Below are positions 1 to 64,000 of a stretch of DNA of 64,000 nucleotides, in pieces. Source of the DNA: Acidimicrobiales bacterium. GTDB taxonomy: Bacteria > Actinomycetota > Acidimicrobiia > Acidimicrobiales > Palsa-688. The translations under genes were made by a program, and so were the position numbers. The notes beneath the pieces are model-generated. The model was not told where the DNA came from. It worked only from the letters and a program-made list of their open reading frames with translations, and ran no database searches. How positions within the stretch are numbered: position 1 is the stretch's first letter; each line of letters begins with the position of its first letter. The stretch is from contig DASUWA010000027.1 in assembly GCA_036378675.1 (NCBI GenBank), positions 1-64,000 on the forward strand. The letters are read 5' to 3'.

Positions 1-673
1 CACGTTCATGGGTGTTCGCGTCATCTTTGTTGCGATTGCTGCAGGCAGGAGTGGGCTGTGGGTGGCGGGCCCGCCCTCGGGGGGCGGCAGGCTGGGAGGC
101 GGTGTCGTGGTCGATGGCGCTGATGAGCGCCTCGATTGGGGCTTTGAACGGTTCGATGCTGCGGGCGGCGCGGCTGAGGAGCAGAGCACCCTCAAGCGCG
201 GAGATGGTCAGGTCGGCGAGGACAGCGGCGCGACCGGCGGCGACGCCCAGCGGTTCGAAGCGGCTAACTAGCGCCGCCCGCCATCGTGCAAACACGCTGT
301 CGAAGTCGGCGCTGAATTCCTCGTCGCGGGGGGCCAGCTCGAGGACCATCGTGGCGATCGCGCAGCCGCTTTGGTAGCCGGAGCGCTCGAAGCGGTCGGC
401 GAGCATCTGGGCCAGCGCGCGGACGACGGATCCGGGGGTATCGGCGTGGCGGGCGGCCTGCTCGACCATTTCCTCGATCTCGTCACCGGCCATGGCGATG
501 GCTTCGCGGGCCAGTTCCTGCTTGCCGCCGGGGAAGTGGAAGTAGGTCGAGCCGCGGGGTGCGCCGCTCTTGTTGACCACATCGGAGAAGGTGGTGGCGT
601 GGTAGCCGCGCTGGCGGAACAGCTCGGCGGCGGCGTCGATCATCCGGGAACGGCTGTCAGTGCGTCGGGGCAT
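1..673 (-). CDS. TetR-family transcriptional regulator, C-terminus off the window edge
   Basis: Reading the minus strand from the ATG at 671-673 gives an open frame to base 1 with no stop, so the gene continues out of the window. Residues about 8-50 form a TetR helix-turn-helix (GYHATTFSDVVNKSG followed by STYFHF), then a helical ligand-binding region. About 224 residues are visible, already longer than the usual 190-210. The last visible 40 residues are Pro/Arg-rich and may be a disordered tail. It faces away from the dehydrogenase gene at 760 across an 86-bp gap holding an inverted repeat, so it probably represses itself and that gene. The helix-turn-helix and first helices recall the LmrA/YxaF type of TetR repressor; the ligand is unknown. 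Confidence 0.85.
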   Translation of the reverse strand, partial: MPRRTDSRSRMIDAAAELFRQRGYHATTFSDVVNKSGAPRGSTYFHFPGGKQELAREAIAMAGDEIEEMVEQAARHADTPGSVVRALAQMLADRFERSGYQSGCAIATMVLELAPRDEEFSADFDSVFARWRAALVSRFEPLGVAAGRAAVLADLTISALEGALLLSRAARSIEPFKAPIEALISAIDHDTASQPAAPRGRARHPQPTPACSNRNKDDANTHER

Positions 674-696
674 GGTCGATTTTACGTTGACTTATG

Positions 697-737
697 TATG
701 ACGTCCAACATAGCATCGAGCTAAGTCGGACATCATA
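697..737. promoter_or_regulatory. Candidate TetR operator between divergent genes
   Basis: TATGACGTCC (697-706) and GGACATCATA (728-737) are inverted copies with one mismatch, separated by 21 nt. They sit between the TetR start (673) and the dehydrogenase start (760). TTGACT at 687-692 could be a -35 element for the dehydrogenase, which would place the first arm inside the promoter. Function is inferred from position and symmetry. Confidence 0.45.
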
Positions 738-759
738 GTTAGTAACGGTTGGAGGAAGT

Positions 760-1662
760 ATGAGCGCGAAATGGACCCGTCATGACGTGCCAGGCCAGCA
801 GGGACGGCTGGCCGTGGTCACCGGCGGAAACACCGGCCTGGGGTTCGAGACCGCCCAAGTACTCGCCTGGCGAGGCGCGTCGGTGGTCTTGGCCGTGCGG
901 GACATCGAGAAGGGCAAGCGAGCCGCCGCCCGCATCGCCGACACCGCACCCGGCTCGGACGTCATGGTTCAGCCTCTCGACCTGACCTCCCTGGATTCGA
1001 TACGCGCCGCCGCAGACGAGCTGCAGGCCCACCACCCCAGGATCGACGTGCTGATCAACAACGCCGGGGTCATGTTCACGCCGAAGCGGACGACGCGGGA
1101 CGGCTTCGAGCTGCAGTTCGGAACCAACCACCTGGGGCACTTCGCCCTGACCGGACTGCTGCTCGAGTCGATGCTGCCGGTGCCGGGCTCCCGCGTGGTG
1201 ACGGTCTCCAGCGCCGCGCATCGCATTCGCGGCCGGATCAACTTCGACGATCTCCAGGGCCAACGCTCGTACAGCCGGGTGGCCGCCTACAGCCAGTCGA
1301 AGCTGGCGAACCTGATGTTTACCTACGAGTTGCAGCGCCGGCTGTCCGGCCCGGGCACCACCATCGCGGTCGCCGCCCACCCAGGCCTGGCCGCAACCGA
1401 GCTCACGCGCAACTCGCCCGCGATCGCAGCGTTCTTCGCGCAGGCGATCAGCCAGAAGGCAGCCATCGGCGCACTGCCGATTCTGCGCGCTGCGACCGAC
1501 CCCGGTGTGCTCGGCGGCCAGTACTACGGCCCACGCGGACTATTCGGCGCGAGGGGCTACCCCAAACTGGCCAAGTCCAACAAGAAATCTCACGACCCAG
1601 CCATCCAGCGCCGTCTGTGGACAGTCTCCGAAGAGCTGACCGGAGTCACGTTCCCGGTCTGA
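760..1662 (+). CDS. Short-chain dehydrogenase/reductase, retinol-dehydrogenase/WWOX-like
   Basis: 300 residues of the classical SDR fold, an NAD(P)-dependent oxidoreductase. The Rossmann motif TGGNTGLG lies at about residues 22-29, NNAGVM at about 101-106, and the catalytic YSQSK with an upstream Ser (VTVSSAAH) follows. The long C-terminal part resembles the retinol dehydrogenase / WWOX-like branch often annotated as oxidoreductase in actinobacteria. The ATG at 760 is preceded by GGAGGA at 751, a good ribosome-binding site. It is divergent from the TetR gene, so it is the likely target of that repressor. The substrate cannot be read from sequence. Confidence 0.88.
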   Translation: MSAKWTRHDVPGQQGRLAVVTGGNTGLGFETAQVLAWRGASVVLAVRDIEKGKRAAARIADTAPGSDVMVQPLDLTSLDSIRAAADELQAHHPRIDVLINNAGVMFTPKRTTRDGFELQFGTNHLGHFALTGLLLESMLPVPGSRVVTVSSAAHRIRGRINFDDLQGQRSYSRVAAYSQSKLANLMFTYELQRRLSGPGTTIAVAAHPGLAATELTRNSPAIAAFFAQAISQKAAIGALPILRAATDPGVLGGQYYGPRGLFGARGYPKLAKSNKKSHDPAIQRRLWTVSEELTGVTFPV

Positions 1663-1729
1663 CCCGGCCCGGCACGCAGCCTCCCTGCGTCGTACCACTG
1701 GCTCGCCGTCGGTCGCGAATGCGGTCTCC

Positions 1730-3205
1730 TCAGGCAGCTTGGGTCTCGCGGACTTCGACGACCGTGTCTGGCCCGGTTTCCCCCATCCGGCGAAGGAGCG
1801 AGGTGGCCACGCCTATCGACGCCGCTACCACCGACACGATAATTGCTGTCTTGAAGCCGTGGAGGAGGGTGGTGGAGGTATGACCGCCCTTGCTGGCTGC
1901 GTTGTTGACCGCGGTGACGATGGCGAGGACTAGCGCTCCCCCGAACTGGAACGACGTGTTCAAGAGACCACCGGCGAGGCCCTGTTCGTGTGGGGCTATA
2001 CCGTTCGTGGCGGCCATGTTGAGTGGCCCGTAGGCGAGACCGAATCCGAGTCCGGCGAGGAGGAACGTGGGCAGCATGGCGGCCGCGTAGCTCGAACCGT
2101 GGCCGATCGGCAAGAACAGCGAGTAGGCGGTGACGGTGGAAGCCAGCCCGACGATGATGAGGCGGGGGATACCGAAGCGCTCGATCAGCAGTTGCAACCT
2201 CGGCGCGAGCACCGCGACGATCACGCCTGCCGGGAAGATGGACAGTCCGGCGTGCAGCGGAGACCAACCTCGGAGTTGCTGCATGTACAACATGGCAATG
2301 AACTGGAACCCGATCCACCCGCCGAACAAGGCCATCGCAGCGAAGTTGGCGCGGACGAGGGAGGAGGATCGAAGGATGCCTAGGCGTACCAAAGGCGCCT
2401 CGACGCGCTGCTCGTGCAAGACGAACCCCAGCAGTATCGCGATGGCCCCAGCGAACGAACCGACGGTACGACCGGTTGCCCATCCGACCTGGGGCGCTTC
2501 AACGACGGTGAACACGAGCAGCAGGACGGCGGTAGTAAGAGCGACCGCGCCGCTTACGTCGAACTTCTGGGTCAGGTTGGCCTTGCCTTCGGTGTTGGGC
2601 ACGAACTTGACCGCACCGAGCAGGGTTATCGCGGCGACCGCGACCGGCACGAAGAAGACGTACCGCCAGCCGGCGGTCGAGAGTGCGCCGCCGAACACCA
2701 GACCGACAGAGAAGCCAGTCGCGCCGGTGGCGGTATAGACCGAGAGCGCCCGGTTACGGGCCGACCCCTCCGGAAAGGTCGTGGTGATGATCGATAGACC
2801 CGCTGGTGCTGTGAAGGCAGCGCTGATCCCCTTGACGAACCGGGTGGCGATCAGCATTCCTCCGGTGGTGGCGAGTCCGCCGAGACCGGATGCCACAAGG
2901 AAAACCCCGAGCGATACGAGGAACATTCGTCGTCGGCCCAGCAGGTCCGCCGCACGACCGCCGAGGAGAAGAAAGCCGCCGTAGCCGAGGACGTACGCGC
3001 TCACCACCCACTGGAGCGAACTGGTTGACATGTGCAGATCGGTGCGAATTGACGGCAACGCCACGCCGACCATCGATACGTCTAGAGCATCTAGGAACAA
3101 GGCGCCGCACAGGACCAAGAGCGAGGCCCAGGCGCTCCGTGAAAGTTGATTTGGCCCTTCGGCGCTGGCTTGGACTTGGTTCGCGGGCGCGACTGAAGAA
3201 GACAT
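1730..3205 (-). CDS. MFS drug exporter, DHA2 (EmrB/QacA) type
   Basis: 491 residues with many hydrophobic segments spread along the protein, consistent with the 14-helix DHA2 family of proton-driven drug exporters. Helix 1 carries FLDALDVSMVGVALPSI, matching the acidic D1 motif of the family. The loop after helix 2 has GGRAADLLGRRR, the MFS motif A, and helix 5 has the G-rich antiporter motif C region (ATGATGFSVGLVFGGAL). The start is an ATG with AGGAG about 10 nt upstream. It is divergent from the ArsR-type regulator at 3312, suggesting efflux induced by a compound sensed by that regulator. The substrate is unknown. Confidence 0.88.
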   Translation of the reverse strand: MSSSVAPANQVQASAEGPNQLSRSAWASLLVLCGALFLDALDVSMVGVALPSIRTDLHMSTSSLQWVVSAYVLGYGGFLLLGGRAADLLGRRRMFLVSLGVFLVASGLGGLATTGGMLIATRFVKGISAAFTAPAGLSIITTTFPEGSARNRALSVYTATGATGFSVGLVFGGALSTAGWRYVFFVPVAVAAITLLGAVKFVPNTEGKANLTQKFDVSGAVALTTAVLLLVFTVVEAPQVGWATGRTVGSFAGAIAILLGFVLHEQRVEAPLVRLGILRSSSLVRANFAAMALFGGWIGFQFIAMLYMQQLRGWSPLHAGLSIFPAGVIVAVLAPRLQLLIERFGIPRLIIVGLASTVTAYSLFLPIGHGSSYAAAMLPTFLLAGLGFGLAYGPLNMAATNGIAPHEQGLAGGLLNTSFQFGGALVLAIVTAVNNAASKGGHTSTTLLHGFKTAIIVSVVAASIGVATSLLRRMGETGPDTVVEVRETQAA

Positions 3206-3244
3206 CGCAGGTTGCTCCTCTGAGGGGGATTGTTTCTAGGAAAA

Positions 3245-3271
3245 GGTTGCAACCGCCTTTAGTTCGGCGGT
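3245..3271. promoter_or_regulatory. Inverted repeats in the MFS/ArsR divergent promoter region
   Basis: A perfect 10-bp palindrome GGTTGCAACC (3245-3254) overlaps the start of a second inverted repeat, ACCGCC (3252-3257) and GGCGGT (3266-3271). Both lie in the 106-bp gap between the divergent exporter and ArsR genes, the expected place for an ArsR operator. Assigned by position and symmetry only. Confidence 0.4.
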
Positions 3272-3311
3272 GGTGTATGTTTGATGAGCACCGTACAAGG
3301 ATGTTCGATCT

Positions 3312-3614
3312 ATGTCAAACAAGAAATCCAAGGACGAGACGAGCGTGCTTACGGTCCTGCAAGCGCTTTCGGATCCGGTCCGTTTAGACATCGTCAGACA
3401 ACTCGCAGGATGTTCGGACGACTGCGGGATGACGTGCGGGAGCATCGAGATTCCCGTCACCAAGGCGACGGGAACCCACCACTTCAAGGTTCTCCTGGCG
3501 GCGGGGATCACGACCGAGCGAGAGGAGGGGAACCGCAAGTACATCCGGCTAAGGAGGGAGGAATTGAACGATCGGTTTCCCGGGTTGATCGACTTGGTGT
3601 TGAACAGCGAGTAG
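3312..3614 (+). CDS. ArsR-type winged-helix transcriptional regulator
   Basis: 100 residues, the normal size for this family. LQALSDPVRLDIVRQLAG is the typical ArsR first helix pair; residues about 48-70 (IPVTKATGTHHFKVLLAAGITT) form the recognition helix and the start of the wing, with the wing itself at about 71-80. Three cysteines occur in SDDCGMTCG (plus an earlier C) before the recognition helix. They might bind metal or sense redox, but the canonical ELCVCDL arsenic site is absent. It is divergent from the DHA2 exporter, so it most likely represses that gene. There is no downstream partner on the same strand. Confidence 0.82.
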   Translation: MSNKKSKDETSVLTVLQALSDPVRLDIVRQLAGCSDDCGMTCGSIEIPVTKATGTHHFKVLLAAGITTEREEGNRKYIRLRREELNDRFPGLIDLVLNSE

Positions 3615-3753
3615 CTGGCCAGCTAGCCATCAGCGGTTAGCTCCGCCCTCCCCTGATCACCGCCGCCGGGCCGCTGGAAGCCTCGGGTGGGCGAATCGCG
3701 ATTCGACAGCCGTACACAATCACCCGGCCTCGGGCGATAGCACGTTCGATTGA

Positions 3754-4656
3754 TCAGCGGCTCAGGGCGAGGTCGTCGGAGGTTTCGTCGGGAGTGGTGG
3801 GGTGCGTGTCGTGTGGGTCTCCGGCGACCATGGCAGCGAGCAGGGAGAGGGCTTGGGCGCTCGGGCTGCCTGGCGCGACGTGGTAGAGGGTCAGTGTCTG
3901 GTGGTCGGTGTCGGGGATCGGCAGTTTTTGGAAGCTCAGCTCCATCGGGCCGATCAGGGGATGGTCGATGGCAACAGTGCCGCTGCGTTTGGGTCGGGCG
4001 TCGTGCCGCGCCCACAGCTGGCGGAAGCGCTCGCTTCGCACCGAGAGTTCTCCGACCAGTTCGTTGAGCCCGGGATCGTCCATGTCGGGCCCGACCTGGG
4101 CGCGCAGATGGGCGACGGCGGCCTGGGTGAGCCACTCCCAGTCTTGGTGAAGATCGCGCACGTGGGGGTCGAGGAACACGGCGCGGACGAGGTTGGTGCC
4201 CACAGCAAAGAAGTGCGGGAAAAGTGCAATGGCGAGAGGGTTGGCGACGAGCACGTCCGTGTAGCGGTTCTCGACGGCGGCGGGAGTGTCTGTCCAGGAT
4301 TCGATCAGCTGCACGATGCCCGCGGGCACTTTCTCCGGTCGCTGATTTCGACGGCGCCTGGGGCGCGGGCGGCTGGCCAGGCGGTGGAGGTGGGCGGTGG
4401 CGTCGTCGTCGAGCTGCAGGGCCCGTGCGAGCGCGTCGAGAACCTGCGGGGAGGGATGCTGGTCGCGTCCCTGTTCGAGGCGGATGTAGTAGTCGGTGCT
4501 CACGCCGGCCAGCAACGCTACCTCCCCCCGTCGCAGCCCGGGCACCCGGCGACGGCCCTCGACAGCGGGCAGGCCGACGTCCTTCGGGCGGACCAGCTGA
4601 CGACGAGCCCGAAGGTATTCGCCGATCAGGTTCTCACCTGCCACGCCAAAGACCAT
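3754..4656 (-). CDS. XRE-family regulator with MmyB-like ligand-binding domain
   Basis: The N-terminus has an XRE helix-turn-helix (RRVPGLRRGEVALLAGVSTDYYIRLEQGRD). It is followed by a domain with the features of the MmyB-like family: NRYTDVLVANPLA, then a WEWLT..AVAHLRA segment and FQKLPIPDTDHQTLTLYH near the end. I start at the ATG 4654-4656 (MVFGVAGENLIGEYLRARR) because family members begin a few residues before the helix-turn-helix. An in-frame ATG at 4738-4740 would add 28 Pro/Arg-rich residues that look non-native. Such regulators usually control a neighbouring dehydrogenase or exporter gene. The nearest genes here are the ArsR gene and the nitrilase-like gene, so the target is unclear. 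Confidence 0.85.
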   Translation of the reverse strand: MVFGVAGENLIGEYLRARRQLVRPKDVGLPAVEGRRRVPGLRRGEVALLAGVSTDYYIRLEQGRDQHPSPQVLDALARALQLDDDATAHLHRLASRPRPRRRRNQRPEKVPAGIVQLIESWTDTPAAVENRYTDVLVANPLAIALFPHFFAVGTNLVRAVFLDPHVRDLHQDWEWLTQAAVAHLRAQVGPDMDDPGLNELVGELSVRSERFRQLWARHDARPKRSGTVAIDHPLIGPMELSFQKLPIPDTDHQTLTLYHVAPGSPSAQALSLLAAMVAGDPHDTHPTTPDETSDDLALSR

Positions 4657-4860
4657 ACGCCGAGCAGGCGGTGGGGAACATGGCCCTGCCGCTACCAGCC
4701 TCGACGGGTCTCTTGTGGGTGCGGGTCCCCGGCCGCACACTCGCCGCGTGACCGTCAGGAAGGTGCCACGTCCTCAAGACGTCGCGCCTGGGCCGTGTCG
4801 GTTCGAGGACCATCGGCCACGTTCGCCGAGCTTGATCCACACCATTGGTGGAGGTGAAAG

Positions 4861-7014
4861 GTGGGGAGCACCGATATGGACGGCAACCCGTCCGCCCAGG
4901 CAGCCCTCGTTCGGGAGATGAACGGGAAGCTCGAGGCCGGCAGCGCAACCGGACCGCCTGTCCGCAAGTTGTATGAGGACATGAGCGAGCCGACGCTGGG
5001 AACGATTTGGCACGCCGCCAGCGCGACCCCGATCACGGACCGACTTCTGGAGTGGCCCCCTGATGTCTTCGCGCTGACAAATGTGGTGCTGACGCGAGCG
5101 GAAGCGTTCCGCTACGCCCTCTCCGTTGAGGACTGGCCCCCCAGCGGGTTTGGCGAGTGGGCTGAGGCGGTCGAGGAGGCTGGCCGCCGATGGAGTGCCT
5201 GGGCCGAGGACCGGAGCGGCGCCCTGCCCGACCTGGTCGCCGCAGCGTGGAAGGTCTTTTGTGAGGGCGCCGACGTGTCGCTCGAGCAGCTGGCCACCCG
5301 GCGAGAGCACCGACTTCGTGAGGCGCTGTTGACGCTGCACGCCATCGCCGACGAGGCCTGCATCGGGCTGGGCGTGGCGCTGGACAGCTCCCACGCCGAT
5401 GGGTGCGTGTATCGGGCCCGCGGCCGCGAGCTGCTGGCCCGCACCGGGTCGCTCGCCCGCATCGACGCCCGCGTCCTGCGCGTCCTGCCCAAGGTCATCA
5501 CTCCGCCCACGGGACGGCTGGCGTTTTCCCGCTACGTCTGCGTTCAAGGCCCCGGCATCGACGCCCACTGGCACAAGATCCCGGCGCGCCATCGGGGTAC
5601 CGACCTGCGCTCCGAGTACGCCACCTTGCTGTTGCTGCCGTGGCCGCTACGAGTGCAAGCATCCGACTTTCACCCGGTCGGCGATGTGCGGCGGCGGGCC
5701 AAGGACCCATATGGATTCTTCGAGTTCGCCCCCGCCGAAGGGCTCGACCTTGACCTGTTGGATCGGGTGCTGGTCGCTGCCCGCCAAGAGGCGGGCAGCG
5801 TCGACGTCGTCCTGCTGCCAGAGAGCGCCGTCGGCGAAGACGACATCGACGACGTCGAAACCCTGCTGGACCGCCACGGGGTGGTCAATCTGATAGCCGG
5901 GGTGCGCCAGACCACGCCACACTCGGGCCAGTTCCCCAACAATTGGCTGCACATGGGGTTCAACCCCAGACTCGAGAAGGGCGGGCGGGTGCCCAGCGAA
6001 GGACATCAACCGTGGTTTCACATACGCCAGAACAAACACCACCGCTGGTCGCTGGACGAAGACCAGGTGGAGCAGTACCACCTGGGCGGTGCCCTGCACC
6101 CCCACATCCGCTGGTGGGAAGCCATGGACGTACCCCGGAAGGAAATCCAGTTCGTCGAAGTAGCCGAACTGGTGCTGACCACGCTGGTGTGCGAGGACCT
6201 GGCCCACAACGACGAAATCGCGCAGCTCATCCGGTCGGTCGGCCCCACGTTGGTCATGAATATGCTGCTGGACGGGCCGCAGCTCCCCTCCCGCTGGACG
6301 GCCCGATACGCGAGCGTCCTGGCCGACGATCCCGGCTCGGCTGTCCTGACCCTGACCTCCTATGGGATGGTCGAGCGCTCCCGACCCGTCGGCCGAGACG
6401 CCTCTCGGGTCATCGCGCTATGGAAGGACCCCACCCGTGGCGTCCGCGAGATTCCGCTCGAGCCGGGCGCTCAGGGCGTTCTGCTAACCATCTGCATGGA
6501 CCGCGCCACCCGCTACAGCGCCGACGGTCGGTGGCCAATCGACAACAGCACCTCCTGCTACGGCGTGGCCGTCCGCCAAGTCCACGCCGCCAACAACGAC
6601 CCAGGCCCTGGAACACAACGCTCAGCGTCTACCGCCGCTAGCCAGCCGGTGCTGGAACTCGATGAGCTCACCATCCTCACTGCCTGGGCCGAGGGCGTAT
6701 CGGAAGCGGCGGCCTACGCACCCGAGGGCATCGACCGGCTGCTGGCCGCCGCGGGCCCGGGGTCGACATGGCGAGCCGAGCTGCGCCTTCCGGAACCGGC
6801 CCCCTCACTCGCCGCCGCCATCGAATCGCTCGGCCGAGTGGTTCGAGCCGCCCCGCTACCAGCTGGCGCGACGACATTCGACGCCTTGCTCAGCGCAGCC
6901 ACCTCGGATCACGCCGGCGCGACAACCCTAGACGCGGTGGCCCGACGGGCCTTGCTCTCCATGCTCGAAGAACGGCGCACCAGGCAACCCACCCAAGCCA
7001 GTGTCTCCCGCTGA
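4861..7014 (+). CDS. Large protein with nitrilase-like (C-N hydrolase) core and unknown N-terminal domain
   Basis: 717 residues. Residues about 300-560 show the order of conserved elements of the nitrilase superfamily: LLPESA with Glu321, QNKHHRW with Lys392, and TLVCEDLAH with Cys444 as candidate nucleophile. After these come NMLLDGPQ and VLTLTSYGMVERS, like the strands after the nucleophile. The Lys-Cys spacing is longer than in ordinary nitrilases. Residues 1-290 and the C-terminal 130 match nothing I recognise and show no reverse-transcriptase motif. The GTG start is well supported: GGAGGTGA at 4850-4857 lies 6 nt upstream. The gene stands alone, with an oppositely oriented regulator upstream and a convergent ACT gene downstream. 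Nitrilase domains of this kind are known as fusions to some defence-associated reverse transcriptases; a role here is unknown. Confidence 0.75.
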   Translation: MGSTDMDGNPSAQAALVREMNGKLEAGSATGPPVRKLYEDMSEPTLGTIWHAASATPITDRLLEWPPDVFALTNVVLTRAEAFRYALSVEDWPPSGFGEWAEAVEEAGRRWSAWAEDRSGALPDLVAAAWKVFCEGADVSLEQLATRREHRLREALLTLHAIADEACIGLGVALDSSHADGCVYRARGRELLARTGSLARIDARVLRVLPKVITPPTGRLAFSRYVCVQGPGIDAHWHKIPARHRGTDLRSEYATLLLLPWPLRVQASDFHPVGDVRRRAKDPYGFFEFAPAEGLDLDLLDRVLVAARQEAGSVDVVLLPESAVGEDDIDDVETLLDRHGVVNLIAGVRQTTPHSGQFPNNWLHMGFNPRLEKGGRVPSEGHQPWFHIRQNKHHRWSLDEDQVEQYHLGGALHPHIRWWEAMDVPRKEIQFVEVAELVLTTLVCEDLAHNDEIAQLIRSVGPTLVMNMLLDGPQLPSRWTARYASVLADDPGSAVLTLTSYGMVERSRPVGRDASRVIALWKDPTRGVREIPLEPGAQGVLLTICMDRATRYSADGRWPIDNSTSCYGVAVRQVHAANNDPGPGTQRSASTAASQPVLELDELTILTAWAEGVSEAAAYAPEGIDRLLAAAGPGSTWRAELRLPEPAPSLAAAIESLGRVVRAAPLPAGATTFDALLSAATSDHAGATTLDAVARRALLSMLEERRTRQPTQASVSR

Positions 7015-7040
7015 GAACTCGCTCGGACGCTCATGTCCGG

Positions 7041-7643
7041 TCACTCCACGCCTGTTACGTTCATGCACTCCCACAGGCGTATGACAGCGTCGACTCGGGC
7101 TTTCTCGGTGACGGTGAAGTCCATGGTCGCCGGGCGCCGGCCCATAAGGGCGTCGGCTGATCCGGGGATCGGGACGACCAACTGCGGTCCGACATCGCTC
7201 TCGGCGAAGCCGGGGTCGTTGTCGGGGTCGTCGGGCGTCTGCTCGACAACCGACCATTCAGTGGCCGGGCACACTGCGGCGAGGCTGTCGATCAACTCGA
7301 GACCGGCTTCGCCTGCCTGGACCGAGACATTTCCGGTGTCGGTCCTGGTTCTGGCCCCGCGCTCGAGGGCGTCCAGCACCGCGGTTACCACGTCCACCGA
7401 TTGGGCCGGCTCCATCTGGACGATGGTCGCCGCCGCCGTCATCGACAGGTCGGTGCCGAGATCATCGTGGGACGGCTCGGTCTGAAACTCGACGACAAAA
7501 TCGTCAACCGCCGACGCGCCGTCGGTGCTGTGAACGTCGACTGAAAGGATGTTCCCGCCGTGCAGACCGATGACGGTCGCTACCTGGCCGAGAGCGCCCG
7601 CCCGGTCGGCGAGGCAAAGCCGGATACGCACGACGGAATTCAC
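7041..7643 (-). CDS. ACT-domain protein
   Basis: The first 70 residues form an ACT ligand-binding domain (VVRIRLCLADRAGALGQVATVIGLHGGNILSVDVH). The rest (about 130 residues) is acidic and of unknown fold, with a VVTAVLDALERGARTR segment. I placed the start at the GTG 7641-7643, just before the ACT strand; no clear Shine-Dalgarno is visible. An ATG at 7817 would add 58 Arg/Gly-rich residues that do not look like a domain. ACT domains bind amino acids or other small molecules. The divergent neighbour at 8.0 kb also ends in two ACT domains, so the two may sense related ligands or interact. Confidence 0.7.
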   Translation of the reverse strand: MNSVVRIRLCLADRAGALGQVATVIGLHGGNILSVDVHSTDGASAVDDFVVEFQTEPSHDDLGTDLSMTAAATIVQMEPAQSVDVVTAVLDALERGARTRTDTGNVSVQAGEAGLELIDSLAAVCPATEWSVVEQTPDDPDNDPGFAESDVGPQLVVPIPGSADALMGRRPATMDFTVTEKARVDAVIRLWECMNVTGVE

Positions 7644-7652
7644 CGGCCGGAC

Positions 7653-8016
7653 GGTACACGGCGTCCGCGGCCGGGGACCGAAATGGCGGCCAACATTCAC
7701 ACAAGCGCAATAGTTCCGTCGGCCGAACGAAATATTGACGTGGCCGCCGCATGCCGGCGGCCATCCGCCGCCCGATATATCGGCCCAAATGCGGCGACGA
7801 CGTGGAGGCGCACGCATTTTCGGTATGAAGCCCCGACGGTGTTCGCGAAACGTTCATGCTCTGGTGACCCTCCGGAGACCGCGTGGCGGTTAGATGGCTT
7901 CGACGCCGACGTCCATCCTTCCCAGGAGACGAGGCGATCGCGCCGGGCGTGGCACCCGGGGTTCCATCCCCCCCGGGCGACCCGGGTGCCCCCGGCGATA
8001 TCTGTAGCTCCACTCC
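7653..8016. other. Intergenic region between two ACT-domain genes, with a strong inverted repeat
   Basis: About 360 nt with no convincing gene; the open frames on both strands here are Arg/Pro/Gly-rich and lack ribosome-binding sites. GGCACCCGGG (7951-7960) and CCCGGGTGCC (7981-7990) are perfect 10-bp inverted arms around a 20-nt C-rich loop, just upstream of the hydrolase-ACT gene. There is no T-run after it, so it is not a typical intrinsic terminator. It could be an operator or a leader hairpin. Confidence 0.5.
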
Positions 8017-9723
8017 TTGCTGGGCCAATGTCCGCATGGTCTGACTCTTCACACTGTCGAAACCAAGCCGTTACAGAACGTGAGGAACGTTTGGTGGGTG
8101 GGTGCGCTTCCGAGTTTCTCCGAGGTCGAGGGCACCGCCACCGACGACCGGCTGAGATGGTTCCAAACGGAGGTGCAAGGTCGACGAGCGGTCGGTGCAG
8201 TAGGAGGACGCCAGGGTCCACCTGTGCTGTTCCTTCACGGGTGGGCGCTCGGCAGCTACACCTACAAGCGGGCGCTCTCCCGCTTAGTGTCGCGTGGATG
8301 CCGGGTGTACGCCCCGGCGTTACCGTCTTTCGGCGGGACTGCCGGACTGCCCAGTTCTGAAACGACCCTCGATGGATACGCAGGTTGGGTGGCGGAATTC
8401 ATGTGCACGGTCGGAGTCGATGAGCCGGCGATGGTGATCGGTCATTCGTTCGGCGGCGGGGTTGGCATCAAGCTCGCCGCTCAGCACCCAGACCTGGTGT
8501 CATATCTGGTTCTGCTCAACGCGGTCGGCGGCGTGTCGCCCAGACCTCCCTGGGACTGGGTGTCGGGGTTCGCTCGTGAACTGTGGCCTCTCACGTCGAC
8601 AGTGGAGTTGATCGGTGCCGTACGGTCCGACCTCGTTCCTACTCTCACTGGCAACCCTTGCGGCGTCCTTCGAACGGCACTCCTGGCCCAACAAGCCGAC
8701 CTTCGCGAGGAGGCACGGGAGTTGCGCGCCGAGGGGCTTCCAGTTCTGGTGCTCACCAGCCAGGGCGACGCGGTCGTTCCCCGGGCCGCATTTGAAACGT
8801 TGTGCAACGCTATCGGAACCCAGGGGCGGGTGGTCAAGGGCGGGCACACTTGGATGCTCGCCGATCCCGACTCCTTCGCGGCATCCATCGCGCCGGTCTT
8901 GGACGGACTGATCGCTAGCGACCGGAGATCGCGGGCCGCTTCTACGGCGAGCGATCTATCGGTGCTTCTCGCGACCATGCAGATGCCTCGACGACTGGCT
9001 TCGGACCTGGTCCGGAAGGCACCCCCCTTGTGGCTGCTGAGCGATTCCCCGTCGGTCCTGGCGGCCGACTTGGCATTGTGCCATCCGAAACTCCGCCCGC
9101 ATGAAGTCCGGGCGGTCGCCCGTCCCATCGTCGATTCCGACGCCGTGAGGCTGGCCATTCTCACCACCGACAGAAAAGGACTATTGGCCGACAGCGCCGG
9201 AGTCCTCGCTGCCAGCGGTCTCTCCATTCTTCACGCCTCAGCCGCAACCTGGACCAGAAGGAACTTGGCTCTCCACTCGTTCATCATCGATGGAGGCCAA
9301 TCGCTCACAGACGAAAGATGGAACGAACTGGGGCGCCGGCTCCAAGTCATGGCCGCCACCGTTCCACTCCCCGGCGCCAGAACTTCCGCTCCAGAACACG
9401 TCACGTCCCACGGCGGTGGTGGCGACCGACTTCTCGTGACCATAACCGTGCGCGACGAACCCGGAGCGCTATCAAACCTGTGCCGGAAGTTCTCCGATCA
9501 CGGAATCAACATCGAGTCTCTCCACGCCCGGTCCGCTGGCGGCCGGGCAATCGACACCTTCTTGGTGTCGGGGATCAAGGACTCCGCCCAGGTTTCGAAC
9601 ATCTTCGAGGCCGAATCCTGGTCAGCGCCCCGCTCGCCAATCGTTGACCGCCGGGTGAACCAACGGAACTGGGATCCGAACCGTCGCCCGTCGTCCGCGC
9701 GCTTAAAGGTCGTGGTCAGCTAG
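8017..9723 (+). CDS. Alpha/beta-hydrolase fused to two C-terminal ACT domains
   Basis: Up to 568 residues. The N-terminal 300 are an alpha/beta-hydrolase: oxyanion LFLHGWALG, nucleophile elbow GHSFGGG, acid in SQGDAVVP and histidine in GGHTW. Residues about 385-435 (VRLAILTTDRKGLLADSAGVLAASGLSI) and about 475-530 (RLLVTITVRDEPGALSNLCRKFSDHGI) are two ACT domains. Their arrangement recalls the end of GlnD uridylyltransferase, including a preceding helical stretch. I know of no standard family with this architecture. The frame opens with TTG at 8017; GTG at 8098, with GAGGA 11 nt upstream, is a credible alternative start. Its 3' end overlaps the convergent ureD stop by a few bases. Confidence 0.75.
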   Translation: MLGQCPHGLTLHTVETKPLQNVRNVWWVGALPSFSEVEGTATDDRLRWFQTEVQGRRAVGAVGGRQGPPVLFLHGWALGSYTYKRALSRLVSRGCRVYAPALPSFGGTAGLPSSETTLDGYAGWVAEFMCTVGVDEPAMVIGHSFGGGVGIKLAAQHPDLVSYLVLLNAVGGVSPRPPWDWVSGFARELWPLTSTVELIGAVRSDLVPTLTGNPCGVLRTALLAQQADLREEARELRAEGLPVLVLTSQGDAVVPRAAFETLCNAIGTQGRVVKGGHTWMLADPDSFAASIAPVLDGLIASDRRSRAASTASDLSVLLATMQMPRRLASDLVRKAPPLWLLSDSPSVLAADLALCHPKLRPHEVRAVARPIVDSDAVRLAILTTDRKGLLADSAGVLAASGLSILHASAATWTRRNLALHSFIIDGGQSLTDERWNELGRRLQVMAATVPLPGARTSAPEHVTSHGGGGDRLLVTITVRDEPGALSNLCRKFSDHGINIESLHARSAGGRAIDTFLVSGIKDSAQVSNIFEAESWSAPRSPIVDRRVNQRNWDPNRRPSSARLKVVVS

Positions 9724-10465
9724 TAGCACGAACCCGGCAGGCGAGTGACTCGACGGCCTCGCGGCAATCCGATAGCTCCTGGCCCCAAGCAACCACCTGC
9801 ACTCCCTGCGCGGCCAGCGGCAGCGCTAGCGCCCTGGTCGTACCGCGGGATTCCTGAGTCGCCGCGCCGAACTTGCGTAGCGGATCGATGACTACGAGGG
9901 TCGAGATCGCCCGCGCGCCGTCAAGTACCGCACTGCTCCGCCAACCTGGCGCACGAGGACCAGCGGCGGTGTCCGATGACAGGAGCACCGATCCGGCGCC
10001 CGCGATCCGCAGCCTGCTCCGCCAGGTACCGGGCTCCTCACCGTGGCGTCCGATCACGAATTCGTCACGCCACGCAAGGCGGGCACCATCACCCATTCGG
10101 ATGCGGGTATCAGCCACGTGGTCCGAGCCCGCAGCCGCCACGCCAGGCTCCGGGTTCCACATCAGAGTTGCCTCGCGGCCGATTCGAACGTTGATGACCA
10201 TGGCCGAACGCTCGCAACCGGGACCAGGGCCCTTTCTGGCGAGGGTGGCGGACGTGGAACGCACTTCGGCATTGCATCCCGCCGCGACCGTCAAGCGGAC
10301 CGAGAGCCGATCCCCGCCGATCGGGTGCGCACCTGCTCCCACCATCCATACCCCCCACTCTGTCGGGCGGAAGTAGAGCGCCCCCGAGCACCGCAGTTGC
10401 TCGACGATCGGGATCCCCCCATCCCCGCGCCCGAGGCGCAGACTTGCTGCGGAGCATTGGCTCAC
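9716..10465 (-). CDS. ureD: Urease accessory protein UreD
   Basis: About 249 residues with the UreD pattern: an N-terminal [23 protein letters not shown] strand region, then [19 protein letters not shown] and [16 protein letters not shown], close to the family's WxPEPxI..gc.h motif. UreD scaffolds assembly of the UreD-F-G complex that delivers nickel to apo-urease. I chose the GTG at 10463-10465 because it overlaps the ureG stop as GTGA, a coupled junction. An upstream ATG at 10549 would intrude 85 nt into ureG. It is the last gene of the long minus-strand operon and runs tail-to-tail into the hydrolase-ACT gene. Confidence 0.85.
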
Positions 10466-11100
10466 ACCCGGGAGGCTTCGGCCAGGCATTTCTCGACCCA
10501 GTCGTGTACGCGCTCCACTCCTTCGCCTGTGCGCAACGAGATCATGCACACCGGGAGGTCCTTGCGTATGGCCTTGGCGTCGGTCTCCATCACCGAGAGG
10601 TTCGCTCCGACGAGGTCGGCCAGGTCGACCTTGTTGATGACGAGGAGGTCGGACCGGGTGACCCCCGGGCCGCCTTTCCTCGGCACCTTGTCTCCCCCTG
10701 CCACATCGACAACGAACACCTGCTTGTCCACCAGACCCCGTGAAAAGGTTGCGGTGAGGTTGTCACCGCCGCTTTCTACGACGACCATCTGAAGTGTCGG
10801 GAACGCGCGTCTTAGGCAGTCGATGGCATCCAGGTTGGCAGCGATGTCGTCGCGGATCGCGGTGTGAGGGCAGCACCCGGTCTCCACCGCCACGATCCGG
10901 TCGGGCTCCAAGACAGCGGCGCGCTTGAGGAAGTCAGCGTCCTCGGTCGTGTAGATGTCGTTCGTAACCACTCCTAGCTGAACCCGGCTCGAAAATGCTT
11001 TGCAAAGGTTCGCGACGAGGGCGGTCTTACCGCTTCCGACGGGTCCCCCTACGCCTAAGCGGAGAGGGCCCGGCTCAGTCGGTGTGGCGTCACGATGCAA
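10462..11100 (-). CDS. ureG: Urease accessory GTPase UreG
   Basis: 212 residues, the usual length. The P-loop GPVGSGKT is at about 19-26, the nickel-related [15 protein letters not shown] segment follows, and the conserved CPH metal motif lies in [13 protein letters not shown]. The C-terminal part carries NKVDLA, the guanine-specificity motif. UreG hydrolyses GTP to power nickel insertion into urease. It overlaps ureF by 11 nt upstream and ureD by 4 nt downstream, consistent with stoichiometric coupled synthesis of the accessory complex. Confidence 0.95.
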
Positions 11101-11782
11101 ATAGTCGTTCCTTTCTCCCGAAGTGCTCCTCGGCCAGCAGGTCGAGAATCGGCGACGACGGCGAGGGGATCTTCCGCAGCGGTCGCCTGGCGTCTCGCGC
11201 CGCGACTGCCGCCACCGCGTCGACGTCTTCGGCGATCCCCGCGAGGACCTTCCCTGTGCCGGCGGGATCCAGACCGAGCAGCCTCAGGGCAGCTGAAGCG
11301 GGACCGGCTACGGAGGCGTAAGCCGCCGACATCGCCGCTTCGCCAGGAGACAACCCCGCCACGGCGGCGACCACGCCCATCACGACCGCCTGATGGGGGT
11401 CGCTCCCGGTTAGAGCAGCAGCGGCAGCGAGGGACGCCAACGGATCGGCCTCGAAGACACGGTCGGCGGTCCGCAGCAACTGACCCCCCTGTTTTCGCGA
11501 TGCGTACCGCGCTGCCGGGGAGGGCATCCTGGCATCGGATTCCATGTCAGCCACACGCCACAGACGGTCGAGATCGGCGCCATCCTGCACGCCGGCGCAG
11601 ATGCGCGCCGCGATGCAAGCTCCGATGAGGCCCGCTGTAGCGAGCCGTCCTCTCAGGAACCCTTCGAGTTGGGGAAGGTCGTCGATCACACCGTCTTCGC
11701 ATGCCTGCTCCACTCCCCCGGAGTGGGCGTGACCCCCTGCGGGGAAACGGGAATCCGACACCAGCAGCAGCAGCGATCTCAC
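11090..11782 (-). CDS. ureF: Urease accessory protein UreF
   Basis: About 230 residues. The N-terminal [24 protein letters not shown] is the conserved UreF opening (SDSxFPxGxxxHSxGLE), and the C-terminal helices have the family's Ala-rich character. UreF works with UreD and UreG in urease activation. I start at GTG 11780-11782, 7 nt after the ureC stop. The longer frame from 11857 overlaps ureC and encodes an unrelated Arg-rich leader. Confidence 0.9.
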
Positions 11783-11789
11783 GGTCTGC

Positions 11790-13499
11790 CTAGAACAGGA
11801 AGTATCTCTGGGCCATCGGCAGCACAGCCGCGGGTGCCGGTTCGACCATCTCGTCATCGATCGTCACGGCGAACGAGTCGGGTTCGATTTGGATCCGGGG
11901 GAGGTAGTCATTGTTCGGCATGTCCGCCTTGCCGAGCCCGCGGACATCGTCGACCGCCACGACCGCTTTTTTGAGCTCCACCCTTTCGTTGATCCCCTCT
12001 TCGAGGGCGACCGGCGCCACGAAGGCGATGCTGGACCCGGCCGCGGTGTTCGGCGACGCCCCGAACATGGGGCGTGGAAGGACTGGCTGGGGGGTGGGGA
12101 TCGAAGCATTGGCATCGCCCATCGCGGCCCAGGCGATCATCCCTCCCTTCAGCACTAGGTGGGGCCGGACCCCGAAGAAGGCGGGTTCCCACAGGACCAG
12201 GTCGGCGAGCTTGCCCGGCTCCACCGAGCCGATCTGGGAACCCAGGCCGTGCGCGATGGCCGGGGCGATGGTGTACTTCGCAACGTAACGGCGCGCGCGG
12301 TGGTTGTCCGCGACGCTGTCGCCGGAGAGCGTTCCGCGGCGTCCTTTCATCACGTGCGCGGTCTGCCAGGTTCGCGTTATCACCTCGCCGACCCTTCCCA
12401 TCGCCTGCGAATCGGAGCCGATCATCGAAATCGCGCCGAGATCGTGAAGGATGTCCTCGGCTGCCATCGTCGAGCCCCGGATGCGACTTTCGGCAAAGGC
12501 CAGGTCCTCGGGAAGCCTCGGGTTCAGGTGGTGGCACACCATGAGCATGTCCAGGTGCTCGTCGAGGGTGTTGACGGTGTATGGCATCGTCGGGTTGGTG
12601 GACGACGGAAGCACGTTGGGGTGCGACGCCACAACCATGATGTCGGGAGCGTGCCCTCCTCCCGCGCCCTCGGAGTGGTAGGTGTGAATCGAACGCCCAG
12701 CGATCGCAGCGAGCGTGTCCTCCACGAATCCGGCCTCGTTGAGTGTGTCGGTGTGGAGTGCCACCTGGACGCCGGCCTCGTCGGCGACGCCGAGGCAGCA
12801 CTCGATTGCGGCGGGGCTAGATCCCCAGTCCTCGTGGAGCTTGAAGCCGGACACCCCCCCGCACAGCTGTTCCCACAAAGCGTCCGGCGAAACAGTGTTG
12901 CCCTTTCCCAGCAGAGCCACGTTGACCGGATACGGATCGAGGGCTTGCAGCATCCGGGCCGTGTACCACGATCCTGGCGTCACTGTGGTCGCCTTGGTCC
13001 CCTCGGCAGGGCCGCTGCCCCCGCCGATGAGCGTCGTGATCCCCGACCCGATTGCTTCGTCGATGATCTGGGGGCAGATGAAATGCACGTGGCAGTCGAT
13101 GCCGCCGGCGGTGAGGATCAGTCCATTACCGCCGATGACCTCAGTGGACGGCCCGACGACCAAGGCGGGATGGACTCCGGACGTGATGTCAGGGTTGCCG
13201 GCCTTGCCGAGGGCGGTGATTCGCCCGTCTCGCACTCCGACATCAGCCTTGACGATCCCCCAGTGGTCGAGGACCACGGCTCCTGTGATCACCAGGTCGG
13301 GCGTGCCCGAGGCCCGCGTCGCTGCGGATTGTGCCATCGACTCGCGAATCGTCTTGCCGCCGCCGAAGATGGCCTCATCACCGGGTCCGCAGCGGTCCTC
13401 GGTCACCTCCACGAGAACGTCGGTGTCGGCGAGGCGAATCATGTCCCCGGTCGTGGGACCGTATAGGGCCGCGTAACGGTCGCGTCCAATCGAGGTCAA
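11790..13499 (-). CDS. ureC: Urease alpha subunit
   Basis: 569 residues, full length. All active-site features are present: HVH at 137-139, the carbamylated lysine Lys220 in GFKLHEDWG with His222, nickel ligands His249 and His275, and the flap Cys322-His323. This subunit hydrolyses urea to ammonia and carbamate using two Ni(II) ions in the cytoplasm. It overlaps ureB by 4 nt. In this operon its substrate would come from the guanidine-hydrolase-like enzyme encoded upstream at 14957-16093. Confidence 0.98.
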
Positions 13500-13822
13500 C
13501 GGCTCGGGTCCTGCCTCGGTTCGAGGGGGCCGGCACTGAGGCCACGCAGTCCCAGGACGATCCGTTGCCCTTCAAGCGGGACGAGCCCAACCTGGCGGCT
13601 GATCCCCGGCTCGAAGCGGACGGAGGTCCCGGCAGGAATGGCCAGACGCATCCCCCACGCTGCATCGCGATCGAATGCAAGCGCCTTGTTGGCCTCGGCG
13701 AAGTGAAAGTGGGATCCGACCTGGATGGGACGGTCGCCGTGATTGGACACCGATATCGAGACGGCAGCGGGGGCTGTCACGACGATGTCCCCCGGGGCAA
13801 CGATGATCTCGCCGGGCCTCAC
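13496..13822 (-). CDS. ureB: Urease beta subunit
   Basis: 108 residues with the typical opening [13 protein letters not shown] and the conserved [22 protein letters not shown] core, then [15 protein letters not shown]. It is a structural subunit of the (alpha-beta-gamma)3 urease. It overlaps ureA and ureC by 4 nt each, so the three subunits are translationally coupled. Confidence 0.97.
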
Positions 13823-14121
13823 GGGATCGGGTCGTGGATGGTGACGAGTTTGGTGCCGTCCGGGAAGGTCGCCTCGCCCTGGACCTCCCGGAGCATCTCC
13901 GGTACGCCATCCATCACGTCGGCTCGGGAGAGGACATGCCTGCCTGAGCTGGCCAGCTCGGCGACCGTTCGGCCATCTCTCGCCCCCTCGATGATGTGGA
14001 CGGTCAGCAGAGCGACCGCTTCTGGGTAGTTGAGTTTGACGCCTCTTTGCTGCCTGTCCCGGGCGACCATGGCAGCAACGTGAACTAACAGGCGATCCTG
14101 CTCGTGAGGCGACAGCTTCAC
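13819..14121 (-). CDS. ureA: Urease gamma subunit
   Basis: 100 residues, exactly the family size, opening [39 protein letters not shown] and containing [24 protein letters not shown]. It is the first of the ureABC structural genes and overlaps the preceding metallo-hydrolase gene by 4 nt. That ties urease into the same transcript as the ureohydrolase. Confidence 0.97.
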
Positions 14122-14960
14122 ATCTCAGCCCCTCGCCAGACGCCTTTGGACTGACGGAGCTCTTCGGTAAGCGCCGGCCACACCACAGGGTCGTGGCCCG
14201 GCACGAGCATCAGCCCCTCACGGCTCGACAACTCCTTCAACCGGCGGATGTTCGCAACTGTAGCTGCAGGTTCACAATCGATGACCCCGCCGATGGGCAG
14301 CTCGTGAGTGATGTTTTCGGTCAGGTCGGCCGCATCTGCCGCGAATACGAAGCCTCCCCCACCGACCGAGCCGTCGTAGCGAACCACGAAGCTCTGATGG
14401 CCCGGCGTGTGTCCGGGGGTGAGCACCGTCGACACCCCTGGCGCGACCTCGGCATCGCCGTCCGCGAGGTTCCAGATGACTTTTGGGTCGTCGTAGTCGA
14501 CGCGGCAGTAGCCGTTGCGCTCAGCCTCGATCGAGCGCTCGAGCCCGAACTCGAGCTCCGCCCTCTGCAGGTGAACGGGGGTCCTCCCCGAGAAATGACG
14601 TATGCCGCCTGCGTGGTCGTTGTGCAGGTGGCTCACCGCCACTGCGTCGATCGCGTCGATCGGTACCCCCTCCCGCTCCAAGGCATCGAGGAGAGGGTCG
14701 CCGCCCGGCGGGAGGATCGGCTCGATCCCGAAGAACGAGTCGTGGTAGCGGCGTCTGAGAGGAACGTCGTTGATGAGCGCCGGGTTGAATCCCGTCTCGA
14801 GGAGAACCCACCCTCCGTCCACTTCGACCAACACCGCGGGTACGGGCTCTATGAGCCTCTCCTCGCGGGGAGTTCCGTGCACTGACCAGGCCTTGGGCAG
14901 ATCCTCCCAGCCCATGGTCAGCAGCACGACCCGCTTGACCCCGGCGCCGGTGGAAGTCAC
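14118..14960 (-). CDS. Metallo-beta-lactamase-fold hydrolase
   Basis: 280 residues with the metal-binding signature HLHNDHAGG, a downstream [11 protein letters not shown] histidine and FAADAADL for the bridging aspartate. The overall pattern fits the N-acyl-homoserine-lactonase-like branch of the MBL superfamily, but the substrate cannot be assigned. It sits between the ureohydrolase and ureA with 4-nt overlaps on both sides. A role in the same catabolic route, such as hydrolysing an intermediate ester, lactone or amide, is more likely than quorum quenching. Confidence 0.85.
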
Positions 14961-16093
14961 GACGACACGACCTTTTTCGGCAGGTGACCGTGCAGTACGA
15001 GAGTCGCAAGAGTGTCGCAGACAATTCTCGTGGCGACCAAGGAGGTGATATCAGCCGAGTCGTACGGGGGTGCGCACTCCACCACCTCGATTCCCGCCAA
15101 GCCTCCTCTCGCCACCCCTTGAACCAGTTCCAGGGCCTCGCGCGGAAGGAATCCTCCCGGTTCCGGCCACCCGGTCCCGGGTACAAACGCGGCGTCGAGG
15201 CAGTCGACGTCGAACGACAGCCACACCGCGTCGGCGTCCTCCCAGGCCACCTCCAGAGCAACCTCCACCGCTGCCTGCATGCCCATCTCGACGCAGTCGT
15301 TGACGGTCAGCACCGTCGTTCCCCGCTCACGCCCGACCTTGACACCTGGTCGCGGCGCCTGCCAGCCGCCGATCCCAATCTGGACGAGATTCTTTGCCGG
15401 AACGTTCGGTATGTCCGTGGCGTGGAACCACGGTGTCGTGTGCATCCGCTCGTCGAGGTCGGTCTCTTGGGTGTCGACATGGCGGTCGAAGTGAATGATG
15501 CCGAGGTTGCCTTCAAGGTGCTCGGCAACTGCTCTCACAGTGGGGTAACCAATCGAATGGTCTCCGCCGAGCACCACCGGGAAAGCTCCCGACGCGTAGA
15601 CGTGGGAGACCGCCTTGCTGATCTGGTCGAAGCTTTTCTCGAGGTTGCCCGGGATGGTGAAAACGTCGCCGACATCTCCGATGGTTATCGACTCCCGAAG
15701 ATCGACGCCTAGCTCGAAGCTGTAGGTCCCGTACAAAGCGGAAATCCGTCGGATACCTTGCGGCCCGAACCGGGTCCCCGGACGGTAGGTCGTACCGGAG
15801 TCGAAAGGCGCGCCCAGCACGACCACGTCGTGCTCACCGCACCGGTGCACGTCTTCGACATAGGGCGCCTTCAAGAACGTGTTGATCCCGGCGAAATGAG
15901 GGAGCTCTCCTCTCGAGAACGTCGGGATAGTGCGATCGACGATCGAGTCGGCCCCGGGCAGCCCGAGAGCCAAACCCCTTTCTATCTCCCGCTCCCATGC
16001 GGTGATCGGAAGGATCGCTTCGTTTTCGACCGCCCGTTTGGCCTCTGGACCGTACATGGGCGTGTGCCTGTAGGGCTGTTCGATGTCGCTCAT
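14957..16093 (-). CDS. gdmH: Ureohydrolase, probable guanidine hydrolase (GdmH-like)
   Basis: 378 residues of the arginase/agmatinase superfamily. Metal ligands are His179 (GGDHS), Asp203/His205/Asp207 (DRHVD) and Asp295/Asp297 (SFDVD). Three traits separate it from ordinary agmatinases: an N-terminal extension of about 80 residues, DRHVDTQE instead of the usual DAHxD context, and GTGWPEPGG with Trp309 where agmatinases usually have Thr. A bulky Trp would shrink the pocket, fitting guanidine hydrolases, which convert guanidine to urea and ammonia. Lying directly upstream of urease in a guanidine-riboswitch operon supports this. Guanidinase assignment is inference; ureohydrolase is certain. 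No nickel chaperone gene of the HypAB type accompanies it here. Confidence 0.85.
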   Translation of the reverse strand: MSDIEQPYRHTPMYGPEAKRAVENEAILPITAWEREIERGLALGLPGADSIVDRTIPTFSRGELPHFAGINTFLKAPYVEDVHRCGEHDVVVLGAPFDSGTTYRPGTRFGPQGIRRISALYGTYSFELGVDLRESITIGDVGDVFTIPGNLEKSFDQISKAVSHVYASGAFPVVLGGDHSIGYPTVRAVAEHLEGNLGIIHFDRHVDTQETDLDERMHTTPWFHATDIPNVPAKNLVQIGIGGWQAPRPGVKVGRERGTTVLTVNDCVEMGMQAAVEVALEVAWEDADAVWLSFDVDCLDAAFVPGTGWPEPGGFLPREALELVQGVARGGLAGIEVVECAPPYDSADITSLVATRIVCDTLATLVLHGHLPKKVVSS

Positions 16094-16137
16094 TGCGCGT
16101 GATGCTCCCTCTCTTGGTGAACAAGTACTTCACTGAG

Positions 16138-17223
16138 TCAGTCACGGCACAGGGCGACGAGGGCGCGATGGAATTCACGGATAGGTGCTTCGTGGGTTGC
16201 CGCCAGCGGGCCGGTGGTGAACCGCGATGAGCCCGCACCTTCCTGAAGGAGTTCACATACGTCTACGTCCTCTGCCATGAACGAACGGACCGACTGGAGA
16301 AGAGCCTCGGGATCGGAGTCGGCGCCTGACCAGATACGCAACGTGAGCAGCGTCTCATCGGGTGCAGTTGGAGTGGCGTCGTAAGACGCGAAGTAACTAC
16401 CGGTCGTGACAAGCATCAGGTTCGGAAAAAAGAGATGGGCGCCGATTCCCTCGCGCTCGTATTCGGTGAGCCAGTTGAAAGGCTGGCTAGGGGCGTCTTC
16501 CGGATCCTTCAAGGGCTCATAGCTCCACCAGTTGTTCGACTTCATGTCCCACTCGAATGCCTGATGGTCGTACATGGACAGGGAATGGCGGTGCAAATGC
16601 CAAAGGTGGTAGACGTCGATGTGGTTCTCGACGATCAGCTTCCAGTTGCATTTGGCGGTGTACGTCACCCGTGCGATCTCGACGAGCGGACCGGAGAGGA
16701 ATGGATCCAGCCGGTCTGCCAGCTCGCCGAGCGCCTCGCGCAGCGGGCTTGCCGTGGGATCAGGGTTGACGAAGACCATCCCGTGCCACGTATCCGCCGC
16801 CGCCTGCAGCAGGCCCCAATCGCTCAGGTCGATGCCCTCGAACTGGCGCTGCATCTGAGGAACCCGGCGCAGTCTTCCCTCGACGTCATAGGACCACTGG
16901 TGGTACGGGCAGGTTAGGAAGCCTCCGCAGTTGCCTTGCCCCTGTAGCACCGGCAGGCCTCGGTGCCGGCAGAGGTTGTGGAACGCACGTAGGTTTCCAG
17001 CGTTGTCGCGGACAACGAGGATCGGACCCGTGCCGACGGTCGCGGTCAGGTAGGCCCCTGGCTCACCCAGTTCGTCGAGCGTGCCGACCAGCGACCATGA
17101 GTGATCAAACACTCTCCGGCGTTCGAGCTCGAGGAGCTCTGGAGAGGTGTACCAGTCGCTCGGCGGGTAGGTGGGGTGCGGACCCGTGGTCCTCTCCGGT
17201 CCGACCTGTGTCACATAACTCAC
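16138..17223 (-). CDS. Rieske non-heme iron oxygenase, alpha subunit type
   Basis: 361 residues. The Rieske [2Fe-2S] ligands are Cys85-x-His87 and Cys105-x2-His108 (CPYHQWSYD). The mononuclear iron site is in the VENHIDVYHLWHLH segment (Asp203 bridge, His206 and His211 ligands). Enzymes of this type hydroxylate or N/O-dealkylate substrates using electrons from a reductase, and many single-component members act on N-methyl compounds such as quaternary amines. No reductase or ferredoxin gene is present nearby, so electrons must come from elsewhere. It lies between the importer genes and the guanidine-hydrolase gene and overlaps the permease gene by 4 nt, suggesting it acts on the imported substrate before hydrolysis. 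The substrate is not determinable from sequence. Confidence 0.9.
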   Translation of the reverse strand: MSYVTQVGPERTTGPHPTYPPSDWYTSPELLELERRRVFDHSWSLVGTLDELGEPGAYLTATVGTGPILVVRDNAGNLRAFHNLCRHRGLPVLQGQGNCGGFLTCPYHQWSYDVEGRLRRVPQMQRQFEGIDLSDWGLLQAAADTWHGMVFVNPDPTASPLREALGELADRLDPFLSGPLVEIARVTYTAKCNWKLIVENHIDVYHLWHLHRHSLSMYDHQAFEWDMKSNNWWSYEPLKDPEDAPSQPFNWLTEYEREGIGAHLFFPNLMLVTTGSYFASYDATPTAPDETLLTLRIWSGADSDPEALLQSVRSFMAEDVDVCELLQEGAGSSRFTTGPLAATHEAPIREFHRALVALCRD

Positions 17224-18218
17224 GCGAACGCTACTCGCGGGTCGGCGACCGCCTGAAGGATGTCGACAGCGGTGTTGATGACCACGTAACCGATCCCGAG
17301 GATGAGGGTCACCCCGCCTATCGCGGGAAAATCGGCCGCAGGAATGCTCTGGTCGGTGTACAGCCCGATACCCGGCCAGGCGAACACGGTCTCGATCACG
17401 ACAACGCCGGCGAACATCAGTCCGGCCTGCAACCCGGTCATGCTGAGGGCCGCGCCGAGAGAGTTGCGCAAGGCGTGGCGAAACAGGACCGCCCTCTCTG
17501 TAAGACCCTTCGCTCGAGCGGTTCGGACGAAGTTGGAACGGAGATTGGTCACCAGTCCCGTTCGTAGGACACGCCCGATCGAGACCGCCGGTCCCAGCGC
17601 CACACAGACGCCGGGCAGTATCAGATGCCGGAAGGCGTCCCAGAACATGCCGACCTGGCCGTGCACCAAGGTGTCGACGAGCAGGATCCCGGTCGGAGAG
17701 GTCGGAGCGTCGTTGTAGCCGGTGTCACCGGTGGCAGGCAACCAATGCAGACGGTTGAAGAACAGAAGGATCCCGAGCAGCGCCAGGAGGAAGGACGGCG
17801 CCGACGCCCCCGAGACCAAAAGGAACCGTAACGCTCCCGAGCCGCGCCACCGCCCGGCCGACGCCAGCCCGAGCAAGCCACCGATAAGCACCGCCAGGGC
17901 AAGGGCGAACAGAGTCAACTCGATCGTCGCAGGCAGGTATGCACCGACGTCGGTGGCCACCGGACGGCGGGTGCGAAGCGATTCCCCGAGATTGCCGGTC
18001 AGGAGACCCTTGATGTAGTGGAAGTACTGGTCGACGAGCGGCCGGTCGTAGCCGAGAGCATGCCTCTCCAGGGAGATGGCTTGTTTGGAAGCGTTCGCAC
18101 CCAGGTATGCGTGCACGGGGTCAGTACGGCTGAGCTTCTGCAGCACAAAGATCGAAGCAGATAGCACAAGGAGGATTGCCACCATGGCGCCGAGCCTTTT
18201 GGCGATGACCTTGATCAT
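17220..18218 (-). CDS. ABC transporter permease, DppB/OppB type
   Basis: 332 residues starting with the family's MIKVIAKRLGAMVAILLVLSASIFVLQ helix. It has a large periplasmic loop after helix 1 (DPVHAYLGANAS) and a C-terminal binding-protein-dependent permease core with an EAA-like loop (FVRTARAKGLTERAVLFRHALRNSLG). It forms a heterodimeric channel with the next permease and belongs to the peptide/nickel/opine importer class. Overlaps of 4 nt with both neighbours place it inside the importer operon. The transported compound is inferred to be a guanidine derivative or small amide. Confidence 0.92.
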   Translation of the reverse strand: MIKVIAKRLGAMVAILLVLSASIFVLQKLSRTDPVHAYLGANASKQAISLERHALGYDRPLVDQYFHYIKGLLTGNLGESLRTRRPVATDVGAYLPATIELTLFALALAVLIGGLLGLASAGRWRGSGALRFLLVSGASAPSFLLALLGILLFFNRLHWLPATGDTGYNDAPTSPTGILLVDTLVHGQVGMFWDAFRHLILPGVCVALGPAVSIGRVLRTGLVTNLRSNFVRTARAKGLTERAVLFRHALRNSLGAALSMTGLQAGLMFAGVVVIETVFAWPGIGLYTDQSIPAADFPAIGGVTLILGIGYVVINTAVDILQAVADPRVAFA

Positions 18219-19093
18219 CGGTCTCCCAGCAGGTCTCTGATCCCGTCACCGGCAAGGTTGGCGAGCAGAGCAACCAGGAACACGCCCAGTGCCGGGATCA
18301 CCGGAACCCACCATTCCTGGAGCAGGTATTGAAGACCTCGGGCCGCCATGGCTCCCAGTTCGGGTGCGGGAGCGGGGGCGCCCAGACCGAGAAACGACAA
18401 CGACGCTAAGGTCACGATGAGGTTCCCGACGTCGAGGCTCGCGGTCACCAGAAGGGCTGGCACCGCGCCGGGAAGAAGATGCCGCCACGCTCGCCGGAAC
18501 GACCCGACCCCAGAGAGCCGGGCGGCCTCGAGGTGGGGTCGGACAGCGAGCGACCGAACCTCAGCGCGCACAATACGGGCGTAGAAGGGCCACCACACGA
18601 TTCCCACACCGATCAGCGTGTGGAGGAAGCTGGGCCCGAGAGAGGCGACCACTGCGATGGCAAGGACCGGGCCGGGGAGGGCAAGAAAGATGTCGGTGAT
18701 CCTCATCAGGAGGTCGTCGATCAAACCTCCAGCGGCGCCCGCAACCAGACCGATCGTCCCGCCGATGATTACTCCGGACAGGATCACCCCGCCGGCGGCT
18801 TCGAGGCTCGATCGAAGTCCGAAAAGCACCCGGGAGAGGATGTCCTGTCCGACTTCGTCTGTTCCGAAGACGAAGCCACCGTGACCAGGCGAAAGAAACG
18901 GCGTCCCGGCCGGCTGGATGGGATTGTGAGGTGCCAGCAACGGAGCGGCGATCGCCACCAGGATCACCGCGAGGAAGGCCGAGATCGCAATCCGGTCCCC
19001 TACCGCCGCACGCCGACCGACCGCGCGGAAGTCGCGGACCCGCCCCAGTCTCCGGGTGACGGGCGGCCTGAGGTACGGTTCGCTTACCGCCAT
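18215..19093 (-). CDS. ABC transporter permease, DppC/OppC type
   Basis: About 292 residues: an N-terminal cytoplasmic stretch, helix 1, the DppC motif APHNPIQPAG and FGTDEVGQDILSRVLFGLRSSL, then the permease core. I start at the ATG 19091-19093, which overlaps the ATPase stop as TGATG. The frame extending to 19210 lies inside the ATPase gene. It is the partner of the DppB-type permease. Confidence 0.92.
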   Translation of the reverse strand: MAVSEPYLRPPVTRRLGRVRDFRAVGRRAAVGDRIAISAFLAVILVAIAAPLLAPHNPIQPAGTPFLSPGHGGFVFGTDEVGQDILSRVLFGLRSSLEAAGGVILSGVIIGGTIGLVAGAAGGLIDDLLMRITDIFLALPGPVLAIAVVASLGPSFLHTLIGVGIVWWPFYARIVRAEVRSLAVRPHLEAARLSGVGSFRRAWRHLLPGAVPALLVTASLDVGNLIVTLASLSFLGLGAPAPAPELGAMAARGLQYLLQEWWVPVIPALGVFLVALLANLAGDGIRDLLGDR

Positions 19094-21147
19094 CAGGGCA
19101 CCTGACCGATCGCCAGGCCGTCTGATGGAGCGACACGAGAGCAGGCGACACAGCGCTGGCTGGTTTGCCCTCGACCGACGGACACCAGGACCTGTTTGCG
19201 TGTCTCGCACTCGGCGACCCGGTCAGGGCACCGGCTGTGGAACGAGCATCCCTCCGGCGGGTCAAGCGGGTTCGCAGGCTCCCCGGATATCGGTGTGGCC
19301 GACTTGCCCAGGTCGGGCACGGCCGCCAGCAGTGCCTTCGTGTACGGGTGAGACGGATTGGCGCACACCTCGTCTGATTCGCCCGACTCGACGATCTGCC
19401 CGAGGTACATGACCGCTATGCGGTCCGCGACGATTCTCGCCGCGGCCAAGTCGTGAGTGACGAACAGTACGGCCATGCCGAGTTCGCGGCGGAGCCGACC
19501 GATCAGGTTGAGGACGGTTGCAGCCAAAGAGACGTCCAAGGCGCTCGTGGGCTCGTCGCACAGCAGGATGCCCGGCGGGACCACCGTGGCGCGGGCCAGA
19601 GCCGCACGCTGGCATTGGCCACCGGAGAGCTGGGCCGGTTTCGCGGACGCAACTTCTGCGGGAAGCCCCACCAGGGCAAGCGCCTGGCGGACCCGGTCTG
19701 ACTTCTGGCCGCGGCTCAGGTCTTCGAGACGCAACCTCTCCCCGATCATTTCGCCGACCGTGAGCCACGGGGTGAGCGATGCACCGGCGTCCTGGAACAC
19801 CATCTGCGCGGTCGTGCCGCGGGAGAACTCGACGTCTCCCCCATCCGGTTTGTAAAGCCCCGCGACGGTTCGCAAGAGCGTCGACTTGCCGCACCCGCTC
19901 TCGCCGACCAGAGCGACGGCTTCCCCGCGGTCTATCTCAAGGGATACGCCGCGAAGGGCGTGCAAGCGCAGTTTGGACCAGCCCGAACGTATTCCGAAAT
20001 GCTTGTGAACACCGTGGATGAGGACCGCAGGATCTCGTCCCCCTTCGCGCCGTGGGGGGCTCTCCCATGGAGCCGCCTGTGCGAACGCCTCGACCGCGGT
20101 GTTGTGCTGGACGGGGTTGAAGCAGGCGACGAGGTCGTTTCCTTGAGAGGCCGGGTCCGGGAGCCGCAACTGCGGGAGATCCGACGCGCACTGCTCCGTC
20201 CGTAGTTCGCAGCGCGGCTCGAACGGGCAGCCGGTCGGGTGGGCGCGGGGATCGGGGGGTTCACCGGGAAGGGTCCTGACCGGCCGGTCTCTGTCGGAGT
20301 CGAGAACGAGCCGGGACTTCAACAGGCCACGCGTGTAGGGATGGCGGCTGGACGAGAACATCGACGTCGCAGCACCGACTTCGGCTAGGCGGCCGCCGTA
20401 GAGCACGGCGATTCGGTCGCTGATCTGCGCTGCGACCCCCAGATCATGGGTGATCAGGATGAAGCTGGTTCCATAGCGATCGCGAAGGTCGCGCAGCAGC
20501 TCGAGGATTTGCGCCTGTACGGTCACATCGAGGGCGGTGGTGGGCTCGTCCGCGATAACTAGCGACGGCGACCCGGCGATCGCCATGGCGATCATCACCC
20601 TCTGTCTCAGACCCCCGGAAAGCTCGTGGGGGTACGCCTGCATCCGCCGCTTGGCGTTTGGAATCCCCACCGATTCAAGTAGCTCGAGTACCGAGCCCTG
20701 GTCGTTGGCTGCTTCGGCGACCTGCCTACCGACGCGCATGGTTGGGTTGAGGGAGGTCATCGGATCCTGGAACACCGCACCCAGGTATCGGCGCCGGACC
20801 CCCCGTCGATCCTCGGCGGTTGCGCTTCCCATGTCTGTCCCGCGCACCACTACCGACCCCTTGACAGCAGGTGCGGGGCTGGTCGGGAGCAGGCCGAGCA
20901 GTGTGAGTCCGAGCACCGACTTGCCGGACCCGGACTCACCCACGAGCCCGAGAATCTCGCCGGGTTCCACCTGGAGGCTCACACCTCGCAGCGCATGTAC
21001 GACGGCGTCGCCTCGGGTGAACGAAACGTGGAGGTCCTCGACGCTGACCAACGGGGCGCCATATGGCGCCGCGTCCGGATTGCCCATCGGTAGGTCCCCT
21101 GCGAGGACCGGCGGGCGCGATCGCGGCCGGCGGAGGACCGTCGTCAT
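19093..21147 (-). CDS. Fused double ABC ATPase, DppD-DppF type
   Basis: 684 residues carrying two complete ATPase domains. The first (about 30-290) has GESGSGKS, a signature LSGGLRQRV and Walker B LVIADEPTTALD. The second (about 370-640) has GESGCGKS, LSGGQCQRA and LLCDEPTSALD. Each domain ends in the Cys-containing oligopeptide/dipeptide C-terminal extension (CPFEPRCELRTEQC; CSFHSRCPDRVAECE). A single polypeptide replaces the usual two ATPase genes. It energises the importer formed with the two permeases and the binding protein, with ATGA overlap to the binding-protein gene. Confidence 0.93.
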   Translation of the reverse strand: MTTVLRRPRSRPPVLAGDLPMGNPDAAPYGAPLVSVEDLHVSFTRGDAVVHALRGVSLQVEPGEILGLVGESGSGKSVLGLTLLGLLPTSPAPAVKGSVVVRGTDMGSATAEDRRGVRRRYLGAVFQDPMTSLNPTMRVGRQVAEAANDQGSVLELLESVGIPNAKRRMQAYPHELSGGLRQRVMIAMAIAGSPSLVIADEPTTALDVTVQAQILELLRDLRDRYGTSFILITHDLGVAAQISDRIAVLYGGRLAEVGAATSMFSSSRHPYTRGLLKSRLVLDSDRDRPVRTLPGEPPDPRAHPTGCPFEPRCELRTEQCASDLPQLRLPDPASQGNDLVACFNPVQHNTAVEAFAQAAPWESPPRREGGRDPAVLIHGVHKHFGIRSGWSKLRLHALRGVSLEIDRGEAVALVGESGCGKSTLLRTVAGLYKPDGGDVEFSRGTTAQMVFQDAGASLTPWLTVGEMIGERLRLEDLSRGQKSDRVRQALALVGLPAEVASAKPAQLSGGQCQRAALARATVVPPGILLCDEPTSALDVSLAATVLNLIGRLRRELGMAVLFVTHDLAAARIVADRIAVMYLGQIVESGESDEVCANPSHPYTKALLAAVPDLGKSATPISGEPANPLDPPEGCSFHSRCPDRVAECETRKQVLVSVGRGQTSQRCVACSRVAPSDGLAIGQVP

Positions 21148-22781
21148 CCCTTACCTGTGTAGGTAAGGTCACCGAGAACGACCGTGTCGGCCGTCGGGAG
21201 CTGGAAGTACCAGCCGCCGACACCGGCGTGCGACACGACGACGTCACGTACATCGGCGATGCTGATCCATTCACCCGACTCGGCCACGAGGGCGCCGGCT
21301 TGGGCGTAATCGGATTGGATCGTGGTCGGGTCGGTGGAGTGGAGTCCCGCGTCCATCAGAGCGTCGGCTTGAGGAACCGACCCGTGGAGCTCGTTCAGCG
21401 AACCGTTGGTGTTCGAGAAGATGCGTATCCAGCTGTCTGGGTGCGAGTCGTCCGGGTTGACCGTCCACACGAGGAGGTTGGGGAGTTGATCAGGCGGGGT
21501 GCTGGCGTAGTTGAAGACCTGGCTGATCGGTACGCCATGCACCTGCACGCTGAGGCCGTCCGCGTCGAGTTCGGTCTGGATGAACTCGGCCACCCGCTGA
21601 TTGGTCGGATCGTCCGTGGAGTAAGACAGGTTGATGCTCGTGGGCCCGTTAGCTCCCTTCAGCGCGTTCTTCAACGCGGTCGGGTCGTAGGTCGGATTGT
21701 CCCGAGCCGTGCCTGGGGGGAACTCGTCGACGGGGTACGCCTGGGTGGACACGGTAGCCAGGGTGTTTCCGTACACGCTCGCAACGATGGCCGCCTTGTC
21801 GATGGCTTGACGCAGCGCCGATCGGACCGTTTGGCTCTTGAAGATCCCGAGAGTGGGGTTCACGTAGAGCATTGCCTTCAACTGGGCCGGGAACTCGTGA
21901 ACCTGGAAGTCGGCACCGGACTTGAAGCTCTGCACCGCGTTGACCGGGAGTCCGTGCAGGATCATGGATAGCTTGCCGTTCTGGAGCTCCGCCTGCTGGA
22001 CACTGATATCAGGAACGATGTCGATGTTGACAGTCGTGTAGTACGGCTTGGTGCCCCAGTAGTTGTTGTAGGCGGAAAGCACGTAGTGGCTACCGGGAAC
22101 GAATTGAGTGATCGAGTAAGGGCCGGTCCCGGCGTCATGGGTCTTCAGGTACTCCTGGGCCCAGTCGCCATTGGGGTTGCTGCTCGTGACGCCGACCTCG
22201 TGGGCCTTAACCGTGGTCGGGCTCGCCATCTTCGGTCCGTACGGCGAGGCCAGGTAATCCATGAACGCGGAGACCGGCTGGTTCAGGTGAACGATGAACG
22301 TCTGGGGATCAGGTGTCTCGGTTGATACGACATTGGCAAGCATGTAGGCCGGCGCAGAGTTGACTCCGGTCCGGCGCGCGAAGCTGAACGCTGCCGCTTG
22401 TGAGTTGACCGATGTCCCGTCGTGGAAGGTGACCCCGGGTACGAGATGGAAGGTGTACGTCTTGCCATCCGGAGCCACTTCCCAGCTTTGGGCGAGTGCC
22501 GGAATGATCTTGGTTGACCCGTCGGCGTATTTCACCAATCCTTCGTAGACCGACGTGACCACGGCATTGCCCTCGATCTCGTAGAAGATGTCCGGATCGG
22601 GGACTTGCATGTCGGCTCCGAAGGCCAGGTCGAGAGTGTGGGAGGACGAAACTCCAAGCGACCCCGACGAGGGCGCCGATCCGCTTGGTGAGCTGTTGCC
22701 GCAAGCGGCAGCGACAAGGCCGAGGACCAGTCCCCCGGTGATCAGTGCTCGCCAATGGATTGAGGTGACGGCGTGATTCAC
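21144..22781 (-). CDS. Extracellular solute-binding lipoprotein, family 5 (peptide/nickel/opine type)
   Basis: 545 residues with a lipoprotein signal: hydrophobic helix then LVAAAC, so Cys27 would be lipidated. The mature part has family-5 features (YEGLVKYADGSTKIIPALAQSWEVAPDGKTYTFHL..GVTFHDGTS). It delivers substrate to the permease pair encoded next. It is a paralogue of the binding protein at 26829-28448, with the same segment order. The ligand class of family 5 is broad; location in a guanidine-responsive operon suggests a guanidino compound or peptide-like amide. Confidence 0.92.
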   Translation of the reverse strand: MNHAVTSIHWRALITGGLVLGLVAAACGNSSPSGSAPSSGSLGVSSSHTLDLAFGADMQVPDPDIFYEIEGNAVVTSVYEGLVKYADGSTKIIPALAQSWEVAPDGKTYTFHLVPGVTFHDGTSVNSQAAAFSFARRTGVNSAPAYMLANVVSTETPDPQTFIVHLNQPVSAFMDYLASPYGPKMASPTTVKAHEVGVTSSNPNGDWAQEYLKTHDAGTGPYSITQFVPGSHYVLSAYNNYWGTKPYYTTVNIDIVPDISVQQAELQNGKLSMILHGLPVNAVQSFKSGADFQVHEFPAQLKAMLYVNPTLGIFKSQTVRSALRQAIDKAAIVASVYGNTLATVSTQAYPVDEFPPGTARDNPTYDPTALKNALKGANGPTSINLSYSTDDPTNQRVAEFIQTELDADGLSVQVHGVPISQVFNYASTPPDQLPNLLVWTVNPDDSHPDSWIRIFSNTNGSLNELHGSVPQADALMDAGLHSTDPTTIQSDYAQAGALVAESGEWISIADVRDVVVSHAGVGGWYFQLPTADTVVLGDLTYTGKG

Positions 22782-22815
22782 TTATGCACTCCTCATACGG
22801 TGGTTCGGGCTGTGG

Positions 22816-23592
22816 TCAATGGAGGATCGATCCGCCGTTGGTGCAGATGGCCTGGCCGGTCACGAAGCCGGCTGACGGACCGGCTAGCCACACGACCAGC
22901 GCCGCCACGTCTTCTGGGGTGCAGAGTCGGCCGGCTGGTACTGCCTCTGTGAGCCTTTGTCGCACGGCTTCTTGCGACCTGCCGCTCAGCGCAGCCTCCG
23001 CCAGCTCCTCTGCGATAACCATGTCGGTCTCGACGGTGCCGGGACACACCGCGTTGACCGATATGCCACAAGGCGCAAGTTCGACGGCGGCGGCCTGGGT
23101 CAGGCCCACCACGGCAAACTTGCTAGCGCTGTACCCGGCGAGCATCGGCGCCGCCAACAAACCGAGGTCGGATGCGACGTTGATGATTCGCCCTCCTCTG
23201 CCGGCCTCCTTCATGGCCGCGCCGGCTGCCACCAGTCCGTGGAAGGTCCCGAAGAAGTTGACTTCCATCATGGCCGTCACGTCGGCGACGGTCGTCTCGA
23301 GTAGAGGGGCCAGCCGAGATACGCCAGCGTTGTTGACCCAGACATCGAGCCCTCCGAGCTCGGACACCGCGACCTTGGCCATCTGGGCCGCGGTGGTCGG
23401 GTCGCTCACGTCGCCGTGGACGCCGATCGCGTGGCCACCCACGGAGCCGACGCGTTCGATCGTCTCTTCGACGGCAGGCTCGTTGGACCGCCACCCGAGG
23501 ACCAGGTCACAGCCCGACCTCGCCAGCTCGAGCGCGATTCCTCTGCCGAGTCCTCGGCCCCCACCGGTGATGACAGCGGTCCGCCGGCTCAT
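22816..23592 (-). CDS. Short-chain dehydrogenase/reductase (FabG-like)
   Basis: 258 residues: TGGGRGLG cofactor motif, DVS acidic residue, NNAG, catalytic Ser in NVASDLG, and YSASK. The ATG at 23590-23592 overlaps the previous stop as ATGA, which fixes the start. The longer frame to 23661 lies within the upstream gene. It is an NAD(P)-dependent oxidoreductase of unknown substrate, perhaps processing a carbonyl released when the imported compound is dealkylated. A FabG-like enzyme of general type cannot be excluded. Confidence 0.88.
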   Translation of the reverse strand: MSRRTAVITGGGRGLGRGIALELARSGCDLVLGWRSNEPAVEETIERVGSVGGHAIGVHGDVSDPTTAAQMAKVAVSELGGLDVWVNNAGVSRLAPLLETTVADVTAMMEVNFFGTFHGLVAAGAAMKEAGRGGRIINVASDLGLLAAPMLAGYSASKFAVVGLTQAAAVELAPCGISVNAVCPGTVETDMVIAEELAEAALSGRSQEAVRQRLTEAVPAGRLCTPEDVAALVVWLAGPSAGFVTGQAICTNGGSILH

Positions 23593-24272
23593 CGGCTGAC
23601 CAGCCATCGGAACGGCGCGAGGTGTCGGCTGTCGGACTCGATGAGCCTCTCCGGGTGCCATTGAATGCCCAGTGCCCCAGGGGCTTCTACGGCTTCAATC
23701 AGCCCGTCGGGGCTCCACGCGACCGCTTTGAGAACCGGCCCGGGGTCGGAGACCGCCTGGTGGTGAATGGAATTGACTCGGTTTGCGCCGGCGACCGCGA
23801 GACCGGCAACCGATCCGGCTTCGGCGACGATGCCGTGGACTGGTTCGCCCTCTCGTTCCTCCTCGTCGTGATCCACAAATCCCGCCGATGGGAGGTCCGG
23901 AATCAGAGTGCCTCCGAGCGCCGCTGCAAGCAGCTGGATACCCCTGCAGATTCCCAGGACTGGTCTTCCTGCATCCATGGCCGTAGCCACGGCGGCCACT
24001 TCGAGGGCGTCTCGGTCCGGATCGGTGTCTTTCTCTCCCCCGCCTCGCTGCGCCCCATAGACAGCGGGATCGACGTCGTTCCCTCCGCTCAGCAGCAGGG
24101 CGTCACACGTCAACACCAGCCCGAGCGTGCGGTCCGTGTCGATGCCGGGACCCACCGGGACGATCACCGGCTGGGCGCCAACGGCCGTTATGGCGTCGAC
24201 GTAACCCCGGTGCACGGAGTACCTCCGCTCCGGGCTCCTCCCGATCATAAGCGCAACGAGCCTGCTTCTCAT
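23589..24272 (-). CDS. Class I glutamine amidotransferase-like gamma-glutamyl hydrolase (C26/PuuD-like)
   Basis: 227 residues with the peptidase C26 layout: LLLSGGNDVDPAVYG, the nucleophile Cys109 in LGICRGIQLLAAALGG, and the catalytic His in LGIQWHPE. PuuD-like members cleave gamma-glutamyl bonds, for example gamma-glutamyl-GABA. The ATG at 24270-24272 overlaps the creatininase stop as ATGA. In the same operon is a glutamine-synthetase-like ligase, so the two could form a gamma-glutamylation/deglutamylation pair like PuuA/PuuD. The other Puu enzymes are absent. Confidence 0.87.
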   Translation of the reverse strand: MRSRLVALMIGRSPERRYSVHRGYVDAITAVGAQPVIVPVGPGIDTDRTLGLVLTCDALLLSGGNDVDPAVYGAQRGGGEKDTDPDRDALEVAAVATAMDAGRPVLGICRGIQLLAAALGGTLIPDLPSAGFVDHDEEEREGEPVHGIVAEAGSVAGLAVAGANRVNSIHHQAVSDPGPVLKAVAWSPDGLIEAVEAPGALGIQWHPERLIESDSRHLAPFRWLVSR

Positions 24273-25117
24273 CGCTTGCTGATCACCGATCGAGGTGTGA
24301 GATTGTCGTGCGATCCGGGCGGCGATGTAGGAAGGACGTCGGGGGTGTGGTCGATGAGGGGCGGCTCCTCGATACGCCCCCGTTCCACCAATGAGGAGAT
24401 CGCGGCGACAGTCCTCGCAAAGAGGCGTTCTCCGAGTTCGGTTGACGCTTCCGACGGGCGCCCGGTCACTCCGTTGGTCGACAAGGAGGTGGCTGTGTAG
24501 CGGAACACGAGGTCGCCCGTTCTGTCCGGGTCGTCGCTCGCAACGAGGCGGTCGGTGTTGACCAGGTTCGGCGCGACAGCGAGCATGAGTGATGTCTCGG
24601 TACGGTTGGCGTGGATGTCCTCGCCGTCGATCGCGGTCTCCGCAGCAACTTCCGGGTCGGCGGACCACCAACCGATGACTCCGACCCGCAGGTCCGGCCG
24701 TTCGAGCCGCAAGTGGTCACTCGCAACCATGAGGGACGCCTGGTTGCCGAAGTGCGCGTTCACGAGGAGGAAGCGGCGCAGGCCCGAGAAGCTCGCCCAC
24801 TCAAGGGTCTGGCGGACGACGGAGGCGAGGCCCTCGGGAGTCAGCGAGATGGTGCTCGGCAACTGCTTCCCGTGACCGTAGCTGCATCCGAGCGAAATCG
24901 CAGGCAACACCATCGCCTTGGTTTCGGCCGAGACGGCTTCACAGATCGCGGTGGCCAGGATGGTGTCGGTTCCTGAAGGGAGATGAGGGCCGTGCTGCTC
25001 GGTTGCGCCTACGGGCAGCAGGCCGACGTCGTGAGGTCTGGCTTCGAACACGGCGCCGATCTCCGGCCATGCCAGGTCCGTCCAGCGAAGCGGTCCGGTG
25101 CGTTGCTCGCTCGTCAT
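24269..25117 (-). CDS. Creatininase-family amidohydrolase
   Basis: 282 residues with the family's metal motif LLPVGATEQHGPHLPSGTDT (Glu40, His42, Asp51) and a later NAHFGNQ in place of the common NGHGGN, then IHANRTETSLML with the metal-ligand Glu. Family members include creatinine amidohydrolase (cyclic amide to the guanidino acid creatine) and related formamide or lactam hydrolases. The guanidine context makes a guanidino substrate attractive. The Phe substitution in the NxHxGN motif is a reason not to call it creatininase outright. It follows the ligase gene by 4 nt. Confidence 0.87.
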   Translation of the reverse strand: MTSEQRTGPLRWTDLAWPEIGAVFEARPHDVGLLPVGATEQHGPHLPSGTDTILATAICEAVSAETKAMVLPAISLGCSYGHGKQLPSTISLTPEGLASVVRQTLEWASFSGLRRFLLVNAHFGNQASLMVASDHLRLERPDLRVGVIGWWSADPEVAAETAIDGEDIHANRTETSLMLAVAPNLVNTDRLVASDDPDRTGDLVFRYTATSLSTNGVTGRPSEASTELGERLFARTVAAISSLVERGRIEEPPLIDHTPDVLPTSPPGSHDNLTPRSVISKR

Positions 25118-25121
25118 CGAC

Positions 25122-26513
25122 TCAGAACATGGTGAGATAGGTCGTCCGCTCCCAATCCGTCACCTGAGAGTGGTAGAGGGTCCATTCGTCGACCTTCATC
25201 TCGACGTAGGCCGACACGAACTGAGGCGGGAAGACGGTTCGGGTGAGGGGGTCCGCGTCGAAGGCTTCGATGGCCTCGAGGAGGTTCCTCGGGAGGCGCA
25301 CCGCCTTTAGGTCGGAGGAGCTCGGGCCGGCCTTGGTCCAGTCGTAGGTCAGGTCCTCCACCGGGTCACCGGGGTCGAGGTTCTCGGCCACCCCTTCGAG
25401 GCCGGCCGCGAGCAGGAAGGCCGCGGCGAGATAGGCGTTCGCAGCGGAGTCCACGCCACGGTTCTCGACGCATGGCCGATTGCGAGGGAGGCGCATCATG
25501 CAGGAGCGGTTGTTGTCCCCGTACGCAGCCCACACCGGAGCCCACGACACGGTCCCGTCGGACAGCCTCGGTTGCAGCCTCTTGTAAGAATTGACGGTGG
25601 GAGTGCAGATGGCCGCGAGCGCGGGGGCGTGGCGAAGTATCCCCGCCACGAACCCGTAAGCGGTCTTACTCCATCCCCGACCTTTTGCATCATCTGCGTC
25701 TCGGAACAGGTTCTCGCCGGTCTCGACGTCCGCGAGACTCATGTTGAAATGGGCCCCGGAACCCCAGGCCTCGGTGTAGGGCTTCGGCATGAACGTCGCC
25801 GTCAGACCTGCGCTCTTGGCGATCTGTTTCGCCATCAGACGGAACAGAGTCAGTCGGTCGGCCATTTGAAGGGCAGGGGCGTAGTCGAAGTCGAACTCGT
25901 ACTGGCCGTCCCCTCCCTCGTGGTCGAAGCTGAACACCCCGAACCCGGTCTCGTCCATGGCTTTGACCATGGGGTCGAGGAAGCTCATCGCATCGAGGGT
26001 GCTCTCGACGTCGTAGGCCGGCGTGGGACGGAGCATCCCGGTTGGTGCGGTTGGTTCGAGGTAGGTCCACCCTGACCGGGCAGGTTCCTTGACCACGTAA
26101 AGCTCGGTTTCGACCCCGAGGTTCAAGGTGTAGCCCGCGGCAGCGGCCGCTTCGACCTGACGTTTGAGAATGGACCGGGTGCAGTGAGCGAACCGTTCCG
26201 AGCCACCGTAGTAAAGGTCTGCCGCCATGAACGCGAACCGTTTGTCCCACGGGAGGATCTGGAGGGTGCTGGGGTCGGGAACCGCCACGCACTCGTCCTC
26301 GTCAGGTGTCATCTGGCCGAGGTTGCCCATGCCCCTCGGGGTGTACCTCTCGTGCCCAGCGATCAGCTGCGGCAAGTGAGCAACCGGTACGCATTTGGAC
26401 TTGGCTCGTCCGGTGACGTCGATGAAGGAAGCGAACACATACTCGACTCCACTTTGCGCTAACGACACGGCGAGGTCCTCGTGCTCCTGTGTCGTCGCTT
26501 TGATCGTGTCCAT
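25122..26513 (-). CDS. Glutamine-synthetase-like gamma-glutamyl ligase (type III/GlnT-like)
   Basis: 463 residues of the glutamine synthetase fold. Visible are the beta-grasp N-terminus with YVFASFIDVTGRAKSK, metal-site GVETELYVV and FDHEGGDGQYEFDFDY, the GSGAHFNMSL nucleotide/metal loop, NSYKRLQP, and the arginine region NNRSCMMRLP..ENRGVDSAANAYLAA. The pattern fits the GlnT / gamma-glutamylmethylamide-synthetase-like branch rather than housekeeping GlnA, so the acceptor may be an amine instead of ammonia. It is the first gene after the riboswitch, with GGGAGG 6 nt before the ATG. It likely captures ammonia or an amine released from the guanidine compound. Confidence 0.88.
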   Translation of the reverse strand: MDTIKATTQEHEDLAVSLAQSGVEYVFASFIDVTGRAKSKCVPVAHLPQLIAGHERYTPRGMGNLGQMTPDEDECVAVPDPSTLQILPWDKRFAFMAADLYYGGSERFAHCTRSILKRQVEAAAAAGYTLNLGVETELYVVKEPARSGWTYLEPTAPTGMLRPTPAYDVESTLDAMSFLDPMVKAMDETGFGVFSFDHEGGDGQYEFDFDYAPALQMADRLTLFRLMAKQIAKSAGLTATFMPKPYTEAWGSGAHFNMSLADVETGENLFRDADDAKGRGWSKTAYGFVAGILRHAPALAAICTPTVNSYKRLQPRLSDGTVSWAPVWAAYGDNNRSCMMRLPRNRPCVENRGVDSAANAYLAAAFLLAAGLEGVAENLDPGDPVEDLTYDWTKAGPSSSDLKAVRLPRNLLEAIEAFDADPLTRTVFPPQFVSAYVEMKVDEWTLYHSQVTDWERTTYLTMF

Positions 26514-26578
26514 CCGAAACCTCCCTGAAGCTCTTCGTCCTGATCGGTCGGGACGACATCAAAGGCTTCCGGAAAGGC

Positions 26579-26611
26579 AAAGCCCGGGAAGCGAATGGCC
26601 TCCCGGGCTTT
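26579..26611 (-). terminator. Riboswitch expression-platform terminator
   Basis: On the minus strand a perfect 11-bp stem AAAGCCCGGGA / TCCCGGGCTTT (arms 26601-26611 and 26579-26589, 11-nt loop) is followed by a pyrimidine-rich stretch GCCTTTCC. Its 5' arm is the conserved 3' strand of the ykkC aptamer. Ligand binding and terminator formation would therefore compete, giving ligand-induced readthrough into the ligase gene 65 nt downstream. Confidence 0.75.
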
Positions 26612-26715
26612 TCTCCCTCCGTGTCACACCACTGCTTCCGCTCCGGTGTGTGCCCCTCTCGGACCAGACCTTCCGATTGGCCTGTGAGCCGGATCGGAAC
26701 TGCGGAACCCTAGGC
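26592..26715 (-). ncRNA. Guanidine-I (ykkC) riboswitch
   Basis: Read on the minus strand from 26715, this leader contains the hallmark conserved blocks of ykkC RNA in order. These are CTAGGGTTCCGC (26702-26713), GGTCCGAGAG (26656-26665) and ACACGGAGGG followed by AAAAGCCCGGGAGG (26599-26612). Two hairpins are visible between the blocks: TTCCGAT/ATCGGAA (26671-26699) and CACACC/GGTGTG (26625-26650). Subtype 1 of ykkC binds guanidine. Subtypes 2a-2d share the scaffold but bind ppGpp, PRPP or (d)ADP. The guanidine-hydrolase-like gene, urease and importer downstream favour subtype 1. It lies 79-200 nt upstream of the ligase start and would control the whole operon down to ureD. Confidence 0.88.
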
Positions 26716-26828
26716 GCAGCTGAACTTTGTTGACTGTGGCGTACTGTAGAAGTCGGTCGTTTCGCACTTGTGACGCAAGAATGAACGCTGAGTTTCAGGC
26801 TCTTCGTTGGTTGCTGCGTATTGGTTTC

Positions 26829-28448
26829 TCATCCCGGGTACAGGTCGGCGAGCGTGAGGCTGTACGGGTAAGCGGCTACGTGGGCGGCCACGATCCCCTT
26901 GAGCCACGGTTGAGCGACGAATACGTCGTTGCGGTTAGCGATGTTCATGTAGCAGCCCGTCTTGACCGCCTCGTCGCCGACCTGACCGAAGAGAGTGGTG
27001 TTGCCCGCGGCGACGGCTTGGCTGAGCTGGTCGCTCGAGTTGGGGACGGTGCAGTGGAGGAAGTTGATTCCTCCGTTTGGATCGAAGTCGATGTGTGCCC
27101 ACTGGTATGGGTCGTAAGCGTCGGGCCAGCCGTACTCGACGAGGAGGTCCGGAGCGCCGGAGGGGTTTCCGGGCGGCGCCCAGCCGTAGATGGTGGAAGT
27201 CTGATATCCGACGGATTTAACCGACAGTCCCGCCGCGTCGAGCTGATCGGTCATCAGCGATGCGATCAGTTGATCGTCGGGGGATCCGGTGTCGTAGCCG
27301 ATAGTGAAGCTGCGTTGCGAAGACGGCAGGCCCGCGACCAGTCTTCTAAGGGCGCTCGGGTCGTAGGGGTAGTTCTGAATTCCCATCCCCGGCGGGAGGA
27401 GGTCCGCGGGGTAGGCGGTCGAGCCGAGAGTCCCGTGACCGCTGTACACGTCGGCGACGATTTGCTTCTGGTTGATCGCCTCCAGAAGGGCGACACGGTT
27501 GGCCGGCGTGGTGAGAAAGCTCGATGTGGGGTTCAGATAACCGAGCTCGACGGTCAGGGTTGGGAGGCGGTACTCAACGACCGCTTTGTCATGCGCGTAA
27601 GAGCTGATCGCCTGGCTGGTCAGGTCGTGGAGGATGGCAGCGATCTGCCCGTGCTGGAACTCGAGTTCCTCTGTGTTGATGTTGTCGATGACCGGAAGGT
27701 CGACCGTCGTGTAGTAGGGCTTACTCCCCCAGTAGCCGGGGTAAGCGCTCAGTTGATAGTCGACTCCGACCTGTGCCTTGGTCAGGGTGTACGGCCCGGT
27801 CCCCAGGTCGTGGGTTGTGAGGTACGCCTGGTCGTGGTCGCTCCCGGCGTGGGCGGCGAGCCCGGTCGGGCTGTAGATGCGCGGCCCGTAAGCGGAGGCC
27901 AGGTAATCGAGGAACGACGTGTTGGGAGCGTTGAGCTTGATCACGACCACGGAAGGGCCTTCAGGAGTGATCGACGCCTGGGCCTGGGCCATGTAAGCCG
28001 GCCCACCGTTGACCGCTGAGTCCCTGGCGAAGGACGGGGCGACCGCCGACGAGTCGAACGCGGTTCCGTCATGGAAGGTGACGCCTGGTCGGAGCTGGAA
28101 CGTGTAGGTCGTCGAGTCGCTAGATACCGTCCAGCTCGTGGCAAGGTCCGGGATGATCCGGCGGGCCGCTGTTCCGCCGGCGTACTGAACGAGGCCGTCG
28201 TACATGTTGTCCTGGAGGATGATCCCCTCGCCGGCGTAGTAGACGGCGGGGTCTGGAGGCTGGCCGGGGTCCTGCAGGAAAGACAGGGTGAGGGTGTGGC
28301 TCGTCGGGAAGCTCCCGCCACCTCCTCCGGGCGCGGCACTCCCTTTTCCTGCGCTGCCACACCCCGCCAGGCAGAGGGCGGTCGCGACGAGCACGGTCGA
28401 GATCGCCGTGGGCGTGATGAACGGACTAGGTCGGTGTTTTGTCGTCAC
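26829..28448 (-). CDS. Extracellular solute-binding lipoprotein, family 5, second copy
   Basis: 539 residues; the signal ends in ALCLAGC, so Cys30 is the lipidation site, followed by a Gly/Ser linker. The mature sequence parallels the other binding protein (LVQYAGG..RRIIPDLATSWTV..TYTFQLRPGVTFHDGTA). The start is a GTG that overlaps the amidohydrolase stop by one base (TAGTG). It lies upstream of the riboswitch and so is probably transcribed with the amidohydrolase rather than under riboswitch control. It may feed the same permeases with a second ligand range. Confidence 0.9.
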   Translation of the reverse strand: MTTKHRPSPFITPTAISTVLVATALCLAGCGSAGKGSAAPGGGGGSFPTSHTLTLSFLQDPGQPPDPAVYYAGEGIILQDNMYDGLVQYAGGTAARRIIPDLATSWTVSSDSTTYTFQLRPGVTFHDGTAFDSSAVAPSFARDSAVNGGPAYMAQAQASITPEGPSVVVIKLNAPNTSFLDYLASAYGPRIYSPTGLAAHAGSDHDQAYLTTHDLGTGPYTLTKAQVGVDYQLSAYPGYWGSKPYYTTVDLPVIDNINTEELEFQHGQIAAILHDLTSQAISSYAHDKAVVEYRLPTLTVELGYLNPTSSFLTTPANRVALLEAINQKQIVADVYSGHGTLGSTAYPADLLPPGMGIQNYPYDPSALRRLVAGLPSSQRSFTIGYDTGSPDDQLIASLMTDQLDAAGLSVKSVGYQTSTIYGWAPPGNPSGAPDLLVEYGWPDAYDPYQWAHIDFDPNGGINFLHCTVPNSSDQLSQAVAAGNTTLFGQVGDEAVKTGCYMNIANRNDVFVAQPWLKGIVAAHVAAYPYSLTLADLYPG

Positions 28449-29437
28449 TAGGGAACTTGCCTCGTTTGGGGGTTTGTAGAGAGGTCCGCCCTTTCCAGTC
28501 GCAGGATCTCCACGGCTGACCCGCCGAGCAATGCGGCTTTCTCCGCGTTGCTCAGCCCTGGCAACGCGGACACTTTGTCCGCCGTGGCAGAGGGGTCGTA
28601 CCAGGGAAAGTCAGAGCCGAGCATCACCCGCCCGACGCCGATGCTCTGAATTGTCTCGACCAGGCACTCGAGGGACGGGGCCCTAGGCGCACCCACCCAC
28701 TCGATGATCTCGGACAGGTCGAAGCTGACCTGAGGGAAATCAGCGGCGAGGGACGCAGCCTCGACGAACGCCGCACCTCCTAAATGCGCGAGCACGAGAC
28801 GCAGGTTCGGCCACCGCTCGAGGACGAGTGCGAACTCGCGCGGCCGGGCTGACGCGCCATATCGGTGACCTGGGCCCGAGTGCGCCAGCACGACCAAGTC
28901 GAGCTCGCAGCAAGTGTCGTACAACGCCGTGAGTCGCGGATCGGCTGGTCGGAACCCCTGCGACACCGGATGCAGTTTCACTCCTCGGGCACCGAGGCTG
29001 GCCATGGCGGCGAGGTGTGGGGCGATCACGTGCTGCGACAGGATGCACGGATCGATGCAAACGTAAGCGCTGAGCAACGGTTCCCCCGAAGTGGCGGCAA
29101 CCGCCCATCGGTTCCCGGCAAGGAGCGCTTCCCTGAGCCGTGAGTCGACTTCCGCCGCCTCTACTGGCGATCCTTTCGTTCTCCCTTCTGCTGCGAGATC
29201 CTCGAGTATGCGAGAGCGCTCGCTGATCGCGTCGAAGAGCTGGAGGACTACGACACGGTCAAAACCGTGGTCGGCGAAGCGGTCACCGACCTCCTCGAGC
29301 ACGCCAAACCCGGCGTCGAACCTCACGCCGGGATCGTCGCCGTACTCCCAGATCTGATAGCCATCTTTTGCCTGTGCTCCGGTTCGGGAGTCCGGATACA
29401 GGTGCACGTGCGCGTCGATCAGCGGCTCGGATCTCAT
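28448..29437 (-). CDS. Amidohydrolase-2 family TIM-barrel metal hydrolase
   Basis: 329 residues. DAHVHLY at residues 8-14 gives the HxH metal motif; later elements are GARGVKLHPVSQGF, LVVLAHSGPGH, LAHLGGAAF and the terminal LGSDFPWYDP with the catalytic Asp. This family hydrolyses or decarboxylates small amides and acids. It is the first gene of a two-gene unit with the family-5 binding protein and is divergent from the M20 peptidase across about 165 nt. Its role in the guanidine block is inferred from location only. Confidence 0.85.
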   Translation of the reverse strand: MRSEPLIDAHVHLYPDSRTGAQAKDGYQIWEYGDDPGVRFDAGFGVLEEVGDRFADHGFDRVVVLQLFDAISERSRILEDLAAEGRTKGSPVEAAEVDSRLREALLAGNRWAVAATSGEPLLSAYVCIDPCILSQHVIAPHLAAMASLGARGVKLHPVSQGFRPADPRLTALYDTCCELDLVVLAHSGPGHRYGASARPREFALVLERWPNLRLVLAHLGGAAFVEAASLAADFPQVSFDLSEIIEWVGAPRAPSLECLVETIQSIGVGRVMLGSDFPWYDPSATADKVSALPGLSNAEKAALLGGSAVEILRLERADLSTNPQTRQVP

Positions 29438-29601
29438 CGGCGATGGGGGATCCCGTCACCCACGAACAGCCCTACCCTCCATTTGAGTAGCCCAGCGAAT
29501 GGCGATGCACCGTACGCCGCTCCATTTTTCGGCTAGGTCTCGTGTTCATGACGATCGCGTAAACGAGAGGGAGGGGATGGCGAGCCGGTATAGCGTTAGT
29601 C

Positions 29602-30786
29602 GTGCGCTCCGGAATCGACTTCGAAGGCGCGATCCGATTCGCCAAAGAACTCGCGTCTACCCCGAGCATCTCGGGAACCGAGCAAGCCGCAGTCGAACTT
29701 ACGGCGCGCGAGCTGGAGAAGCTTGGGTTCGACCACGTCTGCATCGATCGGATCGGCAACTGCGTCGGATACCTGGGATCCGAGACTGGACCCAAGCTGC
29801 TGATCGACGGGCACATAGACTCGATCCCCCTTCATTCAGAGGAGAAATGGACCGTCGACCCCTTCGGTGGCGAGATCCGCCGCGGCCGCCTCTACGGTCT
29901 CGGCATTTGCGACCAGAAGGCTTCGATCGCCTCAGCTGCATATGGGCTCGCAGCCGCCCGCGATGCTGGAACCCTGTCCGGGCAGGTGGCCCTTGTCGCC
30001 AGCATCAACGAGGAGGACATCGAAGGCGCGGCCCTTGCGGAGGTTGTCGAGCAATTCCAACCGACCTGGGCGATCACCACGGAGCCGAGCGACACGCATC
30101 TCTGCATAGGCCAACGCGGCCGGGCGAAGCTATCGGCATCCGTGACTGGTCGGGCATGTCACGCAGGTCACGCCGGCCAAGGGGTCAACGCGGCGGAAGC
30201 GCTCGCCGAGCTGATCACTGCAGTCCGACACATTGACCATCCGCACCATCCTCTCCTCGGCCGTCGCGACATCACGTGCATCGATGTCGCCTCAACGCCC
30301 TACCCGTCGGTGTCGACGATCCCAGGACGCGCGCTTGCCCGCTTCGATTGCCGATTCCTCCCCGGCGAGACCGCCGCTTCCCTGATCGAGACCATCAGCC
30401 AGGCGGCGACAGAGGCTTGGAGCTCATGGTCTGAGCATCCGGTGTTGGACCTCTTGATCGTCAACGCCGAGTTCCGAACCTGGAGGGGTGAGAAATTCAC
30501 CCTCCCCGAATTCGAGCACGCCTGGTGGACCCCGGAGGACTCACTCCTGGTTGAAAGAGCACGGGCGGCACTCCGTACGGTGGGCCTCGACGACACTCCG
30601 CGGCACTACTCGTTCTGCACGAACGGATCACACCTTTCCGGCCAGTGTTCGATTCCGACAGTCGGGTTCGGCGTTGGCGAAGAGCATGTCGCCCACCAGG
30701 TGGACGAGTACGTGACTCTGGACTCGCTGCGATCCGGAGCGATGGGTTTTGCGGCCATAGCTTCACAACTTTCGGGCAGCTGCTAA
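29602..30786 (+). CDS. M20-family metallopeptidase/deacetylase (YgeY/ArgE/DapE-like)
   Basis: 394 residues with the di-zinc M20 site: DGHIDSIP (His71, Asp73), GICDQKA with bridging Asp104, and NEEDIEG with catalytic and metal Glu137/138. TEPSDTHLCIGQRGRAKL and the CHAGHAGQGVNAAE dimerisation-loop region resemble YgeY-type hydrolases. It begins with GTG at 29602 without a clear Shine-Dalgarno. It is divergent from the amidohydrolase and followed closely by the Rrf2 regulator. It probably cleaves an acylated or carbamoylated amino acid; a link to the nitrogen-scavenging block is likely but unproved. Confidence 0.88.
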   Translation: MRSGIDFEGAIRFAKELASTPSISGTEQAAVELTARELEKLGFDHVCIDRIGNCVGYLGSETGPKLLIDGHIDSIPLHSEEKWTVDPFGGEIRRGRLYGLGICDQKASIASAAYGLAAARDAGTLSGQVALVASINEEDIEGAALAEVVEQFQPTWAITTEPSDTHLCIGQRGRAKLSASVTGRACHAGHAGQGVNAAEALAELITAVRHIDHPHHPLLGRRDITCIDVASTPYPSVSTIPGRALARFDCRFLPGETAASLIETISQAATEAWSSWSEHPVLDLLIVNAEFRTWRGEKFTLPEFEHAWWTPEDSLLVERARAALRTVGLDDTPRHYSFCTNGSHLSGQCSIPTVGFGVGEEHVAHQVDEYVTLDSLRSGAMGFAAIASQLSGSC

Positions 30787-30790
30787 TGTT

Positions 30791-30826
30791 GACTATATCT
30801 ATCTATTTAGTGTGGTTAGGTACTCC
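30791..30826 (+). promoter_or_regulatory. AT-rich element 1, in front of the Rrf2 gene
   Basis: The stretch begins GACTATATCTATCTATTTAG and continues to TTAGG. It shares GACTA, CTATT and (T)TAGGTA spacing with elements at 31302 and 36631. It is immediately upstream of an Rrf2-type regulator gene, so it may be the regulator's own binding site or a shared promoter. Confidence 0.5.
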
Positions 30827-30828
30827 TA

Positions 30829-31278
30829 GTGATGCGGGTCGGAGTGAAGACCGACTACGGGGTTCGCGCTCTAACCGAGCTAGCCGCGCGGCCAGCGGGA
30901 GAGGTCGTCACCCTCGACACCCTCGCTCTTGCCCTAGGCCTGTCGCCATCTGCTTTGCCCCATGTGATGCGCGCCCTTCGACTTGCGGGGCTGATAACGG
31001 GCCGCAGGGGAACCGGTGGGGGGTTTCGGTTCAAGCGACCACCTGAAGACATCACAGTGGCGGATGTGATCCAGGCTGTCGAAGGACAGCTGGTGACCGT
31101 CGGCGACAACCCTCCCATGCCGGTCGATTACTCGGGCACGTCGAAGGTGCTTCGCGAGGTGTGGCTCGCTGCCACCGCCAGTGTCCAGGTGGTCCTGGAA
31201 TCGGTGACGGTGGCAGACCTGGCTGCCGGGCGGCTGCCGCCCCACCTGGGCGAACTGCCTCGTCCGGCCGAGGTGTAG
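30829..31278 (+). CDS. Rrf2-family transcriptional regulator
   Basis: 149 residues. The opening VGVKTDYGVRALTELAARP and the winged helix (LALALGLSPSALPHVMRALRLAGLITGRRGTGGGFRFKRPPEDITVADVIQAVEG) are standard Rrf2. No cysteines are present, so it cannot hold the IscR/NsrR-type Fe-S cluster and must respond to something else. It starts at GTG 30829, or ATG 30832. The next gene is pstS, and a similar AT-rich element occurs before both, suggesting it regulates itself and the phosphate transporter. It resembles the second Rrf2 protein at 37715 in its C-terminal VWxAxxAS..VLESV segment. Confidence 0.87.
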   Translation: MMRVGVKTDYGVRALTELAARPAGEVVTLDTLALALGLSPSALPHVMRALRLAGLITGRRGTGGGFRFKRPPEDITVADVIQAVEGQLVTVGDNPPMPVDYSGTSKVLREVWLAATASVQVVLESVTVADLAAGRLPPHLGELPRPAEV

Positions 31279-31301
31279 ACGGCGGGTGGACAGGAAAACC
31301 T

Positions 31302-31337
31302 GACTAATCCTATTCTATTAAGCGGGTAGGTAGTTTT
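31302..31337 (+). promoter_or_regulatory. AT-rich element 2, in front of pstS
   Basis: GACTAATCCTATTCTATTAAG followed by GGGTAGGTAG, very like the element in front of the upstream Rrf2 gene. It is 54 nt before the pstS start. Shared occurrence suggests control by the Rrf2 protein. Confidence 0.5.
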
Positions 31338-31390
31338 GAGTCCCAATTGGTCGCTGCGACAGGGCTGCTGTCGCGTTAGAGAGGAGTCGC

Positions 31391-32776
31391 GTGGCACGGG
31401 ACACGAGGAAAGTGAAGGGGCAACCGGAACCAGTCGCTATAGGCCGACGCCGCGGGGCTTCAACAGGCCTGAGGCTTGTTATCGTCGCCGGCACGGCTAT
31501 CGCGTTCACCGCCGCTTGCAGCAGTTCCGTATCGGTCAAGGCGTCGGGCAAGAAGGCTAACGGGTCCGCTTCTTCAACCGTCCCGGGGGAGACCACGACC
31601 ACCGCCGCAGGATCCAACGACGCGGCCACTACCACTACCGCGGCCGGATCGGGCGCTCCCGCGAAGACCGCGACGGGTGCGGGCGGTGCGGGGTCCGGGT
31701 CGCCCGCGCCCAAGGTCGCCAGCCCGGCCGGGCCGTGCTCGTCGTCGGCACCCGGTGGCGTCCTGAGCAGCTCTTGCGACACGTCTACGCCTTCGGAACA
31801 GTTGACGGGAGCAGGCGCCAACTCGGCCCAGCCGTTCTTCGCCCGGGTCTTCTACTACTTCAACCAGGCGGACCACGCGGTTACCGTGAACTACTCGCCC
31901 GTGGGGAGCAGCGTCGGGGTTTCCGATATCCAGCAAGGCACCGTCCAGTTCGGTCAATCCGAGATCCCAATTCCGACGCCCGCGAGCGGATCGGGGGGCG
32001 CCATCCTCCAGGTTCCTGTCGACCTCGGCGGGGTGGCGCTCAGCTATAACGTGCCCGGAATCAACGGTGGCCTCCATCTCGACGGCCCCACCCTCGCCAA
32101 CATCTACCTCGGGAACATCACTCACTGGAACGATCCCGCGATCGCCAATCTCAACCCTGGGATCACCCTGCCGAGCACCACCATCATCGCGGTGCACCGG
32201 GCTGACTCATCCGGCCCGGGTTACGACCTCGACCAGTACCTGATCGACACCGGTGGTCCGGCATGGACCGCGAAGGCGGGGAACAGCTCCTCCACCCACT
32301 GGCCAGTGTCCAACGTCGGTGTGGGTCAACAACTGAACACCGGAGTCGCCAGCTACATCCAGCAGAACCCTGGAGCGATCGGCTACGTCGAATACGCATA
32401 CGCCCTCCAGGCCAACTTCAACAACATCGCGTTGAGGAACCAGACCGGAAGCTTCGTCACGCCATCGCGCACGAGCATCGCCGCCGCCGGAGCCAACGCG
32501 GCGAGCCTCAGCGCATCCAACTTCAACATCATCAACGGGCCAGGCGCCGGCACCTACCCGTTGGCCAACTTCAGCTGGACGTTGCTGTACCAGAAGCAGT
32601 CCAACGCCAACGTCGGTATCGCCCTCGGCAAGCTGTTCGACTGGGTCTCCACCACGGGACAGCAACAAGCATCCACGCTCGGCTACGCGCCGCTTCCTGC
32701 CAACGTTGTGACTCTCGCCCACCAGACCCTTCTCCAGCTTGACGGCCCGAATGGCCAGCCGCTCTTCACCGGATAG
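31391..32776 (+). CDS. pstS: Phosphate ABC transporter substrate-binding lipoprotein
   Basis: 461 residues. The signal ends in AFTAAC, so Cys43 is the lipid anchor. It is followed by an unusually long Ser/Thr/Ala/Gly/Pro-rich linker to about residue 135, then the PstS fold (LTGAGANSAQPFF, SVGVSDIQQGTVQFGQSEIP, NPGITLPSTTIIAVHRADSSGPGYDLDQYL, GAIGYVEYAYA). The phosphate-contact segment HRADSSG is present. The GTG start is preceded by GAGGAG. It captures phosphate for the PstCAB genes that follow directly. Confidence 0.93.
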   Translation: MARDTRKVKGQPEPVAIGRRRGASTGLRLVIVAGTAIAFTAACSSSVSVKASGKKANGSASSTVPGETTTTAAGSNDAATTTTAAGSGAPAKTATGAGGAGSGSPAPKVASPAGPCSSSAPGGVLSSSCDTSTPSEQLTGAGANSAQPFFARVFYYFNQADHAVTVNYSPVGSSVGVSDIQQGTVQFGQSEIPIPTPASGSGGAILQVPVDLGGVALSYNVPGINGGLHLDGPTLANIYLGNITHWNDPAIANLNPGITLPSTTIIAVHRADSSGPGYDLDQYLIDTGGPAWTAKAGNSSSTHWPVSNVGVGQQLNTGVASYIQQNPGAIGYVEYAYALQANFNNIALRNQTGSFVTPSRTSIAAAGANAASLSASNFNIINGPGAGTYPLANFSWTLLYQKQSNANVGIALGKLFDWVSTTGQQQASTLGYAPLPANVVTLAHQTLLQLDGPNGQPLFTG

Positions 32777-32800
32777 GCCCACCGCGAAAGCCATCCCGAA

Positions 32801-33793
32801 ATGACCTTTACCTCCGCGCTCGAGGAGGTTCCGCCTCGCCTCGGCCCGGTACGAGGGGTGCGGGAAGCTCTTGAACGGCGGCGCGCAAAGCCACGCGGCC
32901 GCGCTTATCCCGCCATTCGATGGTCCGGCGCTGTGTTCTTCTTGGTGGTGATCGTCTCCCTGGTCGTCTCGCTGCTGATGTCATCGAGCCAAGCCTTCGC
33001 CCACTCGGGCATCAGTTTCTTCTGGTCCGGAACGTGGGACCCGTCGCGCGGTACATACGGCGCCGGGGTCTTCATCGTCGGCACCCTTGTCACCACCGCC
33101 GTTGCGACCATCCTGGCGGTACCGATCGGAGTGGCCACCGCGGCTTATCTCTCGGAACTGTCCCCGCGATGGATAGCGAGTCCGCTGTCCGTCGCGGTGG
33201 ATCTGATCGCCGCGGTGCCGAGCATCGTGGTCGGGCTGTGGGGCCTCCTCGTTCTGAGCCCGGCATTCGGCCATCACGTGGAGCCGTTCCTGAAGTCCCT
33301 TCCCGGGGGCGGATGGCTCTTCCACGGTCCCGCGCTCGGGGCCGATGTGCTGCTGGCGGGCGTGGTCCTGTCGGTGATGATCCTGCCCACAGTCGTCGCG
33401 CTGTCACGAACTGCTATGGCATCGGTCGCCAGGGAGGACAGGGAAGCGGGTCGTGCTCTCGGGGGTACCCGCTGGCAGGTCGTACGAAAGGTCGTCCTGC
33501 CCGGCGCAAGAACCGGCATAGAGGCCGCCGTAACTCTGGCGATCGGGCGGGCTCTCGGCGAGACGATCGCCGTCGCGATGGTCATCGGCAACCGGCCGGC
33601 GATACCCCACTCGCTCCTGGCGCCGGGGTCGACTCTCGGGTCGGCGATCATCAACTTCTTCGCCGAGGCAAACCCCGGACTCAACCGCAGCTCGGTCGTC
33701 GCGCTGGTGGTGGTTCTCCTCGGAATCACGGCTCTGGTCAACGCCGGCGGCCAGATCCTGCTTCGGTCCCGCCGGCGGTTCGCGGCCTCATGA
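32801..33793 (+). CDS. pstC: Phosphate ABC transporter permease PstC
   Basis: 330 residues with an N-terminal cytoplasmic Arg-rich stretch and about six membrane helices. The PstC features are VDLIAAVPSIVVGLWGLLVL and the EAA loop ALGGTRWQVVRKVVLPGARTGIEAAVTLAIGRALGETIAVAMVIGN. It forms the membrane channel with PstA. It begins 24 nt after pstS. Confidence 0.95.
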   Translation: MTFTSALEEVPPRLGPVRGVREALERRRAKPRGRAYPAIRWSGAVFFLVVIVSLVVSLLMSSSQAFAHSGISFFWSGTWDPSRGTYGAGVFIVGTLVTTAVATILAVPIGVATAAYLSELSPRWIASPLSVAVDLIAAVPSIVVGLWGLLVLSPAFGHHVEPFLKSLPGGGWLFHGPALGADVLLAGVVLSVMILPTVVALSRTAMASVAREDREAGRALGGTRWQVVRKVVLPGARTGIEAAVTLAIGRALGETIAVAMVIGNRPAIPHSLLAPGSTLGSAIINFFAEANPGLNRSSVVALVVVLLGITALVNAGGQILLRSRRRFAAS

Positions 33794-33807
33794 AAGCCGC
33801 GCGGTAG

Positions 33808-34719
33808 ATGGCGGTCGCGAGCCCAACCGTCGGGACCGAGGCGGCTGCTGTCCGCCGTGAAGAGATCAGGGCAATCGCCCGTAGGTCGCTCTCTTCGCGT
33901 CGAATTCGGAGTCGCCTAGCGGTCCCTCTTTGTCTTGTCGCTGTATGCATATCTCTGACCCCACTGGCTGCGTTGGTCGGGTACACGGTCGCACGGGGGT
34001 TTCGCGCGATCTCGCTGGACTTTTTCACCCACACCCCGACTCCTCCGGGCATTCCCGGTGGTGGGGTGGAGAACTACATCGTCGGCACGGTGGTGATCGT
34101 CGGCATAGCCACGCTGATAGCAGTGCCCCTCGGTCTCGCGACGGCTCTGTTCCTTCTCGAGCGTCGAGGCCGGATCGCTGACATGGTGCGGTTCTGCGCG
34201 GACGTCCTGACGGGGGTGCCGTCGATCGCTATCGGAATCTTCGCCTACTCGGTACTGGTCGAGCCGTGGCACTTCTCCGGTTTGGCAGGCAGCCTCGCGC
34301 TGGCAGTGCTCATGCTTCCTATCATGATCCGGGCGAGCGAGGCGGCGATGCGATCGGTGCCGTCCGATCTCCGCGACGCCGGCCTGGCGCTCGGCAGCCG
34401 GCGGGGACGGGTCATGCGGTCGGTCGTGCTACGCGGAGCAGTACCCGGACTAGTGACAGGGAACCTCCTCGCTGTCGCGCGGGCCGTTGGCGAGACGGCG
34501 CCCCTCCTATTTACCGCTGCCGGGAACACCTTCTTCACGCTGTCTCCGCTCAACGCGATGGGGGCGCTGCCGCCCTTCATCTACTCACAAGGCACTCAAC
34601 CGTACCCGGACGCCCAGCGCCAAGCCTGGGGAGCCGCCCTTGTACTGCTCAGTCTGGTGCTGCTGCTCAGCATCTCCGCTCGCGCTGTCGCCGCCAGACT
34701 CAACAGGCGGGCACGATGA
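33808..34719 (+). CDS. pstA: Phosphate ABC transporter permease PstA
   Basis: 303 residues with the PstA signature GGGVENYIVGTVVIVGIATLIAVPLGLATALFLLE, DVLTGVPSIAIGIFAY, and the loop ALGSRRGRVMRSVVLRGAVPGLVTGNLLAVARAVGETAPLLFTAAG. It partners PstC. Its stop overlaps the pstB start as ATGA. Confidence 0.95.
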   Translation: MAVASPTVGTEAAAVRREEIRAIARRSLSSRRIRSRLAVPLCLVAVCISLTPLAALVGYTVARGFRAISLDFFTHTPTPPGIPGGGVENYIVGTVVIVGIATLIAVPLGLATALFLLERRGRIADMVRFCADVLTGVPSIAIGIFAYSVLVEPWHFSGLAGSLALAVLMLPIMIRASEAAMRSVPSDLRDAGLALGSRRGRVMRSVVLRGAVPGLVTGNLLAVARAVGETAPLLFTAAGNTFFTLSPLNAMGALPPFIYSQGTQPYPDAQRQAWGAALVLLSLVLLLSISARAVAARLNRRAR

Positions 34720-35600
34720 CGACAACCCCCTCGGTCGGAAGTGAAGGATCCTTCGGTCACGAGGCCACGTCCCTCGACGGGAGCTCGGGCGTGAACGAAG
34801 GGGGGGCCGCGGATTCTTCGATGTCAGATCCTGTTGCGGTCGACCTCCGGAATGTAAGCGTGTCCTTCGGCAAGCATCAAGTGTTGCGGGACGTCACCGT
34901 CCCCTTCGCAGCCAACAAGGTCACGGCACTTGTCGGTCCCTCGGGCTGCGGGAAGACGACGCTACTGCGGGCGATCAACCGACTCCACGATGACGACGGC
35001 GGCGTGGTGTCGGGCACCATCCGCGTCGGCGATCTCGACGCATACGCGCCGGGAACACCGCCCGAACTGGTCCGAACCAGGGTCGGCATGGTCTTCCAGC
35101 GTCCCAACCCGTTCCCGACGATGAGCATCTTCGAGAACGTGATCGCCGGCCTGCGATTCAACGGTGTCCGTTCGAAGAAGCTCCTGCGCGAGGCGGGGGA
35201 AGCCGCCCTGCACCACGCGGCCCTGTGGGACATCGTCAAAGAACGATTGAATTCGCCTGCCGTCCGCCTGTCCGGCGGACAGCAACAGCGGCTTTGCATC
35301 GCGCGCGCCCTGGCGGTGGAGCCGGACGTCCTTCTCATGGACGAGCCGTGCTCGTCACTTGACCCGATCGCGACGGGCAAGGTGGAGGAGCTCATCCGCC
35401 GGCTCTCGGCCGACGTAACGGTCATCCTGGTCACCCACAACATGTTCCAGGCGACCCGGGTGTCCGACCACACGGCCGTGTTCATGCTCGGCGAGGACCG
35501 CTCCACCGGTGAACTGGTGGAGCACGGCCCGACCGACCTCATCTTCAACTCCCCGAAAGATCCGCGCACGCTCTCCTACGTAAAAGGCGAGGTTGGTTAG
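34716..35600 (+). CDS. pstB: Phosphate ABC transporter ATPase PstB
   Basis: About 294 residues from the ATG at 34716, which overlaps the pstA stop. A further internal ATG (MSDPVAVDLRNVSVSFGKH) would give the usual PstB length, so the first 40 residues, Gly/Ser-rich, may be an extension. Walker A GPSGCGKTT, PstB-specific VGMVFQRPNPFPTMSIFENV, signature LSGGQQQRLCIARALAV and Walker B LLMDEPCSSLDP are all present. It powers phosphate import. No phoU follows; the next gene is convergent. Confidence 0.95.
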   Translation: MTTTPSVGSEGSFGHEATSLDGSSGVNEGGAADSSMSDPVAVDLRNVSVSFGKHQVLRDVTVPFAANKVTALVGPSGCGKTTLLRAINRLHDDDGGVVSGTIRVGDLDAYAPGTPPELVRTRVGMVFQRPNPFPTMSIFENVIAGLRFNGVRSKKLLREAGEAALHHAALWDIVKERLNSPAVRLSGGQQQRLCIARALAVEPDVLLMDEPCSSLDPIATGKVEELIRRLSADVTVILVTHNMFQATRVSDHTAVFMLGEDRSTGELVEHGPTDLIFNSPKDPRTLSYVKGEVG

Positions 35601-35605
35601 GGCCC

Positions 35606-36619
35606 CTAGGGGATGACAGCGATCCCGACGACCGAAACGGGCGACGACAAGACGAGCCCACCAGAGGCCAGTTCTCCGGGCAGAGACCCGAAGTAAGGAA
35701 TCTTGCCGAAGCCGAAGATCCCTCCGTCACCCCCGACCAACCAGTAGCCCTTGCCGTCGGGACTGGCGGCGATTGCGACTATCGGCGAGTTAGGGATGAG
35801 GCCACTGGTGACAGCCGAACCGTAGAAGATCGCATCGCCGAAACGGGAGACCGAACCATCGCTTCCGGCCAGCCAGTAGCCGCCACCATCGGCGGAGGGG
35901 GCAATGCCGACCACGGGCGCACTCGGTGGGTTCCCCGTCCCGGGGATCGAACCGAAGTATCCCGCGTCCCCGAAGGTGAAGACCCCGCCGTCCGCAGCGA
36001 CCAGCCAGTAACCGTGGCCGGACGGCGTCGATGCGATCCCGACGACGGGAGCGTTGATCCGACTTGCACCCAACGAGCCGTAGAACGCCGCGTCTCCGAA
36101 GGTGAAGACCCCACCATCGGCGGCGGCCTCCCAGTAACCGTGGCCGGACGGCGTCGATGCGATCCCGACGACGGGAGCGTTTATGCGTGTTGCACCCAAC
36201 GAGCCGTAGAACGCCGCGTCTCCGAAGGTGAAGACCCCTCCGTCGCCCCCGGCCAGCCAGTAGCCCTTTCCGTCATTGGTGCCCGCGATTCCGACGAGCG
36301 GGGAGTTCAGCTTCACCGCGCCGAGCTTCGGCGACCCGAGCTCGGAACTTCCTGGTCCATATCCGAGGACGCCGCCCGACGACGTCACCAGCCAGTATCC
36401 GAGCGGTACCGTGGCAGCCGACGCCGGCGCTGCGGCAAGGCCCACCCCGAGAGCAGGTACGGCGGAGGCAAGAACGGCGACACAGAGACGGGTCCGCCGG
36501 GCCAAAGATCTCCGGCCGTTCGTGGATCGCCATCGTCCTGTCGCTCGTTGTCGCTTGGTCGCGCCTGACCTTGCGGACGCTCGCCTTCCATCGGTCCCTT
36601 CGTGCTTGGTCACACCCAC
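35606..36619 (-). CDS. Secreted repeat protein with GYW..DGG(V/I)F.FGDA..(F/Y)GS repeats
   Basis: 337 residues. After a basic N-terminus and signal-like helix (VAVLASAVPALGVGLAAAPASA), the rest consists of about six repeats of roughly 42-48 residues, each built as GYWL..(A/G)DGGVFTFGDA.FYGSL followed by (A/S)PVVGIA.TPSG. This is probably a beta-propeller-like or beta-rich extracellular structure, common as modules in acidimicrobial surface proteins. Two repeats are almost identical in DNA (126-bp period), a sign of recent duplication. The start could be GTG 36619 or GTG 36613, the latter better placed after GGGAG. It ends 6 nt from the convergent pstB. Confidence 0.8.
   Translation of the reverse strand: MGVTKHEGTDGRRASARSGATKRQRATGRWRSTNGRRSLARRTRLCVAVLASAVPALGVGLAAAPASAATVPLGYWLVTSSGGVLGYGPGSSELGSPKLGAVKLNSPLVGIAGTNDGKGYWLAGGDGGVFTFGDAAFYGSLGATRINAPVVGIASTPSGHGYWEAAADGGVFTFGDAAFYGSLGASRINAPVVGIASTPSGHGYWLVAADGGVFTFGDAGYFGSIPGTGNPPSAPVVGIAPSADGGGYWLAGSDGSVSRFGDAIFYGSAVTSGLIPNSPIVAIAASPDGKGYWLVGGDGGIFGFGKIPYFGSLPGELASGGLVLSSPVSVVGIAVIP
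36008..36258. repeat. Tandem near-identical 126-bp repeats inside the repeat-protein gene
   Basis: The sequence from 36008 recurs from 36134 with only a few changes over more than 100 bp; for instance GGCCGGACGGCGTCGATGCG occurs in both. Each unit encodes one protein repeat. The high nucleotide identity within an otherwise diverged array shows recent duplication or gene conversion. Confidence 0.8.
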
Positions 36620-36630
36620 TCCCGATACTC

Positions 36631-36666
36631 GACTAATTAGGTTCTATTTATAGATGTACTAGGAAA
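36631..36666. promoter_or_regulatory. AT-rich element 3, between the repeat protein and the cupin gene
   Basis: GACTAATTAGGTTCTATTTATAG with CTAGG further on, a third copy of the element seen before the first Rrf2 gene and pstS. It contains the palindrome CTAATTAG. It is 12 nt upstream of the repeat-protein start (minus) and about 95 nt upstream of the cysteine-dioxygenase-like gene (plus), so it could serve either. Confidence 0.45.
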
Positions 36667-36759
36667 TACCGGTCAACTCGAGGATGTGGGCTTCCTGGAA
36701 TCCCTTTTGCTGGTAAATCCGATTGAATTACTCGGGTATAGCCTCTAGCATGTGTCGCC

Positions 36760-37254
36760 ATGCCAGCCTCGGCCTCTATCTCCGAAGACAAGGCCCTAGA
36801 TCTCGAAGCACTCCGGCAGATCGCGTCGGGCCTGGCACTGACAGCCGACAGATGGCGAAGCTGGTTGGTCGCCGACATGGCCGCCCGGTCGGGGATACGC
36901 GTCGTTGCCGTCGACACCTACGACGTGTGGATCCTCCGATGGGCTCCGGGCGCGGCAGTCACGCCGCATCATCATGGTTCCTCTAACGCCGGGTTCGCCG
37001 TAGCCCTTGGCACACTCAAAGAGGTCCGCTGGTCCGATGGCGCCTGCACTGAGCAGGTGCTCAGACGGGGTGAGGGGACGACTATCGGCGCCGGCGTGGT
37101 CCACGACGTCGTCGCCCTCGAAGAAGAAGCACTCAGCGTGCACGTGTACTCGCCGCCGCTGTCACGTATGGCTTTCTTCGACGACCAGGCGCGTGTCGTC
37201 GTCTTCGAAGAAGAGCTCGATCCGGACCTCGCCCATTTCGTGGCTAAGTCATAA
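36760..37254 (+). CDS. Cysteine-dioxygenase-like cupin
   Basis: 164 residues of the CDO type I family. The iron-binding facial triad candidates are His70 and His72 in TPHHHGSSNAGFAV and His115 in GVVHDV, with Tyr130 in SVHVYSPPLSRM as the conserved catalytic tyrosine. Such enzymes oxidise a thiol (cysteine, 3-mercaptopropionate or similar) to a sulfinate. It is followed by a rhodanese gene and an Rrf2 regulator in the same direction, making a small sulfur-metabolism unit. The exact thiol is not readable from sequence. Confidence 0.85.
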   Translation: MPASASISEDKALDLEALRQIASGLALTADRWRSWLVADMAARSGIRVVAVDTYDVWILRWAPGAAVTPHHHGSSNAGFAVALGTLKEVRWSDGACTEQVLRRGEGTTIGAGVVHDVVALEEEALSVHVYSPPLSRMAFFDDQARVVVFEEELDPDLAHFVAKS

Positions 37255-37275
37255 GTGGCTACGTCATAATTCGGT

Positions 37276-37665
37276 ATGGCCGGTCAGGAGGCAGCACTCG
37301 AGCGCCTGCTCGAGAGAGTCCGCGACCGCATCGCCCCCCGGATCATGCCCGAACAGCTCGAGGCAGCTATCGAGCAGGGCGCGCTGGTTATCGACACCCG
37401 GACTAGCGAACAACGACGCCTCGATGGTGACATCGAAGGAGCTGTCGTCATCGAACGCAATGTCCTCGAGTGGCGACTCGATCCTCACGGCGAGCATCGC
37501 ATCGAGGCTGCGAAAGATCCGGACCGTACGGTGATCGTCGTGTGCGACGAGGGCTACGCCTCGAGCCTGGCGGCGGCGAGCCTCCTGGACATAGGAAGGC
37601 GAAACGTCACCGATCTCGAAGGCGGCTTCCAAGCTCTCCGTCGGCACAAGACCGCTGGCGCCTGA
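37276..37665 (+). CDS. Rhodanese-like sulfurtransferase
   Basis: 129 residues. It opens with a helical stretch, then VIDTRTSEQRRLDGDIEGAVVIERNVLEWRLDP and the active-site loop VVCDEGYASSLAA with Cys90. This is a single-domain rhodanese carrying persulfide sulfur. It lies 21 nt after the dioxygenase gene, so both are likely co-transcribed and handle sulfur from the same thiol. Confidence 0.88.
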   Translation: MAGQEAALERLLERVRDRIAPRIMPEQLEAAIEQGALVIDTRTSEQRRLDGDIEGAVVIERNVLEWRLDPHGEHRIEAAKDPDRTVIVVCDEGYASSLAAASLLDIGRRNVTDLEGGFQALRRHKTAGA

Positions 37666-37714
37666 GCAACATCGGTGCCCACTACTCAAAGCCTCCGCGC
37701 AGAAGAATGGGAGC

Positions 37715-38173
37715 ATGCACATTCCCGCCAAGGTCGATTACGCCCTGCGAGCCCTGCTCGAGCTGGCCCAGCAGGGTGAACCGGTGACAGGAGAGGCCTT
37801 GGCGGAAGCTCAGAACCTGCCGACGAAGTTCCTGGCTTCTATCTTGAACGACCTACGCAGGGCGGGGCTTGTGACCAGCCGCCGGGGACTCGACGGCGGC
37901 TACCGCTTTGCTCGGCCGCCGTCGAAGATCACGGTCGCCGATGTGATGCGGGCAATCGACGGGCCGCTGGCGGAGGTCCAGGGCCTGCGGCCCGAGATGA
38001 AGACGTATGAAGGTTCTGCGGAACACTTGCAGGACGTGTGGATCGCGACTCGGGCGAGCCTGCGAGCGGTGTTGGAGTCGGTGTCCATCGAGGATGTTCT
38101 GCACGGGAGATTCCGCAAGTCGGTGGCAAAGCTGGTGGCCGACCCTGATGCCTGGGTGGCGCGGATGCCGTAG
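37715..38173 (+). CDS. Rrf2-family transcriptional regulator, CymR-like
   Basis: 152 residues: IPAKVDYALRALLELAQQG, winged helix with LPTKFLASILNDLRRAGLVTSRRGLDGGYRFARPPSKITVADVMRAIDGPLA. No cysteine is present, so no Fe-S cluster is expected. CymR, an Rrf2 protein, controls cysteine metabolism in Firmicutes. Position at the end of a dioxygenase-rhodanese unit suggests a similar sulfur-responsive role here, by inference. It is closely related to the Rrf2 protein before pstS. Confidence 0.87.
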   Translation: MHIPAKVDYALRALLELAQQGEPVTGEALAEAQNLPTKFLASILNDLRRAGLVTSRRGLDGGYRFARPPSKITVADVMRAIDGPLAEVQGLRPEMKTYEGSAEHLQDVWIATRASLRAVLESVSIEDVLHGRFRKSVAKLVADPDAWVARMP

Positions 38174-38202
38174 TGACACCGTGTCGATGCCGGGATGCTC
38201 CC

Positions 38203-40386
38203 TCAACCGGGCTGAACGAGCGAGAAGACGGCGCTGATCGCACCGAGGTTTCCGCCATCGGAAATGAAGCTCGGAGCGCTGTGCCCACTGTGACCGCGAT
38301 TGAGACTTGGCGGAAGGAAGTCGATCCGGGTGGGCGTAAAGAACTGGAGTTCCGGTCGGTCGTACACTCCTGCGAGCGTCACGCCAGTTCTCCGCTCACG
38401 GGCCAACGCGGTCGCCAAGTCAAGGCGTTCATCGCTCGAGCTGAGAGGTTTTCGGTCTCCGTATTGGTCCAATGCAGTCCTGGCTTCGATGTACCCCTCC
38501 AGGCCCGGCAGTGAAGGGATCTCGCGGGGAGCGAAGCGGGCGAGCGCGTTGAGGTACCCAAGAGCGATGGGTGATTGCAGGTCCTCCGGGACGCCGACTG
38601 CGATCTGGACACCGTCCGGTGTCAGACTCTCGCTCATGAGACCCTGGTCCATCAGCCACGGCGCAAAGAAAATTCCTCGCCGGGGTCCCTTCCCGGAAGC
38701 CGGGAGTGCCGCTCGGGCGTCCTTCCACCCGGTGGCGACGACGGCTGCGTCGTAGCCAGCTAACTGGTCACTAGGTCGCCTTCCGGGTTCGAGGGTGGTT
38801 GCCGCGATACCGTGCGCGGCCAGGACCTGCTGCAACCCGCCCACGAAAGCTGTCGACCGGAGGGTGTCGTCGCCGATGACCGCTATCGATCGGGCGTCCG
38901 CAGATATCAGCTCCTGCCCGTAGGCACGACCCAGGGTGGCGGGGTCAGGCTCGAACACCACCCCATCGTCCACGGGCGTGCCTTGCGGGGCCCCGAAGAC
39001 AGGCAACTTCATCCGCTCAGCCTGAGAAACGGCAGCAGTCAACGTTGTTGGATCCGAGGGGCCGCATGCGCCCACGACGTCCTTGGCCTGCTCCAGGTTC
39101 GGCGTGAGCACGAACGGTCCCTGGCCCGCCTGGTTGGCCTCGGCCAACGCGACCACGTGGCCTATGTGACGGCTCAGGCACTCGGCCCGATCGGGGCCGT
39201 CAAGGGAGCTGATCTCGCCGAGCAGAATCTCTTTCGGCGCGCGACTCGGAACCCGAATGTCCGCGAAGGCCTTACGGCGCGCGATCAATAGGTGCAGCCG
39301 GACTGTACCGCCACGCAGGTCGGTTAAAGCCGACCACTCCCCGGCACCGTCATCGGATTGCAAGTTCAGGGACCGGGTGTCGCGGCCGACCCATGCCACC
39401 GGCTCGACAAGTGGGTCCGAGGTAGCTATCTGCACCAGGTTGGGGCCGGGGCGGTCAGGCGTGACTACGACCGAGATCTCCTGGGCGCCGACGCGGACCC
39501 GCGTCAGCGGCGACGAGTCACTGGGCGGCCTGGACGACGACCCGGGCATCCCGACCAGCGTGACGGCCAGAACCAGAACCAATGCCATGGCCCCCGCCTC
39601 TGTCGCCGTCAGCCGCAGACTGCGCCGGTACCGATAGGCGAGCGCGCCGAGCAGAACGGCGGCGGCGACCAGGCTGATCTTGGTGATCAGCACCCGCCCG
39701 TACGCCGTGACAGGCAGGGCGCCCAGGTTCGGCAGGTGCACGGTGACGTTGAGCACGCCGCTGGCGACGGTGACGGCAGCGCTCGTGATGCCGATCCCAC
39801 CCAGACGGCGGGGCAGGGCCCGTCCCTCGCGGTCGAGGAGCAGCACGAGCACCGCCGCAACCCATATGGCGGCCCCGTCCAGATGGGCGAGACCGATAGC
39901 GAAACGGGAAGCGGCCCCCTGCGAGGCCCATTTCGGGTGGCTGGCCCAGGCCAGGACCACCAGAAGAACGGTGCCACCAATGCCATCGACCACCCGCCAA
40001 CCGAGCCGCGAGTTGCGGAGCATCAGCACGGTTACGACTCCAAGGTGCAGGGCCGCTAAACGCGCCGGCCAAGGATTGAACAGCTTGGCCGCGGTGGATC
40101 CCGTCGCGACCAGGACGACCGCGTCGGGGACCGTCGCCACCACCGCGAGCGTCACCTGCGCGCGCCTGAGGTTCGTCGCCCGCCTGCCCATCAGCGCGCC
40201 GACGGCGAGAAGGCCCGCTAGCAGCAGGGTGGAGGCGATCAGGACTCCCCCGGCGACCGTGCGCCCGAGCACCTGGGATAGAGGTTGGGGGACGCCGCCG
40301 CCGTGCAACTCATGGGCGCTGGCAGGGGGAGCGCAGAAGACCAGGGCCGCGGTCACCGTCGTGGTGACCGCGGCCAGTCGTCTCAC
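38203..40386 (-). CDS. CopD-like membrane protein fused to a periplasmic-binding-like domain
   Basis: 727 residues. After a signal peptide ending in ASA and HELHGGG comes a region of about eight helices up to residue 285, resembling the CopD copper-resistance permease domain (FNPWPARLAALHLGVV, HLDGAAIWVAAVLVLL, TAYGRVLITKISLVAAAVLLGALAYRYRR). A beta-rich segment follows. From about 400 onward the sequence resembles a type-1 periplasmic binding protein (RAYGQELISADARSIAVIGDD, GGLQQVLAAHGIAATTLEPG, YDAAVVATGWKDA). This fusion is unusual. It follows the SBP56-like gene with a 6-nt gap, so copper delivery or sensing for that enzyme is plausible. Confidence 0.7.
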   Translation of the reverse strand: MRRLAAVTTTVTAALVFCAPPASAHELHGGGVPQPLSQVLGRTVAGGVLIASTLLLAGLLAVGALMGRRATNLRRAQVTLAVVATVPDAVVLVATGSTAAKLFNPWPARLAALHLGVVTVLMLRNSRLGWRVVDGIGGTVLLVVLAWASHPKWASQGAASRFAIGLAHLDGAAIWVAAVLVLLLDREGRALPRRLGGIGITSAAVTVASGVLNVTVHLPNLGALPVTAYGRVLITKISLVAAAVLLGALAYRYRRSLRLTATEAGAMALVLVLAVTLVGMPGSSSRPPSDSSPLTRVRVGAQEISVVVTPDRPGPNLVQIATSDPLVEPVAWVGRDTRSLNLQSDDGAGEWSALTDLRGGTVRLHLLIARRKAFADIRVPSRAPKEILLGEISSLDGPDRAECLSRHIGHVVALAEANQAGQGPFVLTPNLEQAKDVVGACGPSDPTTLTAAVSQAERMKLPVFGAPQGTPVDDGVVFEPDPATLGRAYGQELISADARSIAVIGDDTLRSTAFVGGLQQVLAAHGIAATTLEPGRRPSDQLAGYDAAVVATGWKDARAALPASGKGPRRGIFFAPWLMDQGLMSESLTPDGVQIAVGVPEDLQSPIALGYLNALARFAPREIPSLPGLEGYIEARTALDQYGDRKPLSSSDERLDLATALARERRTGVTLAGVYDRPELQFFTPTRIDFLPPSLNRGHSGHSAPSFISDGGNLGAISAVFSLVQPG

Positions 40387-40392
40387 GTCCGC

Positions 40393-42261
40393 CTACTGAA
40401 GTGCGTCGTCGGCGACGACGAACAGCTCGGAGTGTGGATTGGCGTTGCCGGTCTTGCCGTGGGGCCAGTCGGTCCGGTTGAAGTCGACGCAGGGCGTGCC
40501 TTCGTTCTCGTCCCGGAATGACGTGTCGAGCGAAAGCTTGCCGGTCGGCGAGAGGTTCAGCATGCAGACTTTGTGGTTGCCGTCCACGCCGGTGCGGGCG
40601 ACGAAGTAGTCAGAAACCGCGATCCGATCGGGCGTGCTGGTCTCGGCGAACAGGCCATCGGGGCCATGAGCGAAGTTGTCGAGTGCACCCCAGTGTGGTC
40701 CGCCGGTCGTGCCGTCCGGTATCGATTGCACGCTGGCGACCGTCGGGCAGTCGGGGGCGCTCCCGCCGTCCCAGACCTGGTCAATGCTGTTGATGTTGCA
40801 CTGGACCGCTGGTCCGGCGGCTATGAGCTTCGCGATGTCGAGGGCGTAGACCATCTTGGGTGAGCCGGTGTCGTATTGATCCAGGCTGCCCGGGTTCCGG
40901 CCGATCAGCGCGTGGTAGAGGTAGTGGTCGGTCGGATCGGTCTGCACCCAGCCGCCGCCGTCGCAGCCGGCACCCTCGGTGACGTCAGGTTGGACGACTT
41001 TGGCGGCGGCGGTGTCGTCGAAGACCTCACGCCACACCGGGTTGGATGCGGTGATGTCGGGCGTGTAGAAGATCGCTCCTCCGCACATCGACTCGGCGAA
41101 GGCACCCTTGTGCTGCGGCAGGTTGGTGACGGTGGTTTCCATGATGCCCCGGGGCTCTTCGTGGCCAGGATTTCGTTCGTTCCGGGGGCCGTCGGGCATC
41201 TGTGACACCGAGACGAGCTTCGGGTCGTTCTCGTCGCTTATGTCGTAGATGCGGACCGTGTCGCGGAAGATGTTCTGGTCCCACGGCTTGATCGGGTCGA
41301 GGACTATGTTGCGTGGTTCGGCGTAGTCGCTGGTGATGAGCCGGTGCAGGTCAGACCGGGCCTGGATGCCGTGTGGGTTGGCACAGGTCGCGGCCGGAAG
41401 AGCCGGATAGTTCGGGCAATTGCTCGAGTCCTCCGCCGTGGGCAAAGCGGCCGGTTCCTGGGACAGAACGGCACCGTCGGCGGCGAAATGGATGATCTCA
41501 CCTGGTGAGCCGCCGTAACCGTTGCCCACCCGCGTCTGTCCGTCGGTGTAGGTGTACGGCCCGGGCAGGACCGGGCCGCCCATGTAGGTGCCGTATGCGG
41601 TGTGGTCCGGGAGGGTCCAGAAGGCGTCAGGAATGGAGCCGCCCATCGTGTCGGTGGGAAGGCTGACACCAGCCAGCGAGATGGCGGGCAGCTTCGCCAC
41701 ATCGAACACGTAGGTGACCGAGCTGAACAGTCCGCCAGCGAAGATGTGGTCGCCCTTGTGGTAGATGTACTGCGTGTGGTGGGGTTCGTTCTCCTCCACC
41801 GGTCCGACCGTGGCGGTGTTGACGACCTTGCCGTAGGTCGGAGAGTTGCGGTCGGCGTCGATGACAGCGAGGAAGTCGGGATTGGGAGGGTCGTCCACGG
41901 CGTCCTCGTTTACCGTCTTCACGATATTGACGCCTGGTTTTATCTCGGACAAAGAGGCGCCCGTCGTGTCAGAGACGTTGGCATCGCCAGCCCACACCAA
42001 TAGGTACTCGTGCGGGCGGCTGGGATTAGTCGACGTCACAGTTTCACCGTTGCTCGGAGCCACGAGGCCCGGGACGTACGAACTGACGAGGTGATTGGTC
42101 ACCCAGTAGGGCTTTCCGTCCTTCACGACGGTGGACCGGAAGACGGTTACTGCTGCATGCGCGGGGGTCGAGACGGCCTTGAACAGCAGGCCCGACAGGA
42201 GCGCGACGGCCAGAACTAGGGCGAAGCGCCGCTTAGGGGCGCGCCAGATGAGACGGTTCAC
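40393..42261 (-). CDS. Exported SBP56 / methanethiol-oxidase-like protein
   Basis: 622 residues with a signal peptide ending in TPAHA. The body shares the selenium-binding-protein-56 / methanethiol oxidase pattern: EYLLVWAGD, NEPHHTQYIYHKGDHIFAGGL, ANPHGIQARSDLHRLITSDYAEPRNI and a C-terminal FSTGKLS-like NLSPTGKLSLD segment. Methanethiol oxidases are copper enzymes releasing H2S, formaldehyde and H2O2. Export and the CopD-like neighbour fit a copper enzyme outside the membrane. It is longer than typical family members (about 460). The assignment to methanethiol oxidation is inferred; other SBP56 functions are possible. Confidence 0.75.
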   Translation of the reverse strand: MNRLIWRAPKRRFALVLAVALLSGLLFKAVSTPAHAAVTVFRSTVVKDGKPYWVTNHLVSSYVPGLVAPSNGETVTSTNPSRPHEYLLVWAGDANVSDTTGASLSEIKPGVNIVKTVNEDAVDDPPNPDFLAVIDADRNSPTYGKVVNTATVGPVEENEPHHTQYIYHKGDHIFAGGLFSSVTYVFDVAKLPAISLAGVSLPTDTMGGSIPDAFWTLPDHTAYGTYMGGPVLPGPYTYTDGQTRVGNGYGGSPGEIIHFAADGAVLSQEPAALPTAEDSSNCPNYPALPAATCANPHGIQARSDLHRLITSDYAEPRNIVLDPIKPWDQNIFRDTVRIYDISDENDPKLVSVSQMPDGPRNERNPGHEEPRGIMETTVTNLPQHKGAFAESMCGGAIFYTPDITASNPVWREVFDDTAAAKVVQPDVTEGAGCDGGGWVQTDPTDHYLYHALIGRNPGSLDQYDTGSPKMVYALDIAKLIAAGPAVQCNINSIDQVWDGGSAPDCPTVASVQSIPDGTTGGPHWGALDNFAHGPDGLFAETSTPDRIAVSDYFVARTGVDGNHKVCMLNLSPTGKLSLDTSFRDENEGTPCVDFNRTDWPHGKTGNANPHSELFVVADDALQ

Positions 42262-42343
42262 AGGTATGTCCTTAGGTAGGGCTGGGGTGCCAGGGGCAAT
42301 TTCCGACTTTATCCATCGGATTTAGCGATATGCTTAGGCGACT

Positions 42344-43372
42344 ATGAGTGGATTGTCAAGAACCGTCCCTTTCGGGGCACTTACAAGCCGGCGCCGCCGA
42401 CGGCTCGCGGCCTTCGCTGCCGTCCTGGTCGTGTGCGACGGTTTGGCCGCTTACAAGGTCGGCGTGCTCGACCGACGACCCCCTCACTTCAGCCTTGGCG
42501 GACCATTCGTCCTTCCGGGTCATACCAGGCCGCCCAGCATTGCGAATGGTCCGTTCTCGGCGTTCGGGGCTCCCGGGCCGCCAACGACGTCGCCTGCATC
42601 CATGACGTCGGCCCCGACTACATCAACCACCAACGGCGTGTCGAGCAGACCGGGGCGAACTGGGTCGCCGACAACTCTTGCCTCGGCTTCTGCTCCATCC
42701 CCTCCCCCCGCCGCCTCATCATCAAGCGCAGGCGTTCCTGCACTCGGCACCTACATCTGGGACGTGAGCGGCTCGGAGACGGCGACCGGATTCGGCAGTC
42801 GCAACTTCCCGCCTCAGATGACGATGGTTGCGCACTCCGGGACCTCTGATCCGCGGGAAGTCGTCCTCGACCTGACCTACTCCAGCGACCACCAAGAACG
42901 CGAAATTCTGGGCTGCCGCGATAGCGGAGTGTTCTTCGATTTCGAAGGAGGTCAGGTTCGATTCGGCCCAGTGGCTCAGTCCAACGAAGGTGACTACCGT
43001 CCACCGCTGCTGCAAGTACCTCTGCCGCTGGCGGCCGGGCGGAGCTACAGCGGTACAAGCGCGGTCATAGCAAGCGACGGAAGCACCGAGAGGACAGAGG
43101 CGTGGAATGTCACCGTGGACGGGCCCGTGACGCTGAACATTGCGGGCCGTAACACACCTACCTGGCAGATCACGACAGAGAGGCATAGCCTGCCCGGGTC
43201 TTCGCAAACCGACAATCGGACCGAGACCTACTGGTTCGATCCCAGCCGCCATTTCTGGGTGAAGTTCTCGGAGAAGCAACACGGTCAGCAGACCGTTGCG
43301 GGATTCACAATCACCTACGACAACCAGCTTGTGGCGACACTCGCCTCGTTCGCTCCCTCACACACTTCCTAG
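42344..43372 (+). CDS. Membrane-anchored protein with Ser/Thr/Pro-rich stalk, function unknown
   Basis: 342 residues. A basic N-terminus with one membrane helix (RRRRRLAAFAAVLVVCDGLAAYKVGV) is followed by about 90 residues rich in Ser, Thr and Pro, typical of a wall-spanning or glycosylated stalk. The C-terminal 210-residue domain (from LGTYIWDVSGSETATGF) appears all-beta. It has TYSSDHQEREILGCRDSGVFF and WQITTERHSLPGSSQTDNRTETYWFDPSRHFWVKF, recalling lipid-exposed or secreted beta domains. I do not recognise the family. It is divergent from the SBP56-like gene. Confidence 0.75.
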   Translation: MSGLSRTVPFGALTSRRRRRLAAFAAVLVVCDGLAAYKVGVLDRRPPHFSLGGPFVLPGHTRPPSIANGPFSAFGAPGPPTTSPASMTSAPTTSTTNGVSSRPGRTGSPTTLASASAPSPPPAASSSSAGVPALGTYIWDVSGSETATGFGSRNFPPQMTMVAHSGTSDPREVVLDLTYSSDHQEREILGCRDSGVFFDFEGGQVRFGPVAQSNEGDYRPPLLQVPLPLAAGRSYSGTSAVIASDGSTERTEAWNVTVDGPVTLNIAGRNTPTWQITTERHSLPGSSQTDNRTETYWFDPSRHFWVKFSEKQHGQQTVAGFTITYDNQLVATLASFAPSHTS

Positions 43373-43464
43373 GCGACGATCCCAATCCTTATTGACCATG
43401 GACGATCAAGACGGCTGCATTTAGCCGAAGTCCAAGACGCGTTCTAGACGCGAGAGTTGGGGGA

Positions 43465-44265
43465 TCAAGCCCCGCTCGCATGGAAGAGACGGCCGATCAG
43501 AAAGCCGACGCCGGCGGCTCCCAGCCCGATGACGACCATCCTGGCTCCGGTCTTCCACCACACACCGACTCGTGTGAGAGCTTGGTAGGTCCCCACACCG
43601 AATAGGACGAGTGCGCTGAGGATGATCGCGATGACCATCGCGGTGCTGCGGGCCAGAAATACGAACGGGAAGAGGGGGATCAGGTGCCCTATGAGGGTCG
43701 CGATGGTGATGACCACGGAGCTGCGGATGATGTCCCTGGTTTCGACAGGTTGGAGGTGGCGCTCTTCCTCCATGATCGTGCCGAGCCACTTCTCTCGGTT
43801 GGCGGTGATCGTCGACACGACCTGATCGAGTAGCTCACCGGAGAACCCCTTGCTGCGATAGAGGTTGGTGATCTCGAGGCATTCCATGTCGTGATCATCG
43901 CTCAGCGCCGATTCCTCGATCGCTCGTTGCGCTGTGTAGTAGTCCCGGTCGGCAACGGTCGACGTGTAGCCGACTGCTCCCATCGAAATCGACTCGGTTA
44001 TGGCCGCTGCGAAGCCGGCCGACAAGAGGACGGTCTTGCTACCACCGCCAGCCACCACTCCCAGGATTATCCCGAGGATGTTGACCAGGCCATCCTGCCC
44101 GCCGAGGATGACGTCCCTTAGCCAGTCTTTCCCGCCTATGTGCTGATGTCGACGTCTGGTGACTTGGGGCTCAGCCGCGTCTCGTTCGCCCTTTGCGCCG
44201 GGACCCTCGGCAACGCATTTGCCGAGCCGGGTTGCCGGCGCCGTTGGTAGGTCGGCAGATGTCAT
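43465..44265 (-). CDS. VIT1/CCC1-family (DUF125) iron/manganese transporter
   Basis: About 266 residues from the ATG 44263-44265. The family's first helix motif DVILGGQDGLVNILGIILGVVAGG is present, then AITESISMGAVGYTSTVADRDYY. A cytoplasmic helical region rich in Glu/Asp follows (ESALSDDHDMECLEITNLY..EEERHLQP), corresponding to the metal-binding domain, and three C-terminal helices end the protein. It exports or stores Fe(II)/Mn(II). Its start overlaps the stop of a 24-codon ORF as ATGA, implying coupled translation. Confidence 0.88.
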   Translation of the reverse strand: MTSADLPTAPATRLGKCVAEGPGAKGERDAAEPQVTRRRHQHIGGKDWLRDVILGGQDGLVNILGIILGVVAGGGSKTVLLSAGFAAAITESISMGAVGYTSTVADRDYYTAQRAIEESALSDDHDMECLEITNLYRSKGFSGELLDQVVSTITANREKWLGTIMEEERHLQPVETRDIIRSSVVITIATLIGHLIPLFPFVFLARSTAMVIAIILSALVLFGVGTYQALTRVGVWWKTGARMVVIGLGAAGVGFLIGRLFHASGA

Positions 44266-44336
44266 GAATCGACATCGTGGTAGGTCTCGCCGACCACCTG
44301 GCTCTCGTCGCCGTACACCATCCAATAGGTCGGCAT
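44262..44336 (-). CDS. 24-residue small ORF coupled to the metal transporter gene
   Basis: An ATG at 44334-44336 is preceded by AAGGAGG (complement at 44344-44350), the strongest ribosome-binding site in the area. It opens a 24-codon frame (MPTYWMVYGDESQVVGET...) whose TGA overlaps the transporter ATG. The transporter start itself has no independent Shine-Dalgarno. The peptide is not hydrophobic. It may be a translational-coupling leader or a small regulator. Similar short peptides could exist upstream of homologous genes. Confidence 0.65.
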   Translation of the reverse strand: MPTYWMVYGDESQVVGETYHDVDS

Positions 44337-44408
44337 CTCAGTACCTCCTTATGCTCCGCTCCTTGATGTTGATCTGGTTCAGTTCGAACCACCAGAGGCT
44401 CCTCGGAG

Positions 44409-44918
44409 CTAAGTCCCCAGAGCCTCGATGATGGTGGCGGCGTCATATGACGCCCTGTGAACCTTGCCCTCGATGAACAGGGTCGGAGTGCCGAACACCT
44501 CGCCGGTGTCGTCCCCGCTGTCGACGTCGCGCTGGATCCGTTTGGCGACCGCATCGCTGTTTCGGTCGCCATCGAACGCGTCGAGGTCGAGACCCAGGTC
44601 CTTTGCGTAACTGCGCAGGTCCCCGTCTTCGAGCGCCTTCTGCCGGTGGAAGAGCATGTCGTGCATCTCCCAGTAGCGGCCCTGTGCGGCTGCAGCTTCA
44701 GCGGCTTTCGACGCGGCCATGGCGTGGGGATGGATCTCGGTGAGCGGGAAGTGCCGGAACGCGAAGCGCACTCGGTCCCGCATCTTGTCCTCGACGGACT
44801 GAATCTCCCTGTATGCCTGGCGGGTGTAGGGGCACTCGAAATCGCCATACACCAGGATCACCTTTCCCCCAGGCGCCCCACGCACATGGTCGACGTGATC
44901 GTCGATCGGCTGCACCAT
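44409..44918 (-). CDS. DsbA-family thioredoxin-fold protein with CPYT motif
   Basis: 169 residues of DsbA/2-hydroxychromene-isomerase type: VILVYGDFECPYTRQAYREI, FRHFPLTEIHPHAMAASKAAEAAAAQGRYWEMHDMLF and a cis-Pro loop FGTPTLFIEGK. The active site is CPYT, lacking the second cysteine of CxxC, so it likely acts by a monothiol or peroxide/isomerase mechanism. There is no signal peptide. The start overlaps the LUD gene stop (TGATG), so it belongs to the reductase-LUD operon. Confidence 0.87.
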   Translation of the reverse strand: MVQPIDDHVDHVRGAPGGKVILVYGDFECPYTRQAYREIQSVEDKMRDRVRFAFRHFPLTEIHPHAMAASKAAEAAAAQGRYWEMHDMLFHRQKALEDGDLRSYAKDLGLDLDAFDGDRNSDAVAKRIQRDVDSGDDTGEVFGTPTLFIEGKVHRASYDAATIIEALGT

Positions 44919-45550
44919 CAGAAACCGAGCCGTTCTTTCACCAGAATGACCGTGATCCGGCCGGGACCGACCACCCGGTTGATGATCAGGATGTTGTTGA
45001 CGCCGCTGGGAACCCCGTAAGCGAGCCGGGCACGCTGGTCCTCGAGTGGAAAGCAGTACTCGTACAAACGTCGCATCCCAGTAGCGACGTCAGGGACGAT
45101 CTTCTGGCCGCCGATCACCAGGATCACCCGTCCTGCCCCCGATACGATCGGGCCGAGCTGGCTCCCCGACGCAGACGCGAACAGAAGCAAACCGTCCTCC
45201 GTGAGTGCGTGGGCGCTACCCACCACGTAATCAGGGGACGCGGCGAGGTTGCGCATCTCACGTTTCTGCATTTCGCGGTCCATCTGGTACAGGCGCAGCC
45301 TCAACGGTTGGTATCGACCGGACCGTTCGATGTCGTCTGCCACGCCGATCGCTTCGAGTGTCTGCGACGTGTTGTTGTATACCTCCGCGCCGTCGACCAG
45401 AAGCGAACGAACCGCCTCCCGGGCCTCTTCGCCTGAGTCGACGATCTGGGTCTGTATCCCGTTTTGCTCGAGCGCCGTTGCGGCGGCTTGGATCCGGCCG
45501 TCGGAGGCGAGCTCGGAGAACTCGGCTGTGACCTCTTCGCTCAGCTTCAT
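44918..45550 (-). CDS. LUD-domain protein (LutC/YkgG-like)
   Basis: About 210 residues from the ATG 45548-45550, which overlaps the reductase stop as ATGA. Features are AATALEQNGIQTQIVDSGEEA, EVYNNTSQTLEAIGV, VVGSAHALTEDGLLLFASASGSQLGPIVSGAGRVILVIGGQKIV and a C-terminal GVNNILIINRVVGPGRITVILVKERLG. LutC-type proteins take part in lactate utilisation complexes, but here the LutA/B partners are absent. A stand-alone LUD with a flavoprotein and DsbA-like partner suggests a redox or stress role, not defined. Confidence 0.85.
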   Translation of the reverse strand: MKLSEEVTAEFSELASDGRIQAAATALEQNGIQTQIVDSGEEAREAVRSLLVDGAEVYNNTSQTLEAIGVADDIERSGRYQPLRLRLYQMDREMQKREMRNLAASPDYVVGSAHALTEDGLLLFASASGSQLGPIVSGAGRVILVIGGQKIVPDVATGMRRLYEYCFPLEDQRARLAYGVPSGVNNILIINRVVGPGRITVILVKERLGF

Positions 45551-46854
45551 TCGCCGCCCAGTTCCGCTAGCCGCCGGTGAACCAGCGCGAGAGCCATTGA
45601 TCCCTCGCCTATCGCGGCTGCGCAACGCTTGATCGAACCGCTACGCACGTCGCCGGCGGCGAACAGACCCGGCAGGTTCGTTTCAAGCGGCAGGGGCTGG
45701 CGCGGCAACGGCCAGTCGTCAAGCGAGCCGGGCACCGCCGCCAGATCGTTACCGGTGCGGATATAGCCCGAAGCATCGGTCGCCAGGCCGACCTTCCCCG
45801 CACCCTGCGTGCGGGGAACACCGCCGATGCAGACGAACAACGAGTCCACCGGCAAGCGTTCCTGCTCTCCCTCTTCACCTGTGGAGAGGACCAAACCATG
45901 CAGGTGCCCGTCGGCCTCGACGCCGACGATCCGGGTGGAGGTGCGGACGTCTACGTTGGCGAGGTTGGTCACACTGTCGATCAGATACTGGGACATCGAC
46001 GCGGCAAGCGTGTCACCCCTCACCAACAGCGTGACCCGGGACGCGTAGCGCGAGAACCGCGCCACAGCCTGTCCTGCTGAGTTCCCCCCTCCGACGACCG
46101 CCACCCGACAGCCCCGGCAAGAAAGCGCTTCGCTCGGTCCGGCCCCGTAATACACACCCGCGCCGAGGAGGTCCTCGACCCCGGGGACCTCAATTCTCCG
46201 CCAGTCAACGCCGCTGGCCAGAATCACCGCCCTGGTCCGCACGGTGGATCCATCCGACAAACACACCGAATATCCCGGTCCGTCCGTCGAGAGGTCGACC
46301 AGCCGGCGGGCCAGGAGAATCTCCGTCCCAAAACGGCGGGCCTGCGCGGCCGCTCTGGTCGCCAGCTCGTTACCGGAAATCCCCTGCGGAAAGCCCAGGT
46401 AGTTCTCGATCATCGACGTCGTACCGGCCTGACCGCCGGGCGCCACGGCCTCGACCACCACGGTCCGGAGCCCCTCAGAAGCGCCATACACCGAGGCAGC
46501 CAGGCCAGCAGGTCCCGCACCCACGATTGTGACGTCGTACTCGGACAACGACGGCGCCGACACCATCCCCAACCCGGCCGCCACCTGCTCGATCCTCGCC
46601 GGCGCAAGCCGGGTACCGTCCGGCAGTACGCATACCGGCAGCCGAGATCGATCCACATCGTCGGACCCGAACAGCGCGCTGACTCGCTGCTGATCGTCCA
46701 CATCGACCCACTCGTACGGGTATCCGTTCCGGCTCAAGAAGTCCCGGATGGCGTACCCGTCGGGCGACGCTCGGCCGCCGACCAGCACCACCTGTGGCGT
46801 GACCGGGCGCGAGTCGTAATCGAACATCGACGACGGCGAGGCGAAATCGGACAC
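45547..46854 (-). CDS. Thioredoxin-reductase-like FAD oxidoreductase with N-terminal glutaredoxin-like stretch
   Basis: About 435 residues. N-terminal VVLVGGRASPDGYAIRDFLSRNGYPYEWVDVDD resembles a glutaredoxin/thioredoxin module. Then come FAD motif VTIVGAGPAGLAASVYGASEGL, GGQAGTTSMIENYLGFP, NAD(P) motif VAVVGGGNSAGQA and the second FAD motif LFAAGDVRSGSIKRCAAAIGEG. In true thioredoxin reductase a CxxC disulphide precedes the NADPH motif. Here the segment reads SEALSCRGCRVAV, so a CxxC is present but shifted next to the strand. Start chosen at GTG 46854 with AGGA upstream; ATG 46827 is an alternative. Confidence 0.82.
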   Translation of the reverse strand: MSDFASPSSMFDYDSRPVTPQVVLVGGRASPDGYAIRDFLSRNGYPYEWVDVDDQQRVSALFGSDDVDRSRLPVCVLPDGTRLAPARIEQVAAGLGMVSAPSLSEYDVTIVGAGPAGLAASVYGASEGLRTVVVEAVAPGGQAGTTSMIENYLGFPQGISGNELATRAAAQARRFGTEILLARRLVDLSTDGPGYSVCLSDGSTVRTRAVILASGVDWRRIEVPGVEDLLGAGVYYGAGPSEALSCRGCRVAVVGGGNSAGQAVARFSRYASRVTLLVRGDTLAASMSQYLIDSVTNLANVDVRTSTRIVGVEADGHLHGLVLSTGEEGEQERLPVDSLFVCIGGVPRTQGAGKVGLATDASGYIRTGNDLAAVPGSLDDWPLPRQPLPLETNLPGLFAAGDVRSGSIKRCAAAIGEGSMALALVHRRLAELGGE

Positions 46855-47169
46855 CAGGATCCTCAGGGATGCGACGGCGCCGGCGGGGCCCCTTCGAGCT
46901 CCAACGCCAGCTCGTCGACATAGCACCAGTAATCGAGATGGGTGCACCCAGAGCTCATATTCGTGTCCCTCCTCCTCGCAGCTAACGCAGAAGCGTACGG
47001 TGCTCGCTCGGGCAAACGTCAGGGGCCTTCATTCTCGCTGGTCAGAGCCTTGTCGAAGGCCCGATCGTGTCGATCCTCCGACCCCAGGCTCCGGCCGGCG
47101 CCGCTACAGACCAGCCAGCGGGGCGCCCCCGAGCGGCGAAACGCCGCCGTGGCTAAGCGCCCCAAGGCA

Positions 47170-49914
47170 CTAGCCGGATTTGTGCATCGAGGTCAACTCC
47201 CGTCTTGAGTTCACGTTGAGCTTTCTGAACACTTTGCGGAGGTGGTAGTCGACGGTGTTAGCGCTGATGAATAGCTGCGCAGCGATTTCGGCGTTGGTGG
47301 CGTGCCGCGCGGCCATGTGTGCGATCTGCTCCTCTTGAGGGGTAAGGCTGTCGCGTGCCTCCGGTGACCGCTTCCGGGCGTGCTCGCCGGTTGCTCGCAG
47401 TTCGATCGTCGCTCGCTGAGCGAAGGTCTTGGCTCCCATCGAGCTGAACATGTTTAAGGCCACGCGGAGCGACTCGCGGGCTTCGACTCGTCGGTTTTGT
47501 CGGCGCAGCCACTCACCGAAAACCAGGTGCGCCCACGCGATATCAGTTGCCGCCGGCGTCTGTTCAAGTTTGGCGATGGCGTCTCGGTAGTGGGCCTCGG
47601 CCTCTGCCCCTTCGCTGATCAGGGCTCGGCAACGAGAGAGCAGGCCCAGGCCCCATAGAGTCCCCGATGCCTCTGCCCTGCTGGCGAGCCGGGATAGAGC
47701 CTCGGCGGCAAGTCTGTCTTCACCGCAGCGCGCGGATGCCTCGACCAACAATGGAAGTATGTTGTTGCCGAAGGGAAGCTGATCGTCGTCGAAGAGGCGC
47801 TTGGCTGGCACCACCGCCTGACGATAGCGACCGAGACTTATCTCGAGGGTAGCCAGCCCCGCCAACGCGAGGTTAACTACTACGCCGGCGCCGATGGCCT
47901 CGAAGAACTCGCTGGTGGCCAAGGCTGCTATCTCGCGTGTGCGCTCCTCCCTGCCCAGCCAGGCGTAGACGCTCACGTTCAGGACGTCACCTTCGGGGAA
48001 CTCGCCCAGCGCGATCGCGATCCGGGACGCTTCGTCGTGGAGAGCCTCGGCGAGGGCGAGGTTTCCAGCCCACATCTCGTACTGGGCGCTACCACCGAGA
48101 GTCGCCCGGAGATGATTGAGATCGCCTCGTTCGCGATCGACCCGCTCCATGTGCTGCTGGAGGTCGCGCAACCCGTCGATATCCCACAGATCACACGCGA
48201 GATTGGTCCCTAACACCGACCAACGCAGCAGACCTGAGGCTGACAGATCGTGTTTCAGCAAGGCTTCAATCGATTCTCGCAGCAGGGGAACACTCGTTTC
48301 GAACCCGGCGGTCATCCGGGTGCCGAAGGTTTCGAGCATCAGGTCGGTGATGGTTCTGTCGTGATGTCCAGCGACCGCTGTCATAGCCTCGGTCGCGATC
48401 TCGAACTGGTCGGTCCCTTGGGTCAGCTGCGATGAGATAAGCGTCGCGGCGAGCGCCTCGAGCAGTGTCTCTCTCGTAAGTTGCTCGTCGAGGGGCCGTA
48501 GTGCTCGCGCCGCCTTGAGCAAGATGGCCGGCACCTCGCCAGGGACGGCTTCGGCCTGCAATGCGGCGTCGAGGCGCAGAGCCTGCGCCTGCAGTATCGT
48601 CCCGATCAACTCTGGCATCGCCTCTGACAACAGGCTTCGCGCTTGCTGTCTGCCACCCGCCTTGAGCGCTGCTTCTGCGGCGGCGAGGCGACGCCGACCT
48701 CGTTCCGCATCGTCGGGGCTGAGATCGGCCGCGAAACTCAAGAAGCGCGTTTCCGCCGCGTAGCTTCCGTTGCTCCGGGCTCGGATGGCGGACTGCTCGA
48801 GTTCCGACGCGACGTGCTCGTCGGGCTCGACGGTTGCGGCGGCGCGATGCCAAGTCTTTCGGTCAGGATCGCGACGCGCGTCAGTGGCCTCGGCCAGAGC
48901 TGCGTGAGATTGGCGTCGCTCCGCTGGAGTAGCTGCGCCATACACAGAGGAGCGAATAAGAGGATGTCGAAATGCAACGCTCGGCCGTAGCCGCAAGAGG
49001 TTCGCCGCCTCCGCCGCGGCGGCGTCATCGACGGTGAGGCCAAGCGACTTGGCCGCTCGCCACAGCAGTGCTGAATCGCCCGTCCCATCCGCGGCCGCTA
49101 ACAACAGAAGCCTCTTTGAACCCGTCGGAAGGGACATAACCTGCCGTAGGAATTGCCTCTCAAGCTGATGGTCAATCGGGAGGACGTCAGGGAAGAACCC
49201 GCCGATGGCAAGCTGTTCAGGAGCCATCGCCTTCACCAGCTCGACAATGGCAAGTGGATTGCCGTTGGTCTCCTCGACAATCCGCTTCACTGCCCGATCG
49301 TCCAGCATCGAGGCACCCAGGGCAGCGAGCAACTGTGCAGCGACGGTCTCATCCAGCCCGGACAGGTGCAGCTCGGGGAAGCCGGCAAGCACAGTGGGTG
49401 GGGGGAGCACGTCGCGCACTCCAAATATCAAAACAACACTCTCGGCGTACAGCCTGCGACCCACGAAGGCCAGCACCTCAAGAGACGCTTGGTCCAACCA
49501 TTGCGCGTCGTCGACGACACAAAGAAGAGGCCGGTCGCTGGACGCAGCGGCGGCGAGAAGCGTCAGGGCGGCCAGACCGACGAGGAACCGATCAGGAACG
49601 GTGTCACTGATCTCGCCGAACGCCGCCGCTAGCGCGGACCGCTGGGGCTCGGGCAGGTCGACCATCGCCGATGACCATGGTGCCAACAGCCGGTGGAGCC
49701 CGGCAAAGCCAAGTTCAATCTCTGCTTCGAATCCCATGACCCGAGCATGAGCTGAACCTCGGGCCGAGCTGAGTGTGTGCTCAATCAGGGCGGTCTTGCC
49801 GATGCCGGCCTCTCCACGGATGACCATGACACTGCTCAGACCCTGTCGGGCTTGCTCCACCAGACCTTCAACCATCGCCCGCTCCCGGGCTCTTCCCAAA
49901 AGCTCAGATGGCAT
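47170..49914 (-). CDS. Large LuxR-family (LAL) regulator with AAA/STAND ATPase
   Basis: About 914 residues from the ATG 49912-49914 (MPSELLGRARERAMVEGL). The N-terminal ATPase has Walker A GEAGIGKT and Walker B LLCVVDDAQWLD. The middle 500 residues are helical, TPR-like repeats. The C-terminal 65 residues form a LuxR helix-turn-helix (LTPQEEQIAHMAARHATNAEIAAQLFISANTVDYHLRKVFRKLNV). LAL proteins are ligand/ATP-switched activators, often adjacent to the pathway they control. It is divergent from the run of small redox genes beginning at 50092, a likely target. Confidence 0.9.
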   Translation of the reverse strand: MPSELLGRARERAMVEGLVEQARQGLSSVMVIRGEAGIGKTALIEHTLSSARGSAHARVMGFEAEIELGFAGLHRLLAPWSSAMVDLPEPQRSALAAAFGEISDTVPDRFLVGLAALTLLAAAASSDRPLLCVVDDAQWLDQASLEVLAFVGRRLYAESVVLIFGVRDVLPPPTVLAGFPELHLSGLDETVAAQLLAALGASMLDDRAVKRIVEETNGNPLAIVELVKAMAPEQLAIGGFFPDVLPIDHQLERQFLRQVMSLPTGSKRLLLLAAADGTGDSALLWRAAKSLGLTVDDAAAAEAANLLRLRPSVAFRHPLIRSSVYGAATPAERRQSHAALAEATDARRDPDRKTWHRAAATVEPDEHVASELEQSAIRARSNGSYAAETRFLSFAADLSPDDAERGRRRLAAAEAALKAGGRQQARSLLSEAMPELIGTILQAQALRLDAALQAEAVPGEVPAILLKAARALRPLDEQLTRETLLEALAATLISSQLTQGTDQFEIATEAMTAVAGHHDRTITDLMLETFGTRMTAGFETSVPLLRESIEALLKHDLSASGLLRWSVLGTNLACDLWDIDGLRDLQQHMERVDRERGDLNHLRATLGGSAQYEMWAGNLALAEALHDEASRIAIALGEFPEGDVLNVSVYAWLGREERTREIAALATSEFFEAIGAGVVVNLALAGLATLEISLGRYRQAVVPAKRLFDDDQLPFGNNILPLLVEASARCGEDRLAAEALSRLASRAEASGTLWGLGLLSRCRALISEGAEAEAHYRDAIAKLEQTPAATDIAWAHLVFGEWLRRQNRRVEARESLRVALNMFSSMGAKTFAQRATIELRATGEHARKRSPEARDSLTPQEEQIAHMAARHATNAEIAAQLFISANTVDYHLRKVFRKLNVNSRRELTSMHKSG

Positions 49915-50091
49915 GTCCGGGCCTCGCCATGGGCATGAAACGGACACTAGCCAAGGCAGTTCAGGTGCGGGAAGGCTCGAATCGTTTGATCGGCAGGAGC
50001 CAGCGGACTACGCGCCGCGCGGGACTCGATCAACCAGCCTCCCCTCTTACGGTCAGTGTGACCCAATCACCTCTGCCACGAGGAGAGACAA

Positions 50092-50790
50092 ATGAACAAC
50101 AAACCACCGATCGTCTTGGTCCACGGCGGTTTCGTCGACGGCTCAGGATGGCAAGGCGTCTACGACCAGCTCACCCAGCAAGGCTACGACGTCCGCGTCG
50201 TGCAGAACCCCACCACTTCGCTCGCTGATGACGTGGGAGCCACGATCCTCGTGCTCGAGCAGCTCGACGGCCCGGTCGTGCTCGTCGGCCACTCCTACGG
50301 CGGTGTCGTCATCACCCAGGCCGGAACCCACGACCAGGTCAGCGCCCTGGTGTATATCGCCGCCTTCGCACCCGACAAGGGCGAATTGGTCAGCACCCTC
50401 ATCGCGGACCCGCCCCCTGGCGCCCCGGTCCCCCCGATCCTCCCCCCGGTCGAGGGATTTCTGTTCCTCGACCGCGACAAGTTCGCCGCTTCCTTCGCGG
50501 CGGACCTGCCGGCCAGCCAGGCCGCCTTCATGGCCGACTCCCAGGTGCCCTGGGGAGTTAAGGCCCTCGACGGCGACGTAACCGAGCCCGCCTGGCGGGT
50601 CAAGCCCAGCTGGTACCTCGTGGCTACCGACGACCGGATGATCCCGCCCCCCGCCCAGCGGGCCATGGCCGAACGAGCCGGCTCGACGACAGTCGAGGTC
50701 CCCGGAAGCCACGCCATCTACGTATCCCAACCTGCTGCGGTTGCGAACCTCATATCTCAGGCCGCCGAAGCGGTGGTCCAACCGCACTGA
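50092..50790 (+). CDS. Alpha/beta-hydrolase, small esterase type
   Basis: 232 residues: IVLVHGGFVDGSGWQGVYDQL, nucleophile elbow VLVGHSYGGVVITQAG, acid in ATDDRMIPP and His in VPGSHAIYVSQP. This is the RsbQ/salicylate-esterase-like family found widely in soil bacteria. It has GAGGAGA about 6 nt before the ATG. First gene of the plus-strand run, divergent from the LAL regulator. Confidence 0.9.
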   Translation: MNNKPPIVLVHGGFVDGSGWQGVYDQLTQQGYDVRVVQNPTTSLADDVGATILVLEQLDGPVVLVGHSYGGVVITQAGTHDQVSALVYIAAFAPDKGELVSTLIADPPPGAPVPPILPPVEGFLFLDRDKFAASFAADLPASQAAFMADSQVPWGVKALDGDVTEPAWRVKPSWYLVATDDRMIPPPAQRAMAERAGSTTVEVPGSHAIYVSQPAAVANLISQAAEAVVQPH

Positions 50791-50883
50791 CGCCGTATGC
50801 CGGGCAGCCCAACCGTCACGCACGGGCACCAGGCGACGAAGCGCACGGCCTTGATCGGCCAGCAATCTCAAAAGGAGCTATCG

Positions 50884-51207
50884 ATGATCGAGATCCAAAC
50901 TTGCACCGATGGTCGGGTGAAGCTGCGCCCGTTTGGAGACTTCACCTGGACGTCAGCCGTGTCTCTTCGACACCTGGTCCATGACGCGATTTGCCAGGAG
51001 CTTGACCTGACCATCGATCTGTCGCGCGTCGAAGGCATTGATGCCGCAGGCTTGAGCGCTCTGGTCGGTTCAATTCGCCGCGCTCGATCGGCAGGAGGGA
51101 CCGCACAGGTGATCAACGCGCGACCTCGGGTCACAGCGGTATTCGAGCTCGCTGGAGTCAAGGACCTCCTAATCAGAACAATCGCTACGGCTGATGACGT
51201 GGCGTGA
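50884..51207 (+). CDS. STAS-domain protein
   Basis: 107 residues from the ATG at 50884, with AAAGGAG nearby. Fold elements are KLRPFGDFTWTSAVSLRHLV, LTIDLSRVEGIDAAGLSALVGSIRRARSAGGTAQVI and FELAGVKDLLI, matching anti-anti-sigma-factor type STAS domains with a conserved Asp-Ala-Ala-Gly-Leu-Ser stretch at the phosphorylation site (Asp/Ser). It may interact with an anti-sigma factor encoded elsewhere. Confidence 0.83.
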   Translation: MIEIQTCTDGRVKLRPFGDFTWTSAVSLRHLVHDAICQELDLTIDLSRVEGIDAAGLSALVGSIRRARSAGGTAQVINARPRVTAVFELAGVKDLLIRTIATADDVA

Positions 51208-51243
51208 CCGTCGTCGCTGGGGCCGAGTGTGAACCCGGGGCGC

Positions 51244-52116
51244 TTACAAGGAGTCCAGCATGGTCCACAATGCTCTGGCAGCCGGGTTGGGTGGCGCAGG
51301 TGCGAGCACTTGTGCGGCGATGGTCCAGGTCCGCTGACGCCCTTTGATGGACACGCTGCACAGCTCGGGGCGAAGAGCGGCCATGACTTCGGGCAGGACA
51401 CCGACCCCGCAGCCGGCTTGGACGAGGTCGAGCATCGTGGCGGTGTCGTTGACCTCGAACGCATAGGAGGGTTGCACTCCTTCGGATTGCATTGCGTGGT
51501 CGGTGAGGTCTCTGACCCCCCACCCCTGGGGGAAACCCACGAGAGGTTGGCCGGCGAGCTGTTTCAGTTCGATCGTCTTCTTGGACGCGAAGGAGTGGTC
51601 GGCGCGGCAGGCGATGATCACTGGGGATCGGACGAGAGGTTTGGACAGCACCTCCGGGTCGGCCTCGTCGGAACCGATGGTCAAGATCAGATCCGCGGCG
51701 TGTTCTCGGAGCAACCGGGCGAGCTCCGTGGCGCCGGACTGCTGCAATCGGAGCTCGATACCGGGATATTCGTCGCGGAAGCGGATCAGCAACCCGGCCA
51801 GGTCGATGAACGAGCTGGCCTGCATGATCCCCAGGCTCAGCGTTCCATGTTGTACGCCTTCAACCGCTGCAACCGCTTCAACCGCTGCGCGAGCCGCGGC
51901 GAGGGTCCTCCGGGCCTCGACTACGAGAACGCCCCCGGCCGGGGTGAGTTCGACTTGGCGGGTGGTGCGCAGAAACAGCGGTGCGTGCAGTTCCCGCTCG
52001 AGAGACCGGATGGTGGCGGACAAGCCGGATTGCGCCACGTGGAGGCGGGCGGCGGCCCGGGTGAAGTTGCGTTCCTCAGCTACAGCCACGAATGCCTCGA
52101 GCTGACGAAGCTCCAT
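51244..52116 (-). CDS. LysR-family transcriptional regulator
   Basis: 290 residues; helix-turn-helix in residues 1-60 (ELRQLEAFVAVAEERNFTRAAARLHVAQSGLSATIRSLERELHAPLFLRTTRQ) and a C-terminal LysR substrate-binding domain. The ATG lies within a perfect inverted repeat (TTCAGCA-N7-TGCTGAA), so the protein can be expected to regulate itself. It is divergent from the DUF1275 gene, its likely target. Confidence 0.92.
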   Translation of the reverse strand: MELRQLEAFVAVAEERNFTRAAARLHVAQSGLSATIRSLERELHAPLFLRTTRQVELTPAGGVLVVEARRTLAAARAAVEAVAAVEGVQHGTLSLGIMQASSFIDLAGLLIRFRDEYPGIELRLQQSGATELARLLREHAADLILTIGSDEADPEVLSKPLVRSPVIIACRADHSFASKKTIELKQLAGQPLVGFPQGWGVRDLTDHAMQSEGVQPSYAFEVNDTATMLDLVQAGCGVGVLPEVMAALRPELCSVSIKGRQRTWTIAAQVLAPAPPNPAARALWTMLDSL

Positions 52117-52136
52117 TCAGCAAGCCTACTGCTGAA
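52116..52136. promoter_or_regulatory. LysR-type operator
   Basis: TTCAGCA (52116-52122) and TGCTGAA (52130-52136) are perfect inverted arms with a 7-nt spacer, fitting the T-N11-A rule for LysR sites. It overlaps the lysR start codon and lies about 70 nt before the DUF1275 start, an ideal position for divergent control. Confidence 0.65.
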
Positions 52137-52203
52137 AGAGATCACATATTGCTATTGGATTTATGAATCCGCCGGGCGGAGGATGGAAGCAAGGAGGTGC
52201 ACC

Positions 52204-52947
52204 GTGCAGACACATCGGAGCCTCATCCGCAACACGGTTCGCCAGTTCACAGCCGATCCCCGCGACGGGCGACTCCCAGCCTTGCTGTTGGCATTGACCG
52301 TGGTGACCGGGCTGGTCGACGCCGTCAGCATCCTCGAACTGGGCCGGGTGTTCGTGGCCAACATGACCGGCAACATCGTCTTCATCGGCTTCGCCGTGGC
52401 TAGTGCTCCCGGCTTCTCCCTGACCGCATCGCTCATCGCGCTCGCAGGGTTCCTGGCCGGTGCCGGAGCGGGAGGCCCGCTCACCCGTCGTCTCGGTTCC
52501 AGCCGCACCCGGCTCCTCGCTATCACCGCAGGCACAGAACTTGTACTGGTGGGGACCGCCACGATCGTCGTCGCGGCAGTAGCGATACCGCTCCCCTCGG
52601 GAGCACGGGACGCTGTGGCCGGTCTGCTCGCCCTCGCCATGGGAGTTCAGAACACCACAGCCCGCAGCCTCGCTGTTCCTGATCTGACCACCACGGTCCT
52701 GACGATGACGCTCACCGGGATCGCCTCGGACGTCCGGGCGGGGGCAACACCGACGATTTTCAGGAGGCTGTTGTCGGTGGCCGCCATGCTCGCCGGCGCA
52801 GCCATCGGCGCGCTCTTGGTGATCCACTCCGAAACCGCGCTGACGCTGGCCATCGCCGTTGGACTGCTGCTGATGGTCGGCGCTATGGCGTTACAGGCGA
52901 GGACTGTCGCCCCCGAAGCGGCGGCCGCGAAGACACCCGCTCACTAG
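52204..52947 (+). CDS. DUF1275 (YoaK-like) membrane protein
   Basis: 247 residues with about six helices. The family pattern is visible: LTVVTGLVDAVSILELGRVFVANMTGNIVFIGFA, GVQNTTARSLAVPDLTTTVLTMTLTGI and a late helix pair. The GTG start at 52204 is set by AAGGAGG at 52191, 6 nt before; an ATG at 52183 would add seven residues. Function of the family is unknown. Controlled probably by the divergent LysR protein. Confidence 0.85.
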   Translation: MQTHRSLIRNTVRQFTADPRDGRLPALLLALTVVTGLVDAVSILELGRVFVANMTGNIVFIGFAVASAPGFSLTASLIALAGFLAGAGAGGPLTRRLGSSRTRLLAITAGTELVLVGTATIVVAAVAIPLPSGARDAVAGLLALAMGVQNTTARSLAVPDLTTTVLTMTLTGIASDVRAGATPTIFRRLLSVAAMLAGAAIGALLVIHSETALTLAIAVGLLLMVGAMALQARTVAPEAAAAKTPAH

Positions 52948-52974
52948 CAGGACACGAAGCAAAGGAGATATGTC

Positions 52975-53943
52975 ATGAGATACGTTCAGTTGGGAAAGAC
53001 CGGGCTGGAGGTCTCCGAGCTGGCCCTCGGAACTTGGGCCTACGGCGGGGACTGGGGCTCCTTCGACGAAGAAGAGGCCAAGGCCACGATCCGAAGGGCC
53101 GTGGAGCTTGGCGTCACCTTGTTCGACACGGCCCAGGCGTACGGGTTCGGCATCTCCGAGCGGCTGCTCGGCGACACGCTGTGGAAGGTCACCCGCCGCG
53201 ACCAGGTGGTGGTGGCCACCAAAGGCGGTCTGCGCATGGATGGCGAGAACCTGTTGCGCGACAACAGCGCCGGATGGCTGCGAGCTGGCGTCGAGTCCAG
53301 CCTTCGGAACCTGCGCATCGAGTACATCGACCTCTACCAGCTCCACTGGCCGGACCTGCGCACCCCACCCGAGGAGACCGCAGGGGCCCTCGAGAAGCTG
53401 GTAGGTGAAGGAAAAATTCGCCACGTCGGTGTGTCGAACTATGACCCCAAGCAGATGGCCGAGCTGGCCTCGCACGGGAGGGTCGAAACGCTGCAGCCCC
53501 CGTATCACATGTTCCACCGTGACATCGAGGACGAAATCCTCCCCTACACCGCCGAGCACGGGATCGGCGTGCTCGTCTACGGGCCGCTCGCCCACGGGAT
53601 GCTCGCCGGGCGCATGACCCCTGAGACGACATTCCCAGCCGACGACTGGCGAAACCACAGCCCCGATTTCAACGGTGAACGTTTCGAAACCAACCTGCGA
53701 GTGGTGGAGCGGCTAAGAGAGTTCGCTCAGTCCCGCGGGATCCCCTTGGCGCAACTGGCAGTGGCCTGGACCATCTCGAACCCGGCCGTAGACGTCGCCA
53801 TCGTCGGGGCACGTCGTCCGTTACAGCTCGAGGGCCTGACCCCAGCCTCGGAGATCCAGCTGTCCGACTCGGATCGCAGCGACATAGATCTCATCCTTGC
53901 CGACTCGGTGCGGGTGGCCGGCCCCTCCCCCGAAGGCATGTGA
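52975..53943 (+). CDS. Aldo/keto reductase
   Basis: 322 residues, an NADPH-dependent AKR with the tetrad region: DTAQAYGFGISERLLG (Asp and Tyr), ATKGG (Lys) and DLYQLHWPD (His). The C-terminal cofactor segment AIVGARRPLQLEG is present. RBS AAAGGAG precedes the ATG. In the plus-strand run, 27 nt after the DUF1275 gene. Confidence 0.92.
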   Translation: MRYVQLGKTGLEVSELALGTWAYGGDWGSFDEEEAKATIRRAVELGVTLFDTAQAYGFGISERLLGDTLWKVTRRDQVVVATKGGLRMDGENLLRDNSAGWLRAGVESSLRNLRIEYIDLYQLHWPDLRTPPEETAGALEKLVGEGKIRHVGVSNYDPKQMAELASHGRVETLQPPYHMFHRDIEDEILPYTAEHGIGVLVYGPLAHGMLAGRMTPETTFPADDWRNHSPDFNGERFETNLRVVERLREFAQSRGIPLAQLAVAWTISNPAVDVAIVGARRPLQLEGLTPASEIQLSDSDRSDIDLILADSVRVAGPSPEGM

Positions 53944-53984
53944 AGCACAACCGTGTCAAACGATCAGCGCAAAGGAGGCTGACA

Positions 53985-54881
53985 ATGTCAAAAATCGCAT
54001 TTCTCGGACTCGGCATGATGGGCAGCGCGATGGCCCGCCGGCTAATCGACGCCGGCAACGACCTCACCGTCTGGGACCGCACCCCCTCCCACACCGACCC
54101 CTTCGCCCAAGTCGCCAACGCTGCGGCTTCGCCAGGTGAGGCCGCGGTCGGAGCCGAGTTCCTCATCACCATGCTGGCCAACCCCCAGGCCCTCGAAGAC
54201 GTCCTCTTCGGTCCGAACGGAGTTGCCTCGGCCATCACGGCCGGCCAGACATGGATCGACATGTCCACCGTCGGGCCCGCCGAGTTCGCCACAGCCGCCG
54301 CCCGTCTACCCGCCGAGGTCGCCAAGGTGGACGCCCCTGTCAGAGGAAGCGTGCCCGAAGCGACCAACGGGCGACTGCACATATTCGTCGGCTCCGACGA
54401 CGACCTGTACGGCCGGGTCGAGTCGCTACTCCAGCCGTTGGGCGACGTCCGACACGCCGGCGGACCAGGCTCGGGAGCCGCGATGAAACTGGTCGTCAAC
54501 CTGGCACTCGTAGCCGCCATGGTCACCTTCGGTGAAGCCCTCGCCCTCGCCAAGGCGCTGGATCTCGACCAGGACGCCGTCATGGACGTCCTGTCCGAAT
54601 CACCCATAGGCGGAATCGTCAACGCCAAACGCGCCAACGTGCAAGCAGGCAGCTATCCCGCAAGCTTCAAACTCGAGCTGGCCACCAAAGACATGGGCCT
54701 GGTCGAAGAGGCCGCCCAAACAGCCGGGCTCTCACTCGCAGAAGCCACCGCAGTCAGCCACTGGATGCAAACGGCGATGAGCCAAGGAGCCGGACAGCTC
54801 GACTTCTCCGCTGTCGCCGCCACCATCCTCGGCCAATCAGCAATCGAGAGTTCGGTCCACTCCCTCAACACCCTTTCGTAA
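53985..54881 (+). CDS. Beta-hydroxyacid dehydrogenase (3-hydroxyisobutyrate dehydrogenase-like)
   Basis: 298 residues with the cofactor motif IAFLGLGMMGSAMARRL, substrate-site DAPVRGSVPEATNGRL, catalytic Lys in GSGAAMKLVVNL and the family's C-terminal helix bundle. Start at ATG 53985 because AAAGGAGG lies just upstream and the first residues match the Rossmann strand. It might also be an imine reductase-like member, since the two families are related. Confidence 0.9.
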   Translation: MSKIAFLGLGMMGSAMARRLIDAGNDLTVWDRTPSHTDPFAQVANAAASPGEAAVGAEFLITMLANPQALEDVLFGPNGVASAITAGQTWIDMSTVGPAEFATAAARLPAEVAKVDAPVRGSVPEATNGRLHIFVGSDDDLYGRVESLLQPLGDVRHAGGPGSGAAMKLVVNLALVAAMVTFGEALALAKALDLDQDAVMDVLSESPIGGIVNAKRANVQAGSYPASFKLELATKDMGLVEEAAQTAGLSLAEATAVSHWMQTAMSQGAGQLDFSAVAATILGQSAIESSVHSLNTLS

Positions 54882-54909
54882 TCACAACCGAAATAGCAGG
54901 AGAACCCAA

Positions 54910-55401
54910 ATGACAGCCATCACCGATACCCCCAGGAATATGACCACAGGTTTCGCCGCCAGCGAGGAACTCGCAGGCAACCTCCAACAGGTTCTAGTGG
55001 ACCTCATTGCTTTGCACCTCCAGGGCAAGCAGGCCCACTGGAACCTGGTCGGCCCCAACTTCAGGGACCTCCACCTCCAGCTCGACGAGATCGTCGACCT
55101 CGCCCGCGACGCGAGCGACACCATCGCCGAGCGCATGCGAGCCCTAGGGGCCACCCCCGACGGGCGAGCCCCCATCGTGGCCGCGACCGCCAGCCTGAGT
55201 CCCCTGCCCTCAGGGGAGATCGCAACCTCCCAGGCCGTCGACCTGATGACCACCGCCCTGCGAAACGCAGCCGGAACCATCCGCCGGGTTCACGACCAAG
55301 TCGACGCCGAAGACCCCTCCACATCCGACCTGCTCCACACCATCATCGACCAACTCGAAAAGCAGGCTTGGATGCTCAGCTCCGAGAACCGGACAATCTG
55401 A
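54910..55401 (+). CDS. Dps/ferritin-like DNA-protection protein
   Basis: 163 residues of the Dps family: LVDLIALHLQGKQAHWNLVGPNFRDLHLQLDEIVDLARDASDTIAERMRALG contains the inter-subunit ferroxidase ligands (His/Asp/Glu). It oxidises Fe(II) with peroxide and stores it. RBS AGGAGAAC precedes the ATG. Position among redox genes suggests oxidative-stress expression. Confidence 0.9.
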   Translation: MTAITDTPRNMTTGFAASEELAGNLQQVLVDLIALHLQGKQAHWNLVGPNFRDLHLQLDEIVDLARDASDTIAERMRALGATPDGRAPIVAATASLSPLPSGEIATSQAVDLMTTALRNAAGTIRRVHDQVDAEDPSTSDLLHTIIDQLEKQAWMLSSENRTI

Positions 55402-55518
55402 CCGCAATCTCGGGACCTCATGGTTGCGGCTGAGGTCTGACTAAGGAAATTGTGGATTCGACCGCGGCAGGGCCGGCGCAGGATTCCCCGTGGAAGCAAT
55501 GGAAGTCGCGAGGAACAC

Positions 55519-56517
55519 ATGGAGACAACGGCGTCGATCACCCCGTCAGCGTCAGGAGGACTTGGACCCACGCCCGCTGAGACGTTGCGGGAATACGCTC
55601 CAGTCCCTCGGTCGGCGCTGGGCCCGGCGGTGAACGACCACGGTTACTTCGTAGGACAAGTCGAGCGGAACCTCTATTGGGTCACCGACGGCGTCTACCA
55701 GTCTGGCTTCTTGGCCACCCCGGATGGTGTCGTTCTGCTCGACGCACCCCCGAGCATCGGCCACAACCTGCAGAGGGCGGTGGATGAGATCGCAGGCGCC
55801 AGCGGGGTCAGCAACCGCGTGACCCACCTGATCTATTCGCATCATCATGCTGACCACGCCGGTGCGTCGTTCCTGTTCGGCAGGAACGTCGTACGGATCG
55901 GGCATGAGGAGACGAGGCGACTCCTGCTGCGCGACGACGACCCGGCGAGGCCGCCACCGGATGAGACATTTCAGTCCCACCTCACTCTTGACATCGGCGG
56001 TGAGCGGATCGACCTCGCGTGGTACGGGTCGAACCACTCTCCCGACAACATCTACATCCACCTGCCCGACCACGACGCCCTCATGCTCGTCGACGTAGTC
56101 AACTCGGGCTGGGCGCCCGTGGGCATCTCCGGCTTCGGGGACATCCCCGGGTACCTCGAGGCCCCCTCCAATGCCCTGGCGTATCCGTGGAAGCACTTCA
56201 TCGGTGGCCACTCTGGACGGCTCGGGACCCGGGAGGACGTGATGCTCCACCGGCAGTACATGGCGGATATCGCGGCCGGCGTAACGATCGCGCTCGACAC
56301 CGTCGATCCGACCCTGTACTTCCAGAAATACGGACCTAACACCTGGGCTGCGATGAAGGCATACCACGAAGCCGTCAGCGCCAGCGCCGCGGCGCCGGTC
56401 GTCGAGAAATACACCGGCGTGCTGGCGGCGGTCGATGTCTGCACCGCCAGCGCCGCGTTCAAGGTCATGGAGTCCATGCGCCTCGATTTGGGATACGGCT
56501 CACGGGTCCGCCGTTAA
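55519..56517 (+). CDS. Metallo-beta-lactamase-fold hydrolase, intact copy
   Basis: About 332 residues from the ATG 55519 (GAGGAAC upstream). The metal signature is SHHHADHAG, with LIYSHHH; further features are VVLLDAPPSIGHNLQRAVDEIA, DALMLVDVVNSGWAPVG and GGHSGRLGTREDV. A frameshifted paralogue lies at 61.0-61.6 kb. Substrate unknown. It resembles MBL-fold hydrolases often found beside LAL regulators in actinobacteria. Confidence 0.87.
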   Translation: METTASITPSASGGLGPTPAETLREYAPVPRSALGPAVNDHGYFVGQVERNLYWVTDGVYQSGFLATPDGVVLLDAPPSIGHNLQRAVDEIAGASGVSNRVTHLIYSHHHADHAGASFLFGRNVVRIGHEETRRLLLRDDDPARPPPDETFQSHLTLDIGGERIDLAWYGSNHSPDNIYIHLPDHDALMLVDVVNSGWAPVGISGFGDIPGYLEAPSNALAYPWKHFIGGHSGRLGTREDVMLHRQYMADIAAGVTIALDTVDPTLYFQKYGPNTWAAMKAYHEAVSASAAAPVVEKYTGVLAAVDVCTASAAFKVMESMRLDLGYGSRVRR

Positions 56518-56703
56518 CCGAAAGGAACACGATGGCCGGAACCAGCACCACCCTTATCTTCCAGATCGCCGACCGGTGGAGGCCGTGCCGGAGCCTTGCA
56601 CTGAACTACCTGTTCGCGTCGGAGCACGGCGAGGGTACCGACCCCCTTCCCGAGAACGCACGACCGAAAGAAAACCGGACCACACAAATGGAGGTAAAGC
56701 CAA

Positions 56704-57585
56704 ATGAGAATTGCCCTCACCGGAGCTACTGGATTCGTCGGATCCCACATCCTGTCCGACCTCGTGTCCCACGGACACGAGGTGACCGCTCTCGTCCGCG
56801 ATGACACGGAAGCAGGAGCTGTCGCGCCTCGAGGGGCCACGCCAATCGTCGTCGATCTCTACGACCGGGCTGCGGTGGTCAAGGTGTTCAGCGATACCGA
56901 CGGCGCGGTCAACACCGCCAGCCCGGGCGACGCCACCAGCGCCGACCTCGAGTCGGCAGTGCTCGACGCTGCGATCGACGCCTACGCTGCTGCGGGCAAG
57001 CCCTACGCCCAGATAAGCGGGGCGTGGATCTTCGGGTCGAACCTCTCGATCACCGAGGAGTCCCCGTTGAACCCACCCGCGTTGGTGGCCTGGAGGCCTG
57101 CGGTCGCTAAGCGCCTGCTCGACGCCGCCGGGATGCGCGGAATTGTGATCGTATCGGCCACCGCGTACGGCGACGCCGGCGGCGGGGTCCCCGGTGTCCT
57201 GCTCGGTTCCCCGCGGGACAGCGACGGCAACCTCATCATGATCGGGACCGGCCAGCAGCACTGGTCAACGGTCCATGTCGCCGACCTGGCCGACGCCTTC
57301 CGCCGGGCGCTCGAAGACGACCGGGCCAGGGGCTACTACGTGATCGCGAACGACCTCAGCCCGACCGTCGCGGAAGTGACTGAGGCAGTCGCCCTTGCGG
57401 TGGGCGCGCCTGGGGCAGTCCCCGGATCAGACGACGAGGCGCGTGCCCGGCTAGGCGAATACTTTGCCGAGGTCCTGCTGCTCGACCAGGGAGTCACCGC
57501 CGATCGGGCCCGCAACGAACTCGGCTGGCAGCCTTCCCACCTCGGCATCGTCGACGAATTTCGAGGTGGCAGCTACCGCAACTAA
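56704..57585 (+). CDS. NAD(P)-dependent epimerase/dehydratase-like (extended SDR)
   Basis: 293 residues: cofactor motif GATGFVGSHIL, DLYDRAAVVKVFSDTDGAVNTA, PYAQISGAWIFGS, and HVADLADAFRRALEDD typical of extended SDR proteins. GGAGG precedes the ATG. The active-site Tyr-x3-Lys is not obvious, so it may be an atypical (NmrA-like or dehydrogenase) member. Confidence 0.87.
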   Translation: MRIALTGATGFVGSHILSDLVSHGHEVTALVRDDTEAGAVAPRGATPIVVDLYDRAAVVKVFSDTDGAVNTASPGDATSADLESAVLDAAIDAYAAAGKPYAQISGAWIFGSNLSITEESPLNPPALVAWRPAVAKRLLDAAGMRGIVIVSATAYGDAGGGVPGVLLGSPRDSDGNLIMIGTGQQHWSTVHVADLADAFRRALEDDRARGYYVIANDLSPTVAEVTEAVALAVGAPGAVPGSDDEARARLGEYFAEVLLLDQGVTADRARNELGWQPSHLGIVDEFRGGSYRN

Positions 57586-57667
57586 AGGGGATTCTCGTGT
57601 CCAACAGCAATGAAATGGATGAGACCCCATGACCGAAGGACCGAAGCCCGACCGGAGGAGGAACCAG

Positions 57668-58069
57668 ATGGAGAGCCCGCGAGAGGTTGTACGCAGGTTC
57701 TGCGCCGCTTGGTCCGACAACGTCGCAACCGATGACTTGGCGGCATTCTTCAGCGACGACGCCGTCTACCACAACATTCCGGCAGAGCCCGTCGTCGGCA
57801 GAGAGAACATCGCAGAATATATCGACTCGTTCATCCGCCCTGGCCCCCCAGGCGTCGAGGGTATCGACTTCCAGGTGGTCAATATCGCGAGCGATGGTCC
57901 GGTTGTGATGACCGAGCGGGTGGACGTCTTCAAGCTGTCCGACGAGTCGTTCGGGTTGCCGGTCATGGGGACATTCGAGGTCGTCGACGGCAAGATCAGA
58001 GCTTGGCGGGACTATTTCGACCTGAACCAGTTCACAAGGCAAATGGGCGACCGCCTCACTGCAGGTTGA
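57668..58069 (+). CDS. SnoaL/limonene-1,2-epoxide-hydrolase-like protein
   Basis: 133 residues of the NTF2-like fold with WSDNVATDDLAAFFSDDAVYHNIPAEPVVGREN, MTERVDVF and WRDYFDLNQF. The Arg and Asp residues in DVF..WRDYFD match the limonene-1,2-epoxide hydrolase catalytic set. Start ATG 57668 after GGAGGAACC; a longer frame from 57629 is less likely. Last gene of the plus-strand run. Confidence 0.83.
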   Translation: MESPREVVRRFCAAWSDNVATDDLAAFFSDDAVYHNIPAEPVVGRENIAEYIDSFIRPGPPGVEGIDFQVVNIASDGPVVMTERVDVFKLSDESFGLPVMGTFEVVDGKIRAWRDYFDLNQFTRQMGDRLTAG

Positions 58070-58094
58070 GGTCGAAGCAGGGGGCCAACATGCG

Positions 58095-60889
58095 TTAAGG
58101 CTGCCCGGGAGCCCGCGATCCCGCACCCGACTCGATCCACTTCCGGGCGAGCTGGGTCCTGGACATAACACCGAGCTTGCGAAAGACCTTGTGGAGGTGG
58201 TACTCGACCGTCGCGGCACTGATGTAAAGCTCGGCGGCGATCTCCTTGTTGGTCGAACCGTTCGCAGCAAGCTGCGTGATCCGTCGTTCCTGGGGGGTCA
58301 GGTCGTATCGAGTGTCAACGGTTCGCCGGCGCGCCCTTTCCCCGGTCGCATTGAGCTCGTTCTCTGAGCGTTGCGCGAATGCTTCCATTCCGAATTCCGA
58401 GAAGAGCTGGTGGGCGACTCTCAAATGTTCACGCGCGTCACGCTGTCGCTGCTCCCGCCTGAGCCATTCGCCGTAGAGAAGGTGGGCGCGTGCTAGGTCG
58501 ACAGCGAGTCGAGTGCGCCCCAATCGCTCAAGGGATTCTGAATACAGTTCATCGGCGCGCCTGCCCTCAGATAGCAATGCGTGCGACCGGGCGGCAATTC
58601 CCAGAGCCCAATCCGTCCCGCTCGCCCTGGTCCTCTCGGATAGACGCCGATCGGTTTCGACCGCAAGGTCAAGGTCCCCGACCCGTAAGGCTGCTTCAAT
58701 TAGTTCAGGCATGGCCCAGTTCAGCTCGACAAGTTCCGAATGGTCGACTACCCGTCGCGCTGCCTCCAGCGCATCCGCGTAGCGTCCAAGCCCGTTGAAC
58801 ATCACCGACTCGGCCCAATCCATGAAGGAAAGGCCTGCCCCCTCGCCTCGCCTGATCACTTCGGCGCGAGCTGCACTTATGAACTTCCTAGCTTCAACTT
58901 CGCGGCCGCGCATGGCCATCAGCGCCGCTCCATGGTACGGAGCCAGGGGGCTGCCCGTCAGCTCCGTTGCCTCTTCAATGGCATCTTGGAGCGATGCGGC
59001 CGACGTCAGCTCGCCCGCGAAGACATGCATCTGCCCGCGGTGACTGAGGGCTATCGCCAGGTCGCTCAGCGCTCCGGTCTCGCGGACCAGCTCAAGGTGT
59101 AGGTCCGCGAAACTCTCCCAACCTTCGTCGTCCCACAGCAGAAGTGTCGAGACGGTTGCTCCCCACATCCAACGAAGGTGCTCGGTCTTCGACGTCTCGG
59201 CGCGGAGTTCGCGCTGCGCCTGACGGAGGATCGGCACAGAAGCACCATAACTGTCACCGAGAAGTGCAACTAGACCATCGAGAAGCAGGTCCGGGACGCG
59301 TGGCTTCGGTGATTGGGGTGCCGCCTTCGCATCCTCTGCTACGTCGCGCGCGCTGGCGCCGGGTCGGGCCGTCGACCCCGCGAATATGGCCGACGTCAGC
59401 GCCTCCAAGTATGTCGAGCGTGCCAACTCGGGATCGACATTACGCAGCCGTTCGGCGGCGCCAAGCAGCAGTGCTGTGGCCTCGCTGCTGCGCGTCTGCA
59501 GGAATGAAACTTGGCCGCGTAGTAACGCGGCCTTTGCGAGTTCGAGATTACCGAGGCTTCCCGCTTCGGCTATGGCGACTAATCGCAACGCATCATCGAG
59601 CGCTCCGGAATGTAACTTCGCCTGTGCCGCCGCGAGCGCGCGCCGGGACTGTCGCGCCTTCACAGGAGTCAAGGCCGTCGCTCGCTCCAAAAAGGCCGCT
59701 GCCGCTGCGAACCCACCGCGCGCTTGCGCTCGGGTTGCTGACTCCTCGAGCTCGGCTGCAACATCCTCATCCGGCTTCCATGCCGCCTGCGCCCGATGCC
59801 AGGCGCGGCGATCGGGATCTACTTTCGCATCGGTCGCCTGAGCCAGAGCTCTATGAGCCTCCCGCCGCTCGTTGGGACTGGCTGAGCGATACGCGGCCGA
59901 GCGCGCCAGCGGGTGAGGAAACACCACCTGCGGGCTGAGAACCAACAAGTCCTTCGACTCAACCACTTCGGCGGCTGACTCCGGGATTCGGAGTCGTTCT
60001 GCTGCCCTCCACACCAGAGCTGGATCGCCGACCGGATCGGCCGCCGCGAGCGTCAGCAAGCGACGGGCGTCATATGGAAGGGCGGCTAGGCGCCGCGTGA
60101 AGCTGTCCTCGATTGCGGTCGAAAGGGGAACCGCTGCGGGCGGCCCGAATCCGCCCGCTAGCTGCGCGGGAGTTAGGCTCTTCGGCAATTCCAGCAACGC
60201 GAGCGGGTTCCCACGCGTCTCAACCACGATCCTCTCCAGGACGGTGTCATCGAGGCGAGCCGGTAGGGCCGACTCCAAGAGGGCTCGGGCGTCACGATTA
60301 CCCAGGGTCCGAGGTGAAGCTCGGGTAGCCCGGCGAGCAAGTTGCCTGGTTCGCGCATCGCGAACACGAGGGCGATCCTCTCCGCCAAGAGGCGCCGAGC
60401 GATGAAGGCAAGCGCTCGCGCCGATTCGCGGTCGAGCCACTGTGCGTCATCGATGATGCACAGGACTGGCCATTCATTCGCCGCCTCGGACAAAAGGCCA
60501 AGGACCGCCAGCGCGACCAAGAAGAGCTCCGGTGCTTGGCCGACGCTCAGCCCCAAAGAGACGGCAAGGGCCTCCCTCTGGGGGAGCGGCAGATGCTCCA
60601 GGAAGGCCAGACTGGGCTTGCAGAGCCGGTGAAGTCCGGAATAGGGAAAGTCCATTTCGCCCTCAATTCCGGCTGTACGGACGACCTGGAATTCTTCACC
60701 CGCCTGCGCCGCGTAGTCGAGCAACGCTGTCTTGCCGATCCCAGGCTCACCGAGGAGCACCAGTGACCCGCCTCGCCCGCTGAGAGCCGTTGCGAGCAGC
60801 CGGTCTAGCAGCTCGCGCTCACGTACACGGCCGACCAGTTGCACCCTCCGTGACCTCGTATCGACATGCGGTGGCCGAGTTGGATGCAT
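58095..60889 (-). pseudogene. LuxR-family (LAL) regulator gene with a frameshift
   Basis: Two overlapping frames together make one LAL protein. The first (from ATG 60889) has Walker A GEPGIGKT and Walker B LCIIDDAQWLD but leaves the LAL pattern after LPELHLG. The second continues with TLGNRDARALLESALPARLDDTVLERIVVETRGNPLALLELPKSL and runs to a C-terminal LuxR domain (LTPQERRITQLAANGSTNKEIAAELYISAATVEYHLHKVF). One base is missing at about 60300-60310, in a CCC/GGG run. About 930 residues would be encoded if repaired. This may be a real pseudogene or a sequencing/assembly error. Homologous to the LAL at 47170. Confidence 0.8.
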
Positions 60890-61006
60890 GCGTGCCCATC
60901 ATGGCACCGGGACATGATCAAGGGAATGTTGGAGTCGGTTGGCGTCCCACGAAGCGCTCGAGACCAAAGCGTCCAACAGCCCCCGCCCTGTCATACGGCT
61001 TACCCC

Positions 61007-61640
61007 GGGACGTCTTCGGTGAGGTTGCTTTGGTACACGGGGGCCCAACCCGGGTTGACGATGTCGATCAGCATCAGCGTTTCGTGGTCGGGCAGGTGAA
61101 TGAAGACGTTGTCCGGCGAGTGGCTGTAGCCGTGCCACACCAGCTCGATCCGCTCGCCCCCGATCTCCAACGTGCGGCGATCCTGGAACGTCTCTTCGGG
61201 CGGCGGCCTGGTCGGGTCGTCATCACGAAGCAGGAGCTTCCGGGTCTCCTCGTGCCCGATCGTGCGACGTTCTTACCGAACAGTGAGGACGCGCCAGCGT
61301 GATCGGCATGATGGTGCGAGTAGATGAGGTGGGTGACCTCATTAGTTACGCCGTTCGCGGAGGCGATCTCGTTCACGGCTCGCTGGATGTTGTGACCGAT
61401 GGTGGGCGGCGCGTCGAGCAGAACAACGCCGTCCGGCGTCGTCAGGAATGCTGCTTGGTAGGTGCCGTCGGTGACCCAGTAAAGGTTCCGCTCCACACGC
61501 TTCACGTAGTAGCCCTGCTCGTTGAGCGCTGGCCCCAACGCTGCATGTGGGATCGGCGCGTAGTCCGAAAGGTCTGCCGCTCGGCTCGGGCGCGTGTTTG
61601 CGAAGGCCTCGGTGGTCGCGTCAACAGTGTCAGCGGACAT
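61007..61640 (-). pseudogene. Decayed metallo-beta-lactamase-fold hydrolase copy
   Basis: From ATG 61638-61640 (GGAG upstream) the frame matches the intact hydrolase at 55519 closely (NLYWVTDGTYQAAFLTTPDGVVLLDAPPTIGHNIQRAVNEIAS, SHHHADHAGAS). At about 61260 one base is lost relative to the intact copy. The other frame then continues the match (GYSHSPDNVFIHLPDHETLMLIDIVNPGWAP) until a stop near 61007 where the intact copy reads on. The C-terminal third is gone. It lies just upstream of the broken LAL gene on the same strand. Confidence 0.8.
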
Positions 61641-61979
61641 TTCTGTCTCCCCTCGTAAGGTCAAGCTTTGACGCTCGGCCACTCGTAGGCGGCCTGGCGC
61701 CATGGTGGTGTTCCTCCCTGCTATGTCGCACCCAGGAAATCCTCAGTCGCGCGCAAACACCCGGCGGAGAACTGGTCAGGCCTGCGGGCGCCATCCATCG
61801 ATAGGGACGATGGACCCGATCCAGGTGAGTCGCCATCACCGGATACCAGTGATTCGCCGGCGACGCAGAGCTTGACGGACCCTGAGGTCAAAGGGCCGCT
61901 AATTGTAATTGTAATTGTCAAAGTTGGCCTCGTAATTGTCAAAGTTGGCCGGTTGAGTACATCTCCTAGACGCGCGAGG
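61641..61979. other. Intergenic region with an insertion-sequence-like end
   Basis: About 340 nt without a convincing gene. Its right part holds a microsatellite-like AATTGTAATTGTAATTG and tandem copies of a 19-bp unit. The short open frames on either strand lack ribosome-binding sites. Confidence 0.6.
61911..61950. repeat. Tandem 19-bp repeats, possible IS21-type element end
   Basis: GTAATTGTCAAAGTTGGCC occurs at 61911-61929 and again at 61932-61950; a shortened GTCAAAGGGCC is just upstream at about 61887. Multiple short terminal repeats containing CAACTTTGAC on the other strand are known at IS21-family ends. No transposase gene is nearby, so this would be a remnant. Family assignment is tentative. 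Confidence 0.4.
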
Positions 61980-64000
61980 ATGACCCGCGTGGGGACGATT
62001 CCGCAGGCCGGGCCTCGTAGCGGGGCGGCCTTGGCGGAACCCCAGGGCGCTGCGGGTTTGCTTCGTCGTGATCATCTCTTGGCGGCGCTAGATCGCGCCT
62101 CCCTGAAGAAGGTGACCGTCATCTCGGCGCCTCCGGGGAGCGGGAAGACGTCCCTTCTGCGTGCGTGGTCTGACCGAGCCATCGGGGATCGCCGGGTCGC
62201 CTTCGTGTCGGTATCCTCTGACCAACAGGATGCCCAGCAGTTCTGGCTCGCCGTCTTGGGCGCGATCCGCCAAACGGATTCCACCGATAGGTCACGAGGC
62301 CCGGTCCCTACCCCTGTTCCTGACGTCGATGTGTTGGTCGACACGGTCGTATCGGAGCTCACCAACGCGGCGGGAGTCATCGTCTTGGTCATAGACGATC
62401 TCCACGAGCTGAGTTCAGCTGAAGCCGTCTCCCAACTCGAACACCTGCTCAGCGTTCTTCCGGAATCTGCGCGTCTGGTGCTGTCGTCCCGCCGCGACCC
62501 GCCGATCAGATTGCACCGGCTCAGGCTGGGTGACCAGGTCGCCGAGCTTCGCGCCGCGGATCTGCGGTTCACGGTGAGCGAGACACGCGAACTGCTCGCC
62601 GCTTCTCGGATCAGTTTGTCGGATTCTGGAGCGGCAGCGTTGTACGAACGTACGGAGGGCTGGGCCGCGGGACTGCGACTGGCCGTTATCTCACTCATCG
62701 GTCACCCGGAACCTGACCGCTTCGTCGATGAGTTCTCCGGGACCGACAGGGCGATCGGGGAATACCTGATGGCTGAGATGTTCGAGCGCCAGCCAGTCGA
62801 GGTTCAGAGCATGCTCTTGCGGACCTCGGTGGCCGATCGGTTGAATGGCGAGCTGGCCGACCTCCTGGCTGGCCGCCCGGGCTGTGAACAGGCGCTGCTG
62901 GCACTGGAGGACGCCAACGCGTTCGTAGTTTCGCTTGACCCCCAGCGCACCTGGTTCCGCTACCACCAGCTCCTGGCGGATTTCCTCCGGTTGGAACTGC
63001 GCCGGAAGTTGGCGCAGGAAGTTCCTGACCTGCACCGCAAGGCCGCAGCATGGTTCGCTGACCACGGTGAGCTCGTCGAGCCCATTCGCCATACACTCGA
63101 GGCCGGCGACTGGCCCGATGCTGCCCGGCTACTCGGCGACCATTTGTTCGGCCTGACCCTCGACGGTCAGGAAGGCAGCATCGCCGCGCTCTTACGGTCG
63201 TTCCCCCCCGGGGCATCAGCCAACCACCCTGAGTTGGCATTGGCTCAAGCAGCAACTCAGCTAACCCGGGGGCGGCTGGAGGACGCTTCGGCTCAACTGG
63301 CGGTGGCCGAGTCCCACCTCGAGTCAGCTCCTCCTGCCCGCCGCCGTCGCTTGGCGATAGCCACCGCGTCCCTGCGATTGTCAATCGCACAGCGCAGCGG
63401 CCAGTTCGCGAAAGTTGTCGAGCAGGTGAATCTGCTCGATGCGACGACCGCGGATGAGTCGAGCGGCCTGATCGGGATGGACGCCGAGTTGCGCGCAGTC
63501 GCGCTCATGAACCTCGGGATCGTCGAGACATGGTCGGGGCAATTCGCCGATGCCCACCGGCACGTAACCGAAGGAGCGACGCTCGCGGAGGCCATCGGGC
63601 GACCCTATATAGAGGTCGCGTGTCGCGCCTATCAAGCCTTTCCCTCGCCGCTCGTCTCGTTGACGACCGCGCGCCAACGCGGTCGTCACGCGATAGCTCT
63701 GGCCGAGCGCTATGGCCTGAGTGATCGCCCCGTGTTGGCGCCCGCGTTCGCGGCGGTTGCCTCAATAGAGGTGTGGACTGGCGACTTCGAGGAGGGCGAA
63801 CGTTACCTTCGGCGCGGTTGGCAAGTCCTGCAGCCAGACGTCGACCCTGCTCCCGAAGTGCTGCTGCACATGGTGACCGGCATGTTGCATGCCGGTCGCG
63901 GCGAGCATCAACGGGCACGGGAGGCGTTGACCGGCGCGGTAAGGGCGCAGTCACTTCTCACCGGTGTGCACATAGCGGCACCAGTGATCGCCGAATGGCT
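61980..64000 (+). CDS. MalT-like LAL transcriptional regulator, C-terminus off the window edge
   Basis: From ATG 61980 an open frame runs past base 64000. Residues about 30-300 form the STAND ATPase: LLRRDHLLAALDRASLKKVTVISAPPGSGKTSLLRAW (Walker A), VIVLVIDDLHEL (Walker B), LVLSSRRDPP, LRAADLRFTVSETRELL and the MalT-like winged helix YERTEGWAAGLRLA. The rest is TPR-like helical repeats. The LuxR helix-turn-helix expected at the C-terminus is beyond the window. Its start lies 30 nt after the insertion-sequence-like repeats. Confidence 0.88.
   Translation, partial: MTRVGTIPQAGPRSGAALAEPQGAAGLLRRDHLLAALDRASLKKVTVISAPPGSGKTSLLRAWSDRAIGDRRVAFVSVSSDQQDAQQFWLAVLGAIRQTDSTDRSRGPVPTPVPDVDVLVDTVVSELTNAAGVIVLVIDDLHELSSAEAVSQLEHLLSVLPESARLVLSSRRDPPIRLHRLRLGDQVAELRAADLRFTVSETRELLAASRISLSDSGAAALYERTEGWAAGLRLAVISLIGHPEPDRFVDEFSGTDRAIGEYLMAEMFERQPVEVQSMLLRTSVADRLNGELADLLAGRPGCEQALLALEDANAFVVSLDPQRTWFRYHQLLADFLRLELRRKLAQEVPDLHRKAAAWFADHGELVEPIRHTLEAGDWPDAARLLGDHLFGLTLDGQEGSIAALLRSFPPGASANHPELALAQAATQLTRGRLEDASAQLAVAESHLESAPPARRRRLAIATASLRLSIAQRSGQFAKVVEQVNLLDATTADESSGLIGMDAELRAVALMNLGIVETWSGQFADAHRHVTEGATLAEAIGRPYIEVACRAYQAFPSPLVSLTTARQRGRHAIALAERYGLSDRPVLAPAFAAVASIEVWTGDFEEGERYLRRGWQVLQPDVDPAPEVLLHMVTGMLHAGRGEHQRAREALTGAVRAQSLLTGVHIAAPVIAEW

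Follow-up and report, generated by a model that had tools for sequence, protein, structure and literature searches.

The gene at positions 4861-7014 of the forward strand of the window (the entire 64,000-nucleotide stretch of DNA analyzed here, from a 4.1-Mb draft genome) encodes a solitary 717-aa protein of the nitrilase superfamily in which a predicted Cys-Glu-Lys hydrolase is joined to a helical N-terminal domain. No Pfam, NCBIfam or PADLOC profile describes the family to which this protein belongs; its architecture is new among the members of a known enzyme superfamily, and its role there probably is as well. The explanation to which we lean, if only slightly, is that the protein is a single-gene defense enzyme of the abortive-infection type, with the helical front controlling a nitrilase effector that attacks an essential molecule. 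For the family at large, the chances seem nearly even that it is an antiphage nitrilase family independent of reverse transcriptase (RT), encoded by a single gene that is sometimes lodged in cas operons or prophages, with a new helical domain driving a cell-arresting hydrolase.

The open reading frame is a genuine coding gene. It begins with GTG, preceded at a distance of 4 nt by a Shine-Dalgarno-like GGAGGTG (4850-4856, forward strand), runs through 717 codons uninterrupted by stops and ends with a stop codon within the range; an alternative ATG start at 4981 (residue 41) may be used. The GC content at codon positions 1, 2 and 3 (0.72, 0.51 and 0.82, respectively) is typical of a high-GC coding gene, and the frame is not a chance one because homologues with 25-60% identity are found in several phyla. 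On the opposite strand, the frame across 4861-7014 is interrupted by stops, and an antisense open reading frame at 4774-5592 (reverse strand), for which a family search returned nothing, is dismissed as a shadow. The flanking genes, assigned to families by eye, encode a divergent XRE-type regulator (3754-4740, reverse strand), MFS, SDR and ACT-domain proteins, and urease; this neighborhood is metabolic, and no defense genes were recognized in the window. An XRE-type regulator is likewise divergent and directly upstream in Kribbella (L010, 8361-9386, reverse strand), with 38% identity to its window counterpart; a functional tie between the regulator and the nitrilase gene is unproven. Farther downstream, a single open reading frame (8017-9723, forward strand), adjoined by an ACT-like gene (7041-7817, reverse strand), appears by eye to be an unusual fusion of an alpha/beta hydrolase with two ACT-like regions.

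The domain anatomy of the protein was derived from an AlphaFold2 model built on 12 homologues (mean pLDDT 71, pTM 0.64) together with conservation among the homologues; all features lie on the forward strand. A variable, unconserved leader with pLDDT below 50, predicted to be disordered (residues 1-41, 4861-4983), is followed by an N-terminal helical bundle with pLDDT of about 60-95 (residues 42-168, 4984-5364) that includes the motifs WPPD.FA and DEAC..LG, then by a variable linker at about residues 170-200, and by a conserved segment, VLPK..TP..G..(RS)LS, immediately ahead of the nitrilase domain (residues 205-240, 5473-5580), in which G218 is invariant and the remaining motif positions are nearly so. 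Residues 206-575 are beta-rich in the model, and within this region, residues 247-575 (5599-6585), mostly with pLDDT of 70-90, are predicted to adopt the alpha-beta-beta-alpha fold of the nitrilases. Structural comparison of the model with nitrilases and amidases in the PDB, using VIA-align, gave Z scores of 15-18 with rmsd of 3.4-5.2 over 221-251 aligned residues, covering approximately 247-573, at sequence identities of only 7-17%; Foldseek retrieved nitrilases, amidases and glutaminase domains of NAD synthetases with E-values down to 8e-8. The C-terminal helical domain (residues 598-708, 6652-6984), recognized from the model (600-708) and from homologue comparison, is present in the actinobacterial clade that includes the window protein; the relatives from proteobacteria, acidobacteria and planctomycetes lack it, and the Deinococcus homologue has a C-terminal extension of another kind.

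The long extensions pointed out in the initial annotation are real, the C-terminal one being a separate helical domain that distant homologues lack. The N-terminal domain, described in that annotation as an unknown region of 290 residues, indeed has no recognized fold but comprises about 245 residues. Folded alone, it is predicted to form a helical bundle, with no convincing match in the PDB (best Foldseek E 0.8; best VIA Z 3.9), an outcome that does not amount to proof of a new fold. This domain is specific to the family and conserved across all its members, and we suppose that the bundle of residues 42-168 is a sensor or assembly domain.

The predicted fold and the catalytic residues are well supported. 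In an alignment of 26 homologues from Actinomycetota, Planctomycetota, Acidobacteriota, Deinococcota and Pseudomonadota, 30 of the 531 core positions are invariant, all of them within the nitrilase domain except for D164 and G218; E321, K392, E420, C444 and D446 are conserved in 26 of 26. The catalytic triad proposed from the letters of the sequence, Glu321, Lys392 and Cys444, thus holds up, being invariant across phyla and embedded in a predicted nitrilase fold with PDB matches; a blind choice of three core positions would hit only invariant ones with a probability of about 2e-4. Glu321 (5821-5823), the predicted general base, sits in a strand-helix junction (316-338) in the model and is aligned to the Glu of the nitrilase of DRT1, one of the defense-associated reverse transcriptases (DRTs). 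Lys392 (6034-6036), the predicted catalytic lysine, comes after the strand 386-391 within the motif Q.KHHRW.LD..Q...Y and, in profile-profile comparison, aligns with RQGKHH of the DRT1 nitrilase. Cys444 (6190-6192), the predicted nucleophile, directly follows the strand 437-443 in the motif (V/I)C(E)DLA. Glu420 (6118-6120), the predicted second structural Glu, is likely the fourth catalytic residue; this role is assigned because it lies 24 residues N-terminal of Cys444, a spacing that matches the one between the second Glu (E142) and the Cys (C166) of aliphatic amidases. E142 is also named in the titles of PDB fold matches. All 26 homologues have the combination of residues expected of the nitrilase superfamily, namely Glu, Lys and Cys in succession together with a second Glu; the predicted activity of such enzymes is hydrolysis or transfer involving a C-N bond. 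The atypical spacing that had been noticed is present as well, and stems mainly from some 20 additional residues in the interval from K392 to E420 (KHHRW.LD..Q...Y.L.....WWE), a signature of the family.

Searches of Pfam, NCBIfam, PHROGs and PDB with the single protein sequence detected no significant family, the matches to asparaginase and DUF7437 being noise; the Pfam CN_hydrolase profile recognized 0 of 20 members, a BFVD search gave no match, and no description of the family was found in the open-access papers searched. The only PADLOC profiles matched were RTasNitrilase, RT_UG5-nitrilase and Drt1a, by 6, 5 and 3 of the 20 members, respectively, with weak scores below the usual thresholds (best E 2e-4). 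In profile comparisons with hhalign, the nitrilase domain of the family aligned to that of DRT1, represented by a profile of three sequences, with E of 6e-6, to stand-alone Azospirillum proteins with E of 7e-16, and to ordinary nitrilase-superfamily proteins, used as single sequences, with E of 0.003-0.07. The link to the DRT nitrilases that was suspected at the outset is, accordingly, weak but consistent.

The family is rare, patchy and scattered across bacteria, a distribution that is well supported. Among related genomes, the gene is present in 2 of 99, with two paralogues (53-54% identity) in 1 of 98; L002 and L003, from a same-family genome labeled Acidimicrobiales (a MAG), match L005 and L007. 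Searches of contigs added further actinobacterial copies at 50-60% identity and relatives at about 33% identity in Planctomycetota and Acidobacteriota, a plasmid search 10 distinct relatives, in Deinococcus, Rhizobiales, Burkholderiales and Vibrio, and an IMG/VR search four loci with relatives; records of cultured phages gave no match. In sampled genomes, where more relatives turned up in Acidobacteriota, Planctomycetota and Actinomycetes, carriers numbered 1 of 296, 3 of 247, 4 of 246 and 3 of 346 in the taxon samples, counts that include the seed genomes and two marginal matches. The phylogenetic tree joins the window protein to Actinomycetospora (support 100/98), not to the two copies of the same-family genome, and in it members from prophages are intermixed, with strong support, with those from plasmids (L016 with L032; L019 with L031), a pattern that would be expected for a horizontally moving accessory gene.

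The gene was initially described as standing alone, and an all-against-all comparison of 27 loci bears this out, having revealed no constant partner; nor was an RT recognized beside the window gene or in any other locus examined (the 27 compared plus L059-L063), as had been stated for the window. Carriage by mobile elements or next to defense genes, counted as raw co-location, is seen in a minority of the members and involves 2 prophages, several plasmid defense neighborhoods and 1 type I-B cas operon. One homologue (L031) is part of a prophage that also encodes an integrase, a terminase, a portal protein, a repressor and a DnaC-like protein; another (L032) comes from a phage contig on which endolysin and tail genes are present. 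On a plasmid stretch (L021), the homologue follows, by about 4 kb, a Pycsar-like cluster of cyclase, E2 and TIR genes (PycTIR, E 5e-92); also in plasmid regions, DpdB-like and PIN genes are close by in L017, and a PifA-like NTPase gene in L016. Several copies are found amid insertion-sequence or recombinase genes (L018-L021, L033). In L059, a homologue of 538 aa (3876-5492, reverse strand) lies 26 bp after a gene read by eye as Cas5-like. Within the stretch 981-11577 of this contig, the type I-B cas operon has the order cas8b-cas7-cas5-nitrilase-small ORF-cas3, with the homologue co-directional, and the contig also carries cas1, cas4 and a CRISPR array (11748-12610, at least 11 repeats, about 37 nt). 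This member is a possible Cas-linked nitrilase effector, but a single instance; the gene was not found in six other genomes of the same order. No clear defense neighbors were found in L014, L015, L023, L060, L061, L063 or the actinobacterial loci, where most copies are surrounded by housekeeping or metabolic genes, some of them near transporters. The defense role raised as a possibility in the initial annotation gains support from homologues in prophages, plasmid defense clusters and a cas operon; the window copy itself has no defense neighbor.

Some of these loci hold further genes worth recording. In the Agrobacterium plasmid L017, a 753-aa protein that weakly matches the GTPase family MMR_HSR1 (5448-7709, forward strand) ends 13 bp before the homologue; it is a possible local partner, absent from other loci. 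Small putative membrane proteins in L018 (9813-10520, forward strand) and L031 (17618-18253, reverse strand) are similar in short segments (best E 8e-4) and are possibly a family of membrane effectors of mobile elements; as a partner of the nitrilase, this protein was rejected, given its distance from the gene in the L031 prophage.

Most enzymes of the nitrilase superfamily are metabolic, and the main rival to a defense function, unlikely but with a modest chance of being correct, is a metabolic enzyme, an amidase or nitrilase that is divergent but otherwise ordinary and carries additional domains, engaged for instance in nitrogen scavenging and spread horizontally. The full conservation of the catalytic residues would fit such an enzyme, as would the urease and transport genes near the window copy and the transporters and metabolic genes near the actinobacterial ones. 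However, the failure of the Pfam CN_hydrolase profile to recognize the family, the lack of a constant metabolic neighbor, the presence of the gene in prophages, in plasmid stretches beside defense genes and in one cas operon, the very patchy distribution, and the conservation in all members of a family-specific N-terminal domain all speak against it. The family can be further set apart from ordinary nitrilase-superfamily enzymes, such as Nit2, aliphatic amidase, formamidase and the glutaminase domain of NAD synthetase: the fold (Z 15-18) and the Cys-Glu-Lys machinery are the same, but the family has extra helical domains at the N- and C-termini, occurs in other contexts and escapes recognition by Pfam.

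Appreciably less probable is that the protein is no effector but produces or erases a signal or a modification, for example, by deamidating or acylating a protein or a nucleotide, in host-element conflict or in regulation. The superfamily does include acyltransferases such as Lnt and protein N-terminal amidases (5n6h and 5k63 are among the fold matches), the helical accessory domains at both ends could bind a partner, and the divergent XRE-type regulator upstream of the gene in both the window and L010 would suit a regulatory function. Against this possibility, neither a partner gene nor a target is consistently found in the vicinity, and the nearest defense profiles are those of the DRT nitrilases, of which the one in DRT1 is an abortive-infection effector (PMC13275509).

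A 2026 structural study calls nitrilases uncommon in antiphage defense and reports that the nitrilase of DRT1 is the effector, with the cysteine C1116 essential for abortive-infection defense, the substrate and the mode of killing being still unknown (PMC13275509). With the RT-nitrilases of DRT1/UG1 and UG5, the window family shares the nitrilase fold and the aligned Glu, Lys (RQ.KHH) and Cys, but it lacks a fused or adjacent RT, its N-terminal domain is another one, some 20 residues are inserted between its Lys and Glu, and its Cys is followed by the motif L(L/M)DGPQ..RW..RYA. The PDB entry of DRT1, 9YFD, did not come up in the searches. Its N-terminal part matches neither the N-terminus of DRT1 nor that of the RT-associated nitrilase; residues 1-262, compared at the level of sequence profiles with the N-terminal 1021 columns of DRT1 (the RT and helical-repeat part), gave an hhalign E of 0.45. 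An RT fused to the nitrilase or located beside it, which defines class 3 DRTs (DRT1/UG1, UG5 and UG6), was found neither in the protein nor in its neighborhood nor in the homologue loci, and it appears that the window protein shares the effector module of the DRTs without their defining RT.

Two other groups of proteins are close to the family. RTasNitrilase (632 aa, in L064) is similarly a separate protein with a long N-terminal part, but it sits beside a UG6-like RT, has an unrelated N-terminus and lacks both the KHH motif and the DGPQ signature; its locus (3114-9528) is a four-gene DRT-like operon encoding a RT_UG6-like protein, RTasNitrilase, HEC-01A (ATPase) and HEC-01B. That some DRT-like systems encode their nitrilase in a gene of its own is the one point in favor of the window protein being a degenerate or accessory component of a DRT-like system of several genes, with the RT elsewhere in the genome, which is very improbable considering that no recognizable RT lies beside the gene in the 27 compared loci and L059-L063, that the N-terminal part is unlike that of the RT-associated nitrilase or DRT1, and that the relatives on prophages and plasmids are each encoded by one complete gene. 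The 502-aa Azospirillum proteins (L024, L025) have a related nitrilase domain, a long N-terminal extension and no RT beside them, but their N-terminus is another one and L024 passes the Pfam CN_hydrolase profile (E 2e-9); judging from sequence comparison, they would represent a second family of stand-alone nitrilases, akin to that of the window. In both loci, the gene is followed by a small one (5254-6762 and 6759-7307 in L024; 5239-6747 and 6744-7280 in L025), and in the small downstream gene of L024, a winged-helix domain was detected.

The best reading of these relationships is that the family works like the DRT nitrilase effector, although it is not a DRT, and the one-gene defense mechanism is proposed because of this analogy with DRT1. 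The helical N-terminal domain, which would fill the place of the RT and helical-repeat part of DRT1, might sense infection or govern oligomeric assembly, keeping the enzyme silent until then; the nitrilase domain, as a Cys-Glu-Lys hydrolase, would cleave a C-N bond (amide or nitrile type) in a molecule that the cell cannot do without, so that growth would stop before a phage or another invader could spread. The single-gene organization and the mobile-element and defense neighborhoods of several homologues are well supported; the defense role of the window copy, the trigger, oligomerization, substrate and toxicity are inferred. Weighing against a defense function are the window copy and most actinobacterial copies without a defense neighbor, defense contexts being a minority, an N-terminal domain without similarity to a known sensor, DRT profile matches that stay below the usual thresholds, and a CRISPR link that consists of one instance.

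If the proposed defense function is correct, nitrilase effectors would be used beyond RT systems, tied to a new sensor or assembly domain, and the DRT nitrilase effector would form but a single branch in a broader collection of immune effectors built on nitrilases. A stand-alone family without an RT would, moreover, offer a simpler protein for finding the nitrilase substrate.

Follow-up and report, generated by a model that had tools for sequence, protein, structure and literature searches.

In Synechocystis, a guanidine-I operon has been described that encodes GdmH (Sll1077), HypA/HypB and an ABC importer of the SsuA/NrtD type (PMC12186494; PMC8390497). The locus of comammox Nitrospira contains an APC permease and a guanidinase, with urease outside switch control (PMC11410670). 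Aniline dioxygenase (AtdA1-A5) and NpaA1-A5 combine a GS-like ligase, a glutamine-amidotransferase-like enzyme and a Rieske oxygenase (PMC11335346). Enzymes reported to release guanidine include ethylene-forming enzyme, NapI, plant homoarginine-6-hydroxylases, and guanylurea hydrolase (PMC12186494; PMC11018352). These enzymes free guanidine from a larger compound, as is proposed for the locus presented here, but none is described in the available text of the two sources as a Rieske enzyme or as a member of a guanidinase operon.

A cmscan run over the window (the whole stretch of DNA analysed, 64 kb) placed a full-length guanidine-I riboswitch aptamer (RF00442) on the minus strand at 26598..26724. 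Its score of 69.1 bits (E 3.4e-10) exceeds the gathering score of 63 and assigns the leader to the guanidine-I family; it is the only RF00442 match in the source genome. The initial annotation had placed a guanidine-sensing leader, ykkC subtype 1, at 26.6-26.7 kb and called for a covariance search, which bears the assignment out: a permissive scan of 26480-26830 listed guanidine-I as the sole riboswitch family, with no other up to E 10. A ykkC subtype 2 leader was rejected on the same scan, as no family other than guanidine-I appeared up to E 10 with Rfam models that may not cover every subtype. A terminator-like hairpin of 14 bp (26579..26611, minus strand) shares the 3' strand of the aptamer and is the probable expression platform. 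The computed fold of a 54-nt piece containing the hairpin has -31.8 kcal/mol (z -3.5), and UUUGCCUUU follows the leader hairpin. Judging from the known class and this fold, the hairpin behind the aptamer would form without guanidine and transcription would stop; with guanidine bound, the aptamer would keep its 3' strand and the operon genes would be read. Because the switch senses guanidine, the supposed product of the pathway, basal expression would be needed.

Behind this single switch lie 17 CDS, all on the minus strand, from 26513 down to 9716. Their order is GS-like ligase, creatininase-like protein, C26 hydrolase, short-chain dehydrogenase/reductase (SDR), solute-binding protein (SBP), fused OppD-OppF, OppC, OppB, Rieske alpha subunit, GdmH, metallo-beta-lactamase-fold (MBL) protein, UreA, UreB, UreC, UreF, UreG, and UreD. 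The gaps measure 4, 34, 44, and 7 nt, of which the 34-nt gap precedes the SBP gene and the 44-nt gap, the largest, precedes the GdmH gene; all other junctions are overlaps of 1 to 11 nt. The initial annotation had counted sixteen same-strand genes with gaps of up to about 44 nt; the single strand and the largest gap stand, but the count is 17. The genes that it named are present, and both the ABC importer and the Rieske oxygenase follow the one switch, but five were left off: the amine-type ligase, the creatininase-like protein, the C26 hydrolase, the SDR, and the MBL-fold protein. These five genes suggest an upper pathway of glutamylation and oxidation.

The lower half of the route, from GdmH to urease, is well supported by sequence comparison. 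The product of 14957..16093 is by sequence a nickel-type guanidinase, GdmH, in agreement with its earlier designation as a GdmH-like ureohydrolase. Its best matches are both solved guanidinases, 9fek and 7esr (661 and 568 bits; next 176), with which it groups, and it retains the diagnostic residues T102, H218, W309, and E339 (T105, H222, W313, and also E344 in N. inopinata numbering), which are conserved at every covered site across 26 related loci. All six genes of the previously noted ureABCFGD set were detected. UreA (urease gamma, 13819..14121; 162.7 bits, cut-off 123), UreB (urease beta, 13496..13822; 140.5 bits, cut-off 129), UreC (urease alpha, 11790..13499; 1079.9 bits, cut-off 907), and UreG (10462..11100; TIGR00101, 274.3 bits, cut-off 204) score above curated cut-offs. 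UreF (11090..11782; PF01730, 78.1 bits; the GTG start at 11782 is a guess) and UreD (9716..10465; PF01774, 79.5 bits; GTG start at 10465) score above Pfam gathering scores. No ureE was found among the 17 operon genes. The operon urease is a second, "dedicated" copy; the other urease is encoded elsewhere in the genome, and its UreC is 52% identical to that of the operon. GdmH would convert guanidine to urea and ammonia, and the urease would convert urea to ammonia and CO2. As far as the Synechocystis operon is outlined in the sources cited above, both operons have a guanidine-I switch, GdmH, and an ABC importer, whereas the present one is without the nickel chaperone pair, has an importer of another type, includes urease, and adds the ligase and Rieske genes. 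The comammox Nitrospira locus, as described in PMC11410670, also has a guanidine-I switch and its GdmH (9fek) is the closest solved relative of the operon GdmH, but here the urease lies within the switch-led operon.

The upper genes encode candidate enzymes of several families. The creatininase-family amidohydrolase (24269..25117; PF02633, 217.6 bits) was rejected as a true creatininase on a TIGR04448 score of 134.4 bits versus a cut-off of 235 and on a Gly in place of the metal-site Glu of true creatininase; this Glu is mutated in 3a6j, and we take it to be E122. The C26 protein is gamma-glutamyl hydrolase-like (23589..24272; PF07722, 171 bits) with the nucleophile motif GICRG, and the SDR (22816..23592; PF00106) starts at ATG 23592. 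The MBL-fold hydrolase (14118..14960; PF00753) is AiiA-like, with AiiA-type lactonases as its best matches in the PDB and an HLHNDH motif. The Rieske oxygenase alpha subunit (16138..17223; PF00355, PF00848) carries the Rieske and 2-His motifs. Comparison of its model fold gives CntA as the top match (Z 34.3); terephthalate and naphthalene dioxygenases follow at a difference of about 1 or less, so that C-N cleaving and aromatic oxygenases are not separated. Among the best 25 of 948 plasmid records, identity to the Rieske protein is at most 32.3%, and in a phylum sample of 396 genomes the window alone matched at E 1e-60. The 17 genes include no ferredoxin, reductase, or Rieske beta subunit; the genome has two FAD_binding_6 reductases, both on another contig (C23) and neither in the operon. 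One cluster thus contains the triad of GS-like ligase, amidotransferase-like hydrolase, and Rieske alpha subunit by which the aniline-dioxygenase type is defined in the available text of PMC11335346. The operon is not filed as a member of that type because the second oxygenase component and the reductase are absent from the 17 genes. Relative to AtdA1-A5 and NpaA1-A5, as far as these are outlined there, it adds creatininase-like, SDR, and importer genes and the guanidine-I switch.

On this basis, a guanidine-inducible catabolic operon is proposed, with import, glutamylation and Rieske-dependent release of guanidine, followed by GdmH and urease; our confidence in this reading is evenly divided. 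Points against it are the missing redox partners and beta subunit, the basal expression that the switch would require, the Glu lost from the creatininase-like protein, the undecided Rieske fold comparison, and the order-level genomes and G178 and G289 described below. The Opp-type importer would take up a guanidino compound bigger than guanidine itself, to which the amine-type ligase would add a gamma-glutamyl group. By a logic modelled on the aniline-dioxygenase system, the Rieske enzyme would hydroxylate the carbon adjoining the nitrogen and the product would fall apart to free guanidine; the SDR, C26 hydrolase, creatininase-like, and MBL-fold enzymes may handle the remainder. The substrate, the glutamylation, the Rieske reaction, and co-transcription are presumed here, and the "one regulated route" from an external guanidine compound to ammonia suggested in the initial annotation would follow this scheme. 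More tentatively, release of guanidine from a larger guanidino compound by gamma-glutamylation and Rieske oxidation may represent an enzyme class unlike those described, wired through guanidine-I switches to the guanidinase and its dedicated urease in a single self-inducing nitrogen-mining operon.

Parts of the gene order, for which the initial annotation had advised a search, recur in related genomes, and because of this the operon genes are regarded as a guanidine regulon. In the relative G164, one guanidine-I switch precedes GS-creat-C26-SDR-SBP-OppDF-OppC-OppB and a second, at a separate locus, precedes ureohydrolase2-Rieske-MBL-GdmH. In G078, of another family, switch-GS-creat-C26-SDR-SBP lies on one contig and SBP-Opp-ureohydrolase2-GdmH-Rieske-MBL-urease on a second, and nearly the whole operon recurs across the two. 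Of the 32 family genomes, which are related by descent, 6 carry a Rieske gene, and these are also the ones with a creatininase-like gene (cut-offs E 1e-50 and 1e-40, respectively; the creatininase match of G680 is cut by a contig end). At the order level, two of eight Rieske genomes are without the creatininase-like gene and three of nine creatininase genomes without Rieske. Among 80 Rieske-matched loci listed, L058 alone has neighbours that match, at 49% or more, the Opp permeases, the MBL protein, the ligase, and the creatininase-like protein; no GdmH match was found on its 9.2 kb. A class sample gave guanidine-I switches in 15 of 335 genomes, eight of them outside the order (one above the cut-off), and no operon-gene matches were found within about 1.5 kb of the switches in these eight. 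UreD matches are present in 17 of the 26 GdmH loci; 25 genomes contributed these loci, and the GdmH relatives of G152 and G296, at 38-39%, were left out. GdmH and UreA lie 1.6 to 2.7 kb apart in 5 of the 11 loci that run from switch to urease on one strand, and the best open frame in this interval has the same orientation; no clear gene was seen in the approximately 0.7 kb between MBL and UreA in L052, L053, and L055.

These relatives also bear on a possible but less probable reading, in which Opp imports free guanidine for GdmH and urease while the ligase, creatininase-like protein, SDR, and Rieske enzyme are passengers that serve another co-occurring nitrogen compound. Consistent with this, the place of the importer behind GdmH is taken in relatives by amino-acid-permease-type proteins or a different ABC permease (an NCS1 label in their locus tables was given by eye; Pfam gave no match), and some GdmH-urease loci lack both the ligase and the Rieske gene. 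The ligase, creatininase-like, and Rieske module also occurs in G178 and G289, where no switch and no GdmH match at E 1e-60 were found, so the module need not concern guanidine everywhere. The passenger reading is opposed by G164, G679, and G078, in each of which the front genes carry a guanidine-I switch of their own. Furthermore, the Opp importer and the MBL-fold gene travel together: the MBL gene is present in all nine Opp-permease loci of the 26, and Opp alone in none (partial OppDF matches, below 60% of the query, were excluded from this gene-order table). Division of the stretch by internal promoters into several transcripts, with the switch controlling the first genes only, is unlikely. 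The 34-nt and 44-nt gaps would allow it and the halves of the operon in G164 are separate loci, each with a switch, but one promoter-like site was found versus 1.5 expected, and four terminator-like patterns in 9500-26900 versus a shuffle mean of 8.1, patterns that tell little in this genome type.

That the first gene encodes a glutamine synthetase fixing the ammonia from GdmH and urease is still less likely. Its best NCBIfam model is named type III glutamate--ammonia ligase (TIGR03105), but the 441.9 bits fall below the cut-off of 469.6. The protein (25122..26513) is closer to the glutamate--methylamine ligases 9qur (303.7 bits) and 7cql (255.2) than to true glutamine synthetases, and as in the former, Trp replaces the Glu of the GYEAP loop, a residue with a role in ammonia handling by glutamine synthetase; an ammonia-type enzyme was rejected on these grounds. 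Its best plasmid match (54.9%, Rhodococcus opacus) has as neighbours a gene of the gamma-glutamyl-GABA-hydrolase family and one for a cytosine permease, and no substrate clue was seen there. Least likely of all, and rejected as the main reading, is that the importer feeds nickel to GdmH and urease, both nickel enzymes, rather than taking up a nitrogen compound: the fused OppD-OppF type ATPase (19093..21147; PRK11308, 498 bits, cut-off 408) passes the NikD and NikE cut-offs and the best NCBIfam name of the family-5 solute-binding lipoprotein (21144..22781) is NikA, but this protein, the OppB/DppB-type permease (17220..18218), and the OppC/DppC-type permease (18215..19093; start ATG 19093), identified by NCBIfam matches, fall far short of the NikA, NikB, and NikC cut-offs (135.6/393, 196.6/447, and 209.5/358 bits), outside NikABCDE, and dipeptide-binding proteins are the best PDB matches of the lipoprotein.

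The proposed catabolic operon was not found described in the available text of guanidine, riboswitch, and urease papers (PMC12186494, PMC11410670, PMC11018352, PMC8390497, PMC12342949, PMC13296017), and an earlier description is possible. The natural source of guanidine is presented as an open question in PMC12186494. The operon offers a candidate oxygenase module for freeing guanidine, and its substrate would indicate which natural guanidino compounds feed the guanidine pool.

The run of genes behind the leader is a real guanidine-I operon. The leader, in which the initial annotation saw ykkC hallmarks, was matched by covariance search to a full-length guanidine-I riboswitch at 26724-26598 (minus strand) with 69.1 bits against a gathering score of 63, the single guanidine-I match found in the genome, and a permissive covariance scan listed no other riboswitch family at the leader up to E 10. 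In the computed fold, a strong hairpin 3' of the aptamer (-31.8 kcal/mol, z -3.5) takes up the 3' strand of the aptamer, which fits the expectation for a termination-type ON switch; the U tract behind it is weak. The same-strand gene run noted initially holds, with neighbours mostly overlapping and a widest gap of 44 nt, and comprises 17 genes (26513 to 9716) rather than the 16 counted. Upstream of the switch, a second family-5 solute-binding protein and an amidohydrolase (PF04909) are encoded on the same strand (26829-29437) and are possibly related to the operon, though outside switch control. An alpha/beta-hydrolase with an ACT domain (8017-9723, plus strand) is convergent with ureD and overlaps its end by 8 nt. 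Also present in the window are an open frame of 717 aa (4861-7014, plus strand), a candidate gene with no Pfam match at 1e-5, and genes for an Rrf2-type regulator, a PBP-like binding protein and two ABC permeases followed by a cysteine dioxygenase-like gene (30829-37254).

The lower half of the operon, GdmH and urease, is well supported by sequence as a predicted route of guanidine breakdown. The GdmH-like ureohydrolase recognized earlier matches the solved guanidinases 9fek (comammox Nitrospira, 661 bits) and 7esr (Synechocystis, 568 bits), the next ureohydrolase scoring 176. Excerpts of PMC11410670 give T105, H222 and W313 as guanidinase-defining residues and discuss E344 as well; from alignment with the solved guanidinases and motif positions, their counterparts in the window are T102, H218, W309 and E339, and across 26 related loci all four are conserved wherever the position is covered. 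The ureABCFGD set is complete, as first described, with UreA, UreB, UreC and UreG exceeding curated cut-offs and UreF and UreD exceeding Pfam gathering scores. This urease copy looks dedicated, because the genome holds another urease on a different contig (C23), with UreC 52% identical to that of the operon. An RF02514 (5' ureB sRNA) match of 71.1 bits lies antisense to ureC at 13058-13356 (plus strand) and recurs in 10 of 26 GdmH loci; it may reflect ureC coding conservation, not an RNA.

A GdmH match at E 1e-60 was found in 28 of the order's 298 genomes and a guanidine-I switch in 24, with 23 carrying both. Of 26 GdmH loci compared, which come from 25 genomes and exclude the window's own, 20 have a same-strand switch upstream. 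Related genomes, where the initial annotation proposed looking for the same gene order, run from switch to urease on one strand in 11 of those 20 loci, with urease immediately behind the switch in L056. L041, L042 and L047 have their urease in divergent orientation to the switch. In L035, L040 and L050 urease comes immediately after GdmH or the metallo-beta-lactamase-fold (MBL) gene, and the piece fetched shows no switch; two of these loci, L040 and L050, start at contig ends, and the genome of L040 (G078) carries a switch on another contig. In the four genomes of PMC11410670, urease is not controlled by the switch according to the Fig. 1 legend, whereas in the window operon it lies behind the switch. 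Relatives also carry a second ureohydrolase alongside GdmH and the Rieske gene (L040, 4532-5719; L043 and L144, behind the switch), which scores below the agmatinase cut-off. A further ureohydrolase of the window genome, at a contig end, shares 53% identity with ureohydrolase2 of G078.

Permeases of the Opp importer and MBL occur jointly in 9 of the 26 loci, MBL alone in 2, Opp alone in none and neither in 15. In G164, where MBL stands alone, Opp sits on a separate contig and is preceded there by a switch of its own. L039 has its Opp genes about 9 kb ahead of GdmH, and in L200 (G199, 6020-10377) a switch immediately precedes OppDF-OppC-OppB and the solute-binding protein (SBP), while close upstream of that switch lies a Rieske gene. 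Behind GdmH, five Opp-less loci show an open frame that looks like a permease, and Pfam identifies two of these as amino-acid permeases; in L044 a different ABC permease is encoded instead. The co-occurrence, together with these other permeases, suggests that the compound served by Opp and MBL may not be free guanidine.

The upper half would hypothetically be an oxidative guanidine-releasing module, a candidate with good genomic support. Its first-gene ligase (GS) matches glutamate--methylamine ligase 9qur with 303.7 bits and 7cql with 255.2, versus 216.8 for true glutamine synthetases, and has Trp in place of their GYEAP-loop Glu. Ligase, C26 gamma-glutamyl hydrolase-like protein and Rieske oxygenase make up the triad contained in the aniline dioxygenase system, as presented in part of PMC11335346, but the second oxygenase component and reductase of that system are absent from the operon. 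The Rieske protein retains its cluster and iron-site motifs, and its predicted model (pLDDT 84.9) is nearest to carnitine oxygenase CntA (Z 34.3), with aromatic dioxygenases almost equal. The creatininase-like protein falls under the creatininase cut-off and lacks one Glu of creatininase.

Three results favour the hypothesis, drawn from gene content and order, that the upper half belongs to the guanidine regulon. G164, a genome from the same family, has one guanidine-I switch ahead of the genes from ligase through creatininase-like, C26, SDR, SBP and OppDF-OppC to OppB, and another ahead of ureohydrolase2-Rieske-MBL-GdmH; G679 has this layout spread across several contigs. G078, which belongs to a different family, has a switch followed by ligase, creatininase-like, C26, SDR and SBP up to the contig end, and a second contig, which probably adjoins it, starts within SBP and continues with Opp, ureohydrolase2, GdmH, Rieske, MBL and urease. 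The Rieske and creatininase-like genes occupy the identical 6 of 32 family genomes (hypergeometric 1.1e-6, which assumes independence, although the genomes are related); order-wide, 8 genomes have the former, 9 the latter and 6 both. Two genomes, G178 and G289, count against it: both carry the ligase, creatininase-like and Rieske genes, yield no GdmH match at E 1e-60 and show no switch on the contig fetched. Clusters of these three genes, with two Rieske genes each, were observed in L198 (G289), L199 (G178) and L203 (G125), and no guanidine-I switch was found on their fetched stretches; they are perhaps the same module acting on another amine.

Overall, the operon is a variant of known guanidinase operons, and its gene set was not found described in the literature searched, in keeping with the initial annotation, which knew of no such operon. 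It departs from the known ones in having urease placed downstream of the switch and, in front, a candidate module for the oxidative release of guanidine.
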